Of a stretch of DNA of 55,997 bases, positions 1-55,997 are shown one piece after another. Source of the DNA: a virus. Position numbers and translations under genes: made by a program. The notes under the pieces are model-generated. The model saw nothing but the letters and a program-made list of their open reading frames with translations. It made no database searches and was not told the DNA's origin. The stretch is taken from positions 1 through 55,997 of the IMG/VR virus record IMGVR_UViG_3300048597_000462, one strand, 5' to 3'. Numbering within the stretch: the first letter of the stretch is position 1; each line of letters starts with the position of its first letter.

Positions 1-360
1 CATAAGGTTCCTCATTATATTTTTACTCTTCCCGCAAATTTATACGGACAATATTTATCTACAGGTTTAATAGCAAAAGCTGTTAAAGATTTCTGCGATC
101 CTTCTGAGTATGGGGAACCCGAATTTTGGGCTTACTATGCCGATTATGATTGGGTTGCTTTCTGCCAATTATTTGGAACTATGATGGCCCTACCGCCATC
201 CTTTCCAATGTATTGCCGAGATATTAAGCAATTATGTGATTCTTTGGGTAACCCTAAATTACCTAAGCAAAAAACAGAGAAACATAATGCGTTAGAAGAT
301 GCTCGTTGGAATAAACAAGCTTATGATTATTTGATTAATATTGATTACCCCAGGAAGTAA
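1..360 (+). CDS. 3'-5' exonuclease, DEDDh type (5'-truncated by window edge)
   Basis: Frame 1 is open from base 1 to the TAA at 358-360 and encodes the last 119 residues. The visible motifs are FWAYYADYDWVAFCQLFG (an ExoII-type region with D-Y-D-W-V) and HNALEDARW (ExoIII HxAxxDA). This pair fits the Rv2179c-like 3'-5' exoribonuclease group of DEDDh nucleases, which trim RNA or DNA 3' ends with two metal ions. The ExoI motif with the first DxE would lie upstream, outside the window. It is convergent with the next gene and separated from it by a terminator. Confidence 0.75.
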   Translation, partial: HKVPHYIFTLPANLYGQYLSTGLIAKAVKDFCDPSEYGEPEFWAYYADYDWVAFCQLFGTMMALPPSFPMYCRDIKQLCDSLGNPKLPKQKTEKHNALEDARWNKQAYDYLINIDYPRK

Positions 361-405
361 AACCATTATTAAATCGGTTGCGCTTAAATCCCCCTGGGGT
401 ATTTT
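346..405. terminator. Hairpin between convergent genes
   Basis: TACCCCAGG (346-354) pairs with CCTGGGGTA (393-401), with a nested AACC/GGTT pairing in the long loop and a TTTTG tail. The position between two convergent genes supports a terminator. The loop is long, so efficiency is uncertain. Confidence 0.5.
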
Positions 406-441
406 GTTGGCTAGAAATCGTGCCATCCATTGAATGGGTAC

Positions 442-828
442 TTACATTGTCCCTGCACGGTATCCACAAATCCCATCCCACGCCAGATCGATTTTGCTTT
501 TTACCTTGAAAGGAATAAACTTCCAAATAAGTTCATTTTGCATCGCAGGCAACCCACCGGACTGAGCAATTATTTCTCCAGCCCTTTTAAAATCCCTCCA
601 TTGATCCGCCGATCCGTCATAGACATCCTCATGTTCTTCTCTCTCGTGGCAAATTGCCTTTAGTAGAGCTATTCGACCCTGCTCAAAAAGTGACAAGCTT
701 TCTAATAGAATCGAACCATCTAATTCTTGACATTCAAGATAAACTCGATGAATTTCCTCCCTACATTTATCATATTGCTCAAATCGCAATAATTCTTCCT
801 GAGTAAAAGCAGAATCCCAGCTAGTCAT
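442..828 (-). CDS. Hypothetical protein, 128 aa
   Basis: Not recognised. It is an acidic, helix-rich protein with many Glu and Leu in its first half (EELLRFEQYDKCREEIHRVY) and a Trp-containing C-terminus, with no signal peptide or membrane segment. It lies 42 bp downstream of nrdB on the same strand and probably shares its transcript. The ATG at 828 has no clear Shine-Dalgarno sequence. A plus-strand ORF overlapping it looks like a shadow. Confidence 0.6.
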   Translation of the reverse strand: MTSWDSAFTQEELLRFEQYDKCREEIHRVYLECQELDGSILLESLSLFEQGRIALLKAICHEREEHEDVYDGSADQWRDFKRAGEIIAQSGGLPAMQNELIWKFIPFKVKSKIDLAWDGICGYRAGTM

Positions 829-870
829 ATTTATTGGGTATCAATTAAATCAACACCCAATAATAATCAA

Positions 871-1887
871 TTAAAAATTGTGCCATCCTCCGACCGCCGC
901 TGACATCGAATATTGCACTTGGCTTTCAAAAAAGTTTGCCTTAGTACCGGCATCATTACTGACATCTGCTATCTTGTCTAAGTGCTTGTAGGGATTCTTT
1001 TTTTGTCCGTATAATTCTTTTAAACCAATGCTACGAAGCCGTAAGTCTGCCAAGTATTCTGTATATTGCTTGATGCTAGTTTCTGTGATACCAAGAAAGT
1101 CTTGACCAATGATGTGGTTAGCCCATTTTGACTCTTGATTAACCGCCGCATCCATCATTTCGTATAGCTTTTCCTCTGAGTAGCTAAACGTTTTCATTGC
1201 CTCAGTTAATATCTTTTGAAACAGGAATACATGGAGTTTTTCGTCCCGATGGATCATTTTTACAATGTCGGCGGTTCCATTCATTAATTGCCGAGTTGAT
1301 AGAACATAAAATGTGACAAAGCCGTTGTAAAAATATAGCCCTTCCAGCAAATAATCGGCAAACAAAGCATAGAAATAATCCTCGTCGCTTCGGGTATCTA
1401 GGTAGTTTTGATAGTAGGTTAAGATGCCCCGGCAACGTTCTTCTAGGATGCTATCAGTGCGCCAAAATTCGTAGATTTCATTTCGTTTCTCCACTGGCAA
1501 TAATGCCTCGACGATGTACTTATAGCTTTCGCTGTGGATGCCTTCAAAAAATGCCTGCTCTGCCACGCAATGGCGCACTGCCGGGGCGGTCATAACGTCG
1601 CCTATATTAGGGAGCATTGCCTCCTGAATTGAGTCCAGGTAAATTAAATAACTCAGGATGCCGTTATATGCTCGTTTCTCCCCTTCCATTAAGTTTTGAA
1701 AATCATTGATATCACCCGTCAAATCGGTGCGCTGGGGCACCCAAAAGAACTCCCTCATCTGGTTATAAATCTGCAACGCCCAGGCAAATTGGGGGCGGTC
1801 TAACAGCATTAAATTGGTGGTCTTGCCGTTCCAAAGCTGGATGTCATCATCGGTGGCAGTGGGGTCAAACAGGGGGGCTTTCAGCAT
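871..1887 (-). CDS. nrdB: Ribonucleoside-diphosphate reductase, class I small (radical) subunit
   Basis: NrdB houses the di-metal/tyrosyl radical cofactor that starts ribonucleotide reduction in NrdA. Visible ligands are the Asp in YLIYLDSIQ, Glu and His in EQAFFEGIHSESY (ExxH, with the following Tyr where the radical Tyr122 of E. coli R2 lies), Glu in DYLLEGLYFYNG, and Glu and His in IHRDEKLH. These fit an active class Ia-type R2. About 340 aa is normal. I prefer the ATG at 1887; a TTG at 1923 directly after a GGGGG Shine-Dalgarno would add 12 residues. Its partner nrdA lies 17 kb away on the other strand. A 38-nt palindrome (1967-2004) sits upstream. Confidence 0.95.
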   Translation of the reverse strand: MLKAPLFDPTATDDDIQLWNGKTTNLMLLDRPQFAWALQIYNQMREFFWVPQRTDLTGDINDFQNLMEGEKRAYNGILSYLIYLDSIQEAMLPNIGDVMTAPAVRHCVAEQAFFEGIHSESYKYIVEALLPVEKRNEIYEFWRTDSILEERCRGILTYYQNYLDTRSDEDYFYALFADYLLEGLYFYNGFVTFYVLSTRQLMNGTADIVKMIHRDEKLHVFLFQKILTEAMKTFSYSEEKLYEMMDAAVNQESKWANHIIGQDFLGITETSIKQYTEYLADLRLRSIGLKELYGQKKNPYKHLDKIADVSNDAGTKANFFESQVQYSMSAAVGGWHNF

Positions 1888-1966
1888 TGTTCCAGAAATA
1901 AACAGTTCCCCTATTTTAGGCAATTTCCCCCTACCGTGCCGAGAGCCATTGGTACATTTCTACCTG

Positions 1967-2004
1967 TTAAGTGGTGCTATAAGGACTTCTATAGGAGCAC
2001 TTAA
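1967..2004. repeat. 38-nt intergenic palindrome, copy P1
   Basis: It starts TTAAGTGGTGCTATA and ends CTATAGGAGCACTTAA, an imperfect dyad bounded by TTAA. It is one of five copies in the window, all exactly 38 nt. It lies in the divergent gap between nrdB (minus) and the zinc-ribbon/phoH unit (plus), ending 35 bp before the predicted plus-strand start element at 2039. Read as RNA it forms a hairpin, but it has no T-run, so an operator or other DNA site is more likely than a terminator. Confidence 0.85.
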
Positions 2005-2022
2005 TACCCTGGGCTGGAATGT

Positions 2023-2048
2023 TTGCTAACATTGGTCTGTACACAAAC
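2023..2048 (+). promoter_or_regulatory. Start-element promoter (GTACACAA), copy S1
   Basis: An extended -10 (TGC-TAACAT) is followed by exactly six bases and then GTACACAAAC at 2039-2048, so the octamer would begin at +1. The same layout recurs at 10200, 47045 (minus) and 47209. It would drive the zinc-ribbon and phoH-like genes. Confidence 0.6.
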
Positions 2049-2058
2049 AAGGATTGTT

Positions 2059-2262
2059 ATGAAAGAAAGGAAGGATGTGCCGGGGCAATGTCGGCGATGT
2101 GGGTCGAGTAATTTAGGCTCCCATGGTCGGGGGCGGGCTAGATGCCGAGACTGTGGGGCAACGATGTCCCTCTACCGGAAACGGGCTGGCCCACCGATGC
2201 TAGGCGATCGCCCAATGAGTAATGCTGAGCGGCAAAGGAGATGGCGAGAAAGGCACGGTTAA
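2059..2262 (+). CDS. Small zinc-ribbon protein (InsA-like)
   Basis: A 67-aa protein with CRRCGSSNLGSHGRGRARC and CRDCGAT, the four-cysteine ribbon seen at the N-terminus of IS1 InsA-type proteins, plus a basic tail (NAERQRRWRERHG). No transposase follows, so this is a free-standing DNA-binding-like ribbon. The ATG at 2059 follows an AAGGA site inside the start element region. An upstream TTG would begin before the predicted transcript start. Two other ribbons of this type are in the window (14528-14842 and 25845-25979). It overlaps out of frame with sequence just before phoH. Confidence 0.65.
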   Translation: MKERKDVPGQCRRCGSSNLGSHGRGRARCRDCGATMSLYRKRAGPPMLGDRPMSNAERQRRWRERHG

Positions 2263-2285
2263 AATTAAATAAACCGAGGTTTTCC

Positions 2286-3047
2286 ATGCCCAGAAAAGCC
2301 GCAAGACACAGTAAAAACCGGGACGGACGCAATGCGCCGTCTTTTTCTGTCGACAATCTGGTGCCCATTAATCAGCACTGGAAACAGCCTGACCATTTCA
2401 AAGCCTTGACTGCCAATCACCGCCGGATGGTTAGGTCAATCCATGAAGTTGATATAACCATCGTCCATGGCTGTGCCGGTACATTAAAGACTTTTTTGGC
2501 ATTGCAGACCGGGCTGAAATTAATCAAGGACAGACAGTTTGGAAAGTACCTGTATGTTAGGCAGAATATCAAGCGACCCAATGAACAAGGGTTGGGTTTC
2601 AGACCGGGGCACGAGTCCGAGAAGCTGTCGCCGTTGCTAAAACCCATTGAAGATAATTTGGCGGCAATTGCCCCCCAGGGTGAGATTGATTACCTACTCA
2701 GAACCAAGCGAATTGAAGCCTCGGATATGGAAATGTTGCGGGGACGTTCCCCATTGGACACGGTGATCCATTTAGACGAAGCCCAAAACGCTGATTTAAA
2801 CGGATTGCTTTGTGTGATGACCCGTTTACCGGAGTCTAGTCGGTTGATTATCACCGGGGATTTTAAGGGACAGAGAGATATTGATGCCCCAGAGTTTGAC
2901 GCCTTTGCCGGGGTCTGCCGGGTGTTCCGCAACCATCCCCGCATCCATGTCATTGGCTTTACTGAGGATGATATTCTCCGCAATGAGCTAATCAAGGACA
3001 TTTTGGAGGGCTTCGACCGGATTAAGAAGGGTGTCACCAATACCTAG
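2286..3047 (+). CDS. PhoH-like P-loop ATPase
   Basis: PhoH family proteins are SF1-helicase-like ATPases common in phages of cyanobacteria and other marine hosts; their phage role is unproven. The sequence shows a Walker A, HGCAGTLKTFLA, in which the usual second Gly of GxGKT is Leu, then RGRS (family motif RGRT/S), Walker B VIHLDEAQN, and a sensor-like IITGDFKGQ. I chose the ATG at 2286 because GAGG lies six bases upstream; an in-frame ATG at 2241 overlaps the zinc-ribbon gene and has a badly spaced site. The protein is 253 aa. A strong terminator follows. Confidence 0.85.
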   Translation: MPRKAARHSKNRDGRNAPSFSVDNLVPINQHWKQPDHFKALTANHRRMVRSIHEVDITIVHGCAGTLKTFLALQTGLKLIKDRQFGKYLYVRQNIKRPNEQGLGFRPGHESEKLSPLLKPIEDNLAAIAPQGEIDYLLRTKRIEASDMEMLRGRSPLDTVIHLDEAQNADLNGLLCVMTRLPESSRLIITGDFKGQRDIDAPEFDAFAGVCRVFRNHPRIHVIGFTEDDILRNELIKDILEGFDRIKKGVTNT

Positions 3048-3062
3048 ACCCCGTACAAACAA

Positions 3063-3096
3063 CCCCGCCATTACGACGGGGCTTTGTGTCTCACTT
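3063..3096 (+). terminator. Intrinsic terminator after phoH
   Basis: CCCCG (3063) pairs with CGGGG (ending 3081) across a short loop, followed by CTTTGTG and a T-run near 3094. It closes the zinc-ribbon/phoH unit. Confidence 0.65.
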
Positions 3097-3148
3097 TTTA
3101 GCAACAAACAGGGTTGATGATCGAAAATGACAGTTTATGCAACACAAG

Positions 3149-3478
3149 CTACTTTATAAGCAGGGTTGATTCTGAACGATTTTCCCAGGATTCAATTAAA
3201 TCTAGTTTTTCTTGAATCTTTTGGGGATAAACCCGTAAAATTTCTTCATACTTTTCAAGTTCCAGGCGAAGTCTTGTTATGATAAACTGCTTTGCCTCTT
3301 CGTAGGTTTCAAACGTAAACTGCCAATCTGAAATTCGACGAAATACTCTTACTTTTCCTGACATAGATTCTCTCCAGTAACTTTTGTCAGTAAACCGTAT
3401 AACTTCAACTTTTTTGATTTCAGTGTACGGTAGTTTAACTATGTACAAATAAACTTTGCTGTCGTTAGAATTGCTCAT
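3149..3478 (-). CDS. Hypothetical protein, 109 aa
   Basis: Not recognised. The N-terminal half is beta-rich (KVYLYIVKLPYTEIKKVEVI); the second half is a charged helix (RLRLELEKYEEILRVYPQK). It is the last gene of a minus-strand operon that begins near 5.4 kb. Its ATG overlaps the stop of the upstream gene by four bases (ATGA), indicating translational coupling. Confidence 0.65.
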   Translation of the reverse strand: MSNSNDSKVYLYIVKLPYTEIKKVEVIRFTDKSYWRESMSGKVRVFRRISDWQFTFETYEEAKQFIITRLRLELEKYEEILRVYPQKIQEKLDLIESWENRSESTLLIK

Positions 3479-3804
3479 AGTTTCAGCTCCAATTGGTTAA
3501 CATGCTTGCCAATGCCGGACTTAAGCAGAAAAACTTCCATGTCAAAGTTGGCGATCAGGTAATCGGTCAACTTTTCGGCAGTGTCTTGGTCTAGCTGGTC
3601 GGGAATAACAGCATCCATAATGAAGTCTTCGGCATTATCCACAAATCGTTGCCAGTTATCAGGGATGGTCAGTAAGTTATCCAGCCGTTCATAGGCGGGC
3701 AATAGATAATGACGGATACCCATCTGGGTCAGCCGGGTCATTAGGGGCTTTAGAACTGCTTCGGTTAAGCCCAACAGAATTAGAGAAAGAAGAATAGTTT
3801 TCAT
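3475..3804 (-). CDS. Hypothetical membrane-anchored protein, 109 aa
   Basis: The N-terminus MKTILLSLILLGLTEAV is a hydrophobic anchor or signal segment. The rest is helical and acidic. It resembles the small anchored proteins of phage lysis cassettes and sits next to an RlpA-like wall protein, but I see no family signature, so a holin or spanin role is only a suggestion. It is four-base coupled to the downstream 109-aa gene. Confidence 0.6.
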   Translation of the reverse strand: MKTILLSLILLGLTEAVLKPLMTRLTQMGIRHYLLPAYERLDNLLTIPDNWQRFVDNAEDFIMDAVIPDQLDQDTAEKLTDYLIANFDMEVFLLKSGIGKHVNQLELKL

Positions 3805-3806
3805 GG

Positions 3807-4010
3807 TTAGAAAGGTGGGATTTCAACCCACCCTAAATCAGGGAAATACTCGTACTTACCAGGGCGGTTAGCGATGCAAGACTTGTTGTAGGCACAGTGA
3901 TTGATAGCCCACCAAGAAAGGGTTAGGTAGTAGAAAAAAGAGTCACTGTCATTGCTAACACCGGCCATCAAAAAAGCCCAGCCACCCAGCGAAAGGAAAA
4001 AGAGTCGCAT
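3807..4010 (-). CDS. Hypothetical small membrane protein, 67 aa
   Basis: MRLFFLSLGGWAFLMAGV forms one hydrophobic segment and FFYYLTLSWWAI may form a second. The C-terminus is rich in Tyr and Pro. It lies two bases from its neighbours in a tight operon with the RlpA-like gene. A holin-like role would fit length and context but is not shown. Confidence 0.55.
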   Translation of the reverse strand: MRLFFLSLGGWAFLMAGVSNDSDSFFYYLTLSWWAINHCAYNKSCIANRPGKYEYFPDLGWVEIPPF

Positions 4011-4012
4011 GG

Positions 4013-4336
4013 TTAAAACCTTGTAATTTTTACTGGAACCCGCCCTTGTTTTAGGGAGGCAATGCGTTGGAATGCCGCCCGTGACAAATCAATGGAGCAA
4101 TTGCCACAGCGGTCTGTAATAGTCACCACCACACTCCGCCCAGTACGTCGATTAGTTACCCTCACCCGTTGTCCGAGCCGGTAATTATTACTGGCGGCGG
4201 TCATGGCATTGGGATACGCTCGACCATTAGCCTTGGTTCTCCCCGCCAAACTAGGGTGGTAATATGTGGCAACTTGGGCGTTTACTGGCAGGGCAATTAA
4301 TAAACTGGACAGGGTAATTAAGAGTTTTGTAAGCAT
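4013..4336 (-). CDS. RlpA-like double-psi beta-barrel protein, exported
   Basis: A signal peptide (MLTKLLITLSSLLIALPVNA) is followed by a compact DPBB domain: VATYYHPSLAGRTKANG, then RVRVTNRRTGRSVVVTITDR and SIDLSRAAFQRIA. These match the RlpA fold, in which the conserved Asp of the 'TDR' and 'IDLS' blocks are active-site residues of lytic transglycosylases acting on peptidoglycan. At 107 aa it is the catalytic domain alone, without a SPOR domain. In a phage it could help cell-wall breakdown at lysis. It overlaps the upstream gene by 19 bases. Confidence 0.8.
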   Translation of the reverse strand: MLTKLLITLSSLLIALPVNAQVATYYHPSLAGRTKANGRAYPNAMTAASNNYRLGQRVRVTNRRTGRSVVVTITDRCGNCSIDLSRAAFQRIASLKQGRVPVKITRF

Positions 4337-4623
4337 TCTTCTGGGTACGTAATTGGTTGCCAGTCAATGATAGGACTGTGGATTTTTAGAAAGCTAAACT
4401 CATACCAAGAAAGTACAGACTCGTACCACCCTTCTAGCCAATAACACTTATCTGTACTTTCTAGACATTCATAGCCTAGGTCATCTAAGTCATCGTCGAA
4501 TTCCCTTGAATAACGGGGAATATATTGGGCAATTACAGGAATAACGCCTTGATTTTTGGTTTGAACAAAAGCCAAGACATTTTGCCCCGGCTCTGGTAAT
4601 CTTTCTAAACTTGATGAATCCAT
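4318..4623 (-). CDS. DUF551-like protein, 101 aa
   Basis: The C-terminal pattern, with CYWLEGWYESVLSWYEF followed by PIIDWQPITYPEE, resembles the phage DUF551 family, where a W-x-P-I block ends the domain. Its function is unknown. The start overlaps the end of rusA by 19 bases and the end overlaps the RlpA-like gene, so it belongs to the same transcript. Confidence 0.55.
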   Translation of the reverse strand: MDSSSLERLPEPGQNVLAFVQTKNQGVIPVIAQYIPRYSREFDDDLDDLGYECLESTDKCYWLEGWYESVLSWYEFSFLKIHSPIIDWQPITYPEECLQNS

Positions 4624-5048
4624 GGTGGTAGTAATTGATTGGTGTTTTGCTCAATCTTAATAAACGCAACCGGGTCATCCTTGGAGTGAAAAAGTTTAAT
4701 GCTTTTCCCCACAACCACCTTGGCATTATCGTTGGGCAAAATCCCCGATTGTACCAGGGCGTCTAGGATAGAGCCGAGGATATTATCTAAGTCACCCCTG
4801 CGGCTATGTTTGCCCTGGAGGATAACTTCAATGGTGAACCCGTCACCTGTTAGAGCGGCATGCTCGCATTTCAGGATATTTACGGTAGAAGTCTTCCAAA
4901 GTCTGTAATTCTCTGGGAGATAACTGCCCCAGCGGTTGTGCCGGGGTCGGGCTTTCGGTACTATCTGACCGGGTAATTTGATAATTAGAGGTTTTTCTGT
5001 CACGACGGATGGTGAATGGTGCTTTCCTGACAAACTTTTTATCAGCAA
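4605..5048 (-). CDS. rusA: RusA-type Holliday junction resolvase
   Basis: RusA cuts four-way DNA junctions. Diagnostic residues are visible: IIKLPGQIVPKARPR near the N-terminus and GDLDNILGSILDALVQSG followed by ILPNDNAKV, supplying the conserved aspartates. Length (147 aa) is close to family size. The longest ORF starts with TTG at 5048; a GTG at 5003 would give a core closer to canonical RusA. Either way, its 5' part overlaps another ORF (4843-5175) in a different frame of the same strand. Confidence 0.85.
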   Translation of the reverse strand: MLIKSLSGKHHSPSVVTEKPLIIKLPGQIVPKARPRHNRWGSYLPENYRLWKTSTVNILKCEHAALTGDGFTIEVILQGKHSRRGDLDNILGSILDALVQSGILPNDNAKVVVGKSIKLFHSKDDPVAFIKIEQNTNQLLPPWIHQV

Positions 5049-5175
5049 AGGTTTTAGATTCTTTGATTTCCAGTGTTAATGGTTTACCATTTCTGAAGGT
5101 TCTAATGATAGGAGAACAGGGCATATCCCAGCGATGGCGGCGGTTTTCTCCTAGTGAACGGTAGTCAGGATTCAT
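4843..5175 (-). CDS. Hypothetical protein overlapping rusA, 110 aa
   Basis: Starting at the ATG at 5175, this reading frame gives a basic N-terminus (RNRRH-like, GENRRHRWDMPCSP) and a helical C-terminus with LSPRELQTLEDFYRKYPEM. The last 160-200 bases overlap the 5' end of rusA in another frame. Without it, about 120 bases between neighbours would be empty in an otherwise gapless operon, so I think it is real, though the dual-coding overlap is unusually long. Confidence 0.45.
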   Translation of the reverse strand: MNPDYRSLGENRRHRWDMPCSPIIRTFRNGKPLTLEIKESKTFADKKFVRKAPFTIRRDRKTSNYQITRSDSTESPTPAQPLGQLSPRELQTLEDFYRKYPEMRACRSNR

Positions 5176-5356
5176 GGTTGGATAACTCAATAGGAACGAA
5201 GTGATCATTAACTAATTCCATTGGGGTTTGCGCCCCGGAAATATTAACAACTTGAATAAAGCCGGACTTGCAATCCTGAACCATTTCTTCTGTTAATTTT
5301 TTAGTTAGTTCAAGTACACAGTCGCCATGGATAATCAAGAAAAGCGATTCATTCAT
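5165..5356 (-). CDS. Hypothetical protein, 63 aa
   Basis: Not recognised; a small acidic protein (MNESLFLIIHGDCVLELTKK...). It is the first gene of the minus-strand operon down to 3149, and its end overlaps the next start by eleven bases. The ATG at 5356 is chosen; an ATG at 5377 is also possible. Neither has a good Shine-Dalgarno. It is divergent from the plus-strand gene at 5391. Confidence 0.5.
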   Translation of the reverse strand: MNESLFLIIHGDCVLELTKKLTEEMVQDCKSGFIQVVNISGAQTPMELVNDHFVPIELSNHES

Positions 5357-5390
5357 GTTTACAATAGAATGGAACATTCAATATTAAAAG

Positions 5391-5594
5391 ATGAAAAGCA
5401 TCAAGGATAAAGTTTACCGCCGTATTTCTACAGGAGAGCTTTTCACTATTAAGCATAAAGGGATGGTGGTTATTAACTCGGTCAGCAAATACGTCGTTAT
5501 TTGTGAATCTTTGACCAGTGAACTAATATTGATTATCCCCGCTTATGATTTTGATAGCTCATTTGAGGAAGAACAACCCCCTAGTCAACTATGA
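5391..5594 (+). CDS. Hypothetical protein, 67 aa
   Basis: Not recognised. The pattern VYRRISTGELFTIKHKGMVV looks like a small beta-barrel. The stop overlaps the ATG of the ParB-like gene by four bases (ATGA), so the two are probably translated together. Confidence 0.55.
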   Translation: MKSIKDKVYRRISTGELFTIKHKGMVVINSVSKYVVICESLTSELILIIPAYDFDSSFEEEQPPSQL

Positions 5595-6079
5595 AATATC
5601 CAGAAGCTAAGCTAACCCCAATTGACAAGATTAAGCCCTACGCCAATAATGCTAAAAAGCATCCCCAGTCCCAGATTGACCTATTGGTTAAACAGATAAG
5701 CGAAGGGTTTGACCAGCCCATTGTAGTGGACAAGAATATGACCATCATCAAGGGGCATGGGCGACGGTTAGCTTGCCTACAGATGGGGCTTAAAGAAGTG
5801 CCGGTTATCGTCAGGGATGACCTAACGCCCGACCAAGTAAAAGCCGCTCGGATTGCCGATAATAAGCTGGCGGAAACTGATTGGGATATGGCTCTGCTAG
5901 CCGAAGAATTAGAAGCCTTGGATGCCGGTGGCTATGATGTGGCTTGCCTGGGGTTTGATGATGAAGAATTGGAGCAATTGTTGGGAGAGTTGGAGAGGGA
6001 GGAAATAGAGGAAGAGGAGCCGATAGAAAGCGAAGAAAAAGAGGGCAGTGTGTGCCCCCATTGTGGTGGTGTTATTTAG
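5591..6079 (+). CDS. ParB-like (ParB/sulfiredoxin fold) protein with C-terminal zinc knuckle
   Basis: Residues 1-100 form a ParB N-terminal-type domain: IKPYANNAKKHP, QISEGFDQPIVVDKN, and IIKGHGRRLACLQMG, where GHGR replaces the GERR/GHRR box that binds CTP in ParB. No HTH follows, so this is not a partition ParB. Phages often carry this domain fused to or beside DNA methyltransferase or terminase genes. The C-terminus is a long acidic stretch ending in VCPHCGGVI, half of a zinc site. Biochemical role unknown. Confidence 0.75.
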   Translation: MKYPEAKLTPIDKIKPYANNAKKHPQSQIDLLVKQISEGFDQPIVVDKNMTIIKGHGRRLACLQMGLKEVPVIVRDDLTPDQVKAARIADNKLAETDWDMALLAEELEALDAGGYDVACLGFDDEELEQLLGELEREEIEEEEPIESEEKEGSVCPHCGGVI

Positions 6080-6086
6080 GGTTTGG

Positions 6087-7025
6087 TTAGGGGTTATCCC
6101 TTTTAAACTTAGTCTCCATTGATGTCATATATCCAATAAGTTCACGCAATGGAACTTTGCCCAGGCTTTCCCAAACCAAACTCAATGTTTGAACATACTT
6201 TGTGGTCACAATTTCCCCTAATTCATCATGCGATTCCATCTTAGGGGCATCATCCCCGGTACTTTCCACTATGTCTGTCCATAGTCCAAATAGGACACCG
6301 TCAAAGTCATAGCCATCGGCTACTTCATGCTCTTTAATCTGCTTCCACCCACTTTCACCAAATAGTTGATATACAATGTAGGCAGAAAAGTTGGTGTCTT
6401 TTAGTTCAGGAAATTTTGCCTCAGTGCCATCAATTAAGCTCGTAAGGTAAACTACGCAATAATCAATATCCCCTAATGCAAGATGGGCAGATAATCGGGC
6501 TTTACCACGGGATACAAGTCGTTCAAAATAGTCAGGATGCACACCTACGTTGGTGGCGATTTGAGTTAGTGTTTGAGTGGACTCCGTAGGGAGTTTGGTA
6601 GTCTTTTCTCGAAATGCTTGCCGCCGATGATCTGGAATATGAGATAGCAAATGCTCTGTTGCATCACCGCTGGTAATCAATTGTCCCTCAGCGTCAAGGC
6701 TAAAATCCTTACCGGGGGCAAATCCTGACTCAATTAAATCACTAACTAAAATCTCGTTTGCTTTTGCCATTGCTTCTTTCATCATCCCAGACTTTTCTAA
6801 ACTCTCAAAAATACATTCCCAGTAAAACTCACAATCAGCGTCAGTTAAATCTAGCCAATCTGAATCATTCACCATATAGCGAGACAGTGTTTCACCGACG
6901 GACCTTTTCCCCATGTGGGTATAACCCCATTCCATAGCAGTAAAAACACTTGATTTTTTGCGAGATTTTAACGCAGATACTATCATCTTGCGAAAAGTTT
7001 TAGCGTTAGGGTTGAATCCTTTCAT
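6087..7025 (-). CDS. Hypothetical protein, 312 aa
   Basis: Not recognised. It is a soluble, mixed charged protein with a possible HTH-like stretch near the middle (TLTQIATNVGVHPDYFERLV) and basic flanks, so a DNA-binding role is possible. Start ATG 7025 has GGAG seven bases upstream. It lies downstream of the antirepressor gene; an operator copy (7079-7098) sits between them, suggesting it is part of the antirepressor regulon. A 20-residue Trp/acidic region near the N-terminus does not match a family I know. Confidence 0.6.
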   Translation of the reverse strand: MKGFNPNAKTFRKMIVSALKSRKKSSVFTAMEWGYTHMGKRSVGETLSRYMVNDSDWLDLTDADCEFYWECIFESLEKSGMMKEAMAKANEILVSDLIESGFAPGKDFSLDAEGQLITSGDATEHLLSHIPDHRRQAFREKTTKLPTESTQTLTQIATNVGVHPDYFERLVSRGKARLSAHLALGDIDYCVVYLTSLIDGTEAKFPELKDTNFSAYIVYQLFGESGWKQIKEHEVADGYDFDGVLFGLWTDIVESTGDDAPKMESHDELGEIVTTKYVQTLSLVWESLGKVPLRELIGYMTSMETKFKRDNP

Positions 7026-7078
7026 TGGTTTGCTCCGTAATGTTGTGTTGAAACTACCCCGTCATTTAGACGAGGTGA

Positions 7079-7098
7079 TTGTAGTCAGTCAAACGTGG
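7079..7098. promoter_or_regulatory. CACGTTTG operator, copy a
   Basis: On the plus strand TTGTAGTCAGTCAAACGTGG. It abuts the stop codon of the antirepressor gene and lies 54 bases upstream of the 312-aa gene. On the minus strand, TACAAT at its far end could serve as -10. One of five related sites. Confidence 0.6.
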
Positions 7099-7887
7099 CT
7101 AGGAGTCACCTAAAAGCAACTGGGTTCCTTGAGCCTTGCGGTACTGCGCCCAGAGTTCTTTCACTTTGCGAATATTTTCAGTGGGAATGTAGGGAGCCTG
7201 AACAGCACGGAAACCCTCACAGATTAGCCCTTGATGCTTGATTTGGGTTAACCATTGCTCAAACTGCTTCCCTGTTTTGAAGCCTAGTTCTCGCCCTAAA
7301 TCTGCGGTGGATTTACCCTCAAAGCTAACATTACGACCATTTTGGCAAATAACAGTCTCGGTAATCTTCTCTACCTTTTCCACTACGGCATCGGGGCGAC
7401 CTTGGATTAAAGCCAGAACTTGCGGGCCGTGCAAGTTCATGATGACTTCTGATTTCTCCATGATGAAACGCTGGTCAGACATCATGGAAGCATTCGCCGT
7501 GGCAATGTCAGCATGTAGCTTCATCAACTCAATTTGCTGAGTAAATTCCGGGTTAACCTTTTCGGCTAACTTCCACTTTTTCTCTACCTCGATAAAGTAT
7601 TGGCGGATAGCTTCCCCCTCCGAGGTCTCGGACATTAGCCCCAAGTGCTTTAAGCCATCGCAAGAAAGATGGATTTTTTCAACGGGGCGACCGCCGGTCT
7701 TTTCCACCGATTTGTGGTAAAGCTTGCCCTGAGAGGATTTCGGCAGTTTTCGCTTAGCCGAGTCCTTCCGGGAGTAACCTGTGATTTTCCATGCAACATC
7801 AAAATCCACTGGAAACTGATTGCCGTTTTGCTCGGCTTCATACCAGCTATCAATCAACGAAAAAATATCAGACGATACTATATCCAT
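7099..7887 (-). CDS. Phage antirepressor-like protein: MSV199-like N-domain plus KilA-C-like C-domain
   Basis: Residues about 5-105 carry the MSV199-type pattern FPVDFDVAWKITGYSRKD..AKR and IRQYFIEVEKKW, a domain found in phage and large-virus regulators with Bro-N/KilA modules. The C-terminal 95 residues (from GRPDAVVEKVEKI to QGTQLLLG) are nearly the same as the C-terminus of the Rha protein at 23191-23985. The N-domain instead matches the protein at 8710-9414. Antirepressors bind and neutralise phage repressors. GAGG nine bases upstream supports the ATG at 7887. An operator copy is just upstream. Confidence 0.8.
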   Translation of the reverse strand: MDIVSSDIFSLIDSWYEAEQNGNQFPVDFDVAWKITGYSRKDSAKRKLPKSSQGKLYHKSVEKTGGRPVEKIHLSCDGLKHLGLMSETSEGEAIRQYFIEVEKKWKLAEKVNPEFTQQIELMKLHADIATANASMMSDQRFIMEKSEVIMNLHGPQVLALIQGRPDAVVEKVEKITETVICQNGRNVSFEGKSTADLGRELGFKTGKQFEQWLTQIKHQGLICEGFRAVQAPYIPTENIRKVKELWAQYRKAQGTQLLLGDS

Positions 7888-7919
7888 AGACTGTTACCTC
7901 ATGGGGGTAATGGTTAAAG

Positions 7920-7943
7920 TCCTCCGGCTGACACCGGGGGCAC
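7920..7943 (-). other. Hairpin in antirepressor 5' leader
   Basis: CCTCCGG (7921) pairs with the CCGGGGG region (ending about 7940), placing a stable hairpin between the predicted promoter and the antirepressor start. No T-run follows on the minus strand. Possible translational control element. Confidence 0.3.
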
Positions 7944-7949
7944 ACTTTA

Positions 7950-7970
7950 TTGTAACTCACACAAACGTAG
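7950..7970. promoter_or_regulatory. CACGTTTG operator, copy b
   Basis: Plus strand TTGTAACTCACACAAACGTAG. On the minus strand this reads CTACGTTTG...TTACAATAA, where TACAAT is a likely -10 for the antirepressor gene at 7887. It is the most diverged copy. Confidence 0.5.
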
Positions 7971-8016
7971 CGGTTTTTCGCATCACACCACCGCCGCCCA
8001 CCCTATAGATCAACGA

Positions 8017-8178
8017 CTAATCGCCAGGGTTGGACTCTTTTTCCTTGTCCACCATTTCCGCCAGCAACAGTTCGATGAGATTGCTAAGACTACGACGTTT
8101 GCGCTGGGCTATTCGCTCAGCCTCTTTTTTTAGATCCTCGGGGATGTATGCTCCCACTCTTGCTTTTGCAGTTGCCAT
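8017..8178 (-). CDS. Ribbon-helix-helix repressor, 53 aa
   Basis: MATAKARVGAYIPEDLKKEA then AERIAQRKRRSLSNLIELLL is a clear RHH/CopG-type DNA-binding fold: a beta strand followed by two helices. I chose the ATG at 8178, with GGGAG five bases upstream, over a longer upstream extension. It is divergent from the leader-controlled small gene at 8416. A 14-bp dyad (8202-8215) lies just downstream of its own TATAAT, suggesting autoregulation. Probably a lysis-lysogeny or module-specific repressor. Confidence 0.8.
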   Translation of the reverse strand: MATAKARVGAYIPEDLKKEAERIAQRKRRSLSNLIELLLAEMVDKEKESNPGD

Positions 8179-8201
8179 AAAAACTCCCAGTGCTTGTGCC
8201 A

Positions 8202-8215
8202 AGGTATCAATACCT
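8202..8215. promoter_or_regulatory. Putative RHH operator (AGGTAT-CA-ATACCT)
   Basis: A perfect inverted repeat with 6-bp arms and a 2-bp spacer. It lies a few bases after a minus-strand extended -10, TGTTATAAT (TATAAT at 8227-8222), so a bound repressor would cover the start of its own transcript. Confidence 0.5.
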
Positions 8216-8256
8216 AGCGACATTATAACAGACTCCGCCTTAATCCAGTGATAGAC

Positions 8257-8286
8257 TTGACAAAAGTAACACTACCTCGCTACATT
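8257..8286 (+). promoter_or_regulatory. Sigma70-type promoter of the leader/85-aa gene
   Basis: TTGACA (8257-8262), an 18-bp spacer and TACATT (8281-8286). This is a near-consensus housekeeping promoter, unlike the GTACACAA class, which suggests transcription by host RNA polymerase from entry or during lysogeny. Confidence 0.65.
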
Positions 8287-8292
8287 AGAAGC

Positions 8293-8415
8293 ATAGAGAA
8301 ACGGACAACCCGCCGCAAGCTCAGAGTTAACCAAAGGGTAGATACAACAAAGCGATAGCCGCCCGTGGAAAGAACGCTATCGCCCTGTAAATCCATTTAG
8401 AAAAGGATTACGACC
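8293..8415 (+). promoter_or_regulatory. Conserved structured leader RNA, copy L1
   Basis: About 120 bases between the promoter and the 85-aa gene. It shares blocks with the leader at 49085-49198: GCAAGC, AGTTAACCAAAG, AAAGCGA, ATCGCC, TGTAAA and AAAGG. A stem GCGATAGC/GCTATCGC is visible near 8362-8388. The conservation is higher than one expects for unselected leader DNA between such diverged genes. I could not assign it to a known riboswitch. Confidence 0.55.
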
Positions 8416-8673
8416 ATGTTAAGTCCGATTGATCATTACCAGCAAGTAGAAATGACCGTAGCCGAAGCTGACTCGCTTCAGGCTGACCAGTTCGAGGCTC
8501 AGGAAATCAGCAAAGGGCAGTGGGATGCCATCACCGCTCCCTTCATGCAGAATCTTCTAGCTAGCGGCAAGTCTAGCGCCTACTGGGAAGGTTTCATCTC
8601 CGAGTTGGCAGACCGAGCGGGAGTGAGCTTTGCGCTTTTCCCCCAACCCCATCTAACTGCCGACGAATTTTAA
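8416..8673 (+). CDS. Leader-controlled small protein, 85 aa (paralog of 49199-49450)
   Basis: Not recognised, but a clear paralog of the 83-aa protein at 49199-49450: both begin MLS-IDHY/DYYQ, share EAD-QAD, KGQ-AI-AP, an FISELADRAGVSFALFPQP-like C-terminal block and end in EF. The conserved Trp and aromatic pattern suggests a compact fold that may bind a protein partner. It is the first gene after the leader RNA, an AAAGG ribosome site lies upstream, and a terminator-like hairpin separates it from the MSV199 protein. Role in the repressor/antirepressor switch is inferred from position. Confidence 0.7.
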   Translation: MLSPIDHYQQVEMTVAEADSLQADQFEAQEISKGQWDAITAPFMQNLLASGKSSAYWEGFISELADRAGVSFALFPQPHLTADEF

Positions 8674-8685
8674 TCAACCATTACC

Positions 8686-8706
8686 GGGGGCTTAGTGCCC
8701 CTTTTT
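8686..8706 (+). terminator. Terminator or attenuator between 85-aa gene and MSV199 gene
   Basis: GGGGC (8687-8691) pairs with GCCCC (8697-8701), followed by TTTTT. The next gene starts only four bases later, so read-through must occur for it to be expressed from this promoter. GGGGG inside the hairpin could serve as ribosome site for a GTG start at 8695. Confidence 0.6.
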
Positions 8707-8709
8707 CTA

Positions 8710-9414
8710 ATGATTTCAATCAATGAGCAAGAGCAAGTACGGGCATGGTTAGAAGCTGAACGGAAAGGCGATCGCTTCCCCGTCGACTTTGACATCGCCT
8801 GGGTGATGGCTGGTTATGCAATGAAGCACCATGCAAAACGCCGGTTAACTAATCAGTCATCCTATCTGGTTTTGAATGAGGATTACAAAATAGACAAAGG
8901 GGCTGTACTTATCACCCAATCGGGTGAATCGACGATTTCTGGTCGTTCTAGCGACCGGATAGTAATGACTTGTGATGCTTTTAAACATTTCTGCCTCATG
9001 GCGCAAACTGCCAAGGGGCGTGATGTCCGGCAATATTTCATCGAAGCAGAAAAAACATTGCTAACATCCATCCCCACCTGTCAATTGTTAAACGAGGAAC
9101 TGCAAAATCTCCGCCAACAGTTGGCAAGGGCACAGCGACCGGCTGAGTCTGGCAAGTTTCAACTGCACTGCGACAAACTCCCCACCACCTACCGCTATAC
9201 CCTGGCGGTTCAGGTAAGCGAGACTCAATATATTGAGTTAATGCACTACACCCTGCCAGAGTGGATTGCCCAGGAAACTGACTATGAGAAATTCAAAGTC
9301 CTCCACAAGGCGGCGATAGAACCCATCACGGAGTTGATGCGGATGCTAAACCGGATGAGCCGGGAATTTACCCCGATAGATAAACCGGCGATCACCCGAT
9401 ACGCTAACCGATAA
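8710..9414 (+). CDS. MSV199-like antirepressor-type protein, 234 aa
   Basis: The N-terminal half (RAWLEAERKGDRFPVDFDIA, then AGYAMKHHAKRRL, CDAFKHFCLMAQTAKG and DVRQYFIEAEKTLL) is homologous to the N-domain of the protein at 7099-7887. The C-terminal half is different and has no wHTH I can identify; it may form a helical oligomerisation domain. Start is ATG 8710, or GTG 8695 with GGGGG upstream inside the hairpin. Located after the leader-controlled 85-aa gene, so expression may depend on attenuation. A terminator follows. Confidence 0.7.
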   Translation: MISINEQEQVRAWLEAERKGDRFPVDFDIAWVMAGYAMKHHAKRRLTNQSSYLVLNEDYKIDKGAVLITQSGESTISGRSSDRIVMTCDAFKHFCLMAQTAKGRDVRQYFIEAEKTLLTSIPTCQLLNEELQNLRQQLARAQRPAESGKFQLHCDKLPTTYRYTLAVQVSETQYIELMHYTLPEWIAQETDYEKFKVLHKAAIEPITELMRMLNRMSREFTPIDKPAITRYANR

Positions 9415-9421
9415 ATTACTG

Positions 9422-9447
9422 ACCCCTGGCATTAGCTGGGGTTTTTT
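9422..9447. terminator. Intrinsic terminator
   Basis: ACCCC pairs with GGGGT, followed by a run of T. It lies between the convergent genes ending at 9414 and 9446. Confidence 0.65.
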
Positions 9448-9769
9448 AGCGAATAGGCAACATATTAAACTGAGGGCAAGTAAGGTTGATATAGCGAAAC
9501 ATCCCGTCAAGATAAGACCTAGGGGCGGGATTGTCCGGGTTTTGGCGCAAAACATAAGCAAGAAATCCCACCCATGATTGCTCTTCATATTGCATAAAAC
9601 TACTTACTGCCATTTCATTAACCTCTGATTGGGTTCGACTCAATGGCAATGCCCGACAGCAATGAAAACCCATCATTCCACCCAATCTAAATGTCAGATT
9701 AGGATCTTTAGCCGCTTCTGGGTACGGAATAGTTTGAGCCATCAATATTCCCGCCAACAATATATCCAC
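9446..9769 (-). CDS. Hypothetical protein, 107 aa
   Basis: Not recognised. The N-terminus MDILLAGILMAQTIPYPEA could be a short signal or anchor; the rest has two His/Cys-containing blocks (GFHCCRALPLSR) and aromatic C-terminus. Second gene of a two-gene minus-strand unit. Confidence 0.5.
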   Translation of the reverse strand: MDILLAGILMAQTIPYPEAAKDPNLTFRLGGMMGFHCCRALPLSRTQSEVNEMAVSSFMQYEEQSWVGFLAYVLRQNPDNPAPRSYLDGMFRYINLTCPQFNMLPIR

Positions 9770-9772
9770 ATT

Positions 9773-10030
9773 TCAATCCTCTAATGTGTACGTTTCAATG
9801 GTAACCCGTCCCATAACCTTCAGGGTGGATTGTTGTTCATCGTTCAGCAGATTAAAAGCATCGGTCAGATCTTTAGCCTGATACTCCCGCTTCACCGCCA
9901 GCACTTCTGAAACATCCCCATTATCAATCGCATCCAATAGCCGCAGAGCAATATCAGTCACCACAGCAGTATTGGTGGTCGGTGGCTCAGCAAAGTCAAA
10001 TTTCCCCATCAGCATCCCGGTCAAACTCAT
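9773..10030 (-). CDS. Hypothetical protein, 85 aa
   Basis: Not recognised; acidic and helical (ALRLLDAIDNGDVSEVLAVK). It is first in the unit with the 107-aa gene, three bases apart. A palindrome copy (P2) lies 72 bases upstream, in the divergent gap shared with the ERF gene. The ATG at 10030 has a weak GGTGG site. Confidence 0.5.
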   Translation of the reverse strand: MSLTGMLMGKFDFAEPPTTNTAVVTDIALRLLDAIDNGDVSEVLAVKREYQAKDLTDAFNLLNDEQQSTLKVMGRVTIETYTLED

Positions 10031-10101
10031 CCACCGCTAGATTAATCCTCAACCCTTACCAGATAAGCCCTTTACTATCATCAATAGTTCATCCACACCT
10101 A

Positions 10102-10139
10102 TTAAGCGATGCTATAGAAGACTTTATAGGACCACTTAA
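10102..10139. repeat. 38-nt intergenic palindrome, copy P2
   Basis: Begins TTAAGCGATGCTATAGAAG and ends TATAGGACCACTTAA. It lies between the divergent 85-aa and ERF genes, 61 bp before the start element at 10200. Confidence 0.85.
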
Positions 10140-10183
10140 TAGGTAATTATGCTTAATCTTTGTGTGTACAATGCAACGGAGTT

Positions 10184-10207
10184 ATGTTATGATGTGAGGG
10201 TACACAA
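10184..10207 (+). promoter_or_regulatory. Start-element promoter (GTACACAA), copy S2
   Basis: TGT-TATGAT, six bases, GTACACAA at 10200-10207. GGGAGATA follows as ribosome site for the ERF gene. The upstream block GTTATGTTAT recurs at the minus-strand promoter near 47060. Confidence 0.65.
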
Positions 10208-10222
10208 TACGGGAGATACCCC

Positions 10223-10909
10223 ATGGAGAATTTGATTAAAGCATTGGTTAAGGCTCGGTCTGAGTTTGACCGGGTGACGAAGGATAGCAATAACCCTTTC
10301 TTTAAAAGTAAATATGCTGACCTAGCGTCAGTAGTAGCGGCAATCACCCCAGCACTATCCGCCAATGGTCTGGTGGTGACTCAGCCCATTGTGACGATTG
10401 ACCCTACGCTATCCCCGATACTACCCAAGCCGGTAAAAACGGAAAAGTCGGAATCTCCAGTGGATGTCCCTATGACGACCATAGGGGTTTTAACCCAGGT
10501 ATGGCATGAGTCTGGAGAAAAGCTGGAAAGCGTCTTCCCTGTTCCCCCCATGGAAGACATCCAAAAGGTGGGATCTGCGATCACGTATATCCGCCGGTAT
10601 GCCCTGTCATCTTTGTTGGGGGTTGCCCCGGAGGATGATGATGGCAACGCCGCCAGTCAAGGTAACAATGGCAATGGTAACGGTGCGGTAAAAAAGCCTG
10701 CTAACGGCACCATCAGCCGTGAAGAATGGCTCAAAAAGCAGGGCAAGACTGCCCCGCCGCCCAAGCCAGAAGTTCCCAAACCATTGGCTCCCAAGGACGT
10801 TCAGGCATTAAAGGAAGATTTGGGAGTTGCCCCGGAGTTACCCAAAGTGGAAGCACCCCCCAAGGCTACAGTTCCGGCAACTGTGCCTGATGATGAGCCT
10901 CCCTTTTAA
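10223..10909 (+). CDS. erf: ERF-family single-strand annealing protein
   Basis: The N-terminal 130 residues carry the ERF pattern: LIKALVKARSEF, NNPFFKSKYADLASVVAAI, PALSANGLVV, GVLTQVWHESGE and the block AITYIRRYALSSLLGVAPED. ERF proteins bind ssDNA ends and anneal complementary strands in phage recombination. The C-terminal 90 residues are a Pro/Lys/Ala-rich linker ending in DDEPPF, like the acidic tails of ssDNA-binding proteins that recruit partners. The ATG at 10223 has GGGAG eight bases upstream. Followed closely by the helicase gene. Confidence 0.9.
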   Translation: MENLIKALVKARSEFDRVTKDSNNPFFKSKYADLASVVAAITPALSANGLVVTQPIVTIDPTLSPILPKPVKTEKSESPVDVPMTTIGVLTQVWHESGEKLESVFPVPPMEDIQKVGSAITYIRRYALSSLLGVAPEDDDGNAASQGNNGNGNGAVKKPANGTISREEWLKKQGKTAPPPKPEVPKPLAPKDVQALKEDLGVAPELPKVEAPPKATVPATVPDDEPPF

Positions 10910-10919
10910 ACGTTCCACC

Positions 10920-10929
10920 GTACACAAAC
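10920..10929 (+). promoter_or_regulatory. Start element GTACACAA, copy S3
   Basis: GTACACAAAC between the ERF and helicase genes, 56 bases before the helicase ATG. The upstream -10 is poor (TTTTAAAC with a longer gap), so this may be a weaker promoter or only the operator part of the signal. Confidence 0.4.
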
Positions 10930-10984
10930 AATCCTGGGTTATCCCGAAAGGCAAGCCGCATAGCCCAGGTTAGGAGAATAAACT

Positions 10985-13543
10985 ATGCTTCAATTGCGAG
11001 ACTATCAAGAAAAGGTCAAGCGTGACCTTTACACTCTAGTCAGGGAAGGTTTTAGCAAAGTATTGGTTGTGGCCAGCACCGGGTCGGGCAAGTGTCTGGG
11101 GAAAGGAACCCCGGTCATGCTGTATGACGGCACAATCAAGCCAGTAGAAGAAATCAAGGTAGGCGATCAACTAATGGGCGACGATTCTACCCCCCGGACA
11201 GTATTAAGCCTGGCAAGGGGGCAGGAAGAATTGTTTAAGGTAACGCCGGTCAAGGGGGATTCATGGGTATGCAATAAATCGCATATTCTATCCCTCGTCT
11301 GTAATGCTAAAAAAGGAGCCTTGCAACACGGTCAAATTTACGATATTCCTGTTGGGGATTACCTCGAACTAGGGCGAACCCACAAACACGTTCTAAAGCA
11401 ATATCGAGTGGGTGTTACTGAGTTTGGCAACAATAGCGGCGATCTCCCTGTAGATCCATGGCTGTTGGGATTGTTCATCGGGGATGGGCATAAAACAGGC
11501 AATTCATTTCATCTCAATGACACCACAAAGATTGATGTTGCGGTTAAAGCTTCATCGGTATTAGTCGATTCAGGGTTTAGCCCTTCATCAAGCAGGGAAG
11601 GGAGTGCCCATGGAGTCCGACTTGGTATTCGCATGAATACCGCAACAGAAAGGTTTATCTATTTTGTGAGGAGGGCATGGGACGGTGAAATACTTAACGC
11701 CCACAACATTTACATCCCTCACAAGTACAAGACATCATCTATTGAAAACAGACTTGCATTATTGGCTGGGCTAATAGACTCTGATGGAAGCTTTGATGGA
11801 ATGTGCTTTTCATTTTCTACCGTCAGCGAGTCACTGGCGGATGATGTGTGCTTTGTTGCCCGTTCACTGGGACTTGCCGCCTATAAAGCATTTCGGGCAA
11901 CAAAATGTGATGGCAAGTCCTTCCCATCATTTCGGGTTAGCATTAGTGGCGATTTGTCCGGTCTGCCTTGCGCCCGGTGGCAAACGTCTGAGCGTAAGCA
12001 GATAAAAAGTGTTTTACGCACAGGCTTTTCTATTGAGTCGCTGGGTGTTGGCGATTACTATGGCTTTACTATTGACGGCAACCACCGATTTTTACTAGGG
12101 GACTTTACCGTTACCCATAACACCGAAACAGCCGTATCAATAGTGGAGGATGCCCTATCCAAGGGGAGGCGGGTTGCCTTTGTTGTCCACCGGGATAACC
12201 TAGTCAGGCAGACCTTAGCCCGGTTCCAGAAATATGGTCTAAACCCATCGGCGGTAAAAGCAGGATTTAAACCGGACTATGACAATCCCTGTCAGGTGGT
12301 CAGTTTACAGACAGTGGTACGGCGCAAAAATGCCCTGCATACCCTGGAGGACATCGCCATCTATGACGAAGCCCACATCACCGCTTGGTCAACGCTGGGC
12401 AAAGATTTAATCACCAATAACGCCCACCGGCTCACCATCGGGTTGACTGCCACACCTTGGCGGTTGTCCAAAAGGGAGGAAATGGGCGATTTATTCTCCG
12501 AGGTGGTGTGCGCTCCATTGCCCGCTCAGTTAATTGAGAAAGGGTTTTTGGTGCCGCCCCGGTACTTTGGGCTGGATGGCATTGATACCAGCGAGGTTAG
12601 AACCACCGCCGGAGATTTTAACCTGGGAGACTTGGGCGTTTTAACCAATGACCCCGAGGTGGTACAAACCGCTGTCAGAGAATGGCTACGTTTGGCTGAG
12701 AACAGAAAGACCATTGTATTCTGCGTGAACGTTGCCCACTCTCAGGCAATCGCCCGTGAGTTTAACCGTCAGGGCATCCCCGCCGCCCACGTTGACGGCA
12801 CCATGGACTCGGTTAAAGAGTGTCAGCCACTATATGACAAGCTAGCCAAAGGTAAAATCAAGGTCATTAGTTCTTGTGAGAAACTCTCGGAGGGCTTTGA
12901 CGTGCCGGATATTGGCTGTGCCATGCTGTGCCGTCCTACTAAGTCCAGGGCAAAATACGTTCAACAGATTGGTCGTGCCCTACGGATATTCCCCGGCAAA
13001 AAAGATGCGATAATCCTCGACCAAGCTGGCAACGTTCCCCGCCATGGCTTTGTGGAGGATTTAACCAAAGCTGATTTCAGGTTGTATCTTTCCACCGATG
13101 CCCCAAAGGGGGAGCCGCCAGTTAAAGAGTGCGAGTGTTGCCATGCCCTGGTCAGAATATCCGCCAGGGAATGCCCAGAGTGTGGCAACCCCTTTCCCAT
13201 TAAGGAGCGGGAAAAGGCAGTGGGGCAATTGACTGAGTTGCGGCAACCTATACTGGTTGAATCAGAGCTACCCTATCGCCATCAGCAGTACCGGCAATGG
13301 CGTTGGGAAGCGTACAAAAAGGGTATTGCACCGGGCTATGCCATGGCAAAGTACAGGGAAATCTATGATGATTGGCCACCCAACAACCTATCCCTGGGGG
13401 CAGTGTTTAAGGGCAAAAATGATGACAAAACCCAAAAGCACTTTCTAAACTACCTGGAAAGAATTGCCATCAAGAAAAGCTGGGATAAAAAGAAAATCAC
13501 CCAAGAATTTACTAGGGAATTTGGCTTCCCCCCGGCAATATAA
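10985..13543 (+). CDS. SF2 DEAD/DEAH-box helicase interrupted by an intein
   Basis: The precursor is 852 aa. The mature helicase would be 509 aa: Q-motif-like LRDYQEKVKRDL, Walker A STGSGK|T, DEAH box IYDEAHIT (about residue 458 of the precursor), LTATPWR, and motif VI QQIGRALRIFPGK, so a ResIII/UvsW-like phage helicase able to remodel DNA branches. A zinc finger, CECCHAL...CPECGNPF, follows near the C-terminus. A 343-aa intein sits exactly between Lys and Thr of Walker A. The helicase is inactive until splicing. It forms an operon with erf. RBS GGAG upstream of ATG 10985. Confidence 0.95.
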   Translation: MLQLRDYQEKVKRDLYTLVREGFSKVLVVASTGSGKCLGKGTPVMLYDGTIKPVEEIKVGDQLMGDDSTPRTVLSLARGQEELFKVTPVKGDSWVCNKSHILSLVCNAKKGALQHGQIYDIPVGDYLELGRTHKHVLKQYRVGVTEFGNNSGDLPVDPWLLGLFIGDGHKTGNSFHLNDTTKIDVAVKASSVLVDSGFSPSSSREGSAHGVRLGIRMNTATERFIYFVRRAWDGEILNAHNIYIPHKYKTSSIENRLALLAGLIDSDGSFDGMCFSFSTVSESLADDVCFVARSLGLAAYKAFRATKCDGKSFPSFRVSISGDLSGLPCARWQTSERKQIKSVLRTGFSIESLGVGDYYGFTIDGNHRFLLGDFTVTHNTETAVSIVEDALSKGRRVAFVVHRDNLVRQTLARFQKYGLNPSAVKAGFKPDYDNPCQVVSLQTVVRRKNALHTLEDIAIYDEAHITAWSTLGKDLITNNAHRLTIGLTATPWRLSKREEMGDLFSEVVCAPLPAQLIEKGFLVPPRYFGLDGIDTSEVRTTAGDFNLGDLGVLTNDPEVVQTAVREWLRLAENRKTIVFCVNVAHSQAIAREFNRQGIPAAHVDGTMDSVKECQPLYDKLAKGKIKVISSCEKLSEGFDVPDIGCAMLCRPTKSRAKYVQQIGRALRIFPGKKDAIILDQAGNVPRHGFVEDLTKADFRLYLSTDAPKGEPPVKECECCHALVRISARECPECGNPFPIKEREKAVGQLTELRQPILVESELPYRHQQYRQWRWEAYKKGIAPGYAMAKYREIYDDWPPNNLSLGAVFKGKNDDKTQKHFLNYLERIAIKKSWDKKKITQEFTREFGFPPAI
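11093..12121 (+). other. Intein with LAGLIDADG homing endonuclease
   Basis: Residues 37-379 of the helicase precursor. Block A starts CLGKGTPVMLYDGTIKPVEE with Cys1; a block B-type His occurs in CNKSHIL; the two endonuclease motifs are WLLGLFIGDGH and LLAGLIDSDGSF; block G ends FTVTHN, with the terminal His-Asn, and Thr is the +1 residue. All splicing residues are present, so it should self-splice, and the endonuclease looks intact, so the element may still home into inteinless Walker A sites. Confidence 0.93.
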
Positions 13544-13564
13544 ACCAACACTAGAGGTAAAACA

Positions 13565-14140
13565 ATGAGTAACGAAAAGATCGATACGTCCGCCATCCTG
13601 CGGCAGTTTGAAAAAAACTTCGAGGCAAGGGAGGCGTTTGCTACCGAGTTGATTGAGCATTGGAGCTTGATCGTAGAAAAAATCAGCATAGCTATCAGAG
13701 AAGATTTAGCTCCAGCCATCATCGACTTTCTTGAAAAGCAAGACAGGGCTGCTGAACAATCCAAAAAGTTGATAACGGACTATCAGGCTAGGCGATCGCA
13801 GTTGAACGAATCAATTGCAAATAAAAACACCCAAGAACCAAACTATGGAGAACCAATCAAAAAATCTTCAGTTGGGCAAATTGAAGGCGTCAGCTACCTA
13901 GAAGGAGGTAAAATTATGTGGATTGAAGGATCAATTCCCGCAGACGGAGACTTGTATTTAGTTGCAATATCTTCTGGCAAGTTAAATCACTATGATTTTT
14001 ATCTTTGTTCAGGGGATATGGATGAAAATCTAATTGATCCGAATGGCAAAATAATCCCATGGGTTAAGCAGAAAGACGTTGAATTTTATATGGACATCCC
14101 TCAAATCCCTACCCCTGATTATCTTTTGCCTGACGCATAA
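13565..14140 (+). CDS. Hypothetical protein with N-terminal coiled coil, 191 aa
   Basis: Not recognised. The first 80 residues are helical with heptad-like patterns; residues 105-190 look like a beta-rich domain (GGKIMWIEGSIPADGDLYLV), resembling small phage 'DUF551-like' or SH3-type folds only loosely. It follows the helicase by 21 bases (GAGGTAAAACA before ATG) and is probably in the erf-helicase operon. A terminator follows. Confidence 0.6.
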   Translation: MSNEKIDTSAILRQFEKNFEAREAFATELIEHWSLIVEKISIAIREDLAPAIIDFLEKQDRAAEQSKKLITDYQARRSQLNESIANKNTQEPNYGEPIKKSSVGQIEGVSYLEGGKIMWIEGSIPADGDLYLVAISSGKLNHYDFYLCSGDMDENLIDPNGKIIPWVKQKDVEFYMDIPQIPTPDYLLPDA

Positions 14141-14162
14141 CTATAAACTAAATTCTAAACTT

Positions 14163-14199
14163 CCCCAAACTATTATCAAGCAAAGTTTGGGGATTTTTT
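14163..14199 (+). terminator. Terminator hairpin overlapping the next start
   Basis: CCCCAAAC (14163-14170) pairs with GTTTGGGG (14185-14192), followed by ATTTTTT and directly ATG of the next gene. The GGGG that could act as ribosome site is inside the stem. Confidence 0.7.
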
Positions 14200-14349
14200 A
14201 TGGAAACTATCCTGGCAATTATATGGGGCGCTTGCATTTTTATGATGTTTCTAAACATTGCCCTATGGCGAGATATTCTAATCCAACGCCACCGTAGGAA
14301 CGTCTATCGCCAAAAATTCCGCTGGCACAACAATAAGGAGAAAAAGTAA
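14200..14349 (+). CDS. Small single-pass membrane protein, 49 aa
   Basis: METILAIIWGACIFMMFLNI is a transmembrane segment followed by a strongly basic tail (RHRRNVYRQKFRWHNNKEKK). The stop overlaps the next ATG by a base (TAATG). Its ribosome site lies in the preceding terminator hairpin. Too short for confident family assignment; the topology (N-terminal TM, cationic tail) recalls small holin or anti-holin proteins, but this is speculative. Confidence 0.5.
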   Translation: METILAIIWGACIFMMFLNIALWRDILIQRHRRNVYRQKFRWHNNKEKK

Positions 14350-14531
14350 TGCGCTGTCCCGCCTGTGGAGTGGTCATAACTCCCGATGATTCTGTTCTAT
14401 TCTCCTACGGTAAACCCGGCACCAGGGCAAGGCTTTGGGCAAGAGTTTGTCAATATGCAAAACGTCCCGATTGCATCAACAAAGACGAAACTAAGATAGG
14501 GGACGTTACGCCGGAGGATTACTACAATTGA
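14349..14531 (+). CDS. Small zinc-binding protein, 60 aa
   Basis: MRCPACGVVITPDD starts with CxxC, and two further Cys occur (ARVCQYAKRPDCIN), making a four-Cys site. It sits in a run of tightly spaced small plus-strand genes. Function unknown. Confidence 0.55.
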   Translation: MRCPACGVVITPDDSVLFSYGKPGTRARLWARVCQYAKRPDCINKDETKIGDVTPEDYYN

Positions 14532-14842
14532 AATGCGTTGTTTGTGGGGGGAAATTAAAAGAATCGTCCTATCAGTCCGTTGAAAATAACCGTCGGATAG
14601 CAAAATGCTGGGAGTGTCAAACCTGTGGACAAAAACAGGTAGGTAGTAAGTTGGTAGGAAAAAAGCGTACCCATTATCCCAACTGCGCCCACTGTGGTTC
14701 CATCAGGACAGTAAAAAATGGGCTATATAATGGCAAACAACGGATTAGATGCCGAGATTGCGGTAAGACTATGTTACTCAGATGTCCGATGTCGTCGGTC
14801 ATTTTCGCCAATAACGTAGAGGTCTATCCCCATGGCGGATAG
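14528..14842 (+). CDS. Double zinc-ribbon protein (InsA-like C-terminus), 104 aa
   Basis: Two ribbons: CVVCGGKL...CWECQTCGQK, and then CAHCGSIRTVKNGLYNGK with CRDCGKT. The second matches the InsA-like ribbon of the proteins at 2059 and 25845. The start is a TTG at 14528 overlapping the previous stop by four bases. The C-terminus overlaps the convergent gene at 14774 by 69 bases, which is unusual; the true stop could be correct but the last 20 residues may be non-essential. Confidence 0.55.
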   Translation: MKCVVCGGKLKESSYQSVENNRRIAKCWECQTCGQKQVGSKLVGKKRTHYPNCAHCGSIRTVKNGLYNGKQRIRCRDCGKTMLLRCPMSSVIFANNVEVYPHGG

Positions 14843-15166
14843 CTGTTTCAAAATATCGTGCTTAGCCTCCTTTTGGCGTTCCACTTCCAGCTTTAACTCC
14901 TTTACTTCATGCTCTTGCCGTACTAAATCTTCGTGAAAGTTAGATATTTTTTCCGATAAAGAAATAAACCGATTCTCAATTTTTAGAAGGGTCATTTCTC
15001 CTTGCAGCCTAATCGATTTATCTAACTCTTCTAACTTAGCCCTCATGGTAAAAAAGAAACCTACCGCTACCACTAACGGCACCAACAAACCACCAACGGC
15101 GGCAACATCCTGGATGGGATTATTAACATATTGATATGGAGGCGACTGGGTCTGTTGGGCGTTCAT
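14774..15166 (-). CDS. Membrane-anchored coiled-coil protein, 130 aa
   Basis: One transmembrane helix (AVGGLLVPLVVAVGFFFTMR, about residues 25-45) is followed by a long coiled coil (EELDKSIRLQGEMTLLKIEN and EHEVKELKLEVERQKEAKHD). Spanin or tail-accessory roles are possible but unsupported. It overlaps the convergent zinc-ribbon gene. Start ATG 15166 or 15178. Confidence 0.6.
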   Translation of the reverse strand: MNAQQTQSPPYQYVNNPIQDVAAVGGLLVPLVVAVGFFFTMRAKLEELDKSIRLQGEMTLLKIENRFISLSEKISNFHEDLVRQEHEVKELKLEVERQKEAKHDILKQLSAMGIDLYVIGENDRRHRTSE

Positions 15167-15191
15167 AATATTATCCACGTCTTACTTAATA

Positions 15192-15851
15192 CTAATTCAG
15201 CCAACCGTTTCTAAGCTTTAATAAATCTTCGTAACTACCGTAGTGGATACTGCATTTGCAATTGGTGCGGCATTGGCAAGCGGTCATGGGCAATGGCAAT
15301 TCCCCCACGGGTCTAATGCCCATAGCAAAATATCTGATGCAATCAGGGCAATTTTCTGCCCTATCATTAATCTTTCTGACGGCATATTGAGTCTGCCTGG
15401 AGGCAACGCCTTTCTGATAGCTTACCCGTGAGCCTCGGATGTAGGACGCCAATCTTTGGTCTAACTGCTTTCGTGACAGCTTCCCATCCCTTAAATCCTC
15501 CACCATTTTGCGCAAATAGGGATACTGATTGCGTCTCAATTCATTGGCAACGTCCAGGTAGTGAATACCGTAGGTTTGGTCTTTGCCGCCCCGTCCTATC
15601 CGCATTGCTTGCACATGGGCATCCCTAACCGATTCTGCCACCACCCTCTCCCAACTCGCCAGGGAAACTTCATTTCTAACTAGCCTATTGGTGGCTTCAA
15701 TAACATCGGTTAGGTAGCCAGCTTGTACCCGTTGGATTAACTGATTAACAGCTCGCTGGGGCACCGCCCGACCGTTGGGGTAGTAATAACGACCCTCCCG
15801 CTCAGACCATGTTAAATCACTTAATCCCAGGGCATCAATGATGTTTTCCAT
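15192..15851 (-). CDS. Phage head-morphogenesis-like protein (Mu F-like C-terminus), 219 aa
   Basis: The C-terminal region has CPDCIRYFAMG, a Pro-rich linker, then CQCRTNCKCSI, like the Cys cluster ending the phage Mu gpF/SPP1 gp7 head-morphogenesis domain, in which a W-x-x-A-R-x-C-x-x-C block and P-x-H/C-x-CxC close the fold. The N-terminal part is helical. It is smaller than typical minor head proteins and lies far from the capsid genes. An ATG at 15851 is preferred over TTG 15857. No obvious ribosome site. Confidence 0.55.
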   Translation of the reverse strand: MENIIDALGLSDLTWSEREGRYYYPNGRAVPQRAVNQLIQRVQAGYLTDVIEATNRLVRNEVSLASWERVVAESVRDAHVQAMRIGRGGKDQTYGIHYLDVANELRRNQYPYLRKMVEDLRDGKLSRKQLDQRLASYIRGSRVSYQKGVASRQTQYAVRKINDRAENCPDCIRYFAMGIRPVGELPLPMTACQCRTNCKCSIHYGSYEDLLKLRNGWLN

Positions 15852-15881
15852 AACCAATATTAAAGCCCGCCAATAAATGGA

Positions 15882-16094
15882 TTATTCTTTTTTCCCTTTA
15901 ATCGACTTTTTTACATTTGAAACAAAGGAATAGACGGCAAATATTGGCCAAAAGAAAACAGTGACAAAAAACGAAACAAATAAATTCACATAAGTCATTG
16001 TGCATTTGAAGTCAAGAAATACTTGACGGTGAAGGTAAAGCCCAAAAGCCAAATAAGAGGCGGCAACTAAAGTGATTAGAACAGTTAAAAACAT
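15882..16094 (-). CDS. Small membrane protein with two TM segments, 70 aa
   Basis: MFLTVLITLVAASYLAFGLY and YVNLFVSFFVTVFFWPIFAV are two transmembrane helices, with a Lys-rich end (KKSIKGKKE). Length, helix number and charged tail fit class II holins. No family signature is visible, and the adjacent genes do not encode an endolysin. Confidence 0.5.
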   Translation of the reverse strand: MFLTVLITLVAASYLAFGLYLHRQVFLDFKCTMTYVNLFVSFFVTVFFWPIFAVYSFVSNVKKSIKGKKE

Positions 16095-16099
16095 AATTT

Positions 16100-16540
16100 T
16101 TATTTAATGTTAAAGAATGGCTGTAAATCTACCACCCAGAAATATTCATATCTATTCCCAAGCTCGACCCTGATTTGAATTAAGTCTTTAATCTCATACT
16201 TTAACTCTAGTATTTTCTTGTAAACTCTTTTTCTTTTTTCGTCTGTCCACCCAATCAAAAGATACTTAAAACCTTTCTGACGTATTTTACTTAGATTATC
16301 TTTGATGACTTGAGTCGCCCAACTTACAGCTTCTATATTGCTTCCGGTGTATGTTGCGTTTATTCGCCGGGATCGCTTGGAATCTGCCCCTTTTCTTATC
16401 CAGTCATTAGCATATCTTCTATGGGGATGGGCAACCAAGGCAACCAACGCATACTCCGAGCTGTCACAGTAATACTTCTGTAACTTCAACCTTGCGTGTC
16501 GCCCATCGTTTAACTTTTTCTTGAAAACTAAATCAGCCAT
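16100..16540 (-). CDS. Hypothetical basic protein, 146 aa
   Basis: Not recognised. Arg/Lys/Tyr-rich (KLQKYYCDSSEYALVALV, RKRVYKKILELKYEI), probably nucleic-acid related. ATG 16540 preferred over TTG 16546. Five bases upstream of the small membrane gene; the promoter lies in the gap after the terminator at 16571. Confidence 0.5.
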   Translation of the reverse strand: MADLVFKKKLNDGRHARLKLQKYYCDSSEYALVALVAHPHRRYANDWIRKGADSKRSRRINATYTGSNIEAVSWATQVIKDNLSKIRQKGFKYLLIGWTDEKRKRVYKKILELKYEIKDLIQIRVELGNRYEYFWVVDLQPFFNIK

Positions 16541-16570
16541 TGTCAATGCTTAATTAGGTGGTCAATAATA

Positions 16571-16592
16571 AAGCCCGCTATGGGGACGGGCT
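16571..16592 (-). terminator. Minus-strand terminator
   Basis: AGCCCG pairs with CGGGCT around a 9-base loop; on the minus strand it is followed by TTTATTATT. It ends the P63C/MerR-like transcript. Confidence 0.6.
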
Positions 16593-16617
16593 AGGGGGCT
16601 AATCCTTGTTTGCCGGA

Positions 16618-16776
16618 TTAAAACGCTAAGTGATTATCGTCTTCCCATTCAGCCATCATTTGAAGAATAACTTCCCATTCCGAGTCGCATGGGCCATATA
16701 AATAACCACCCACGGCAATACAATAACTTTCATTTTCGCTAATTAGTCTTGGAGGGTTGCAGATTAATTTTGGCAT
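16618..16776 (-). CDS. Small acidic protein, 52 aa
   Basis: MPKLICNPPRLISENESYCI and a C-terminus ending EWEDDNHLAF. It overlaps the end of the MerR-like gene by 13 bases, and GAGGAC lies upstream of its ATG within that gene. No family recognised. Confidence 0.5.
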   Translation of the reverse strand: MPKLICNPPRLISENESYCIAVGGYLYGPCDSEWEVILQMMAEWEDDNHLAF

Positions 16777-17114
16777 AATTTGTTGTCCTCAATGGTAAGC
16801 TCAATCAAAGTGCCTTTTATTCTCTTTTGAAAGTCAAGAATTTGTTTGCTATTCCCATCTGCTCTTAACTCGTGCAATAGATCGTCTATTGATTTTATCT
16901 GTTCGATTACGACTTTTATAGTCTGCAAAGATAGCTTTTCTCTCAGCCGTTGGATAATTTTTAATTGAATAACTTGCTCAACACTGTATATAACAATTGG
17001 TCGTTTTGGGTTACCTCGTTTTTCTGGAACCACCAATCCCGTGCTGTCCAGATAGCTAAGTTTTCCTGCTTTGATACCTGTCATGGTTATGACTTCTTGG
17101 CGGGTAAAAGACAT
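16764..17114 (-). CDS. MerR-like HTH regulator, 116 aa
   Basis: MSFTRQEVITMTGIKAGKL, SYLDSTGLVVPEKRG and VYSVEQVIQLKIIQRLREKL follow the MerR pattern: HTH helix pair, wing, then a helix with a Q-LKIIQRLRE motif. The C-terminal part is a helical dimerisation region. ATG 17114 has CGGAGA eight bases upstream. It lies in the P63C transcription unit. Confidence 0.75.
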   Translation of the reverse strand: MSFTRQEVITMTGIKAGKLSYLDSTGLVVPEKRGNPKRPIVIYSVEQVIQLKIIQRLREKLSLQTIKVVIEQIKSIDDLLHELRADGNSKQILDFQKRIKGTLIELTIEDNKLCQN

Positions 17115-17134
17115 GATATTTCTCCGTTTGTTAT

Positions 17135-17551
17135 TTAACTTTTCCAATAATCATCCAAAGTAGTCCAATCTTTCTCTTGGATTTCCGAAGGATCAATCCC
17201 AACCTCTCGCCATTGTTGCTGGTACTCTTTGATGTCTTTTTCTTTTAGCCCCCAATGGTCAGTCATTCCGTTGGGGGTCGTGCCAGTGACACTCATTAAA
17301 TAGGCGACATCAAACATCAAGTCTTCACTTGCGAGACAGGTTACATAGGCACTATTAGCGGTTAACTCTGGATTTTTCCAGTCGATAATCAGCAACTCTA
17401 TTGGCTTCATTTTTAGTGCCAATTCAACCGCCGATCCGACTAATGGATGGGTATGGTCGAAAGATTTTGACTCAAGCTTATTCAGTTCTTTAATTGACTT
17501 GATATATTTTCTGACGATGGGCTTTTTTAGAATTTGTTCAACGGTAGTCAT
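17135..17551 (-). CDS. Hypothetical protein, 138 aa
   Basis: Not recognised. Mostly helical; Trp/Glu-rich C-terminus (EYQQQWREVGIDPSEIQEKD). It lies downstream of P63C with an operator copy (17588-17609) immediately before it, so it may be transcribed separately as well as with P63C. Its stop is 20 bases from the MerR-like ATG. Confidence 0.55.
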   Translation of the reverse strand: MTTVEQILKKPIVRKYIKSIKELNKLESKSFDHTHPLVGSAVELALKMKPIELLIIDWKNPELTANSAYVTCLASEDLMFDVAYLMSVTGTTPNGMTDHWGLKEKDIKEYQQQWREVGIDPSEIQEKDWTTLDDYWKS

Positions 17552-17587
17552 AATGTTGTAGTGGTAAAGCCCCAGACTAGCCGGAGC

Positions 17588-17609
17588 GTTTGTGGTTAAT
17601 CAAACGTGG
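17588..17609. promoter_or_regulatory. CACGTTTG operator, copy c
   Basis: GTTTG (17588-17592) and CAAAC (17601-17605) form an inverted repeat followed by GTGG. It abuts the P63C stop codon, exactly as copy a abuts the stop of the antirepressor gene, and lies 37 bases upstream of the 138-aa gene. Confidence 0.7.
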
Positions 17610-18377
17610 TTATTTGAGCTTGCCAGAAAATAGGCTTAATTGATATTTCCGGGTTTTACTCTGCTCTAGGAAAGCGACCACTTCACTAAGCGACCCGGCG
17701 CAGGTCATTAAAGTTATAACCTTTTTCAGTTGCTCCCCCAGTAATTCAATACCCTGCTCACTTAGATATTGATGGAGCTTTTTATTGGGGTCGGTTGCAG
17801 ACTGCCATGCCTTGATTTCCTCATAAACCCCTTTAGGCATATAGTCATAAACCATTTCCTTGGTGAGCCGTGCCCATAGCAGGGGACGTTTATGCCCAAT
17901 GGGTTGCAATCCGGTCAACCGGGATAGTTGGTCATAAAATTCAACGCTGAACCGGGGTTGCCAATCCGTGGGCACTGGCAAGCACATAATCTCGACAATC
18001 TCCCGCTCTGTTAACCGACGGGGAGGCTCCCATCCTAGAGTGGACTGGATAATGGTTCGCAGACCAACAGCTCCCAAAGCATCGTCGGTATCCTGGGCAA
18101 CCTCTTTCCCCTGGCGAGAGTAGTATTTAATTATGGCTGAAGCCAGCACATCGGGAATATGGTCTGCACTATCAAAGCTAAGCCCAGCAAAGGGTTTAAG
18201 GTTTTTGGGAGTGTTTTGGCCCGCACCCTCTATCAGTTTTAAAAGCTTGCGGATAGAACTCTCATGTACTCCACTTAGTCGGGCAGTGCCACGGCGACTA
18301 ACAAAGCCATGACCTTTTTCATCTACTGAAAATTCCTTGGCAATACTTTCGGGTAATTCAAAACTTACAATACTCAT
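17610..18377 (-). CDS. P63C-domain protein, 255 aa
   Basis: The C-terminal half matches the P63C domain: FSVEFYDQLSRLTGLQP, then KRPLLWARLTKEMVYDYMPK, KLHQYLSEQGIELLGEQLKK and a final MTCAGSLSEVVAFLE. This domain of unknown biochemical function occurs in phage regulatory proteins, often joined to KilA/Rha-type N-domains. The N-terminus (SIVSFELPESIAKEF) is similar in its first residues to the Rha protein. AGGAAGG is upstream of ATG 18377. An operator and TATAAT lie upstream, sharing a leader block with the Rha gene. Confidence 0.75.
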   Translation of the reverse strand: MSIVSFELPESIAKEFSVDEKGHGFVSRRGTARLSGVHESSIRKLLKLIEGAGQNTPKNLKPFAGLSFDSADHIPDVLASAIIKYYSRQGKEVAQDTDDALGAVGLRTIIQSTLGWEPPRRLTEREIVEIMCLPVPTDWQPRFSVEFYDQLSRLTGLQPIGHKRPLLWARLTKEMVYDYMPKGVYEEIKAWQSATDPNKKLHQYLSEQGIELLGEQLKKVITLMTCAGSLSEVVAFLEQSKTRKYQLSLFSGKLK

Positions 18378-18442
18378 CGTGAGCCTTCCTGTCTTAGGTT
18401 TACTGCCGTTGGGGACTCCCATCCCGTGAACGGCTTTCCCAT

Positions 18443-18476
18443 ATTATAACCTTCTGTTTGTAGCCACTCAAACGTG
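18443..18476 (-). promoter_or_regulatory. P63C promoter with CACGTTTG operator, copy d
   Basis: Operator GTTTGTAGCCACTCAAACGTG (plus strand; 18456-18476) split by one base over 20 is given here as GTTTG...CAAACGTG. On the minus strand it ends seven bases before TATAAT (18448-18443). The leader downstream includes GGAAAGCCGTTCACGG, almost the same as in the Rha leader. Confidence 0.7.
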
Positions 18477-18576
18477 TTAAACGCCACACCCGCCCCGACT
18501 TTTTCGGATTAAGTCGTAAAAGTGGACTAACGCATTGCCATGGTGTTATCCAACCCCAACTAAGTATGAATACTCA

Positions 18577-18614
18577 TTAAGCGGTGCTATAAAGTCTTCT
18601 ATAGAGGGACTTAA
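18577..18614. repeat. 38-nt intergenic palindrome, copy P3
   Basis: Starts TTAAGCGGTGCTATAAAG and ends TATAGAGGGACTTAA. It lies 77 bp before nrdA in the 314-bp divergent region shared with P63C. Confidence 0.85.
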
Positions 18615-18691
18615 CAGGGTAAGTAGTTACTACTGATGGTGGTAAAAGCCTTTGGTGGATTACTATACAGAGTCCTGCCATTGCCATTCCT

Positions 18692-20941
18692 ATGCAATCC
18701 AAATTGTCCGTTACGTCGAGTCATCAAGCGCAAGTAATCCGTCGGGACGGATCTTCAACACCGCTAAATATTGGCAAAATTCGGGCAGTGGTGGACTGGG
18801 CTTGTCTTGGGTTGGAAGTAAACTCCATCGCCCTAGAAGCGGGGCTAACCACTCGGTTAAGGGAAGGGATTAGCACTAGAGAGATTCAAGATAATCTGAT
18901 TAGCTGTGCTTTGGAAATGTGCAGTCCCAACGAACCAGATTGGCGTTATGTTGCTGGTCGCTTACACATTTGGAGTCTGTGGAAAGATACCTTGGTGCGT
19001 CGGGGTTATCAGTATGGTCAATATCTACGCACGGTGCAAACGAAGGTCACCAACGGGGAATATGACTCCCGCATCTTGACCTACAGCGAAGCGGAATTGC
19101 AGGAAGCGGGCTGTTGGATTAACTCGGACTGGGACACAGACTATGACTATGCCGGGGCGGTGTTGCTTACCAGCCGTTATCTTTTGCCCAATGAGTTGCC
19201 CCAGGAAGCATTACTCACCTGTGCTTTGTTGCTAGCTTCGGTAGAAGATCCCGATCGCCGTTTGCAATGGGCCAGAAGATTTTATGAGGCGATCGCTGCT
19301 CGACGCATTTCTTTAGCTACCCCTATTCTGGCTAATTTGCGAGTCCCCGGTGGTTCCCTGACCTCCTGTTTTATCGTGGCCATGGAGGATAACCTGGAAA
19401 GTATTTTTGGGGAAATCACCAATGCCGCTAGAATCTCTAAAAATGGTGGTGGGGTTGGAGTTAACGTTTCCCGCATCCGAGCCACCGGTAGTTGGGTAAT
19501 GGGTAAGCCCAACGCTTCCGGGGGAGTTATTCCCTGGACAAAACTGCTCAACGATACGGCGATCGCTGTTAATCAGGGGGGGCGCAGAGCCGGAGCCGTA
19601 ACCGTAGGGCTGGATGTGTGGCATTTAGATGTACCAGAATTTCTGGAAATGCAGGCGGAAAACGGTGACCAACGGCGTAAAGCCTATGATATTTTTCCCC
19701 AGTTAATCTTGCCCGATGAATTTATGCGGCGGGTAATCAATAAAGAAGATTGGACGTTGGTGGACCCCTACGAAGTTAGGGAAAAAATGGGCATTGAGTT
19801 AGCCGAGCTCTGGGGCGAACAGTTTGAAACTGCCTATCGGGAAATTGAATCAAACCTGGACACCACCATTACCCTCTACAAGCGTATTAATGCTAGGGAA
19901 CTGTTTAAGCAGATAATGCGTACCCAGGTGGAAACAGGGATGCCCTATCTTTCCTTTAAGGACACTATTAATAAAGCCAATCCTAATAAACATTTGGGTT
20001 ATATTCCTGGCACTAATCTTTGCTGTGAAAGTTTTAGTAACGTTACCCCCGGCCAGGATGCCCATTGCTGTAACCTAGTTAGCCTCAACCTTGCCAATCT
20101 AGACTTGCAAGACATTGCTGGGGTCAGTCAGATTGCTGTGCGGATGCTGGATAACACCATTGAATTGACTGCGCCTCCCTTTGCCGATGCCAAAAGCCAT
20201 AACAACAAATACCGCACCATCGGGGTGGGAGCCATGGGGTTAGCAGACTGGCTGGCTAAACGTCGTCTAAATTATGACGAGTTGGCAGACATTAACCGCC
20301 TATTCGAGGAAATTGGCTATTGGTGTACCCAATCCTCCATGGAATTAGCCAAGGAACGGGGAGCTTACCCCGCTTTTCCCGGTAGTGACTGGCAAAAAGG
20401 TTTATTAATTGGCTCCAAACCTGTCAGTTGGTTTCAAACTAATGCGGCGAAACCCGAACGGTGGGAAAAACTTGCCAACGATATTCAAACCCATGGCATT
20501 CGCAACTCCCACATCACGGCGATCGCTCCCAACACTTCCTCTTCCCTAGTCCAAGGTTGCACCGCCAGCATTTTGCCGGTCTATAGCCGCTTCTTTTACG
20601 ATAAATGGGCCAAGGGCACTGTCCCCATTGCACCGCCCTTCATTGGCAATTGTTTCTGGTTCTACCCGGAGAATAAAACCATGGACCAGCGCAAAGTAGT
20701 CAAAGCCGTGGCTGCCATCCAACAATGGACAGATACGGGCATCTCCATGGAGTTATTATTTAACCTCAATGCAGGTATTTATTTCCCAGAAGAACCGGAA
20801 AGAAGCCTCAATGCTAAGGACATTTTTGACACCTTGGTCATGGCATGGGAGTCCGGTTGTAAGGCTATTTACTATATCCGCACTGTGCAAAAGGATGACT
20901 TCAAGGATTCCTCTAATGGCTGTGTTGCCTGTGCTAATTAG
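18692..20941 (+). CDS. nrdA: Ribonucleoside-diphosphate reductase, class I large (catalytic) subunit
   Basis: NrdA reduces ribonucleoside diphosphates. An ATP-cone-type N-terminus (QVIRRDGSSTPLNIGKIRAV) is followed by the barrel: the first redox Cys in GGSLTSCF, catalytic N-L-C-C-E in TNLCCES, second Cys in DAHCCNLVSLN, a radical-path Tyr pair in KAIYYIRTVQ, and a C-terminal redox pair CVAC. All essential residues are present; 749 aa is normal for the family. Three HIP1 sites lie within it, a density higher than the rest of the window, hinting at recent host origin. No ribosome site is seen before the ATG. It ends convergent with the gene at 20938. Confidence 0.96.
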   Translation: MQSKLSVTSSHQAQVIRRDGSSTPLNIGKIRAVVDWACLGLEVNSIALEAGLTTRLREGISTREIQDNLISCALEMCSPNEPDWRYVAGRLHIWSLWKDTLVRRGYQYGQYLRTVQTKVTNGEYDSRILTYSEAELQEAGCWINSDWDTDYDYAGAVLLTSRYLLPNELPQEALLTCALLLASVEDPDRRLQWARRFYEAIAARRISLATPILANLRVPGGSLTSCFIVAMEDNLESIFGEITNAARISKNGGGVGVNVSRIRATGSWVMGKPNASGGVIPWTKLLNDTAIAVNQGGRRAGAVTVGLDVWHLDVPEFLEMQAENGDQRRKAYDIFPQLILPDEFMRRVINKEDWTLVDPYEVREKMGIELAELWGEQFETAYREIESNLDTTITLYKRINARELFKQIMRTQVETGMPYLSFKDTINKANPNKHLGYIPGTNLCCESFSNVTPGQDAHCCNLVSLNLANLDLQDIAGVSQIAVRMLDNTIELTAPPFADAKSHNNKYRTIGVGAMGLADWLAKRRLNYDELADINRLFEEIGYWCTQSSMELAKERGAYPAFPGSDWQKGLLIGSKPVSWFQTNAAKPERWEKLANDIQTHGIRNSHITAIAPNTSSSLVQGCTASILPVYSRFFYDKWAKGTVPIAPPFIGNCFWFYPENKTMDQRKVVKAVAAIQQWTDTGISMELLFNLNAGIYFPEEPERSLNAKDIFDTLVMAWESGCKAIYYIRTVQKDDFKDSSNGCVACAN

Positions 20942-21231
20942 TCGAGCGCTTCCATACTTTCACCATAAATTGTCCTTGCCACCCGTAAAAGCACCAAATA
21001 ACCCATCAAATCCCGTTCAACGTCTTCAGTATCATCGGATTGCCCTGATACCAACCGGGATAACTTGTCGTCAATCCTGACCTTGATTTGCTCAATAGCA
21101 TCAGCCTTGGAAAAAATCCGCTGGGGGCATAAAGCACTATTTCCATACTTGCGATTTTTATCAAGCAACATGAACTTTAGGTCGTCGCATTCCTGGGCAA
21201 TGAACATTGCCGCATCGGTGTTACTGATCAT
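20938..21231 (-). CDS. Nucleotide-modification-associated-domain-like protein, 97 aa
   Basis: LLDKNRKYGNSALCPQRIFS, RIDDKLSRLV and ERDLMGYLVLLRVAR resemble the DUF1599/Nmad1 pattern (KN-x-KYG, RI-DK-RL, D-GYL-LL), a fold linked to nucleotide or DNA modification. Similarity is from pattern only. AGGAAAAA lies upstream of ATG 21231. It is the last gene of the thyX-dcd operon and overlaps the nrdA end by four bases. Confidence 0.6.
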   Translation of the reverse strand: MISNTDAAMFIAQECDDLKFMLLDKNRKYGNSALCPQRIFSKADAIEQIKVRIDDKLSRLVSGQSDDTEDVERDLMGYLVLLRVARTIYGESMEALD

Positions 21232-21245
21232 AGATTTTTCCTTTG

Positions 21246-21476
21246 TCACTGATTTAACGTGGAGATGATTAACTTTGACTCCGGTGTTGGCTGCAAATTC
21301 ACCAACCAAGGTGACAATTCAACGTCAATGCCCAAGGATTCAATTTCGTCATACGTTTCCATCAAAATGTCCACCCAGTGATACCATCGCAAATTCATTT
21401 GCGTCCCCCTGCTTTCTTCTAAGCGTCGGTATAGGCGATGGCATCGGCGGAATAGGTGAAATACTTGCTTGGTCAT
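21246..21476 (-). CDS. Hypothetical protein, 76 aa
   Basis: Not recognised; helical and Arg/Trp-rich in the N-terminal half (FHLFRRCHRLYRRLEESR). Its ATG overlaps the upstream stop by four bases (ATGA). Part of the thyX-dcd operon. Confidence 0.55.
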   Translation of the reverse strand: MTKQVFHLFRRCHRLYRRLEESRGTQMNLRWYHWVDILMETYDEIESLGIDVELSPWLVNLQPTPESKLIISTLNQ

Positions 21477-21640
21477 CCTTTTGACTCCTGCACTTGGCGA
21501 TCACCGGGTTGCCAATAAATGCAGAGGTTCCACCACCAAAGCAGAATCCGATAAAATGGGTGCCCGAATTTTTCAGACTGGCTTAGAAACCCTATCCCCC
21601 ATAAACCGGAATATTTAGACTCAATAAGCTTAAATTTCAT
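21473..21640 (-). CDS. Small protein, 55 aa
   Basis: MKFKLIESKYSGLWGIGFLS then a Trp-rich segment (ILLWWWNLCIYW) that might insert in or lie on the membrane. Start overlaps the dcd stop by one base (TAATG) and the end overlaps the next ATG by four bases, strong evidence of a real gene in the operon despite its size. Confidence 0.6.
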   Translation of the reverse strand: MKFKLIESKYSGLWGIGFLSQSEKFGHPFYRILLWWWNLCIYWQPGDRQVQESKG

Positions 21641-22233
21641 TAGCCTTTACTCTCCATGACTGTTTTATCTCCGTTATAGCGGCCGGTCTGGGCGTAGGTT
21701 TTACGGGGAACTCCCAATGTAAGGCTGAATATTAACTGCCCCATTCGTAGCCCAGGGTAAAACGGCAGAGGCTCAGCATCCATATTAATAATCTCCATGG
21801 TTAGTTTTGAACCGTGCCATTGGGGATCACAAAAACCCGCTTCCATATGTTCGTACCACTCTCGTCCCCGGCTTGACTTTAACCGGAATTGGGCGCAGAG
21901 AAATTCCGGCAGGTTAAAGGTTTCCAGGCTGGACACCAATAGGCGATCGCCAGGGGGTAGCCAGTAAGGGTTCTCAACATCAAAACTACTGAGGTCAATG
22001 GGGGCATAGCCGCAGACCTTGCCGCCATCAATAACATTGCGGACGGTGCGAAGTTTTGCCGTGGTGCCAATCCGAATATCGAGACTGGCCGGATTAATTA
22101 GCCTAGGGTCATACTGCTCTACCATTGGCAAGGGATTCCCAATCCAGTGCCCTGTAAATAGATACCCTAGCCTGATATACCAAGGCACTTCGCCCCGGCA
22201 TAACTGGTCAATTTGATGGTCAACTAAAATCAT
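21640..22233 (-). CDS. dcd: dCTP deaminase / dUTPase-superfamily protein
   Basis: This family deaminates dCTP to dUTP or hydrolyses dUTP, supplying dUMP for thymidylate synthase. The sequence shows SLDIRIGTTAKLRTV (motif 1), FRLKSSRGREWYEHMEAGFC with DPQWHG (catalytic region), TMEIINMDAEPLPFYPG and LRMGQLIF (trimer motifs). The Arg and Glu of the active centre are in the expected places. 197 aa fits. ATG 22233 has GGAG seven bases upstream; TTG 22245 is an alternative. Directly follows thyX in the operon. Confidence 0.85.
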   Translation of the reverse strand: MILVDHQIDQLCRGEVPWYIRLGYLFTGHWIGNPLPMVEQYDPRLINPASLDIRIGTTAKLRTVRNVIDGGKVCGYAPIDLSSFDVENPYWLPPGDRLLVSSLETFNLPEFLCAQFRLKSSRGREWYEHMEAGFCDPQWHGSKLTMEIINMDAEPLPFYPGLRMGQLIFSLTLGVPRKTYAQTGRYNGDKTVMESKG

Positions 22234-22246
22234 TTTATGCTCCAAG

Positions 22247-23056
22247 CTAAGGGGCTAATTTTGCTTTTTTCCAACGGTTTTTCAGATACCATTCAGCAAC
22301 TTCAGGGCACCATATCTTAAACTGCCCCATCAACAATTCGCAGAACCATTGGCACTCCAATTGAGCGTCTTCCTTTGCTCTTAAATCGAGTAGGTGCATT
22401 AGAGAGCGAACATTGACAGACATCACAAAATGTTGCCGGTAATCAAATGGTAGAGTTCCTCTACAGTGTTCTTCACTAATACCTTTACTGCGGTCTAGAT
22501 AATATCGCCAAGCCGCATTGTAAATGGTCTCGTAATGCTTGGTTTGGTCTTCTTCGGTGTAGCTATATTTCTCACCTTTTCGGTTGGTATATTCCCCTAC
22601 CGGACGAACATAGAAGTTCTCAAGAATCAATCCCCTGACCGCATCTCCTAACGGCTGATTATGGTAATTAGGCAACTCGTTTATTTCTTCGACCATATTG
22701 ACAATCCTTTGCCCGGTATAGCGCATCGACTGCACATCAAAGGTTATACCGACCCGGTGGGTTCTGATCTGTTGGATAAGCGAATGGGGGAAGTTGCCGC
22801 AGGCTAGGGTAATCTGTGGGGCTTCAAAGCATCCATAATGCCCCCTTCCTCCAGCCAATAAATGCTTAACAATCCGCCTCCCGGCGACTTCCTCAACGTT
22901 AGGATTATCTTTAAACAATTTGAACGCCATGCCGTCTTTCCATTGCAGGTCATCATAAACAAAGTTTTCGCAATAATCCTGGTGCATGGCGGCATAAATT
23001 ACCTGTTGAGGGTTAGGTGTTGCCGCTATAGTTTCAATCCTGAATAAACTGTCCAT
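22247..23056 (-). CDS. thyX: Flavin-dependent thymidylate synthase
   Basis: ThyX makes dTMP from dUMP using FAD and methylene-THF. The diagnostic block is QIRTHRVGITFDVQSMRYTG, an R-x-H-R-(x7)-S-x-R form of the ThyX motif; NVRSLMHLLDLRAKEDAQLE carries the second substrate-binding region. 269 aa is within the family's range. ATG 23056 is chosen because a start element GTACACA lies just upstream; a longer start (Met 20 bases earlier) would put the promoter inside the gene. First gene of the dNTP operon. Confidence 0.93.
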   Translation of the reverse strand: MDSLFRIETIAATPNPQQVIYAAMHQDYCENFVYDDLQWKDGMAFKLFKDNPNVEEVAGRRIVKHLLAGGRGHYGCFEAPQITLACGNFPHSLIQQIRTHRVGITFDVQSMRYTGQRIVNMVEEINELPNYHNQPLGDAVRGLILENFYVRPVGEYTNRKGEKYSYTEEDQTKHYETIYNAAWRYYLDRSKGISEEHCRGTLPFDYRQHFVMSVNVRSLMHLLDLRAKEDAQLECQWFCELLMGQFKIWCPEVAEWYLKNRWKKAKLAP

Positions 23057-23068
23057 CTTTGCACTTAA

Positions 23069-23087
23069 TGTGTACAAAGTATTTTAA
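23069..23087 (-). promoter_or_regulatory. Start-element promoter, copy S4 (thyX)
   Basis: Minus strand TAAAAT, five bases, GTACACA (23075-23069). Ribosome site is weak (AAG). Divergent from Rha. Confidence 0.5.
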
Positions 23088-23095
23088 GGTTGCTT

Positions 23096-23127
23096 GTTTG
23101 TGGCTGAACAAACGTGGCGGGTATAAT
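23096..23127 (+). promoter_or_regulatory. Rha promoter with CACGTTTG operator, copy e
   Basis: GTTTG (23096-23100) and CAAAC (23108-23112) with GTGG, then CGGG and TATAAT (23122-23127). The operator would occupy the -35 to -15 region. The leader carries GGAAAGCCCTTCACGG, matching the P63C leader. Confidence 0.7.
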
Positions 23128-23190
23128 AGGAAAGCCCTTCACGGAGCGCAAACTCCCAAGGGCAGTAACCACTAGACAGGAGTGATCACA

Positions 23191-23985
23191 GTGAGTATTG
23201 TAAGTTACGACCCGTCCGAGTACCAGTCAGCTATTACGGTGGAATCCAACGGAGATGTCTTGGTCGTTGATTCCCGGTTAATTGCGCTAGACCTGGACAT
23301 TCAGCATGAAGTATTGATGCGGACGGTGAAGAAGCATCAAGTCAAGATAGAGCAACGGTTTGGAATAATCCGTTTTGAAAACGGAAAAATAAACGGGAGG
23401 GGGCGTCCTGAGAAGTTTGCATGGCTAACGGAAGACCAAGCAATGTTTGTGATGACACTATCCCGCAACTCGGATCGGGTGATGGACTGCAAGGCAAACT
23501 TGGTGGAGGCATTCAGTAAGGCTCGGCGGTTAATCCCCGCCCAGTCCGAAAAAATACGAGAGCTAGAGCTTCGGCTGAAAATTGCAGAGCTAGAAAAAGG
23601 TACTAGTGACAATCAGGCTTATTTGTTGGCACGGTCTGAGTTTATTGCCACGACTCAGGGGCCACAGATGCTTGCACTAATCCAAGGTCGCCCTGATGCT
23701 GTAGTGGAAAAGGTTGAGAAGGTAACAGAAACCATCATTGTTCGTGATGGTCGGAATGTCAGCTTTGAAGGTAAGTCCACCGCCGAGCTAGCCCGTGAGC
23801 TTGGTTATAAAAGCGGCAAGCAGTTAGAAGATTTTCTCCGCAAGCAAAAGCGGTCTGATTTAATCTGTGAAGGATTCCGGGCTGTTCAGGCTCCCTATAT
23901 CCCCACGACTAACCTAAGCGAGGTCAAAAAACTATGGAGTGAGAGCCGTAAAGCTTCCGGCACTCAATTATTCCTGGGCGAATAA
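23191..23985 (+). CDS. Rha-family regulatory protein with KilA-C-like C-domain
   Basis: N-terminal residues 25-110 match phage Rha regulators: VVDSRLIALDLDIQHEVLMR, GRGRPEKFAWLTEDQAMFV and SDRVMDCKANLVEAFSKA. The last 95 residues are nearly the same as those of the protein at 7099-7887, including GRPDAVVEKVEKVTETI and SFEGKSTAELARELGYKSG. This is domain shuffling: one shared C-domain on two different N-domains. Start GTG 23191 has AGGAG eight bases upstream. Rha blocks growth of phages lacking IHF control in P22-like phages; here the role is inferred. Confidence 0.85.
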   Translation: MSIVSYDPSEYQSAITVESNGDVLVVDSRLIALDLDIQHEVLMRTVKKHQVKIEQRFGIIRFENGKINGRGRPEKFAWLTEDQAMFVMTLSRNSDRVMDCKANLVEAFSKARRLIPAQSEKIRELELRLKIAELEKGTSDNQAYLLARSEFIATTQGPQMLALIQGRPDAVVEKVEKVTETIIVRDGRNVSFEGKSTAELARELGYKSGKQLEDFLRKQKRSDLICEGFRAVQAPYIPTTNLSEVKKLWSESRKASGTQLFLGE

Positions 23986-24009
23986 CTCCACGTTCTAATT
24001 CACACAATC

Positions 24010-24036
24010 ACCCGTCAGCAATGGCGGGTTTATTAT
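24010..24036 (+). terminator. Terminator after Rha
   Basis: ACCCG/CGGGT stem (24010-24029) followed by TTATTATT. Confidence 0.55.
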
Positions 24037-24060
24037 TCCCCGTACAGTTTGTGACTGGTT

Positions 24061-24267
24061 ATGACAAAATTCTCTAAAACCACAAAAGAGGTTGCCAATC
24101 ACTATGGCGTCAGTGAGCGGTCAGTGATTCGTTGGATTGAAGCGGGGATGTTTAAATATGGCGTGGAGTATATTGATCTGCGGATGCCAGGGGGACGCAA
24201 GGCAAAGCTTAGATTCAACATTGACTCAATAGATAAGACCTTGGCTATTCCCCCGGAGAAACGTTAG
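24061..24267 (+). CDS. Excisionase-like / HTH protein, 68 aa
   Basis: TKEVANHYGVSERSVIRWIE then YIDLRMPGGRKAKLRFN is a winged-helix pattern close to MerR/excisionase DNA-binding domains. Small size and location, convergent with and overlapping the integrase 3' end by 23 bases, suggest Xis, which directs the integrase to excision. A short CGTACAG-like element lies upstream. Confidence 0.6.
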   Translation: MTKFSKTTKEVANHYGVSERSVIRWIEAGMFKYGVEYIDLRMPGGRKAKLRFNIDSIDKTLAIPPEKR

Positions 24268-25336
24268 CATCCCGAATCCTCTCCCAGGCTTTGCTATGGT
24301 CGGCATCGGTCAACCATGCATTATAGGTGTTGGTATGAATCTGATGGCTGTGGCGCATTTGCTGGGCCGCCAGTCTGCTATCTAACCCTAACTCGATGGC
24401 CCGCCGTGCCCAACAATGGCGCAAATCATAAGGGTGGAACGGAATGTTAGACCGAGCAAAAGCACGGCTCACCCTCTGCCCATTTGCCCGGTTATCCTTG
24501 CCATTGATCCTGGGCATCCTGACATTTTTCAGGTCAAATAACTCCACCCAATCCGGGTATAGTGGCCAGACCTTCCCCCCGTGGGACTTACTGGTTAATA
24601 TCTTCCCCTCACTATTCAACCTCTCCCCGACATAGCAGATGCCAGTTTCTTGCAAGTATTCCAGGTCAACCAGAAAGACTTCGTGGTTTCGCAGGGCATA
24701 GGTAGCCATGACGCCATAGACCCAGTAGTAAGGGGCATAGGTGAACCGGTTTACTGCTTCAACTATTTCCTTGTCAGTGGGGAGATCCCTGGGGTTAACT
24801 GACCTTTGCCCATAATTGCCCTTTAACCGGCTAACATCCAAATCCACATCAAAACGGTCTGCCAGTAACTTGTAAGCTTGACAGGCCAATTGCCTGCCCC
24901 GGCTATTCGCCTCCGTGGTTAATATCCCCTCGGTTAATGCTTCCGTGGTCAGCACCGCATCGGGTAATCGCTTAAACCAGTTTTCATAATTACCCACCCA
25001 GGTTGTTTCAGTTTTTGGCGATCGCCCCTTTTCTGAAAAATACTGGGCTTTAAATATTTCCACCGCTTCCCCGGTGAGCAATTTTTCTCGCTTCGGCTCC
25101 CAGGTAAATTTTCCTTCCGCCAACCGTAGCCCCAACTTTTTCGCCTCTAGCTCAGCTCGCTTAATACCGGCTGGGTTAGCTTTCACCCCCAAGGCGATTC
25201 TTTGCTGGTGGGGGCGGGTTCTATTAGTCCCCGGCTTAGCCGGTAGCGTCGCCACCAGGTAAAGGCGATCGCCACGTTGCTCTACCCTCACCCCGACCCG
25301 CCCCGCCTTTAACCTAGCATTGACTTCTTCCAACAT
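24245..25336 (-). CDS. int: Tyrosine recombinase integrase
   Basis: A C-terminal catalytic domain shows the first Arg in ATYALRNHEV, then HPYDLRHCWARRAI (HxxRH), HSHQIHTNTYNAWL with His and the nucleophile Tyr. An Arg/Lys-rich N-domain and SAM-like core precede it. 363 aa is normal. It carries two HIP1 sites in its 5' part. The att site (25474-25520) lies just upstream of the gene. The gene would integrate phage DNA into a host tRNA-Pro gene. Confidence 0.93.
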   Translation of the reverse strand: MLEEVNARLKAGRVGVRVEQRGDRLYLVATLPAKPGTNRTRPHQQRIALGVKANPAGIKRAELEAKKLGLRLAEGKFTWEPKREKLLTGEAVEIFKAQYFSEKGRSPKTETTWVGNYENWFKRLPDAVLTTEALTEGILTTEANSRGRQLACQAYKLLADRFDVDLDVSRLKGNYGQRSVNPRDLPTDKEIVEAVNRFTYAPYYWVYGVMATYALRNHEVFLVDLEYLQETGICYVGERLNSEGKILTSKSHGGKVWPLYPDWVELFDLKNVRMPRINGKDNRANGQRVSRAFARSNIPFHPYDLRHCWARRAIELGLDSRLAAQQMRHSHQIHTNTYNAWLTDADHSKAWERIRDANVSPGE

Positions 25337-25418
25337 TGGCTTAAACCTTGGATTAAAAATGGCTTAAATTACTGTCCTAATCTGTCAATTTTTGCCGATT
25401 GTGTCAAGACTATGGGCA

Positions 25419-25443
25419 ACAAAAAAGCCCTCGGTGAAGGGCT
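25419..25443 (-). terminator. Terminator downstream of the tRNA-Pro fragment
   Basis: AGCCCT/AGGGCT hairpin with T6 on the minus strand. After integration it would lie about 30 bases after the restored tRNA-Pro 3' end and could terminate it. Confidence 0.65.
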
Positions 25444-25473
25444 TAGAATGGTGTAATGTCGGTATTTCGTTAG

Positions 25474-25520
25474 TCGGGATGACAGGATTTGAACCTGCGA
25501 CATCCTGCTCCCAAAGCAGG
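25474..25520 (-). other. attP core: 3' part of tRNA-Pro (UGG)
   Basis: On the minus strand CCTGCTTTGGGAGCAGG is an anticodon stem and loop with TGG, followed by a T arm (GCAGGTTCAAATCCTG) and CATCCCGA acceptor end. The sequence on the 5' side does not continue as a tRNA, so only about 47 bases are copied. Position next to int makes it the probable attachment site. Confidence 0.8.
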
Positions 25521-25531
25521 AAGGCTGGGTT

Positions 25532-25786
25532 TTACAAGCTAGACCGGGTAAGGGTTTCGGGGTTTGATTTTAGAGGCTGGCTTAAACTTGGCTTAATTGG
25601 AGAGTGCAACTCGCACATCCCTACCGGTCTGATCGGCACGGCAATCCCTTTCTCATCTTGCAAAACAAGACAAGCTCCGTAGCCAGATTGCTCAGTCATC
25701 CTCCCTTTTAATTCTTGGATAGGCATCCATGGGTGTTTTACCAAGGGGACAAAATAGCTACAGTTTTGACAAGACGCAGATTCCAT
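25532..25786 (-). CDS. Hypothetical Cys-containing protein, 84 aa
   Basis: MESASCQNCSYFVPLVKHPW begins with a CxxC pair; two more Cys (GYGACLVL, GMCELH) could complete a metal site. The start at 25786 follows a GTTACACAAAC variant of the start element; an ATG at 25828 would precede that element. Located directly upstream of the att core. Confidence 0.5.
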   Translation of the reverse strand: MESASCQNCSYFVPLVKHPWMPIQELKGRMTEQSGYGACLVLQDEKGIAVPIRPVGMCELHSPIKPSLSQPLKSNPETLTRSSL

Positions 25787-25844
25787 GGCGTTAGTTTGTG
25801 TAACGGCTCCCAATAATAAACGCGCCATCGCTGACGGGATTGAT

Positions 25845-25979
25845 TTATTTTTTGCGGTTGAATTGCTTTTTGCAGTCTCGGCACAGCCATTGTTGCTTGC
25901 CGTATTTAGTTACGCCGTTTTTGACTGTGTTTAGACTTCCGCAGGCTGGACAGGCTTTCCCATTAATTCCGCCTTCCAT
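25845..25979 (-). CDS. InsA-like zinc-ribbon protein, 44 aa
   Basis: MEGGINGKACPACGSLNTVK, then YGKQQWLCRDCKKQFNRKK: a four-Cys ribbon matching InsA. It overlaps the 3' end of the next gene upstream out of frame. It is the third member of this ribbon family in the window and probably a stand-alone DNA-binding protein. Confidence 0.6.
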   Translation of the reverse strand: MEGGINGKACPACGSLNTVKNGVTKYGKQQWLCRDCKKQFNRKK

Positions 25980-26158
25980 TCTTCAACTTTCCGGTCGCAA
26001 CGGGTTAACCCACGGGGATTAATTTCAGTGGCAAACCAGATTTCTTCTTGGCGATCGCCCATTTCCAGGCGACGTCCTACCTTAGAACTCCAGGGATATT
26101 CTCCTCGCATACCGAGGTCAAAAATTCGTCCGTTTTCGTTTTCAAAAATGATTTTCAT
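25931..26158 (-). CDS. Hypothetical protein, 75 aa
   Basis: Not recognised; it has a beta-rich start (MKIIFENENGRIFDL) and an acidic/Trp helix near the end. It overlaps the ribbon gene by 49 bases. Confidence 0.45.
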   Translation of the reverse strand: MKIIFENENGRIFDLGMRGEYPWSSKVGRRLEMGDRQEEIWFATEINPRGLTRCDRKVEEWKAELMGKPVQPAEV

Positions 26159-26212
26159 GTTTTTTCCTCAATGTGGTTGGTTGTGTCACTCATTAGGCGG
26201 AGTGGCGATCGC

Positions 26213-26614
26213 TCAATGACTAATTGAGGTCTCAATGAGATCCTTGGCCCAATCCCATGCTTCTTGGTCAAGCCAGGATTGTTTTTCTTGCTCGGTTAGG
26301 GAATTCCACTCCTCTTCAGAGTAAGACGAGTCAAAAGCCGGGTTAGTTTTTTCTGTTTGACTTGCATTTGCAAGCCCAATACTTAAACTCATTGTGTAGT
26401 AATGGTTGTAGGGATAATTCATCTTTTTTGTGTGGTTGGTTGACGGGGATTCCACCAAGTGCAATCTTCCCTTGAAATCTTCGTAAATGTCTTCTTGAGA
26501 GACTGCCCATTCCCATATTTCATCCATGGAGAAATTTCGGGCAGTGCCCCCAGTCCTCCGCTTGTACAAATCGGCAAGATCGTCCCAAGTCAAAGCAGGT
26601 TCTGCAATGTTCAT
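26213..26614 (-). CDS. Hypothetical acidic protein, 133 aa
   Basis: Not recognised. Trp/Glu-rich (DEIWEWAVSQEDIYEDFKGR and EEEWNSLTEQEKQSWLDQEA). A start element lies just upstream of the chosen ATG 26614, within a longer in-frame ORF whose extra residues would include that element. Function unknown. Confidence 0.55.
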   Translation of the reverse strand: MNIAEPALTWDDLADLYKRRTGGTARNFSMDEIWEWAVSQEDIYEDFKGRLHLVESPSTNHTKKMNYPYNHYYTMSLSIGLANASQTEKTNPAFDSSYSEEEWNSLTEQEKQSWLDQEAWDWAKDLIETSISH

Positions 26615-26626
26615 AATTTTGTGCTT

Positions 26627-26655
26627 GTTTGTGTACATTCTTAATATCCCATCAA
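26627..26655 (-). promoter_or_regulatory. Start-element promoter, copy S5
   Basis: Minus strand GATATT, six bases, GTACACAAAC (26636-26627), 12 bases before the gene's ATG at 26614. Confidence 0.5.
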
Positions 26656-26702
26656 TTCCCGCACTTATCATGTTGTGTTGTAACACTTTGTAGATTGACA
26701 CA

Positions 26703-27149
26703 CTACAGCATCACCCTAAACACAGCGCATATTCTTTTCCTCCACCGCTCCCCTAGGTCGGGAATCTCACAAACCCTATCCAACCGTTGGTCAGCGTGAA
26801 CCATGCCGTGCCCATTGCAGATACCAACGTGACCCGGCTCTACTCCGACCATAAACACCAACAAATCTCCCGGCTCCCGGTAATCAGCACTGGGGAGTTC
26901 CATTAAACAGTCAATTGCCCTGATTTGTTTTAGTAGGTTGCCATTCTGGGCACGGCGGGAATAGTTTTCTAATTTGACCTCAACCCCCAGGGATTCCAGC
27001 ACCGCCCCATACAGCCGGGCACAATCTACCCCCACTCCTTTGCAAGCTTGGTTATGATGCCATGGTGTTCCAATCCATGACCGTGCCTCCGTTAATATCC
27101 GTTCCGCCAGTTCTAAGTTAACGTCAGGAATATTGGTAGTTATACTCAT
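26703..27149 (-). CDS. NlpC/P60-family cell-wall peptidase
   Basis: WIGTPWHHNQACKGVGVDCA places the catalytic Cys (VDCARLYG), GHVGICNGHGMVHAD holds the His region, so a C-H peptidase. NlpC/P60 proteins with this length are the tail-tip peptidase of GTA-like siphoviruses and cut stem peptides of peptidoglycan during DNA injection. GGGGAG lies upstream of ATG 27149. It overlaps the nuclease gene by 26 bases, apart from other tail genes. Confidence 0.85.
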   Translation of the reverse strand: MSITTNIPDVNLELAERILTEARSWIGTPWHHNQACKGVGVDCARLYGAVLESLGVEVKLENYSRRAQNGNLLKQIRAIDCLMELPSADYREPGDLLVFMVGVEPGHVGICNGHGMVHADQRLDRVCEIPDLGERWRKRICAVFRVML

Positions 27150-27738
27150 CTAATCTCCCCAGGAATTCGTAGAAATAATAATCAATATGCTCTTGTCTCA
27201 ACTCAAACACCTGGCATTGGTTGGCATCCTCCGGTAATACCACTACACAGCATCGCTCTGCCTTGATGCCGTCACATTCCTCCAATGCCTTCTGGTAGGC
27301 GGAAACCTGCAATAGGTAATCGGTGACCTGAGACGATGTTTTAGATCGGGTTGACCCTTTCCAGTCAAATAGGGTTAACTGCCCGCCCCAATAGCCCAGG
27401 GCATCCAGGGAGCCACTATAACCAAACTCAGAAAATACCTGATGCTCCCACACCACCAGCTCGATATTGTCCAGAATCTCCAGAGCCATGCCAAATAAAG
27501 GGTGGTCGGATGGGCGGCGTTCGATTAGGTATCCCTCGATTGCTTCATGAAGGGTCAACCCCCGCTTAATAGTCCGGGCTGATTCTTCCGGGTTATTAGC
27601 CCGCCATATTGAAAAATCAAACTTACAGGTTTTGCCCGTGATGGTAGTCACCCCCGGCAGTTCTCCTAGTGGCGTGACGTGGTAGCGGGCACCATTCTTG
27701 TAACTATGCTCGGCAATCCGACGTTCTAGCGTGACCAT
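27124..27738 (-). CDS. RecB/Cas4-like PD-(D/E)XK nuclease
   Basis: RGLTLHEAIEGYL is the helical motif with the conserved H-E; SGSLDALGYWGGQLTLFDWK carries D and D-x-K of the PD-(D/E)XK core; and a QVSAYQKALEE block supplies the C-terminal helix. These match phage Cas4/RecB-type exonucleases, which process DNA ends in recombination and likely partner with ERF. GGGAGG lies before ATG 27738. Palindrome P4 lies 66 bp upstream. Confidence 0.85.
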   Translation of the reverse strand: MVTLERRIAEHSYKNGARYHVTPLGELPGVTTITGKTCKFDFSIWRANNPEESARTIKRGLTLHEAIEGYLIERRPSDHPLFGMALEILDNIELVVWEHQVFSEFGYSGSLDALGYWGGQLTLFDWKGSTRSKTSSQVTDYLLQVSAYQKALEECDGIKAERCCVVVLPEDANQCQVFELRQEHIDYYFYEFLGRLDEYNYQYS

Positions 27739-27751
27739 ACATCCTCCCTTG

Positions 27752-27775
27752 TTTGTCCTATTGTAATATCCACAG
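27752..27775 (-). promoter_or_regulatory. Variant start element (ACAAAC) before the nuclease gene
   Basis: Minus strand TACAAT, then AGGACAAACAAGG before the ATG at 27738. It resembles the start element but lacks GTAC. Confidence 0.35.
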
Positions 27776-27803
27776 ACAGCTACCGACTAAGCATAATTAC
27801 TTA

Positions 27804-27841
27804 TTAAGCGGTGCTATAAAGAGTCTTATAGAGGCGCTTAA
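27804..27841. repeat. 38-nt intergenic palindrome, copy P4
   Basis: Starts TTAAGCGGTGCTATAAAGAG and ends TTATAGAGGCGCTTAA. It lies upstream of the nuclease gene and downstream of the 90-aa gene; the only copy not in a divergent gap. Confidence 0.85.
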
Positions 27842-27890
27842 TGGGTGTAAATGTATTACCCGGCATAGTGAAAGCCTGATTCTGTGATCG

Positions 27891-28163
27891 TTATTGCTGA
27901 GTTTTATTCTCTGTTACCCAGGCGGTCAATCGACCGGAGACAGACTGGTAGGCATCAATTAAATCGCCATCATTTTTGGATAGTTGTTTGATGTCCTGCG
28001 CCATGGATTCAATCACCCTGGCTACAGTGGGGACAAACTCTCCCCGGAGGCTATCCATTTCTGCCTCTAGGGTTTCGACTCGCTCATCTGTATCACGGCT
28101 ACGCAGTCCATAGCCTATGATGATGCCAAAGAAAAAGATTGCAGCGCCAGCAAAGAATTCCAT
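27891..28163 (-). CDS. Membrane-anchored coiled-coil protein, 90 aa
   Basis: MEFFAGAAIFFFGIIIGYGL is one TM helix; a charged coiled coil follows (TDERVETLEAEMDSLRGE). Architecture resembles i-spanins, but an outer partner is not seen. Two bases from the upstream gene, so co-transcribed. Confidence 0.55.
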   Translation of the reverse strand: MEFFAGAAIFFFGIIIGYGLRSRDTDERVETLEAEMDSLRGEFVPTVARVIESMAQDIKQLSKNDGDLIDAYQSVSGRLTAWVTENKTQQ

Positions 28164-28165
28164 AA

Positions 28166-28531
28166 TTACTCCAATAGGTAGCCGGCGATCGCCGTGCCAA
28201 AATAGGACTCTAAACCAAAGCCGCCGAGAGTTGTGCCCAGCAAGTAAAAACGGGCATTGTAGATTTGATTTTGCAAGTTAATGGTGATGGGATAGAATTG
28301 CCGGATTTTCAGCTCAGGGATTGTGGTTTCAATCCTCCCCTCTAGATAGGCAATGGGATTATCCACTCCAGGCAGATGTTTTTCCTGGGGCTCTTTTTTA
28401 TTTTCCAGAAAAGCTTTTAATTGAATAGTGTTGCCGGGACTAAAAATGGGTTGCCCGGTTACTTCATCCCAACCCGTCGGTTCAGGGTTGGCAGTAGCAA
28501 TGGTTATAACGGCGTTAGTTTGACTCAGCAT
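28166..28531 (-). CDS. Hypothetical protein, possible head-closure or tail-completion protein, 121 aa
   Basis: Beta-rich protein with PEPTGWDEVTGQPIF, IQLKAFLENKKEPQ and FYPITINLQNQIYNARFYLL. Length and beta content would fit a head-closure or neck protein, but no signature is certain. It is divergent from the capsid protease gene. Confidence 0.45.
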   Translation of the reverse strand: MLSQTNAVITIATANPEPTGWDEVTGQPIFSPGNTIQLKAFLENKKEPQEKHLPGVDNPIAYLEGRIETTIPELKIRQFYPITINLQNQIYNARFYLLGTTLGGFGLESYFGTAIAGYLLE

Positions 28532-28572
28532 AATGTCAATCGGCTAATATCTAATAGTATTAGGAGGTTGTT

Positions 28573-29730
28573 ATGGTTTTTATTCAGGATTTTAAAGAGT
28601 TCCCATCGTCGGTAGAATTTACCGATGAAGGTTTTATGACCGCCACTGCCAACATTGCTAGAGTGGGTATTCAAGAATATCTAGGGCATGAGTTGGGCAA
28701 GAAAGGAGACAACAATGTTTACCGAGTATTGCGCCCGGTGGAAGTAGTTAAAGACTCGGTTAAGTCGTTTGTTAATAAGTCCATCACCGTTGGGCATCAA
28801 GGGCTAATTACGATAAAAAATGCCCATAAATTAGCCAAAGGATTTGTAAGGGATGCTTGGTTTGAGGACAGTACAGGCTGGATTAAGGCTGATGAGTGCA
28901 TTAATCATCCTGATGGCATTGATGCCTTTAATGATGGTTATCGCTGGCATAGTTGCGGATACCGAGCAGATATTAACTGGGAATCAGGAGAATGGATTGA
29001 TGAACTAGGGGTAATGGGTGAACCGGGGCAAAGCTATCAGTATGATGCAAGCTTTGTTAAGATTAAAGGCAACCATAATGCCTTAGTGAAAGACCCCAGA
29101 GCAGGGGATAATGCAACTTTTGATGAGGGTATTAATATTAATCAAGATTCAAGTGGAGTTTCTATGACTAAAAAGTATGAAATTCGACTGCCTGATAATG
29201 CGGTGCTGATGTTAGACGGTGAGAACGCCGCCGATATTAGCAAAGCATTTACAGAATTGCAGTCCAAGACCGAAAAACTTGACAAAGCCCTATTGGACTC
29301 CAATTCTAAAATTCAGGAATTGGAATCTAAAGTGAAGACTTTGGAGAGTGAAAAAGATACCCTGTCTGGTCAGTTGGAAGGGCTGAAAACTGTCAACGAT
29401 TCCAAGCCAGAAACTTCTAATGAACGGGCAGAATGGTTTGCCGTTTATGACAGTGTGCGGGGCTTAATTAAAGATGAGCCGTTTACTAAAACCATCGAAG
29501 ATTTGAAGATTGCCGGGATTAAATCTGTCAATCCTAACGTGGTACTGGATGGCAAATCTGCCGAGTTTATCTCCGGGATGTTTGAGTCGGTGAAAGACCG
29601 GCTAGCAGGCAAGTCTGTCCCTCCGAGCAAGGAGACTTTGAATGATTCTGCTCCGGCGGATTCTGACCCTATGGCAACTGCCGACAAGACCTATCGTGAG
29701 GCTGTAGAAAAAGCCTGGGAGAAATTTTAA
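28573..29730 (+). CDS. DUF2213 prohead protease fused to scaffold
   Basis: Residues 15-175 match DUF2213: FTDEGFMTATANIARVGIQE, YRVLRPVEVVKDSVKSF, SITVGHQG and RWHSCGYRAD. This family includes phage head maturation proteases. From about residue 205 a coiled coil (SKTEKLDKALLDSNSKIQEL) and an acidic tail look like a scaffold, as in fused protease-scaffold proteins. AGGAGG lies before ATG 28573. First gene of the head operon. Confidence 0.85.
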   Translation: MVFIQDFKEFPSSVEFTDEGFMTATANIARVGIQEYLGHELGKKGDNNVYRVLRPVEVVKDSVKSFVNKSITVGHQGLITIKNAHKLAKGFVRDAWFEDSTGWIKADECINHPDGIDAFNDGYRWHSCGYRADINWESGEWIDELGVMGEPGQSYQYDASFVKIKGNHNALVKDPRAGDNATFDEGININQDSSGVSMTKKYEIRLPDNAVLMLDGENAADISKAFTELQSKTEKLDKALLDSNSKIQELESKVKTLESEKDTLSGQLEGLKTVNDSKPETSNERAEWFAVYDSVRGLIKDEPFTKTIEDLKIAGIKSVNPNVVLDGKSAEFISGMFESVKDRLAGKSVPPSKETLNDSAPADSDPMATADKTYREAVEKAWEKF

Positions 29731-30473
29731 TGGTTGCTAAAGACGTTACGTCGAATTATTCTTTATTCTCTGACCGTGGCTTAGAGGGTCATGTTAGCTC
29801 TCTGCTCCCTGGTGCTTATTTCTCCGGTACTGCCGAGGGACTGTTCAACGATGATGCCGCCCCCTTACCCTTTGGTCGGGTAGTGGTGTTCAAGTCTGAT
29901 AGCGGTGTGGGTCTACCTACCGCCACGGGGCAAGCCGTTGCTGGTGTCACGTTCTATCAAGCCCAGTTTGAGGCTAATGCCCAGTTTGCGGGAGACGCTG
30001 GCACCCCGGCAGATTACCCCGTTACGTTGGCACGTCGGAACGTAATCATGTTTATGATGCCCGAAACCAATATAGACAAAGGCTCTTCCGTGTTTTTCCG
30101 TGCCATCAATAAGGGTACTGTTGGAGCCAATGAGGCTTTAGGGCGCATTCGTTCCAATGCTGATGCGCTGACCATTACCAACGTTGCGCTGACCTCTAAT
30201 GTGGCGACTATTACCGTTGCCAACCATGGATTGACTGTTGGACAGGTGATTACTATCGCTGGTCTGACAACTACAGCGTTAAACGGCACCCATACCATTA
30301 CTGCTGTGCCCACCGCCAATACTTTTACGTTTGCGTTAACGAATGCAAATATCAGTAGCACCAGTGACAGTGGAACTATTGCCCGTGCGGCGGCATTATC
30401 CGGGGTGCGGTTAATTGAGGATGCCGTTGCTGGCACTCCCGTCAAAGTCGAACTAATCAATGTAGGAGTTTAA
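29730..30473 (+). CDS. Capsid decoration-like protein, 247 aa
   Basis: The N-terminal half (SGTAEGLFNDDAAPLPFGRV, GVTFYQAQFEAN) resembles DUF2190/decoration proteins that follow the protease and precede the major capsid. An inserted beta domain (ITVANHGLTVGQVITIAGLT, LNGTHTITAVPTANTFTF) at about 147-225 is a common module on phage surface proteins. The start overlaps the previous stop. Confidence 0.7.
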   Translation: MVAKDVTSNYSLFSDRGLEGHVSSLLPGAYFSGTAEGLFNDDAAPLPFGRVVVFKSDSGVGLPTATGQAVAGVTFYQAQFEANAQFAGDAGTPADYPVTLARRNVIMFMMPETNIDKGSSVFFRAINKGTVGANEALGRIRSNADALTITNVALTSNVATITVANHGLTVGQVITIAGLTTTALNGTHTITAVPTANTFTFALTNANISSTSDSGTIARAAALSGVRLIEDAVAGTPVKVELINVGV

Positions 30474-30474
30474 G

Positions 30475-31413
30475 ATGCCAGCCATCACTCAATATCGAGA
30501 TTTTCTTAATAAGCAATTGGAGCAAAAGCTCCCCGGCGTGTTGATGCGCCGTTATCCCGGACTACCCTTTGCCAACGGTCAATATTTGCCCGCCATTGGT
30601 GACCTGGCGATTGGTGCCCAGTACCTCACCAAAGAAGTAATGGAGCAGTTTGGCGAGGCTCAGATTTATTCTGAAACGTCCTCCGACCTGCCCACTATCT
30701 CCACCACCGTAGATGAATTGGGATACCGGATTGTCACCTTTGTCTCCGGTGTGAAGTGGAATTATGCTGAGTTGGAGCATGCCAGCTTTGCCAACGTTGA
30801 TATCGTATCCCGTCGGACTCAGTTCCTGCCCAGGGTATTTGATGAGGCGATCCAGAAGTTTGTCCTAGCTGGTAATACCAATTTAGGTATTACTGGGTTC
30901 CTGAACAACCCCGATGTCCCTGCCGGTAACGACTCCTATGACCCTAACACTGGGGATGCAGACGATGCCATGGACTTTGTTTACCGGGTAATGACCGCTG
31001 TGCCCAACCGGACTAACCTGACCGCTGAATCGGCTGTGATGCTGGTGCCGGCTAAGCTTCGTCAGAAATGGGCCCGACTGGTTCTATCCGGTACATCCGT
31101 GACTGTGTTAGAACACATTATCAGCAACTATGGCAGTCAAAGTGGCGGTAGCCTCCGTGCCATTGTAGGCATTAACGAAATGCGATCTGACATTTTGGAA
31201 GCCTATGGCGTGAATGCCCCCGGCACCAACAAAGACATGGTGATGGTTGCTCCGGTTGACCCCACCGCCGCTGACCGTCGTTTTAACGCCCGCCGTGCCC
31301 TGCCTCTGGAGTATAACGATACGTTGTACAAACAGTTCTATCTGCAATCCACCAGTGAGGTTCGCTTTGAACGTCCTGATGAATTCCAGATTTTCAACAT
31401 TGCTAAGCTGTAG
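30475..31413 (+). CDS. Major capsid protein, DUF2184-like (HK97 fold)
   Basis: TKEVMEQFGEAQIYSETSSD, SRRTQFLPRVFDEAIQKFVL, GITGFLNNPDVP, LVPAKLRQKWARLVLSG and PLEYNDTLYKQFYLQSTSEV match the DUF2184/COG4834 major capsid group. 312 aa fits. GTAGGAG precedes ATG 30475. It follows the protease and decoration genes in canonical order. Confidence 0.88.
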   Translation: MPAITQYRDFLNKQLEQKLPGVLMRRYPGLPFANGQYLPAIGDLAIGAQYLTKEVMEQFGEAQIYSETSSDLPTISTTVDELGYRIVTFVSGVKWNYAELEHASFANVDIVSRRTQFLPRVFDEAIQKFVLAGNTNLGITGFLNNPDVPAGNDSYDPNTGDADDAMDFVYRVMTAVPNRTNLTAESAVMLVPAKLRQKWARLVLSGTSVTVLEHIISNYGSQSGGSLRAIVGINEMRSDILEAYGVNAPGTNKDMVMVAPVDPTAADRRFNARRALPLEYNDTLYKQFYLQSTSEVRFERPDEFQIFNIAKL

Positions 31414-31421
31414 GAGGTTGA

Positions 31422-31670
31422 ATGGAACTTTTTTATAATCCCGCCAAATACTTCAGTGGCTCCCCAAATTCTTTGACTTTCTATTTTGACGGCAAGGAGA
31501 TTGGACTAAAACCGGGGTTGAATGAAGTGGATGAGGCAATTACTGGTCATCCTGACTATGAAAAGTTAGTGGAGATTGGCGCTTTTTCCGCCAAGCCGGA
31601 GCCGACCGCTGCCCCAAAAACTATCCGCAAAAAAGCTCCGGTAACTGAGCCGATTAAGCTGGAAGAATAG
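31422..31670 (+). CDS. Hypothetical protein after capsid, 82 aa
   Basis: MELFYNPAKYFSGSPNSLTF and a Pro/Lys/Ala-rich tail (PEPTAAPKTIRKKAPVTEPI). TAGGAGG lies upstream. Its role may be a small head or connector accessory, by position. Confidence 0.6.
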   Translation: MELFYNPAKYFSGSPNSLTFYFDGKEIGLKPGLNEVDEAITGHPDYEKLVEIGAFSAKPEPTAAPKTIRKKAPVTEPIKLEE

Positions 31671-31708
31671 TTAACCCAGCTCGTCTACCATGCGTGGAAG
31701 GAGTAACG

Positions 31709-31745
31709 GAGTCGTCTAACCATTGAGTTAGGCGGCTCTAGTCGT
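31709..31745 (+). terminator. Terminator inside head operon
   Basis: GAGTCGTCTAAC (31709-31720) pairs with GTTAGGCGGCTC (31727-31738) with loop CATTGA, followed by TAGTCGTTTT. It would end the capsid transcript before the connector genes. Confidence 0.7.
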
Positions 31746-31774
31746 TTTAATATTTGATAGAGTTGGCAAAGTTT

Positions 31775-31966
31775 ATGGATATTTTACCTGTTGGCACGAA
31801 GATTTTCCGGGCATTTGATGAAGCTATCTACCGCAAAAATCAATCCAGTTATGATCCCAAAAGTCCAGTGGCATGGGTGTCTGAGTCGGGCAATAAAATA
31901 TTTGTTTCCGATGTTGCTATTCAAACTAACTTTAAAATGTACCGCAACCTAACTTTGCCGCTATGA
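31775..31966 (+). CDS. Hypothetical protein, 63 aa
   Basis: Not recognised; begins MDILPVGTKIFRAFDEAIYR. It overlaps the next ATG by four bases (ATGA). Ribosome site is weak. Confidence 0.5.
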   Translation: MDILPVGTKIFRAFDEAIYRKNQSSYDPKSPVAWVSESGNKIFVSDVAIQTNFKMYRNLTLPL

Positions 31967-32316
31967 ACTATCAGAAATTTATTGAACTATTTCCTGAGTT
32001 TGAAGACCGTATCGACGAAGATATAGTAACCAAATATATCAATAATATCCTAATTGAAACAAACGGCTATTGTGGTATTGAAACAGAAGCAATCAGAGAT
32101 TATGCCGTAGCGTTGCACGTCGCTTTTTTACTCCAAAAAGATTATCCCTCTGACCCATTGACCGGGTTGGGTGTAATCAAAAGAATGAAAAACTTTAATG
32201 ATGAGGTGGAATTTGCCCCATCAACGCTGGATACTACCGGATTTGATGTCAATAGTTATGGTCAGAGATTAAAGCGGTTACTGGCGGCAAATTACATGGG
32301 TGGTATGTATGTCTGA
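31963..32316 (+). CDS. Head-tail connector (DUF4054-like), 117 aa
   Basis: FIELFPEFEDRIDEDIVTKY (the 'FPEF' start), ALHVAFLLQKDYP, and NSYGQRLKRLLAANYMGGMY match DUF4054 phage neck proteins. Position downstream of the capsid gene supports a connector role. Confidence 0.75.
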   Translation: MNYQKFIELFPEFEDRIDEDIVTKYINNILIETNGYCGIETEAIRDYAVALHVAFLLQKDYPSDPLTGLGVIKRMKNFNDEVEFAPSTLDTTGFDVNSYGQRLKRLLAANYMGGMYV

Positions 32317-33913
32317 GCTAAAAATCTACGGGCATGAGCCGGTAGAAACTGCCTGGGGTAGCCCTACATCACAGCGGGAGCCATTGCTGCGGGTAACGGT
32401 TAATTGGTCTACCAGGATAGTGGAGGGGCATCGTTCTGGGTTGGAATATCGCACTCCCTTGATAACAGAACCACGGTATGAGATTGAGGGTTCCGAATTT
32501 GTGCTGACCGATGAAAGTTACGCCACGTTGTCTCAGGCATTTCAGAATACTGGTGGGCGGGCAAGAAGTTTCCCATTTAAAAACCCGATTGATTATTACT
32601 GCACTGCTGACCCGGAGGCTTTAGCAGAGGACATTTATCAGCAGGGGTTTATTGTGCCCACAGGTGATGGTAAAGGGCGCATCGTCAAGCAGTTTCATTG
32701 TCATGGAGTGAACGCCTACAAAACGGTTTTGTATCCCATTGCGGATAGCTTGAGCGTTGAAGGATTGACAGTTGATGAAGAGACCGGGGAAGTTGACGGT
32801 GTTAGTGGAACAGAATGGATTGCCTGCAATTGTGAATACCGGCAAAGATTTCGTTTTGACGTTTCTGACTTGCAACTGACCCAGATCAAAAGAGCGTTGG
32901 ATGAGTTTGATGTTAACGTTTACCAAACAGTTAACTTTCGGCTGGTGGAAGATAGTTATGAGAAATTGGGAGACTTGATTGTTGCTGACGATTGGGGTGT
33001 TGATATAGATTTTGACTTACTGTTATTACCGCATGCCGATTTAACCTATTCAGATATCATTTCTACCCGGATTGAGCGGTCAATTAGTCAAAAAGAATTA
33101 AGGGAAGAAGTCACCAACCTCAAGCAGAATATTATTTTGGAGTCTGGCAATTTAAACAGGCTCAATACTCAGATCTTTTTAACCATCTATAGCGTCTGCA
33201 AAGGTCGGCTAAACGGGATAAACTTTGGTGAAGAATTAGTTCGTTTTGACGATGACACCCTAGCGATTGAGCAGTTAGGTGTTAACGCCTTTGCTATTAA
33301 TGGGTTGCCGATTAGGGCGATCGCCCCTACAGATACTCCCGATGGTGGGGGGATACCTGTCTGCACAACCGGAACTCCTTATTCTGCAAATCTAGCTCTA
33401 CCTCTAATTGCAGTTGAAGCTCCTAGGCAAACTGAAACAATATCATTCTCAATCTCAGAAATAAATGGCGACATTCTGCCTATAACCAATTTTGTGTTAG
33501 ATGATTTTGCCTTTATCGTCCCATCTGATCACGATATTATGACCGGCTATTCTTTGGTCGGAACAAACAGAGCTATTACAATTCCAAGTGAGGCTTTAAT
33601 TGTTTACGAGGGTGGAAATCCGAACTATGCAGATGGTGCTTTGACATTGAACTTAACAACAACTTTTACCTATGAATCTCAAACTTACACAATCAATCGA
33701 AATGACATCGATCCTGACTCTACTATTCCTTTAAGTGAGGGGATTGTTGGCGTTATTGCCATGGGTGTCACCGCTCAGCCCCATAATGCCATATCGCTTA
33801 ATTTTCTTTCTGATAATGGTTACATTTCTGACGGAATTATCTCATTTAAAATAATGCACATTGCTTTTGGTGGCGGAAATATTGAACTAGGAATTAATGT
33901 CCCAGCTTGCTAA
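32309..33913 (+). CDS. DUF2460-like tail protein with C-terminal extension, 534 aa
   Basis: Residues 1-210 follow DUF2460 (GTA gp12-type distal tail protein): a GxSTxIxEG-type start (VNWSTRIVEGHRSGLEYRTP), EPRYEIEGSEF, then GGRARSFPFKNPIDYYCTAD. The rest is a long beta-rich extension, perhaps for receptor binding. ATG 32309 is preferred to GTG 32300; it overlaps the previous stop by eight bases. Confidence 0.7.
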   Translation: MSELKIYGHEPVETAWGSPTSQREPLLRVTVNWSTRIVEGHRSGLEYRTPLITEPRYEIEGSEFVLTDESYATLSQAFQNTGGRARSFPFKNPIDYYCTADPEALAEDIYQQGFIVPTGDGKGRIVKQFHCHGVNAYKTVLYPIADSLSVEGLTVDEETGEVDGVSGTEWIACNCEYRQRFRFDVSDLQLTQIKRALDEFDVNVYQTVNFRLVEDSYEKLGDLIVADDWGVDIDFDLLLLPHADLTYSDIISTRIERSISQKELREEVTNLKQNIILESGNLNRLNTQIFLTIYSVCKGRLNGINFGEELVRFDDDTLAIEQLGVNAFAINGLPIRAIAPTDTPDGGGIPVCTTGTPYSANLALPLIAVEAPRQTETISFSISEINGDILPITNFVLDDFAFIVPSDHDIMTGYSLVGTNRAITIPSEALIVYEGGNPNYADGALTLNLTTTFTYESQTYTINRNDIDPDSTIPLSEGIVGVIAMGVTAQPHNAISLNFLSDNGYISDGIISFKIMHIAFGGGNIELGINVPAC

Positions 33914-34737
33914 GGTAAGAATGGAGGCTCATCTTTATATGGGTGAGTAAGAGGTAGTAATGATGCGTATCCCCATTTATAAGCAAGATACCCCTCTACT
34001 TTTTCAGTGTCGTCACTAGAAAGGGTTGTGTCGTAAATTAAAAGCTCTTTAATATCAAACTGTCCAAAAAAAGTATCACCAAAATTACTTGCATATTGTC
34101 CAAGTGCGTATTCCCCGTTAAAACTTAAGGGGGAAATACCTGCCGAGTTTGCAGCAGTCACGCTATTGCCATTTTTTCTCCCGACGGTTACGGTGCTATT
34201 TGCCACTAAAGAGGTAATCGCAAAGTTTGAATCATCAGAAAACAGTCCCGAAGTAAATTTGTCTACATTGTTAATTCGGCACAATGTAGGGAATGAAATT
34301 ACATTCGTCCAAATCAACTCTAGTCCAACCTGAGCGTTAGTCCGTGGCCCAAAAAAACAATCATTGTTTTGTAGTGGGCCAGCCATCAAGAAAAACATTG
34401 AAAACTGTGCCCAATTATGCATAAATCCCGATGGAAATAAAAGAGCATCATTTATTCCGTCAAAAGATACATATTCGTTGTAGGTATATGTAGGGCTGGT
34501 TCCAGTAAATAACCCGGTAGGGCTACTTGAATAACCAAATAAGTTAAACCATCTTGTAACATTTGATCCACTTAGTTCTAACGATAAACTCCCCCCTAAC
34601 GCTTCAACCCAAAATTGCAATCCAGAGGCATTTTTGGGAGTCCATAATTCTACCAAATCACTTCCTGGCGGCAGGGGGTCTGGGATGCCCCAGTAATAAT
34701 TATTGATACTTTTTCCTCTGTACAAAATATTAGCCAT
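33910..34737 (-). CDS. Tail fibre-like lectin (LamG/ConA-like) protein, 275 aa
   Basis: A jelly-roll lectin pattern, with SGLQFWVEALGGSLSLELSG, YVSFDGINDALLFP, FGQFDIKELLIYDTTLSSDD and the final EGYLAYKWGYASLLPLTHPY, typical of phage tail and adsorption proteins that bind surface sugars. The stop overlaps the convergent DUF2460 gene by four bases. Confidence 0.8.
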   Translation of the reverse strand: MANILYRGKSINNYYWGIPDPLPPGSDLVELWTPKNASGLQFWVEALGGSLSLELSGSNVTRWFNLFGYSSSPTGLFTGTSPTYTYNEYVSFDGINDALLFPSGFMHNWAQFSMFFLMAGPLQNNDCFFGPRTNAQVGLELIWTNVISFPTLCRINNVDKFTSGLFSDDSNFAITSLVANSTVTVGRKNGNSVTAANSAGISPLSFNGEYALGQYASNFGDTFFGQFDIKELLIYDTTLSSDDTEKVEGYLAYKWGYASLLPLTHPYKDEPPFLP

Positions 34738-35081
34738 TAAAAATATCCTCTAATCCAAACTTGCCAAATGAAACCGTCCCAGTAAGCGTAAACAGAACGA
34801 GCTAGATCACCATCATTTTCTAGCGTCACTATTGGCGTGTTATCAGGTTCTTGCACCACGATGGCGTTAGTGGTAGATATATTGACAATCTCACACTCAA
34901 AATAATCGCTTCCTGTAACAGTGGGTAGCTTAACAATTACACTGGCGACAGTTGGGGTTAAAAATTGAAAATAAGCATCTGTTAAAAGCAAATTTTTGGT
35001 GGCTGAAATAGACTGAATGTTTTTGGTTTTAGTAGAGCTACCACCTCCAATCCCCCCCGTCTTATAAATAGTGCTAGCCAT
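34737..35081 (-). CDS. Stand-alone copy of the tail-tip C-terminal domain, 114 aa
   Basis: NIQSISATKNLLLTDAYFQF, VTGSDYFECEIVN and AYWDGFIWQVW align with the last 100 residues of the tail-tip protein (35074-38529): VESISTTKSLSLTSEYFQF, VTGSDYFEGEIIN, YYWDGSIWRIF. A duplication of a terminal domain, perhaps a trimerising or receptor-facing head. The start ATG 35081 overlaps the tip stop by eight bases. Confidence 0.75.
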   Translation of the reverse strand: MASTIYKTGGIGGGSSTKTKNIQSISATKNLLLTDAYFQFLTPTVASVIVKLPTVTGSDYFECEIVNISTTNAIVVQEPDNTPIVTLENDGDLARSVYAYWDGFIWQVWIRGYF

Positions 35082-38000
35082 AAACATTCCTCTCAAAAAT
35101 ACGCCAAATCGACCCATCCCAATAATAATAAATGGAACGAATCAAATCGGCAATAGATAGGGTGATAATTGGGGTGCCATCACTTTCTTGAACTTCCAAA
35201 GCGTTACTCCCGTCTCCCGCATTAATTATTTCTCCTTCAAAATAATCACTACCAGTGACCGCAGGTAGTTCAACAACAACACTAGATGATGTAGGGGTCA
35301 GAAATTGGAAATATTCAGAGGTTAGACTTAATGACTTTGTGGTAGAAATTGATTCAACATTTTTAGATTTATTTGCCGTTCCACTTATGACAGATAACCC
35401 ACCATAAATATTAACTTCCCTATCAACAATTGGCGCAATAATATCTCCAGCTAAAAATTCTGTTTCGGTTACTAATCCGGTGGCATCACGCTCCAGGGTC
35501 AAGGTATTTCCTGATCGCCCGATGCACAACATCTGAGCATAGCCACTGCCACTGCCAACGGTGCTAGTCCTAAATAAACAGACCGGAACCGACGGCGCAA
35601 ACCCGTCAGGGTCAGCTAGGGTGACGTTGACAGTCCCTCCCACACTGGGAATTGTCACGTTGCCGGTGATGGTGGTAAACCGGCGAATGCGATCAAACCT
35701 GTTCTGGAGATCTAGCTGGTCACGGATTTCCCCACCAATCTGGCCCCAATTAATACCCAATTCAACAATTACGAAATCTGTCAGGCTGAATCCGGTACCC
35801 ACAGCATTGGTCACACCCACTTTCCCAGTGGTGGTTCCATCTGCCACAGTGCCGGTGATAGTGTTGTCATCTACTACCACAAAATCTTCTATTGGCTCTC
35901 CGGCAATCGCCGCCCCGGTAGCACCAGTAAAGCCAGAACCAAAGATGCTAATTTCTACCCCAATCTCACCCTGGGTAGGGCTGAATCCTTCCACCACTGG
36001 CAGCAACACCCCCAGCACTGGGCTAATCGTCGCTTCCAGCCCATAGCCCCGGTCAGTATCAATCCCCGCAGCTAAACCATATTCCTTACTTAGCTGGTAA
36101 ATGATTACATCTAGGGTCGATTGAACAGATCCAAAGTCTTCAATCTGTTGGTCAACAGTGTAGGTCAGCGAATTGGTGCCAACGGTAAAAACTCTTTCTG
36201 GTGTGGCATCAGGTATAAACACATCAAATTCAAAGGGCACCAACTCTTCCAATCCGGTATTATTTCCCTGCCAGACCATGGTTATATTCCCACTCTGGTC
36301 TTTTACTGACTCCAAATCACTGGGGCGATAGGGACGGTAATAGTTCCCCCGAACAGTGATGGTGGCGACACTCTCAATAGACTCAAGAGTAAAGTTACGG
36401 GGCACCAGTTTAATACTCAGTTCCTTGTCAATTAAGCCACTGCCCCCGTTGAGTCGGATTACTTGTCCTGGCCCCCGCAGCACAGTAATTGGAGTTCCCG
36501 CAGCATGGGCAGCGGCGATGGTGCCATTATGCCCCCGCTTAAAATTTCCAATCGTGTAGGTCAATGGATCAATCAGCGTCACGTCCTTGACCGATATTTG
36601 CTCTTCTCCCACCAATAGAATCAATTGATTGCTCGTAAATTGAGCGTCGGTCAGAGGGTCGAGAAATCCTCGGTCTAGCACAATGTCCACCGTTTGAGTC
36701 GGCTGCAATCCCTCCGTCAAAGGCAAGCTTGCAACCAATTCCCCGGTGGTGGTAGCCCCAATTGCTGTCCCCACCTGGGTGAAAGGAGAATCATCAACAC
36801 TGGCGAAGATGATTGTGTCTCCCACATCGCCATACTCTGGGTCTGGAGTGATCGCCAAGTAAAGACAGGGCGGATCTGTGGCATTAACCCGGTGGATGTC
36901 CAAGATAGTCGCCACCGGCTCACCAAAAAAGTCAAATTCATCCTCCGGGCGATAGTCGTCAATATCGTCATTAACTTCAGCCTGGTAATCAACACAAACC
37001 CTAACCCCGCTATCAATGCCAGTCAGCGTAATTAGTCCAGTAGCATAATTAACGGTGTAGTCCGTGCCTTCTACCAGCAAGTCGCCATCAGCCCTCACCA
37101 CTGGAGTTGCTGTAATGTTGGGCTGCAACTGGATCGGAGTGCCATTGTAAATCCGGCAACGACTCCGGGCAATGGATGGCACCCCAGCGAAAGCCTCCCC
37201 ATTGAACAGTGTGGCACTGACTTCTCCCGTCAGGTCAGCCCCGATGGTCACTTGATTAATCTGAAAGGTGGTCGCCGGATCTCCAGCCCTTAGCGGCAAA
37301 TTAATAAACTGACCTGAATACAATTCCAGGGCAATGCTGGGGTCAAACTTGAAACTGTACCGATTCCGCTGGTCATACATTAACCCCAGATAACGCCAGC
37401 AGAATTCCCTTGCCATCCCCGGAGTCAACACCAACGCAGTTGACAATGACTGGGGGCGATGGTGCAATGCAACGGGACGATTCCATGACTCTGTACCGCC
37501 GTTATAACCGTCCTCAACGTTTGTAAAACTGAGGCTTACCTCCGACGGCAAATCTTTTTGGCTAACAATTGTCTCAGTGTAGGGTTCCGCTACATCACTG
37601 GTTGGTTCCCCTGCTCCCAAATCTTCATAGGCAATACTCCTTGTCGGGACAATCACATTCCCCAGTCTCTCTTCGTTGATGCAGATCTTTCCTTCCGAGT
37701 CCAAATAGGACATCAAAAAGTGAACTTGCATTACATCATCCAGAAATGATTTAACGCTAGAGCCATCCTGTTTCATGGTGGCACCAATCAAAGTTCTGGT
37801 TATTTCTAATTCTCGGTAGTCAACCCCAGATTGCAACCCTACCTGCTCCATGGCATCCCGTACCACGGCAGTTAAACTATTCCCTACATCGGCAATACCA
37901 AAAAGCTCTACGTCAATTTGCCCTGGCAGTTCATTTCCGAATGGAGCTAATGGCAAATCTTGAATTACACAATACGCTAATCCAGCAAAATGAATGCGGT

Positions 38001-38529
38001 CAAAATCTTCAAATTGCTGCATTATATTAGATGGGCCCTGACTCACCCCACCTTTTTTTATCTCTAGATTTTCTGCTAATCTAAAATTATTTAATTCCTC
38101 TGTCCCAACTGTTTCACCTTGGGTGTTGTACCATACCTCGTCGTTAAATTTAATCTTGACAATATCTCCCACACCGTCAGGATAGCCATCACCAATAGCA
38201 AAGGCAAACGTGCCATAGTAGCGGTGTTGAACTGTTTCTGTTGTGGTAACAGTTCCGCCTCCCCCGCCTTTACCCCCGCCGGTTCTTTCTGTTGTACTAG
38301 TTATTTCGGGTCTGTCAATCTTTGGTAATGCCCAAAAGATAGGGCAACTTTTTACAATAGTTTTGCCATAATGCCGGTCTAAACTCCACCCCATTCCCGC
38401 TTTACGGGTTGAGATATCATCTAACTTGCCGGTTTCCTGCTGATTGTAAATATATTTAGTCGGAGTTAGAGCACGGGATAGCATCCCTAACCCCAAAGAA
38501 ACCGCCGTTCCAATTACAACATTAGCCAT
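35074..38529 (-). CDS. Tail tip / host-specificity protein (gpJ or GTA 'megatron' type)
   Basis: 1151 aa. The N-terminus (NVVIGTAVSLGLGMLSRALT) is the anchor-like start of the tip protein; KSFLDDVMQVHFLMSYLDSE with KICINEERLG and LTPGMAREFCWRYLGLMYDQ belong to phage tail tip (phage-tail_3) domains. An IPT/TIG Ig-like domain lies about residues 846-930 (VEGFSPTQGEIGVEISIFGS) and a C-terminal domain duplicated downstream. RBS GGGAGG seven bases before ATG is paired in a hairpin. Confidence 0.85.
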   Translation of the reverse strand: MANVVIGTAVSLGLGMLSRALTPTKYIYNQQETGKLDDISTRKAGMGWSLDRHYGKTIVKSCPIFWALPKIDRPEITSTTERTGGGKGGGGGTVTTTETVQHRYYGTFAFAIGDGYPDGVGDIVKIKFNDEVWYNTQGETVGTEELNNFRLAENLEIKKGGVSQGPSNIMQQFEDFDRIHFAGLAYCVIQDLPLAPFGNELPGQIDVELFGIADVGNSLTAVVRDAMEQVGLQSGVDYRELEITRTLIGATMKQDGSSVKSFLDDVMQVHFLMSYLDSEGKICINEERLGNVIVPTRSIAYEDLGAGEPTSDVAEPYTETIVSQKDLPSEVSLSFTNVEDGYNGGTESWNRPVALHHRPQSLSTALVLTPGMAREFCWRYLGLMYDQRNRYSFKFDPSIALELYSGQFINLPLRAGDPATTFQINQVTIGADLTGEVSATLFNGEAFAGVPSIARSRCRIYNGTPIQLQPNITATPVVRADGDLLVEGTDYTVNYATGLITLTGIDSGVRVCVDYQAEVNDDIDDYRPEDEFDFFGEPVATILDIHRVNATDPPCLYLAITPDPEYGDVGDTIIFASVDDSPFTQVGTAIGATTTGELVASLPLTEGLQPTQTVDIVLDRGFLDPLTDAQFTSNQLILLVGEEQISVKDVTLIDPLTYTIGNFKRGHNGTIAAAHAAGTPITVLRGPGQVIRLNGGSGLIDKELSIKLVPRNFTLESIESVATITVRGNYYRPYRPSDLESVKDQSGNITMVWQGNNTGLEELVPFEFDVFIPDATPERVFTVGTNSLTYTVDQQIEDFGSVQSTLDVIIYQLSKEYGLAAGIDTDRGYGLEATISPVLGVLLPVVEGFSPTQGEIGVEISIFGSGFTGATGAAIAGEPIEDFVVVDDNTITGTVADGTTTGKVGVTNAVGTGFSLTDFVIVELGINWGQIGGEIRDQLDLQNRFDRIRRFTTITGNVTIPSVGGTVNVTLADPDGFAPSVPVCLFRTSTVGSGSGYAQMLCIGRSGNTLTLERDATGLVTETEFLAGDIIAPIVDREVNIYGGLSVISGTANKSKNVESISTTKSLSLTSEYFQFLTPTSSSVVVELPAVTGSDYFEGEIINAGDGSNALEVQESDGTPIITLSIADLIRSIYYYWDGSIWRIFERNVYG

Positions 38530-38536
38530 GAAAAAA

Positions 38537-38564
38537 CCTCCCGATAATCAATACTAAAGGGAGG
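38537..38564 (-). promoter_or_regulatory. Hairpin sequestering the tail-tip ribosome site
   Basis: CCTCCC (38559-38564 on the minus strand) pairs with GGGAGG (38542-38537), the ribosome site, followed by TTTTTT and ATG. It looks like both a terminator and a translational switch. Confidence 0.5.
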
Positions 38565-38584
38565 TATCTTTCCTTTAAAATCAC

Positions 38585-38833
38585 CTATCTAGATTTTAAC
38601 CTTTCTCTAAATTGCTGCTCTGCAATCTTAAATTCATTCTGTAGAAATGATGGCAATGCCGGGCGCTTCCTCATGGACACGAAAGCAATATTTATAATTG
38701 CTAAATCATGTCCATCCTCCAATAAAATTCTTTTGCAGTCAGACTCAGTTAGCTTACTGGCTGACTCTACGGTAGTGGAATAGACAAACTCTCCCGTCCA
38801 CCGGCAATAAATATCAATGACAGTCTCGAACAT
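38585..38833 (-). CDS. Hypothetical protein, 82 aa
   Basis: MFETVIDIYCRWTGEFVYST... with KRILLEDGHDLAIINIAFVS and a basic end. Not recognised. The ATG 38833 is chosen because a start element at 38856-38847 lies just before it, so a longer ORF would include the promoter. Confidence 0.55.
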   Translation of the reverse strand: MFETVIDIYCRWTGEFVYSTTVESASKLTESDCKRILLEDGHDLAIINIAFVSMRKRPALPSFLQNEFKIAEQQFRERLKSR

Positions 38834-38846
38834 AATCCTAGCTTGT

Positions 38847-38878
38847 GTTTGTGTACGTTTCACACAATAACACAATTT
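38847..38878 (-). promoter_or_regulatory. Start-element promoter, copy S6
   Basis: Minus strand TACAAAATTGTG, TATTGT -10, seven bases, GTACACAAAC (38856-38847). The upstream block resembles S7 near 47070 (TACAAAATTATGTTAT). Confidence 0.6.
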
Positions 38879-38936
38879 TGTAGACAAGGCAAACAAAAAA
38901 GGGGGCTACCCCCCATCAAAGCTAGGCAAACAATTT

Positions 38937-39716
38937 TTAGGCAGGAACGGGCACCCCGGCGGCGGCGCAGGCGATCTCAATCTCAGCTTTCCGGGCGTCA
39001 GTTTCGTTCGCATAAACGGTAGTTTTCCGGTAGGGGCTTTGCCATTTGGCGGTCAGCACCGGACGACGCACCTCGTTAATCGGGGCCGGGTCACCACTAA
39101 TCCGCACAAGAGCAGGGCCAAACGCATACTCAAAATTCCCGGCGTTATCAGCAGGCATCCCACCAAAGAGAAACAGCCGACCAGTAAAACCCTCGTGGTT
39201 ATCCACACTGGGCAGAATGTGCCGATAATAGCCAGCGTCATTAGGATAGATGATCATATTGGCGGTCATCTCCCAGGTCACAGACACCCGTTCATCGGAG
39301 TCCTGTTCGCCATTACCAAGTAATTTGGTGTTTACCATGCCCACATCTTGGTTCCAGTTGCCAATCTCAGAAACGGATAGGCGCACCAATCCCCAAATGG
39401 TGGTAGTACCAGAAGCGGCACCAGCAGCAGGGAAAATAGGCACAGTGGTAGAGCTAGTTGCCACCAACGTCCCCTGGGAAACGGTGATGCTGCCAGTGGT
39501 CAAAGTCAACACAGTACCAGCATCTAAAAACACGGGGGCATCAGCAGTGATATCTGCTTCCGTGTCATCAGCAATAACCGATGCAACAGTCAATTCGTAT
39601 TCGTTGGGCAAACCAGTGGTTTCGGTGATCGCCGCACCTTTCAAAAACGCTCGGTTAGTTTGAATACCATTTACGGGAGAGCCTTCGCTCAAAAGCCCTA
39701 AGTCTAATAAAGCCAT
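38937..39716 (-). CDS. Major tail (tube)-like protein, 259 aa
   Basis: MALLDLGLLSEGSPVNGIQT; the middle contains VRLSVSEIGNWNQDVGMVNT and RVSVTWEMTANMIIYPNDAG, and the end is VRRPVLTAKWQSPYRKTTVY. Repeated beta strands and location between tail completion genes and the tip fit the tube protein, the commonest tail subunit. Assignment is by pattern and context. Confidence 0.55.
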   Translation of the reverse strand: MALLDLGLLSEGSPVNGIQTNRAFLKGAAITETTGLPNEYELTVASVIADDTEADITADAPVFLDAGTVLTLTTGSITVSQGTLVATSSTTVPIFPAAGAASGTTTIWGLVRLSVSEIGNWNQDVGMVNTKLLGNGEQDSDERVSVTWEMTANMIIYPNDAGYYRHILPSVDNHEGFTGRLFLFGGMPADNAGNFEYAFGPALVRISGDPAPINEVRRPVLTAKWQSPYRKTTVYANETDARKAEIEIACAAAGVPVPA

Positions 39717-39742
39717 ACATATTCCTCTACGTAGAGTATTTA

Positions 39743-40192
39743 TTAAATATTAATTGCCTCCCTAAAAACGAACTCCCTGAACGAACAATAGAATTGCGGG
39801 AAGCTCCCCACCTTGGGATTGGCATCTTGAAAACTATACTGAAATCCTAAAAATTTTTCTGACCGCTGCATGGTCAAAACGGCATTCATCGCCTTAATAT
39901 CAAGAGTTCCATTTCGCAAAACTATATTAAGGCGATACCTTCCCTGACCAAATATTCTGCCCCCTACCCGATGACTTTTTTCTAGGTCAGGATAGGACAA
40001 AATAAACTCTAACCCTTCAACTTTTGATACCCCGGCAGGAATAGTCCCCACGGCAAAAGCAGTGTTTTGATAGCCATTATTAAAGATGTATTTGCCTATC
40101 ACTCCATAATTCGTAACAGCTTTAGTGGTAGGATTTCTAGTCACCCCTAAAAGCGTTTCAATCTCATTTCTGTAGGCTAAAGGGCTGGTCAT
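39743..40192 (-). CDS. Minor tail protein candidate, 149 aa
   Basis: Not recognised by family. Beta-rich with YRLNIVLRNGTLDIKAMNAV and FLGFQYSFQDANPKVGSFPQ. It lies in a run of tail genes immediately before the tube protein; a tail terminator/completion role is plausible. Confidence 0.5.
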   Translation of the reverse strand: MTSPLAYRNEIETLLGVTRNPTTKAVTNYGVIGKYIFNNGYQNTAFAVGTIPAGVSKVEGLEFILSYPDLEKSHRVGGRIFGQGRYRLNIVLRNGTLDIKAMNAVLTMQRSEKFLGFQYSFQDANPKVGSFPQFYCSFREFVFREAINI

Positions 40193-40374
40193 TGGTTCAC
40201 CATTAAAAATCTAACAATATTTTGCTGAATCATAGTGGATCTAGTTGCCGCTAATAACATCGGACGTAATTCTTCGGCGGATAATCTTTCAACTGCCAAC
40301 TCAACTTTTCGGTAATCCAATGATTGATGAAAGTCTAACTCCAATACCTTTTCAGGAATAGCTTTTAACCGCAT
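40189..40374 (-). CDS. Hypothetical protein in tail cluster, 61 aa
   Basis: MRLKAIPEKVLELDFHQSLD with an Arg/Leu helix. Stop overlaps the next start by four bases (ATGA). Not recognised. Confidence 0.5.
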   Translation of the reverse strand: MRLKAIPEKVLELDFHQSLDYRKVELAVERLSAEELRPMLLAATRSTMIQQNIVRFLMVNQ

Positions 40375-40775
40375 CACCCTTGCCTCCATCCTTTATAAAA
40401 TTCTTGTTTGATATTAACTTTAGCCACTCCCACATCCGGGAACGGTCGCCCCGGCACTCGCCCATTAGCCGTTGACCACCCGGTATAAACCAACGTCGCT
40501 GGTGTTTCCCCTAAACCATTCCACTCCCAAATCGTTTGATAACCCTGCCTGGTCATATTTTGGGATTCACCCAAATTACCCAAATCCAAAATATTCCGAT
40601 AGCTCCCCACCACCACTTCCCCATTACGGCGGTGAGTAATTCCAAACCCCGGCTCCCACTGACTGGGAAAAACAATTGTCTCTAAAATAGCATCGTCAAT
40701 GGCGTTAGAGACGGCATCAATTGCCGCCAAAACTTTCTGTTCATAATCATCATTATTGCGGCTAAATCTTTTCAC
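40374..40775 (-). CDS. Tail completion/adaptor-like protein, 133 aa
   Basis: IETIVFPSQW-type block ETIVFPSQWEPGFGITHRRN, then VYTGWSTANGRVPGRPFPDV resembling the end of phage minor tail proteins (HK97 gp10-type region) only loosely. It is four-base coupled to the DUF2163 gene. Confidence 0.5.
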   Translation of the reverse strand: MKRFSRNNDDYEQKVLAAIDAVSNAIDDAILETIVFPSQWEPGFGITHRRNGEVVVGSYRNILDLGNLGESQNMTRQGYQTIWEWNGLGETPATLVYTGWSTANGRVPGRPFPDVGVAKVNIKQEFYKGWRQG

Positions 40776-41572
40776 TTTCTTAAATCCGTTGCAGTGGGGA
40801 AAAAATTACCATCGGTGGGAAAACCACCCCACTTTTCTTGATTACCAAAAATAGTTTGGCAAGTCCAGAAACTACCATCGCATCCCGGCACCAATTGCAC
40901 TTCATCTCCGACGGCAAAGGCATAGGGCGGATTCTTTCTGATAGTAACCGTTGATCCACTGACACTATCAATTTCAAATTTAAACCCTGCATTAGCTCCA
41001 GTATTAACCTCAATATAACCGCTTCCACTAGACCAATTAAAAATATGAGGATTAGTGATAGTTTCTGTAATTACAAATTGCTTGGGAGCACCAATACTTA
41101 CAATCGTCCCCAGATGCCCATAATCGTACTTATTCCTGCCACAGCGGGGACTATCTAATCGCCCCGTGTATCGGCAATTTGGCTGCATTATATTATGTAC
41201 TGTGTCATTTAACCTGTCGGCATTTGTCTGTACGGTCATCCGCCATGTTAGTCCATCCTGAACGACTTCGCCCCAGCGTCCTTTAGCCAAAGTTCTGACC
41301 TTCTGTTTTGTGAGCCAATTACCCACAAACACTTCCACTTCGGCATCGGTAAATTTACCCAACCTAATATCAATATCGGAGATTAATTCCGTATTCAAAA
41401 AGCCCTTTACTTCAAAATTACTAGCCCCACTTTCTGAGTCTTGACTTACTGCCGTGGGATCAATGGCACCGCTGGCATGGTAAACCACACCCCCAATTGT
41501 TACGTCACAATCAAACGAGGTAAAGCCTAAATCGCCAATTTTGATAAAGTGTGCGTAGGGTAAAACAGACAT
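40772..41572 (-). CDS. DUF2163-like baseplate hub protein
   Basis: CDVTIGGVVYHASGAIDPTA, NCRYTGRLDSPRCGRNKYDY and GCDGSFWTCQTIFGNQEKWG with FPTD match DUF2163 (GTA gp13/BR0599-like), a hub protein with Fe-S or metal-like Cys positions. With DUF2460, NlpC/P60 and the tip protein, this gives all four GTA-type tail-tip components. Confidence 0.85.
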   Translation of the reverse strand: MSVLPYAHFIKIGDLGFTSFDCDVTIGGVVYHASGAIDPTAVSQDSESGASNFEVKGFLNTELISDIDIRLGKFTDAEVEVFVGNWLTKQKVRTLAKGRWGEVVQDGLTWRMTVQTNADRLNDTVHNIMQPNCRYTGRLDSPRCGRNKYDYGHLGTIVSIGAPKQFVITETITNPHIFNWSSGSGYIEVNTGANAGFKFEIDSVSGSTVTIRKNPPYAFAVGDEVQLVPGCDGSFWTCQTIFGNQEKWGGFPTDGNFFPTATDLRK

Positions 41573-41645
41573 TACGGTAAACCTCCTATTGGCAAATCTT
41601 AAACTTAGCGGCTATGTTTGAGTTATACACAGTAGGAGTAAAAAC

Positions 41646-42359
41646 ATGGCACGGCAAAAAACTTTCCCGCCCGAAACGGTGCGGGTTTTTAAGCTAGCAA
41701 GAAAAATTTGTGACCTTTTCACGGAGGATGAATTGCGCCGCATTTCCCCCGTAGACCCCTACACAATTCAGCGGTGGGCAGAAGAAAAGCATGGCCCACG
41801 GGGCAACAATGACCTGGCCATGGCTCAAATAATTGCGGTTAAAGAATCCAGTATCCAAGCTTACCTGGACGGAGACATTGACCTGGAAACCCTATGGAGT
41901 CGCCGTAATGAAGCCCCACGGGTGAACGTAGCAGAGTCCACAAACTTTGACGATATTGTGGTAATCGTCAAAAATCTTTGCTCCACAGACCGATTCAGAC
42001 TCGCAATGATCGCCTTGGAGTCAATCAAGCCGGGGGAAATCAACCCCGACAGCAATCCTAAAATCCAACTAGGGGCACGTTCCAAAACCCGGCTCAAAGC
42101 CCTTCTTAATACATCGATGACGCACCAGCGCCAAACTCCTAAAACACTGATTACCGCTGGCGTTGACCCTTCCCTAGTCCACGACCTAGTGGATAAATTT
42201 GAGAAGGATTACTCGGAGCAAACCTACCAAACTTTATTACCCTACCTGAGCAAGCCCACTCTGTGGGTAGACGACGACCTAGTCCAGGTTTCTCTTACTG
42301 AAACCATCACTTCCCTGGAGGAACTGTGGACAGAAATCGAATGGACACCACCCGGATAA
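41646..42359 (+). CDS. Hypothetical regulator-like protein, 237 aa
   Basis: FTEDELRRISPVDPYTIQRW resembles a helix-turn-helix at residues 25-45. The rest is helical with Thr/Leu stretches. AGTAGGAG lies upstream of ATG 41646. Function unknown; overlaps the convergent gene by 53 bases. Confidence 0.5.
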   Translation: MARQKTFPPETVRVFKLARKICDLFTEDELRRISPVDPYTIQRWAEEKHGPRGNNDLAMAQIIAVKESSIQAYLDGDIDLETLWSRRNEAPRVNVAESTNFDDIVVIVKNLCSTDRFRLAMIALESIKPGEINPDSNPKIQLGARSKTRLKALLNTSMTHQRQTPKTLITAGVDPSLVHDLVDKFEKDYSEQTYQTLLPYLSKPTLWVDDDLVQVSLTETITSLEELWTEIEWTPPG

Positions 42360-42711
42360 CCTGAAACCCATGGCAGTTCTCACATTCCATCTCCAATAGC
42401 CCATACTGCCCATCAACCTCTACCGCCGCTGAATTACCCAACACCACCCAGTCCCTAGGGACTGTTTTTTTTCGCAATTCTCGACAAGGTAAATTCTCAT
42501 ATACTATTTCGGCTGTACCAATCCGGCGGATATAAACAGACTCAAGCATCCGTGCCACATGGTATTCCAAGCACCCTCGTACTGCCCCATCGATGGCTTC
42601 AGGGCGGGTTTCTGCCGAAATGAAGAATTCACAGTGGGCGTTCCAAGCCCTGGCGATCCACTCGTTGCTTTCTCGCTGAACACTAATTTTGAAGTCTTTA
42701 ACCAGTAGCAT
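42307..42711 (-). CDS. Hypothetical protein, 134 aa
   Basis: MLLVKDFKISVQRESNEWIA followed by CENCHGFQVIRVV near the C-terminus (CxxC). Start overlaps the primase stop by 14 bases, so co-transcribed with the primase. Not recognised. Confidence 0.5.
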   Translation of the reverse strand: MLLVKDFKISVQRESNEWIARAWNAHCEFFISAETRPEAIDGAVRGCLEYHVARMLESVYIRRIGTAEIVYENLPCRELRKKTVPRDWVVLGNSAAVEVDGQYGLLEMECENCHGFQVIRVVSIRFLSTVPPGK

Positions 42712-45700
42712 ACAGATCACCTTTGCAAACTCTGATTATCCTAAATAGGAGTCTCAATGACTTACTTACGGGCAATCTGTTGATGGACTCTAAAACGTTC
42801 TCCCATTTGAATGGGGCGATATAATCCCGGAACCCTTCGCTAAACTCTCGGTCTGACAATGGCAACTCAGACAATGCGGGGATTAACTCGGTGGTGAGCA
42901 TTGCCACTTCTTCCCGGTCAGCTTCCGCCAATGCCTCATCCTGCTTAGGCTCCGGGTTCATAATCGCCAACACCACCTGCTTGAAACGCTCAAAACTGCC
43001 CAGATATTTCTTGCACCACTGGCTCAATGCTGATGCTGTCACCCCCAGGTTATAAGCAAACCTGTTCTGGGAAAGTTTTAACCACTCTTCCTCGCCAAAT
43101 TCTTTGACCCAGGCGATCGCCGCTGACTGATTCCTCGCCTTGACTCGGTTCTCAATGGTGCCAAACTCCGGGTCTAGCGTGCCAATGTCTATCCGCTCTA
43201 CCTTGATGCCTAATTCTTCAAGGAAGCTCAGGTCACCCTCCGCCACGACATGGAAAGTCAATCCTTCCCCTGGGCGGCGGTTGGCCCGCAGTCTGCCCGT
43301 TTCCTGTTGCACCGTAGCCGCTACCTTATGGGCATAGTACCGACAAAATCCTTCATCTTCAAAGCTGACAATGGTGCCAGTCATTGCCTGATATTCATTC
43401 AGCACTGCCCCTAAATTGGGTCGATATAACCCCAGGGACAATACATGGCGCTTGTGCTGGAAGGCGTTACTGCCCCGGCTATCCCCGCCATGGATTAAAT
43501 CCCCCGGCTCACTATGGGCTTTGAACTCAATTACTCCCAAGTCTTTATACTTTTCGCTGAAATATTTACGGATCTTTTTAGCCCGGTTTAGTTCATCCTT
43601 TGACCTCTGGTTCCCCAACCGTCCGGCTCCCACATACTGTTTCACTGTCAAATTTTCCAACCGGTCTGACTCTTGGCGAATCACTAAAATCTCAGACTCC
43701 GGCACTCCCAAGGCGATCGCCAATTGCTCCCGGCTATGGGTCGCATCCTGAAAAAACGTACAGTGACAATCTTTTAAACTGTCCACCATGCGCTGATTCC
43801 TGACAGTCATGGTCAGGATTTTATTGCCCGCCGATAAACTCCCCGCCATCCGCTTAGTTAAAATCGCCACCAATTTATAAAGGAAGTTCTGGTGTAACTC
43901 GGCACCGGCGACCAACTCTTTTATCTCAGGGCGGCTCCCCGCTTCAAACTCTTTAATCTGCTCTAAATATTCGTCTAGCCCTGGCAGATCAGCATCGGCA
44001 AACTTTTCCATTAAGCCCGCCATCGTCCATCCCCACCGGGGAGCAGGGCTGTTCTCACTGTCGTAAATCTCTGAAAGAGTGTCTTTTAGCGGCAATAACC
44101 GCCGGTATAATTCCCGGTTGGCTTCTTTCAGCTTGCTAAAAACTGACCGGAGATCCCGCTCCGTCACCTCTACTGTGACCGTCCACTCTGCCATCTCCGA
44201 CTCGTCAACGATGGACACCACGTTGTGGTCTAAAAGTTTTTCCGGGATGCCCCGGAGATGAGCATGGATTTTATCTTGACTCTTGATATTCTTGGTCATG
44301 GACAGATAGCCATAGCCATCGCCCCGTTCCGTCCGGCACTTTTGGAAATGTTCACACCCACCACATATCCCTTTCGGGTCGTGTCCCTTGGTGTAGCAAT
44401 CGGTGAATAGGTGGGCTAAATGGCACGTTGCCTTGGTTCTTAATTCTGGCTCAGTGTCCGGATCTTCGATTTGCGTCCGGGTTGGTCTACCACCGGGGGT
44501 TAATTTATCGTAATTCAGCAAAAACCCCTGGTTCCGGGTGGGCATCTCGAAAAAATCGTCTTCAATCTTGGCGCTGTTGGGATTACGTGGTGATTGACTG
44601 AAGTAAATCAAACGTTTGAAGCTATCGTCTTCTTCATCTTCAAACACAAAAAATGACTTTGGTGACAGGTTGCCGACGGTGTGAGTTTTGCCGGAACCGG
44701 TAGGGGAACAATCCAAAACATATTTATATCCTAACCGTCCTGCTTCCTGGTATATTTTCGCCCCGTCGCCCCGCTTAAACTCTACTATCTGCCCTTCGTA
44801 ATCTTCCTTCAAAACCAACCGGGCCTGCTTTGCCCCACCGTTTTTTATAGTGGTTATCGGTGTTGACCGCCAGAGCTTAAGGGCGAATTTCGATAAACGG
44901 CTGAGTAAACTTTTCTGCCCCTGTACTTCCCTCCTTTTTTCTACACTTTCCTTATATGCCTTAGCCTGTAAAGGATTGTACCCCGCTTGCTTTTTACGCC
45001 ATGCCAGAATGCAATTCTCCATTGCCTCTGGAGTTAATGATGGTCGGGATGCCCTTTTTCGGGCATTGAAAAGCACTTTATCTATATCGGATGAGGAACG
45101 GTAAGACTCCGAACTTCTCAGAGCAAATTCGCTAAATAAGTCCTCAGCATTACCGGTGAACCGATACCCTGACTGCTCCAACCATTCCTGGGTCGCAATC
45201 AAATTACACGCCAATTTGAAGCCTTGGTTATAACCCAGTCCCTTTGGAACGCCACTGTTTATCAAATCTCGGTCAGATTTAGTTAGGCAAACTTCCAAAG
45301 GAAAGTCAGCATCCCCTACAATTTCCTTTCTTTGTTTGAGTTCAGCCAAACGTACTTTTACTTCAGCAGGGTCTATAGCTGCACTCACTTCCGCCCATGA
45401 CGTATCATCCCAGTTAGGCAACAATCCGTCTAAAGTTTCCAGACTGTACCTTATGCCGCTACCCTGACACACGGTAACAGGGTAGGGTTCCGCCCCTCCC
45501 TTCATATGGTTAAATCCAGCCAACCGCATTAGCCGGGATTCATTGTGAATACTGCGGTCTGAGTCCATTAACTGAATTAACCGCTGTTGATATTTTCGCC
45601 AATCCTCACCAGCTAAATCAGTTTGATCTAAGTAGTAATAAATATGAAGACTATGCCTGGTGTCAATTACGGCTGATGGCTCAATAGGTAAGCGCTCTAG

Positions 45701-46048
45701 ACGCTTCCACTGCTCATCCTTCGACATATAGTCGCATTCAAAAAAGAGGGAGGTAAACTCTGTAATGTCTGCATCCTCATTACCTCCTTTGTTAACCACT
45801 AGATAAACGCCATAGCCACGGTCATTGAGCTTTTCTAGATACCTCAGCCCATCTTTCTTTGTATATTGATATTTCCCACTAGTCTTGAAAAACTCCCACG
45901 TCCCTATAGTGAGAGTCCCCGTCATGGGGTAAAGCTTATCTTCCTTTACATCAAATCCTTTGCCAGCTATCAGACGGACATGAAGCGTTTCACCGTCTCG
46001 GTAGCCTAGGTCGTAAACTTGCTGGATTGCTGGATGTTTGTGCGCCAT
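42698..46048 (-). CDS. PrimPol-helicase replication protein, 1116 aa
   Basis: N-terminal AEP primase-polymerase domain: FFECDY near residue 103 (catalytic Asp region), VIDTRHSLHIYYYL near 130 (S-x-H), and RLMRLAGFNHMKGG (RLPG-N-K). A P-loop CSPTGSGKTHT near residue 449 and acidic VDESEMAEW near 614 mark an SF2-type ATPase domain, and GRLRANRRPGE resembles motif VI. It probably primes and unwinds at the origin. Similar long primase-helicase initiators occur on cyanobacterial plasmids, so a plasmid-like replication step is possible. Terminator lies upstream. Confidence 0.8.
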   Translation of the reverse strand: MAHKHPAIQQVYDLGYRDGETLHVRLIAGKGFDVKEDKLYPMTGTLTIGTWEFFKTSGKYQYTKKDGLRYLEKLNDRGYGVYLVVNKGGNEDADITEFTSLFFECDYMSKDEQWKRLERLPIEPSAVIDTRHSLHIYYYLDQTDLAGEDWRKYQQRLIQLMDSDRSIHNESRLMRLAGFNHMKGGAEPYPVTVCQGSGIRYSLETLDGLLPNWDDTSWAEVSAAIDPAEVKVRLAELKQRKEIVGDADFPLEVCLTKSDRDLINSGVPKGLGYNQGFKLACNLIATQEWLEQSGYRFTGNAEDLFSEFALRSSESYRSSSDIDKVLFNARKRASRPSLTPEAMENCILAWRKKQAGYNPLQAKAYKESVEKRREVQGQKSLLSRLSKFALKLWRSTPITTIKNGGAKQARLVLKEDYEGQIVEFKRGDGAKIYQEAGRLGYKYVLDCSPTGSGKTHTVGNLSPKSFFVFEDEEDDSFKRLIYFSQSPRNPNSAKIEDDFFEMPTRNQGFLLNYDKLTPGGRPTRTQIEDPDTEPELRTKATCHLAHLFTDCYTKGHDPKGICGGCEHFQKCRTERGDGYGYLSMTKNIKSQDKIHAHLRGIPEKLLDHNVVSIVDESEMAEWTVTVEVTERDLRSVFSKLKEANRELYRRLLPLKDTLSEIYDSENSPAPRWGWTMAGLMEKFADADLPGLDEYLEQIKEFEAGSRPEIKELVAGAELHQNFLYKLVAILTKRMAGSLSAGNKILTMTVRNQRMVDSLKDCHCTFFQDATHSREQLAIALGVPESEILVIRQESDRLENLTVKQYVGAGRLGNQRSKDELNRAKKIRKYFSEKYKDLGVIEFKAHSEPGDLIHGGDSRGSNAFQHKRHVLSLGLYRPNLGAVLNEYQAMTGTIVSFEDEGFCRYYAHKVAATVQQETGRLRANRRPGEGLTFHVVAEGDLSFLEELGIKVERIDIGTLDPEFGTIENRVKARNQSAAIAWVKEFGEEEWLKLSQNRFAYNLGVTASALSQWCKKYLGSFERFKQVVLAIMNPEPKQDEALAEADREEVAMLTTELIPALSELPLSDREFSEGFRDYIAPFKWENVLESINRLPVSKSLRLLFRIIRVCKGDLYATG

Positions 46049-46092
46049 AGCTCATATTCTTGCCGATTGACTTTCATTGTAGCTCACAGGCA

Positions 46093-46123
46093 CAAAAAAA
46101 TCTCCCCAAAAAAAAGGAGATTT
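46093..46123 (-). terminator. Terminator upstream of primase
   Basis: AAATCTCC/GGAGATTT hairpin (46098-46123) with T7 on the minus strand. It ends the ASCH/zinc-ribbon unit. Confidence 0.65.
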
Positions 46124-46166
46124 TAAGTAATCGACAAAAATGAGCATGTTATACACACTTCCGATT

Positions 46167-46361
46167 CTATGATAACACACAAACGTTCACCAAATCTAGG
46201 GACTCTGCTTTAGACAATGCTTCCCGCCCCAACCATTTATGGAACGCCCCGCAGTCAAAGCAGTTAACCTTGGCGGCGTGGAGATTGCCAGTGGGAACCA
46301 TTATAGCCCCATGCTGAGACCCGCAGTGCCGACAAGGTACCTTCAGTTTACATTTTTTCAT
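46167..46361 (-). CDS. Small zinc-ribbon protein, 64 aa
   Basis: MKKCKLKVPCRHCGSQHGAI and VNCFDCGAFHKWLG provide CxxC...CxxC. ATG 46361 is chosen over a longer upstream ORF. Overlap in promoter with the ASCH gene is absent, so it is second in the unit. It is a different ribbon family from the InsA-like ones. Confidence 0.6.
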   Translation of the reverse strand: MKKCKLKVPCRHCGSQHGAIMVPTGNLHAAKVNCFDCGAFHKWLGREALSKAESLDLVNVCVLS

Positions 46362-46392
46362 TTGAATGTGTGAGTAAACAACATAACAAACT

Positions 46393-47022
46393 TTAAACAA
46401 CCTTAAACTCAATTACCCATACCCACGGGTTAGACTCCCATGGGTGCTTATTGGAATAAATAGAATTCCAAAGAAACTTGAAAGCCCATTTAGCGTGATA
46501 CAGTTTATATTCGTAATAATTACGGCTACAAAACGAGCAACCACTTTGCAGATCTTCTGACAAGGCTTCTGTCACCCCCTCGGCAATAGCGTCCTGTTCG
46601 GAAATATCCTGCAATCTTTCAACCCTTATACCAGTAATTTCTAGGGTGATGCGGGATGCTTCACGGGGCATATGGATTGATGGTTTCCATTTGATTTTTT
46701 TAATTAGCTTAGGGTCACTGTAGTCGGCACGATAAACAATATAGTCACAGTCCATCTCGCCCCCGTGAATCCCTGAAAACCCAGTGCTGGTTAACTCAGC
46801 CCAGGTTTCCCTCACCCAAAGATAATCTCCAATATTGCCATAAGGGTAAGGAATTGCGTCTAGTGATTCCCCACCCCACTCCATCCCGTAGTTCCCATAT
46901 ATGGGGGTAGTATTTTGGTAAATAGGTTGACGGCTAACAACTCGCCTAGTCTGCTTTTTGCGTCCATCCAAAATAGCTCGAACCATTTCGGCATTGAAAA
47001 TAATTGGCTTAGTCTGTGGCAT
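46393..47022 (-). CDS. ASCH-like / YqfB-like phage protein, 209 aa
   Basis: PIIFNAEMVRAILDGRKKQT (the 'ILFS-EMVRAILDGRKTQTRR' pattern), then GDYLWVRETWAE, RITLEITGIRVERLQDISEQ and a WxWVIEFK ending, matches phage proteins with an ASCH-type beta-barrel that binds RNA or modified nucleosides. ATG 47022 follows GGAG. A start element and a palindrome lie upstream. Confidence 0.75.
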   Translation of the reverse strand: MPQTKPIIFNAEMVRAILDGRKKQTRRVVSRQPIYQNTTPIYGNYGMEWGGESLDAIPYPYGNIGDYLWVRETWAELTSTGFSGIHGGEMDCDYIVYRADYSDPKLIKKIKWKPSIHMPREASRITLEITGIRVERLQDISEQDAIAEGVTEALSEDLQSGCSFCSRNYYEYKLYHAKWAFKFLWNSIYSNKHPWESNPWVWVIEFKVV

Positions 47023-47036
47023 CTTAATTATCTCCA

Positions 47037-47064
47037 TTTGTGTACATCTACAATATAACATAAT
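47037..47064 (-). promoter_or_regulatory. Start-element promoter, copy S7
   Basis: Minus strand TGT-TATATT, six bases, GTACACAAA (47045-47037), 37 bp from palindrome P5. Confidence 0.65.
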
Positions 47065-47081
47065 TTTGTAGTCACAGGGTA

Positions 47082-47119
47082 TTAAGTGCATCTATAAAAG
47101 ACTCTATAGCACCGCTTAA
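47082..47119. repeat. 38-nt intergenic palindrome, copy P5
   Basis: Starts TTAAGTGCATCTATAAAAG and ends TATAGCACCGCTTAA. Lies in the divergent gap between ASCH (minus) and SSB-like/sigma (plus). Confidence 0.85.
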
Positions 47120-47173
47120 TATCCCCCGGATGCCCCTAAAGTCCTTACTGTTTATAGGTTTACTCACTTTGTT

Positions 47174-47216
47174 TGACTCCCCCACGAAAACAGTGTTACC
47201 CTTGTTGTGTACACAA
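47174..47216 (+). promoter_or_regulatory. Start-element promoter, copy S8 (SSB/sigma operon)
   Basis: TTGACT (-35), 18-bp spacer, TACCCT with TGT extension, six bases, GTACACAA (47209-47216). Here the element is part of a 12-bp palindrome TTGTGTACACAA, suggesting operator function. Confidence 0.7.
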
Positions 47217-47229
47217 TCATAGATAAACG

Positions 47230-47793
47230 ATGTCATTTGCAAGCATTACCCTCGGCGGAACGGTTCTTTCAGTCGAACGAAACGACAAGCGAGTTGAAGC
47301 CCGGTTCCAGCCTGACACCCCCCACGCCCCCGAGCTGACCATCTCCGGCTACGGCGAGATAGCTGACAAATTAGAACAGTTGGTAGGTTCTCCCTCTGTT
47401 ATTGCCGGACAGATAAAACATTTACACGCTAATAACACATTTACTATTGATGTTAGTGACGCATGGGTTTCTGCTCCGTTTGGTAAGCCAAGGGCGATGG
47501 TATCTCTGGTGGGGCGGTATAGCGACCGATACGCCGAGGATAAAGGGGAGGCTTACAAGTTCCAGGTAAGTTATCCGTCGGGGCTGAAAAAAGATGATGG
47601 TGGCAATGCCTACTTCAATTGGCGGGTTACCACCTTTGGGAAAACATCAGAGAACATTAAGAAATTTTTCCAGGATGGAAAGACCATTGGCATCCCCCAG
47701 GGGGAGTTGCAGTGGTATGCCACTGAGGACAAGTTATACTTGTCGGTAACCGCCCGCACTTTTACGTTTGTAGGAGGACGGACGGATGATTAA
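47230..47793 (+). CDS. SSB-like tandem OB-fold protein, 187 aa
   Basis: Two beta-barrel-like halves: ITLGGTVLSVERNDKRVEAR (residues 5-75) and MVSLVGRYSDRYAEDKGEAY through NWRVTTFGKTSENIKKFF and LYLSVTARTFTFVG. The aromatic/basic strand pattern fits ssDNA-binding OB folds. No acidic SSB tail beyond GRTDD is present. Operon with the sigma factor, controlled by a start element promoter. Confidence 0.7.
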   Translation: MSFASITLGGTVLSVERNDKRVEARFQPDTPHAPELTISGYGEIADKLEQLVGSPSVIAGQIKHLHANNTFTIDVSDAWVSAPFGKPRAMVSLVGRYSDRYAEDKGEAYKFQVSYPSGLKKDDGGNAYFNWRVTTFGKTSENIKKFFQDGKTIGIPQGELQWYATEDKLYLSVTARTFTFVGGRTDD

Positions 47794-48661
47794 GGTTAAC
47801 CTATCCATGGCTCGCTCCCTGCAAAAGGCACTTTTGAACACTGACGAGCAGTTACGACTGTTCGAGGAATTTTTGCCACTGCGGGAAGCCCTCAAAGCCG
47901 AGTTAGCCCGACGCAATGGTGGAGTAGACCCCTTTGCCCAGCTAGAGCTTGACCTGGGGGTAGAATCAACGGCAAAGCGCAGGTCTCCCCGGACGGTTTT
48001 CTCCGGTGGTTACCGCAATCTAAACTTGCATCAGGTCTTTCAATCCTTGCCTCGGACAAAGGAGTTGGTCAGGGCACGGCGGGCACAGGAGAAATTAATT
48101 GAGCGTAATATGCCCATGGCGGTCAATTATGCCCATAAGTGCTATCAGGCTAAAAAGCAGATCAACGTCAACGGTGATGACTATGCCCAGGTGGGGTGTC
48201 TGGGGCTGACCTACGCCACCTATCACTACCAGCCCATCGCCAAGGGTAAGCGGGTGAAGTTTTCCACCTACGCTCAGTTCTGGATTAAAGCCCTCATTCT
48301 GGAAGAATTAAAGTCCAATAAACTGATTAAATCCAACAAAGGGGAGCGGGAACCAGTCTTTTACACCGAGGTGAAGGATGGAGATGGCAACTATGCGCCC
48401 ATCTTTGAAACTTTGGAAATTGAGGATGAGCCTAGCCTTGCCGATCAGTTGACCATGGTGGTGGATGGCAGGGCAACCCTACGCCCGGAGATTACCGCCC
48501 AACTGACCCCGGAGGAGAACAATCTGCTCATCCTGGACCTTGGTAGCCCGTTGATGGTTTCTGCCATGCTGGGACTACCTCTGGGGCAGGATTCCTTGAC
48601 GGTGGCCAGGGAGCGCAAAGCCAAAGCAGTGGACAAGCTCAAAACCCTACTGTCAGCCTAA
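47786..48661 (+). CDS. Phage-encoded sigma-70-family factor, 291 aa
   Basis: Region 2 is clear: LIERNMPMAVNYAHKCYQAK, GDDYAQVGCLGLTYATYHYQ and VKFSTYAQFWIKALILEELK, the core-binding and -10 recognition helices. Region 4 near PEENNLLILDLGSPLMVSAM and the end is weak, so -35 recognition may be poor and -10/extended -10 use stronger. It may serve promoters with TGN-extended -10 and the GTACACAA start. It overlaps the SSB gene by eight bases. Confidence 0.75.
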   Translation: MIKVNLSMARSLQKALLNTDEQLRLFEEFLPLREALKAELARRNGGVDPFAQLELDLGVESTAKRRSPRTVFSGGYRNLNLHQVFQSLPRTKELVRARRAQEKLIERNMPMAVNYAHKCYQAKKQINVNGDDYAQVGCLGLTYATYHYQPIAKGKRVKFSTYAQFWIKALILEELKSNKLIKSNKGEREPVFYTEVKDGDGNYAPIFETLEIEDEPSLADQLTMVVDGRATLRPEITAQLTPEENNLLILDLGSPLMVSAMLGLPLGQDSLTVARERKAKAVDKLKTLLSA

Positions 48662-48697
48662 GTTAAAATACACACAGAGCGTGGTTAAACTCGTTCT

Positions 48698-48707
48698 GTT
48701 TGTGTAC
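48698..48707 (-). promoter_or_regulatory. GTACACAAAC element without a promoter, downstream of sigma gene
   Basis: Minus strand GTACACAAAC beside the terminator. It has no minus-strand gene directly downstream, so it might be an operator, a processing site or chance. Confidence 0.25.
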
Positions 48708-48711
48708 CGTG

Positions 48712-48745
48712 AACCCCCTCGCTCCGGTCAGGGGGTTTGCGTTTT
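48712..48745 (+). terminator. Terminator after sigma factor
   Basis: AACCCCCT (48712-48719) pairs with AGGGGGTT (48730-48737), followed by TGCGTTTTCT. May also end the convergent repressor transcript. Confidence 0.7.
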
Positions 48746-48754
48746 CTGGGGCTT

Positions 48755-48967
48755 TTAATCCATTCCCAATAAATCGGCAACAGAGCAACCCAAGGCTTTG
48801 CATATGCCGTCAATCTCAGCTCCGCTAACTTTAGGCATTTCGTCAACTGTTCGCCACCTAGAGATCGTGTTGGGATGAACACCTAGGCTGTTAGCTAGCT
48901 CAATATTTCCTATCCGTTTATCCGCCATTAACTGGCGCAATTTCCATTTAACCAATGTTATAGCCAT
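48755..48967 (-). CDS. XRE/Cro-C1-type repressor, 70 aa
   Basis: KRIGNIELANSLGVHPNTIS and SGAEIDGICKALGCSVADLL match Cro/C1-type HTH proteins. Small, DNA-binding domain only. A start element lies immediately before the ATG, giving a short or absent leader. Its likely operator is the 18-bp palindrome at 49056-49073 in the divergent promoter. Together with int it supports a temperate life. Confidence 0.8.
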   Translation of the reverse strand: MAITLVKWKLRQLMADKRIGNIELANSLGVHPNTISRWRTVDEMPKVSGAEIDGICKALGCSVADLLGMD

Positions 48968-48988
48968 GTTTGTGTACCTTGATTATCG
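48968..48988 (-). promoter_or_regulatory. Start-element promoter, copy S9 (XRE repressor)
   Basis: Minus strand GATAAT, four bases, GTACACAAAC (48977-48968) ending at ATG 48967. The transcript would be almost leaderless. Confidence 0.55.
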
Positions 48989-49015
48989 GTGATTTGACAC
49001 TTTCATTTTAGCGTC

Positions 49016-49073
49016 ACACCAAAAAAAGACTCAATAAAACAAAAAATAGTTGCATAACACCATTTTTGGTGTT
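49016..49073. promoter_or_regulatory. XRE operator region
   Basis: AACACCA-TTTT-TGGTGTT (49056-49073) is a perfect dyad with 7-bp arms. An ACACCA half-site lies at 49016-49021. The dyad fills the spacer of the divergent promoter, so a bound repressor would block it. Confidence 0.7.
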
Positions 49074-49078
49074 ATAGT
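49050..49078 (+). promoter_or_regulatory. Sigma70-type promoter for leader L2
   Basis: TTGCAT (49050-49055), 17-bp spacer holding the operator dyad, and TATAGT (49073-49078). This is a repressible host-type promoter for the 83-aa gene. Confidence 0.75.
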
Positions 49079-49084
49079 AGGAGG

Positions 49085-49198
49085 TGTGGAGACAGGAAGC
49101 GCCCTGCAAGCCAAAAGTTAACCAAAGCGCAAAGCGACCGCATTCTTTTGCAGGGACGGCGATCGCCTTGTAAACCTATTTCGTAAAGGTCTAGCACT
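49085..49198 (+). promoter_or_regulatory. Conserved structured leader RNA, copy L2
   Basis: About 115 bases. Stem CCCTGCAA/TTGCAGGG encloses AGTTAACCAAAG; then GGCGATCGCC (a HIP1) could form a local hairpin, followed by TGTAAAC and AAAGG. Order and block sequence match L1 at 8293-8415, although the main stems differ. Confidence 0.55.
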
Positions 49199-49450
49199 AT
49201 GTTATCCCAGATTGATTATTACCAGCCTACGGAAATGTCGTTGCAGGAAGCCGACGAGTGCCAAGCTGATGCTTTAGAGGCTGAATACACCAAAGGTCAG
49301 CGGGAAGCTATTAACGCTCCCTATATTAGCCGCTTTGCTGGTCACAGCCCAGAGTGGTGGGCAGGATTTTTGACTGAGTTGGCAGATCGCAATGGCGTTA
49401 GCTTTGCCTGCTTCCCTCAGCCTCAATTATCTAAGCCTGAAGAATTTTAA
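49199..49450 (+). CDS. Leader-controlled small protein, 83 aa (paralog of 8416-8673)
   Basis: It shares MLS-ID-YY-P start, EAD-CQAD, KGQREAINAPYISRFAGHSP and AGFLTELADRNGVSFACFPQ with the 85-aa protein and the same ending in EF. Function unknown. It is the first gene after leader L2 under XRE control, so it is a repressor-silenced gene. Confidence 0.7.
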   Translation: MLSQIDYYQPTEMSLQEADECQADALEAEYTKGQREAINAPYISRFAGHSPEWWAGFLTELADRNGVSFACFPQPQLSKPEEF

Positions 49451-49490
49451 TTGTCATTGCTTATGTTTACAAACATTGGGAGCGTCAAAA

Positions 49491-50243
49491 ATGGAATTGC
49501 AAAAATTCTTGTCTAAGTTGCCTGATTATGCTCAAAAAGAATTTTCTGATGATGGTTATATTTCTCTGCGAGGACTAGGGCGACTTTGTGGTATCAGACA
49601 TGGAGCCTGGAAACGAAAAGATTGGGTTTTTAACAAAAAAATAGACGAAATGCTACTCCAAAACAACCTAAATATTTCTACAGTTATATCTGATAAAGGA
49701 ATTTATTTTGATGTTGCATTGGTGGTCATTTCTTACTACGCTTACAAATCTTCAAATAACTCTACACTGAAGGCTAAAAAGCTGATGGCAGAGTTAAATG
49801 GATTAGAGGTATTTTCAGTGTCCCCCAAGCCACCGTCTCACAAAGGATTTATCTACCTAATCCAAAACGCAAATACAGGCAATGTGAAAATAGGTTATTC
49901 AGCAAATCCTTGCAACCGATTGGCAACTCATCAAATATCAACTGATTGCGAATTGCGATTGCTGGCGCATAGAAAAGGAAGCCAGCCGGAAGAGCGACAA
50001 CTTCATAAAAAGTTTGCCGATTATCTTGTTCGTGGTGAATGGTTTTGTCCTGCAACTGAGATTATGCTTTACTTTGGTATTGCTCAAGACACTGAGACAT
50101 TACAGGCAAAAAGAGCGGTGGCGCAACTAAAAACTATTCAGGATAGCCTGTGTTTTTGCCGTCAAACATCTTATCTAACAGAAAAAGGTATTGATAATAT
50201 ACTTCAATCCCTTGATGTTGCAATTAATCTATTAGCTAAATAA
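49491..50243 (+). CDS. T5orf172/MUG113-domain regulator-like protein, 250 aa
   Basis: The C-terminal half (GFIYLIQNANTGNVKIGYSA, QLHKKFADYLVRGEWFCPAT) matches the GIY-YIG-like T5orf172/MUG113 domain found on phage antirepressor and Bro-type proteins. The N-domain (LSKLPDYAQKEFSDDGYISL) is not identified but includes a possible HTH. ATG 49491 has GGGAG nine bases upstream. It sits in the same position as the MSV199 protein after the first module's small gene. Confidence 0.7.
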   Translation: MELQKFLSKLPDYAQKEFSDDGYISLRGLGRLCGIRHGAWKRKDWVFNKKIDEMLLQNNLNISTVISDKGIYFDVALVVISYYAYKSSNNSTLKAKKLMAELNGLEVFSVSPKPPSHKGFIYLIQNANTGNVKIGYSANPCNRLATHQISTDCELRLLAHRKGSQPEERQLHKKFADYLVRGEWFCPATEIMLYFGIAQDTETLQAKRAVAQLKTIQDSLCFCRQTSYLTEKGIDNILQSLDVAINLLAK

Positions 50244-50255
50244 CATGTAAAAGTC

Positions 50256-50582
50256 ATGGAAGAAAAAAGCTTTACTCCAATCAAGAAAAAGTTAGAGATT
50301 GCCTCTGTTGCTTTTTACGAAATCAAGTTAGTTTTATCAGCGATTCTTCTGATAAAAGCTCGTAATCGACAAATGCTCAAGTCGATATACATGGCGGCAT
50401 ACAAGTATTTAGGAGGGCATGAGTTGTATTGCCTGTTCTCTATGTACTTGGACGCAAACTTAAACCCATTTAAGTTAAGTCAAAATGACTTGTTTTTTCT
50501 ATGGGGAGTTATCCGAAATTGCGGGGAAGAATTAGACGACCCTATTCTAAAAAGCATTTTTGTCCCTAGTGAATGGCGTTAA
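50256..50582 (+). CDS. Hypothetical protein, 108 aa
   Basis: Not recognised. One hydrophobic stretch (VAFYEIKLVLSAILLIKARN) may span the membrane. It is 12 bases from the MUG113 gene and likely in the same transcript. A terminator follows. Confidence 0.5.
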   Translation: MEEKSFTPIKKKLEIASVAFYEIKLVLSAILLIKARNRQMLKSIYMAAYKYLGGHELYCLFSMYLDANLNPFKLSQNDLFFLWGVIRNCGEELDDPILKSIFVPSEWR

Positions 50583-50589
50583 TTAAATA

Positions 50590-50620
50590 GGCTCGGTCAG
50601 TTGTTAACCGAGCCTTCCCC
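50590..50620. terminator. Bidirectional terminator
   Basis: GGCTCGGT (50590-50597) pairs with ACCGAGCC (50607-50614). Lies between the convergent plus-strand unit and the tape measure gene, with TTCCCCTT after it. Confidence 0.65.
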
Positions 50621-53600
50621 TTACCCCCCCCGCATAGTCCGACGGTAACGGGCGGCCGCCTCTGCATCCATTTGCTTCTGAGACCGTTTAAAGGAGTCCG
50701 CATCATTGGTTTTGACCGTCCAGTTTTGAACTACCGTTACCCCGCCTCCGGTTCCCCCGGAACGTCCAGGGCTAACCGATGGGCCGCCAATATTATCACT
50801 CCCCAGGGCATAGCGTTCTGGGGATTTTGCCTTGAACTGTTCCCAGTCCCCAGACCGTTTCAAAGCTCGGTATAGCTGGGCGTCACCATTCAGGGTAGAA
50901 AGCACTGCCTCGCCCTGGTGGAGGACAGCCAATAGCGGGGATTTGCCGGACTGTAGCCGCTCCTGGGTCATCACATCATCAATACCCTGGGCAAAGGCAG
51001 GGAGTTGAACGGTGTTGCCGGTAAACCCTCCGGCGATCGCCCCCAGGATTCCACCGCCACCGCCAGTAAATGTGTTAAATAATCCTCCGGCGGCAGTGGT
51101 GGCAGTATTCATTCCCATGCTGGCGGTGAACTGAACCAGGGCCAATGTGGCGGCGTTCAGGGCTCCAATAAAGGTCATCAAAGCGGTTTGCTCCGTAACC
51201 ACGGATTGAGCAGTCTGAATTGTGTTTTCAACAATGCTACTGGTGAAGTTAGGCAGTTGCCCCGATACCTCGGTTAGTCCCCCGGCAACGGTATCCACCG
51301 CACCAGTGAAGCTTTCCAGTATGGGGGGCGCCTGCATGGGGGCACCATACATGGTCGGGTCGGTCATCCCCTGGCGGAAATAGGGGCTAGATGCCGCCGC
51401 CGAGTCAACTAGTAGCCCGGTTCCCATTCCGTAGAACTCAGGCATATTTTCTGATACCTGATCTAAGCCGAAGATTGAAACGACATTCTGGGATAACCAG
51501 TTCTGAATAGGTTTGCCCACAAGCAAGTCGAATATCTGGGTGGCCATATTTTTGAGGACACCGGATATTACTTCCCCAAATGATTTTGCCTCCAGCAACA
51601 TATCCCGCATCCCGGCGGTCAATTCACCAACAAAGGGCACCGCATCCCGGTAGGCTTTAGCTAAATTTAGCTCGGCAATCTGTTGACGCATTTCAACAAA
51701 TTTGCTGGTTTCTTCTGTGTTGAGCTTAAGAGCCATTGCTTCAGATTTAGCCCTTGCTTCAAGCCCTACCATGGCCGCCTGGGCTTGCATAATGCCACTG
51801 GTATTGATTAATTGCCCGCCCATTTCGTATTGCAGGGTAGCAAGCTCACCCATTTTAGAGGTGAAGCCATCAATAGCCTGTAGCCGCATCTGCTCAAAGG
51901 CTAGGTTTTGAGCGTTGAAAGATGCCTGCCGTTGCATATTGTTTAGTTGCTGTTCTTGAACTCCAAGGTATTCGTAATGGAGTGATAATTGAGCCAATTG
52001 TTGATCGGCTTGTCCCACCGCTGTTTCTAACTGGGCTCGTTGTTCCCCGGTTAAATTCTTGCTCATTGCCAGCATATTTGCGGCATTAGCCTTGATGGTT
52101 TCCCGGCTTTCCAATTGGCGCTCAATGGCAATTCTTTGATCCTGGATTGACCGTTTTTGCTGCTCATATTGCATATAGTTGTCAGCCCCAGTTTGTAGGG
52201 CAGATTCCAATATGGTCTGATAGCCTTTAACATTTGTTCTCATGTTGTTAATAGCCAAGGCTGAGTCCATATAGGACTGGGTATTTTTCCGGTTAGCATC
52301 CATCAGCCCACGGGTTAGGCTCAGGATTGAGTCTAAAGCTTGCCGTTGGCTCATCAAGAAGCTGCTGGCATTTTCATCCGACCTTGCCGCAATGATTTGT
52401 TTATTGATGCTGTCAATTTCTTGAACCAAGTTTTTCAAGGGATCATAGTTCAGCATCGGGGGAGCCGCTGGCATTTGAGGCATAGTGAATTGTCCTACAT
52501 TAGGCATCGCCATTTCCCGTTGATATACCTGCGTGAACTGCGGGTCATTGGCGTTGAATCCGGTAGGGCGAAACTGGTTGGGATTGACTGGGGTGTATTC
52601 AATCGGTGGTGGGCTAACATCTTTGCCGGTGCCGGGGGCAACATAACCTGGAGGCTTGTCCCATAGCTCCATATCGGACTGGAGCTTGCGGATGCCCTGA
52701 TTTACTGTACCAAGTTTTTCATCTTTGAATATATCCTGGAGGGGCTTAATAATCAGCCTATCAAAACTATTGATAAAACCAGGGGTTTGGCGGGAACCAC
52801 TATTCCTGTCAATAGTGTCAAAAATCCCCAGCAAAGGTCTTGACAAATCTATTAATGGTTGAGCCTGTCTTGGGTCAATAGCTTGGGCAGTTTGCCCTAA
52901 CTCAATGGACTCTGGAATGCCAAAGTTTAATTTGGATTGGAGGTTGGGAATAGTGTTTTTTAGGTAATCAACCAAAGTATCAGCCAGTCCTGGAACCCGC
53001 TTCCATCCATCACTTACCCCTTGCCAGTTGCTTCCTCCTAATCCAGTACCCTGCATGAACCGGATCAGATCAGAGCCGGTGTTTACTCTGCCACCTAAAA
53101 CTTGACTGGTTAAATTTCCGGCAAAGTCAAATTTCCTAGCTGAATTAGGGGTTCTGGTTTGGCCATGGAGCGTGCCGCCCAACGTGTTCAGGTAAGACTG
53201 GGGGTTTGCGGTATTTCTAGCGTGGTAAACCTGGTTATATTGGGCAAAGCCCTTCATGTTGTTGCCAGTGCCACCCATACGGGTAAACCAGTCTGTCCGC
53301 TGAGTTCCCCGACCAAACGCTTCGGTTCCACCAATGCCCAGTGCCAATACCAACGCTGATGCCCCGTCCCTGGTTGTAGGGGCAAACATGGGATGGTTGA
53401 CTAGGTATTGATTGGCCAATCCTTGCAAAGACTGATAGCCGGGGGGTAGTCCTAACCCCGTCCTGGTAGAGGATTGTGGCTGATTATAAACAGGGGCAGG
53501 AGCAATTATCTGGGTTGGTGTAACAGAGGCCGGCCTTTGTCCCATAGACCGATAACCATAATCATTCATTGACCGATAGCCCATGCTTTGCATCGGTTGA

Positions 53601-55997
53601 TATTGGGGTTGTGCCGGTGCAGTGAGCGATCGCCCGCTTTGATTATTGTTCATGGCATCCTGCAAGATACCCAGATCACCAGCTTGGCGACGGGGAGCCT
53701 CGTTTAAATAGGCCCTGTTAGCATCCCGTACAGCAATGGGGTCAAAATCAGGCTGATAGGATTGGGCACCGCCAAATCTTGCGGCTTCTGCCGGGGTAGG
53801 ATTCCAGGGGTCGGCATAGGAAAAATTAGGCTGAACCAATTGACGCTGGTAGCTTTGGTTCACAATGCCTCCAGGTAAAATTCCATACCCACCCGGAGGA
53901 GGAGGAGGTAAGGCCCCGGAATAACCACTGAACGCCACCGCTTGGGGATTATATGAACCCGTCAACCCTTGGGCCATACCCATCAACATTCTTCCTACTT
54001 CAGAGGTAATGTCAGAGCGCCTAATACTTTCTACCAAGTCCTCAGTCGCCCGCTTCATTTGCAGGGCTGAGTCTTCAAATTGGCGGGTTAAATCCTGTAC
54101 TTGCCGCCCCAAATCACGGAGTTGCCGTTCATGGTTTCTGATGGCATCGGCATTAGCTTCCTCTAATTCTCGAATGCGTCGTAGTAACCCCGTCCGTTCC
54201 CGCTCTAGGTTGAGAACGTCAATTTTTATCTGCCTTTCATTGGCATCTAGGTTTAAGGATTGCTCGACAAACTGGAGGAGAATATTGTCAATTTGGCGGG
54301 CAACACTATCAGAATTGCCTGGGGCGATCGCAATATTCGCCGCCCTCATTTGATTAATTGCCACCTTGTCCTGGGTGTCCCGTAAAGTCTTTTCAGCGGT
54401 AGCGAGTTGAATATTTAGCTCAGTTGCCATGTCGTTGTAGGCACTCTGAATCTGCCGAGTCTGCCGCTGCATTTGGATGGATGTGTCAATAATGGTGAAT
54501 TGCAGATCCTCCACTGCCCTTTGGTCTTGAATTTTTTGGGCTTGAATTTGGCGAGACAGGTCAATAAATTGTCTGGCTGTGTCCCGAATGTAATCCTTGC
54601 GGGTTAACTCAAATTGCTCTAGGGCTTTATTAGCCTCGGCCAATCCAACCTCGGCTTTGGATAGCTCGGTTTTGATGTTTACCATGCGTTCAATAACACC
54701 CAGGATTTCATCCCCAAATTTACCTTTAATGTTTTGGTCGTTTTCTAACCGCATCCGCAGTTCGGTTATATCCTGCATGGAAGCATCAGTTAAGGGCTTA
54801 CCGATAATTTCTTCTACCAAGGCCCTATCTCCTGGGGCGATCGCATCGGAGGCAAGGTAATTTTGCTGGGCGGCAAACTCAATTTGTAATTGCCGCATCA
54901 TTTCTGATTGCTCAAATACTGCAAATTGCAGGTTTTCTAATTCGTCAACCTGGGTCTGTAATCCCCGCTCAATTTGATTGGTTATCAAGCTGGCTTTCTG
55001 TTCAGATATGCCAATCTCAAAGTTCTGGTTCATCTGGGCAATCGCCGCTGACAGGTTAATAAACGTCAACCGCTGACGGCTTAGGGTATTGCCCAGTTCC
55101 TGCATGTATTGGTCGTAGGTCTTAATCTGCCCATTGAGTTGGCCAATTTGTTTATCTAGTCCGGCGATTTCTTGCTTTAATTGGGCAACTTTTTGGGGCT
55201 GTTGCTTGGGGTCAAGGGAGTCTAATTGGGCCTTGCGCTCATCCCTGACACCCACCAAGGCATCCCTGGTTTGCTCCCTGGCATTTTGCCCTACTGCGTC
55301 GAATTGTTTCAGTAACTCTGACCGTTGCTCATTGAGGGATTTTAACTCCTGCCCCAGGGCTTCAATTTGACCGGCATTTGCCTTGGCATCCCCAGAACGG
55401 AGGGCTGCAATTCGTGACTGAGTGGTGGCAATCTGACGGTCGAAGCTATCCAATTGCTCAATTAATCCACCCATGGCTAATGGATCTGTCACCTGGGATG
55501 AACCACTAATAATTTCCCCGGCTTTTTTCTGCAACTCTTCAATTTGCTTAGATGTCCGGTCAAACTCAACATCACCAAAGGTTGGCAATAGATTCCGCCC
55601 CTGCAAGTTACCAATGGCAGTAGGCAGGGAAACCATGCTCATCAAATCTCCTAGGGGTCCAAGCTTTTTGAGTAAATTGTCAACATCCCTGGAAGCTTTA
55701 TCTAAAAAGTTTAGGAATCCATTATTCGTCTCAACATAACCTTTCAGGTCAACGGTGCTAACACTCCTTTTGTCTAGCTTGGCAAGTTGGCGATCGATAA
55801 CGTCAATGGCATTGGTTACTTCCTCGCTTCCCGTTGTTTTAAAAGCGAAGCTAATTACCTCATAGGCCGTCACTGCCGCCAGCATGATTAACAGAGGCTT
55901 TAGTGCCACGGACATGGCTGCTTTTGCCGTGGTGCCCAGGGTTCGTAAGCCCACGTTTAGCTTGCCTATAACCGCAGACCATCCGCCCATTGCCAGA
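50621..55997 (-). CDS. Tail tape measure protein (5' end open at window edge)
   Basis: At least 1789 aa. It has a hydrophobic stretch near its N-terminal side (LKPLLIMLAAVTAYEVISFA), long coiled-coil regions, Gln/Ala repeats and another set of helices. About residues 877-1000 contain LVLALGIGGTEAFGRG and TGNNMKGFAQYN, like a lysozyme or transglycosylase fold with a catalytic Glu, which would locally open peptidoglycan during injection. A Gly-rich end with FTGNT.. helices completes it. An ATG at 55990 is present, but the frame is open upstream, so the true start may lie outside. Confidence 0.85.
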   Translation of the reverse strand, partial: LAMGGWSAVIGKLNVGLRTLGTTAKAAMSVALKPLLIMLAAVTAYEVISFAFKTTGSEEVTNAIDVIDRQLAKLDKRSVSTVDLKGYVETNNGFLNFLDKASRDVDNLLKKLGPLGDLMSMVSLPTAIGNLQGRNLLPTFGDVEFDRTSKQIEELQKKAGEIISGSSQVTDPLAMGGLIEQLDSFDRQIATTQSRIAALRSGDAKANAGQIEALGQELKSLNEQRSELLKQFDAVGQNAREQTRDALVGVRDERKAQLDSLDPKQQPQKVAQLKQEIAGLDKQIGQLNGQIKTYDQYMQELGNTLSRQRLTFINLSAAIAQMNQNFEIGISEQKASLITNQIERGLQTQVDELENLQFAVFEQSEMMRQLQIEFAAQQNYLASDAIAPGDRALVEEIIGKPLTDASMQDITELRMRLENDQNIKGKFGDEILGVIERMVNIKTELSKAEVGLAEANKALEQFELTRKDYIRDTARQFIDLSRQIQAQKIQDQRAVEDLQFTIIDTSIQMQRQTRQIQSAYNDMATELNIQLATAEKTLRDTQDKVAINQMRAANIAIAPGNSDSVARQIDNILLQFVEQSLNLDANERQIKIDVLNLERERTGLLRRIRELEEANADAIRNHERQLRDLGRQVQDLTRQFEDSALQMKRATEDLVESIRRSDITSEVGRMLMGMAQGLTGSYNPQAVAFSGYSGALPPPPPGGYGILPGGIVNQSYQRQLVQPNFSYADPWNPTPAEAARFGGAQSYQPDFDPIAVRDANRAYLNEAPRRQAGDLGILQDAMNNNQSGRSLTAPAQPQYQPMQSMGYRSMNDYGYRSMGQRPASVTPTQIIAPAPVYNQPQSSTRTGLGLPPGYQSLQGLANQYLVNHPMFAPTTRDGASALVLALGIGGTEAFGRGTQRTDWFTRMGGTGNNMKGFAQYNQVYHARNTANPQSYLNTLGGTLHGQTRTPNSARKFDFAGNLTSQVLGGRVNTGSDLIRFMQGTGLGGSNWQGVSDGWKRVPGLADTLVDYLKNTIPNLQSKLNFGIPESIELGQTAQAIDPRQAQPLIDLSRPLLGIFDTIDRNSGSRQTPGFINSFDRLIIKPLQDIFKDEKLGTVNQGIRKLQSDMELWDKPPGYVAPGTGKDVSPPPIEYTPVNPNQFRPTGFNANDPQFTQVYQREMAMPNVGQFTMPQMPAAPPMLNYDPLKNLVQEIDSINKQIIAARSDENASSFLMSQRQALDSILSLTRGLMDANRKNTQSYMDSALAINNMRTNVKGYQTILESALQTGADNYMQYEQQKRSIQDQRIAIERQLESRETIKANAANMLAMSKNLTGEQRAQLETAVGQADQQLAQLSLHYEYLGVQEQQLNNMQRQASFNAQNLAFEQMRLQAIDGFTSKMGELATLQYEMGGQLINTSGIMQAQAAMVGLEARAKSEAMALKLNTEETSKFVEMRQQIAELNLAKAYRDAVPFVGELTAGMRDMLLEAKSFGEVISGVLKNMATQIFDLLVGKPIQNWLSQNVVSIFGLDQVSENMPEFYGMGTGLLVDSAAASSPYFRQGMTDPTMYGAPMQAPPILESFTGAVDTVAGGLTEVSGQLPNFTSSIVENTIQTAQSVVTEQTALMTFIGALNAATLALVQFTASMGMNTATTAAGGLFNTFTGGGGGILGAIAGGFTGNTVQLPAFAQGIDDVMTQERLQSGKSPLLAVLHQGEAVLSTLNGDAQLYRALKRSGDWEQFKAKSPERYALGSDNIGGPSVSPGRSGGTGGGVTVVQNWTVKTNDADSFKRSQKQMDAEAAARYRRTMRGG

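What the first reader, a model, noticed from the sequence alone, without database searches (positions are those of the whole stretch)
7079..23127. Five CACGTTTG-type operators define an antirepressor regulon
Sites at 7079-7098, 7950-7970, 17588-17609, 18456-18476 and 23096-23117 share CAAACGTG or CACGTTTG with a GTTTG/CAAAC arm eight bases away in the best copies. They precede the 312-aa gene, the MSV199-KilAC antirepressor, the 138-aa gene, P63C and Rha. Copies a and c abut the stop codon of the upstream regulator in exactly the same way. Near P63C and Rha the operator is next to TATAAT and is followed by a shared leader, GGAAAGCC-TTCACGG.
Basis: seen in the sequence. Interest (0 to 1): 0.78.

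Follow-up and report, generated by a model that had tools for sequence, protein, structure and literature searches.

The report
Shared switch on cyanophage antirepressor genes
A virus of the cyanobacterium Synechocystis carries the same short control sequence and the same hairpin-shaped RNA leader in front of five scattered genes, at least three of them "antirepressor"-type regulators that can wake sleeping viruses, and other cyanobacterial viruses and a plasmid use the same leader on the same kinds of genes.

Summary
Four CACGTTTG-N7-ACAA sites and one weaker copy (TACGTTTG) lie between genes at 7077, 7949, 17588, 18456 and 23096. The exact pattern occurs nowhere else in the window, with about 0 expected by chance. 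It is essentially absent from 390 cyanobacterial genomes (1 coding hit) and from IMG/VR (5 isolated hits). An operator regulon is plausible but unproven, and it is not the whole story. Every site is followed by a hairpin with compensatory base changes, then an unpaired A(C/G)TAACCA-type stretch and a start codon 17-33 nt later. The operator is private to this phage; the leader is not. In IMG/VR, 34 of 34 leader hits precede Rha, MSV199 or P63C-N-type genes of Microcystis phages, which have their own private promoter element there. The leader also heads an MSV199 gene in a cyanobacterial genome and a BstA/P63C-N gene on Synechocystis plasmid pSYSA. Best reading: a phage-specific repressor site plus a widely shared RNA leader form a two-layer expression cassette for KilA-N-type regulators, behind which N-terminal domains are swapped. 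The binding protein and the leader's function are inferred. No Rfam family matches.

The parts
7077..7097 (-). site a, CACGTTTGACTGACTACAATC, between the ant262 stop and the 312-aa gene
7056..7076 (-). hairpin a (ACCTCGTC-TAAAT-GACGGGGT), followed by a 30-nt tail to the ATG at 7025
7949..7969 (-). site b (weak), TACGTTTGTGTGAGTTACAAT; TACAAT is a possible -10
7921..7940 (-). hairpin b (CCCCCGG-TGTCAG-CCGGAGG), followed by a 33-nt tail to the ATG at 7887
17588..17608 (-). site c, CACGTTTGATTAACCACAAAC, between the P63C stop and the 138-aa gene
17569..17587 (-). hairpin c (GCTCCGG-CTAGT-CTGGGGC), followed by a 17-nt tail to the ATG at 17551
18456..18476 (-). site d, CACGTTTGAGTGGCTACAAAC, upstream of P63C; TATAAT at 18443-18448
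18405..18434 (-). hairpin d (GCCGTT...AACGGC with inner stem), followed by a 27-nt tail to the ATG at about 18377
23096..23116 (-). site e, CACGTTTGTTCAGCCACAAAC, between thyX and Rha; symmetric core; TATAAT at 23122-23127 on the + strand
23134..23163 (+). hairpin e (GCCCTT...AAGGGC with inner stem), followed by a 27-nt tail to the GTG at about 23191
7099..7887 (-). ant262: MSV199-like head and the Rha-type C-terminal domain; antirepressor PHROGs
17610..18377 (-). P63C protein with a BstA/KilA-N-like N-terminal domain
23191..23985 (+). Rha-family regulator
6087..7025 (-). 312-aa protein of unknown function behind site a
17135..17551 (-). 138-aa protein of unknown function behind site c
8017..8179 (-). 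RHH (Arc/CopG-like) protein next to ant262; candidate repressor, untested

Best explanation
Each site is the upstream half of a compact expression cassette with two layers. Layer 1 (inferred from pattern and position): an operator, CACGTTTG-N6-YACAAW with a GTTTG-N8-CAAAC core, over or beside the promoter. A phage-encoded repressor binds it and keeps several scattered regulator genes (ant262, P63C, Rha and two unknown genes) silent in the lysogen, to be released together. Layer 2 (pairing shown comparatively, function inferred): a leader made of a GC-rich hairpin, at or near the RNA 5' end in the clearest copies, followed by an unstructured A(C/G)TAACCAC-type stretch and the start codon 17-33 nt later. 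It most likely shields the mRNA 5' end and keeps the ribosome landing site open, so that a short derepression yields a strong pulse of protein. The operator is specific to each phage lineage. The leader is common to KilA-N-type regulator genes of several cyanobacterial phages and a plasmid, and stays in place while the N-terminal domain behind it is exchanged.
For: Motif non-random and private; absent from S. salina, 1 coding hit in 390 genomes, 5 isolated hits in IMG/VR. The reversed orientation of e favours a symmetric operator over a promoter box. Model R1 scores the five leaders at 23-29 bits and nothing else above 13. Stem covariation: 53 of 54 pairs standard, permutation p about 1.5e-5 (also 62). 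34 of 34 IMG/VR leader hits lie 21 nt before Rha, MSV199 or P63C-N-type genes. Leader also on an MSV199 gene in G124, on viral contig L223 and on the pSYSA BstA/P63C-N gene. In Microcystis phages G391 and G397 the element ATTTRAAW-N0-3-GGTAYAAT occurs exactly twice, at their two leader-bearing genes. Domain swap behind a fixed leader: L176 vs L181.
Against: No binding, TSS or expression data. Stems were picked because they pair, so the permutation p overstates the support. In a and c the motif is 0-1 nt from the hairpin and no good promoter fits between, so those hairpins may be intercistronic rather than 5'-terminal. The 312-aa and 138-aa genes are unidentified. Copy b is weak. No repressor identified; no CI/XRE-type gene among the proteins scanned. 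PaV-LD Rha has a different hairpin, and CL131 Rha and several Nostoc homologues lack the leader.
Confidence: 0.55

Rival explanations
1. The leader is the main regulatory element: an RNA structure read by a common trans factor (RNA-binding protein or small RNA) that co-ordinates translation of KilA-N-type genes; the CACGTTTG site is an ordinary promoter-proximal site.
For: Leader more widely conserved than the operator and confined to one gene class; start codon at a restricted distance. RNA control of antirepressors has precedent (P22 sar, P1 c4; own knowledge).
Against: Loop sequence varies and is even inverted among Microcystis phages, which disfavours loop recognition; no convincing antisense partner seen; the operator is independently non-random.
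Confidence: 0.2
2. Shared leaders are recombination handles or relics of recent gene duplication; their conservation reflects module exchange between antirepressor genes rather than regulation.
For: The swap breakpoint lies 18 nt inside the gene behind a conserved leader; d/e and a/c are pairwise homologous into or up to the coding start; PCC 7338/7339 plasmids keep the leader but lost the head domain.
Against: Compensatory stem changes and long-range conservation between phages and plasmid argue for selection on structure; the operator is also present at e in reverse orientation.
Confidence: 0.12
3. The motif is a promoter element (for example for the phage sigma-like protein at 47786-48661) rather than a repressor site.
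For: Sites lie at promoters; a sigma-70 region 2 protein is encoded; b has TACAAT inside the motif and d has TTGAGT-N17-TATAAT starting in it (sequence).
Against: Orientation at e is reversed relative to Rha; distance to the hairpin varies from 0 to about 22 nt; d and e have host-type -10 boxes outside the motif.
Confidence: 0.08
4. The sites are a dispersed partition centromere, as in phage N15, bound by the RHH or ParB_N-like protein.
For: Scattered palindromic intergenic sites; ParB_N-like protein 5591-6079 and an RHH protein encoded.
Against: No ParA among scanned ORFs; an integrase is present; sites coincide with one gene class and a leader.
Confidence: 0.03
5. The conserved stretch from leader to first codons is an aba-like DNA self-immunity element of BstA-type proteins.
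For: P63C and pSYSA proteins share the BstA head; in BstA the aba element spans 29 bp upstream and 34 bp of coding (PMC8585504); leader and first codons are conserved between d and e.
Against: The same leader serves Rha and MSV199 genes; hairpin sequence varies while pairing is kept; no CCCGCC direct repeat.
Confidence: 0.02

Closest known systems
Gifsy/Fels antirepressor control in Salmonella (Lemire et al. 2011, PMC3121763)
   Same: Antirepressor genes outside the immunity region, held by a transcriptional repressor; antirepressors can act across prophages
   Different: There the controller is LexA or the Fels-1 repressor; here the site is phage-private, its binder is unknown, and a hairpin leader is added
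P22 immI region (arc/mnt-ant, sar RNA; own knowledge)
   Same: RHH (Arc-like) gene beside an antirepressor gene; operator at the antirepressor promoter; RNA layer on ant
   Different: Five dispersed sites; no sar-like antisense RNA seen; binding by the RHH protein untested
BstA-aba abortive infection (PMC8585504)
   Same: P63C and the pSYSA protein share the BstA KilA-N-like head; a conserved element spans the upstream region and first codons
   Different: aba is a 63-bp DNA element with CCCGCC repeats and cognate specificity; here a hairpin of variable sequence is shared by Rha and MSV199 genes too
5' hairpin leaders that stabilise mRNA (T7 gene 10, ompA from own knowledge; psbA2 5' hairpin in Synechocystis, PMC7283877)
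   Same: Short hairpin near the 5' end with a single-stranded ribosome region after it
   Different: Restricted to one regulatory gene class across mobile elements; A/C-rich spacer instead of AU-rich
Racr RNA anti-CRISPRs (PMC10651486)
   Same: Hairpin followed by ACTxA resembles a cyanobacterial CRISPR repeat end (hairpin-ACTGAAAC); R1 weakly hits the pSYSA repeat
   Different: Stem sequence not conserved, GAAAC end missing, always at a gene start; probably coincidence

Membership tests
Phage repressor operator set | Site over-represented and confined to promoter regions | tested here: met
   4 vs 0.0 expected; all five intergenic
Phage repressor operator set | Bound by an identified repressor | not testable with these tools
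   RHH, MerR-like and HTH_17 proteins are only candidates
Antirepressor regulon | Controlled genes are antirepressors | tested here: inconclusive
   3 of 5 are antirepressor/KilA-N type; the 312-aa and 138-aa genes are unknown
Antirepressor regulon | Relatives share an element at the same kinds of gene | tested here: met
   CACGTTTG itself is absent in relatives, but a different private element sits exactly at both genes in G391 and G397
Structured cis-acting RNA | Compensatory base changes in the stem | tested here: met
   caveat: stems were chosen because they pair
Structured cis-acting RNA | Transcribed as part of the mRNA leader | not tested
   no TSS data; -10 boxes 6-9 nt upstream of the hairpin in b, d and e (sequence)
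Known Rfam family | Match to a curated covariance model | tested here: not met
   no relevant match
[quoted passage not shown]
   P63C E=5e-5, pSYSA homologue E=1.9e-15
BstA (P63C gene) | BstA C-terminal region | tested here: not met
   C-terminus is P63C; the BstA match covers residues 39-120 only
P22 immI type | RHH repressor binds the antirepressor promoter | not testable with these tools
   gene order only
Partition centromere (N15 type) | ParA-ParB pair encoded | tested here: not met
   ParB_N-like protein only, no ParA among scanned ORFs; not every ORF was scanned

The most novel reading that the evidence does not exclude
The hairpin-A(C/G)TAACCAC leader is a new class of cis-acting RNA (or, by analogy with aba, DNA) element dedicated to KilA-N-type genes (Rha, MSV199, BstA/P63C-N) of cyanobacterial phages and plasmids, read by a common trans-acting factor, so that unrelated mobile elements in one cell can co-ordinate their induction.
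Probability: 0.2. Interest if true: 0.8.

Novelty: new variant of a known kind. Interest (0 to 1): 0.62.

Why it matters
To my knowledge lysogeny control is little understood in cyanophages. This gives a concrete, testable regulon in a phage of a Synechocystis-like host, together with a leader that also occurs on plasmid pSYSA of the model strain PCC 6803, where promoter, leader and protein can be tested directly. It also shows one way antirepressor genes diversify: promoter and leader stay fixed while the recognition domain is swapped.

Tried and rejected
Close relatives by DNA: none among phage or plasmid records. P63C, ant262 and capsid as probes in viral contigs: nothing. Rha alignment in genome contigs: nothing. 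Operator elsewhere: 5 viral hits and 1 genome hit, isolated, most in or over reading frames, none a recognisable promoter of a related gene. Rfam: nothing relevant. Leader as an intrinsic terminator: rejected, no U-run follows. Antisense RNA to the leader tails: overlapping 10-mers, 32 found against 15 in mononucleotide shuffles; none long or suggestively placed, so left open rather than excluded. Whole-genome scan with model R1 is shallow (only 150 candidates scored per genome). Structure of the 312-aa protein: mean pLDDT 49, not usable. MAFFT aligns the hairpins inconsistently (A5-A7), so pair counts were made on a hand alignment of stems. Pattern for the pSYSA-type tail in viral contigs: 9 hits, only L223 is such a leader; in 390 genomes the only exact hit is the MSV199 gene, four one-mismatch hits look like chance.
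Full report
WHAT THE WINDOW IS. The window is a 55,997-base virus record with integrase, Erf recombinase, RusA, dCTP deaminase, ThyX, two ribonucleotide reductases, an intein-bearing helicase, a sigma-70 region 2 protein and capsid and tail genes. Its class II ribonucleotide reductase is 96% identical in protein to that of Synechocystis salina and 86% in DNA, so the host is most likely Synechocystis. No close relative was found among phage or plasmid records.

THE SITES. CACGTTTG alone is poorly informative (5 seen, 1.5 expected). The longer form CACGTTTG-N7-ACAA is decisive: 4 hits, all intergenic, none expected. A weight matrix trained without each copy still ranks a, c, d and e 2nd to 5th among 111,954 positions; b ranks 41st and rests on its context. 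The core GTTTG-N8-CAAAC is perfect in c, d and e. The motif has no hit in S. salina, one coding hit in 390 cyanobacterial genomes and five isolated hits in IMG/VR. It is private to this phage as far as the data go.

THE GENES. Site b precedes ant262, a hybrid of an MSV199-like head and a C-terminal domain 57% identical to that of Rha (antirepressor PHROGs). Site d precedes P63C, whose head matches the KilA-N-like domain of BstA (domain described in PMC8585504). Site e precedes Rha and also faces thyX. Sites a and c precede a 312-aa and a 138-aa gene that match nothing, each directly behind an antirepressor-type gene.

THE LEADER. Behind each site lies a hairpin, then an unpaired stretch (a AGTTTCAACAC, b ACTTTAACC, c TTTACCAC, d AGTAAACC, e AGTAACCAC), then the start codon after 17-33 nt. 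d and e align at 79% from the site into the coding sequence, with the same architecture (6-bp outer stem, CAC bulge, inner stem) but changed pairs. a and c align likewise with changed pairs. Covariance model R1, built from a-e plus relatives, scores the five at 23-29 bits and the next window position at 13; the five were in the training set, so this shows uniqueness, not independent discovery.

RELATIVES. Rha genes of phages that are probably Microcystis phages (host inferred from an 88% match over 669 bases to the Ma-LMM01 tRNA region) lack CACGTTTG but have TACAAT..GCCCCCG-loop-CGGGGGACTAACCACATTACC. A DNA pattern for this leader finds 34 places in IMG/VR; all 34 lie 21 nt before the start of a Rha, an MSV199-type or a third-family gene (one third-family copy, L183, is frameshifted). 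The third family has a P63C-N-type head by profile comparison (E=2.6e-6) and the same PADLOC HTH model. Two phages carry both a Rha and a third-family copy (L173+L203; L183+L195), the same pairing as in the window. In both, ATTTRAAW-N0-3-GGTAYAAT occurs exactly twice, once at each gene. Many of the 34 contigs are near-identical, so they represent far fewer independent events than 34.

INDEPENDENT OCCURRENCES. The leader also precedes an MSV199 gene in a cyanobacterial genome (L140), a relative of it on a viral contig (L223) and the BstA/P63C-N gene of pSYSA, near cas1 and cas2 (L023). In Synechocystis PCC 7338 and 7339 plasmids promoter and leader are 92-94% conserved although the N-terminal domain is missing. 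Other homologues (CL131 Rha, Nostoc plasmid genes) lack the leader, so it is common, not universal.

DOMAIN SWAP. L176 (MSV199 head) and L181 (Rha head) are 92% identical upstream up to about 18 nt inside the gene (first aligned block), unrelated in the head, and 96.6% identical in the C-terminal part and beyond. The window carries the same two heads on the same C-terminal domain as two separate genes.

MECHANISM. Shown: non-random private sites at gene starts; a conserved pairing leader; restriction to one gene class in the relatives found. Inferred: a repressor binds the sites. The inverted orientation of e and the varying distance to the hairpin favour a symmetric operator over a promoter box. 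The RHH protein next to ant262 recalls Arc beside ant in P22 (own knowledge), but this is position only. For the leader, protection of the 5' end plus an open ribosome site is the simplest explanation; control by a trans factor cannot be excluded. Synechocystis RNase E cleaves leaders near a short 5' hairpin in psbA2 (PMC7283877, PMC10989914).

LIMITS. No expression, TSS or binding data. Stem pairing was scored on stems chosen by eye. In a and c no good promoter fits between site and hairpin. Two of the genes are unidentified. The leader resembles CRISPR repeat ends (hairpin-ACTGAAAC), probably by coincidence. The literature search covered open-access papers only; the searches made found no description of this leader or regulon.

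Noticed in passing
45334-45354: A perfect GTTTG-N8-CAAAC (TACGTTTGGCTGAACTCAAAC on the - strand) lies inside the 1116-aa gene 42698-46048; chance about 0.05 per window.
   Followed up: no
10985-13543: Helicase gene interrupted by an intein with a LAGLIDADG homing endonuclease.
   Followed up: no
871-1923 and 18692-20941: The phage carries both an RNR small chain and a Synechocystis-like class II RNR (96% identical to S. salina), probably taken from a host.
   Followed up: partly
L173, L176, L181, L195, L203: Probable Microcystis phages exchange Rha and MSV199 heads of one antirepressor gene behind a fixed leader; the hairpin loop occurs in both orientations (GGTACTAA / TTAGTACC).
   Followed up: yes
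L023:6007-7047 (pSYSA, NC_005230.1): A BstA-N/HTH gene near cas1-cas2 in Synechocystis PCC 6803 has the same leader; PCC 7338/7339 plasmids keep the leader but lost the N-terminal domain.
   Followed up: partly
L023:2336-2376: The leader model weakly hits a repeat that looks like the pSYSA CRISPR repeat (CCCCGTCAGGGGACTGAAAC, 17.9 bits), a possible repeat-mimic lead.
   Followed up: no
8200-8225: GGTATTGATACC inverted repeat in the leader of the RHH gene; may be that protein's own operator.
   Followed up: no
47786-48661: Phage protein with a sigma-70 region 2 match only.
   Followed up: no
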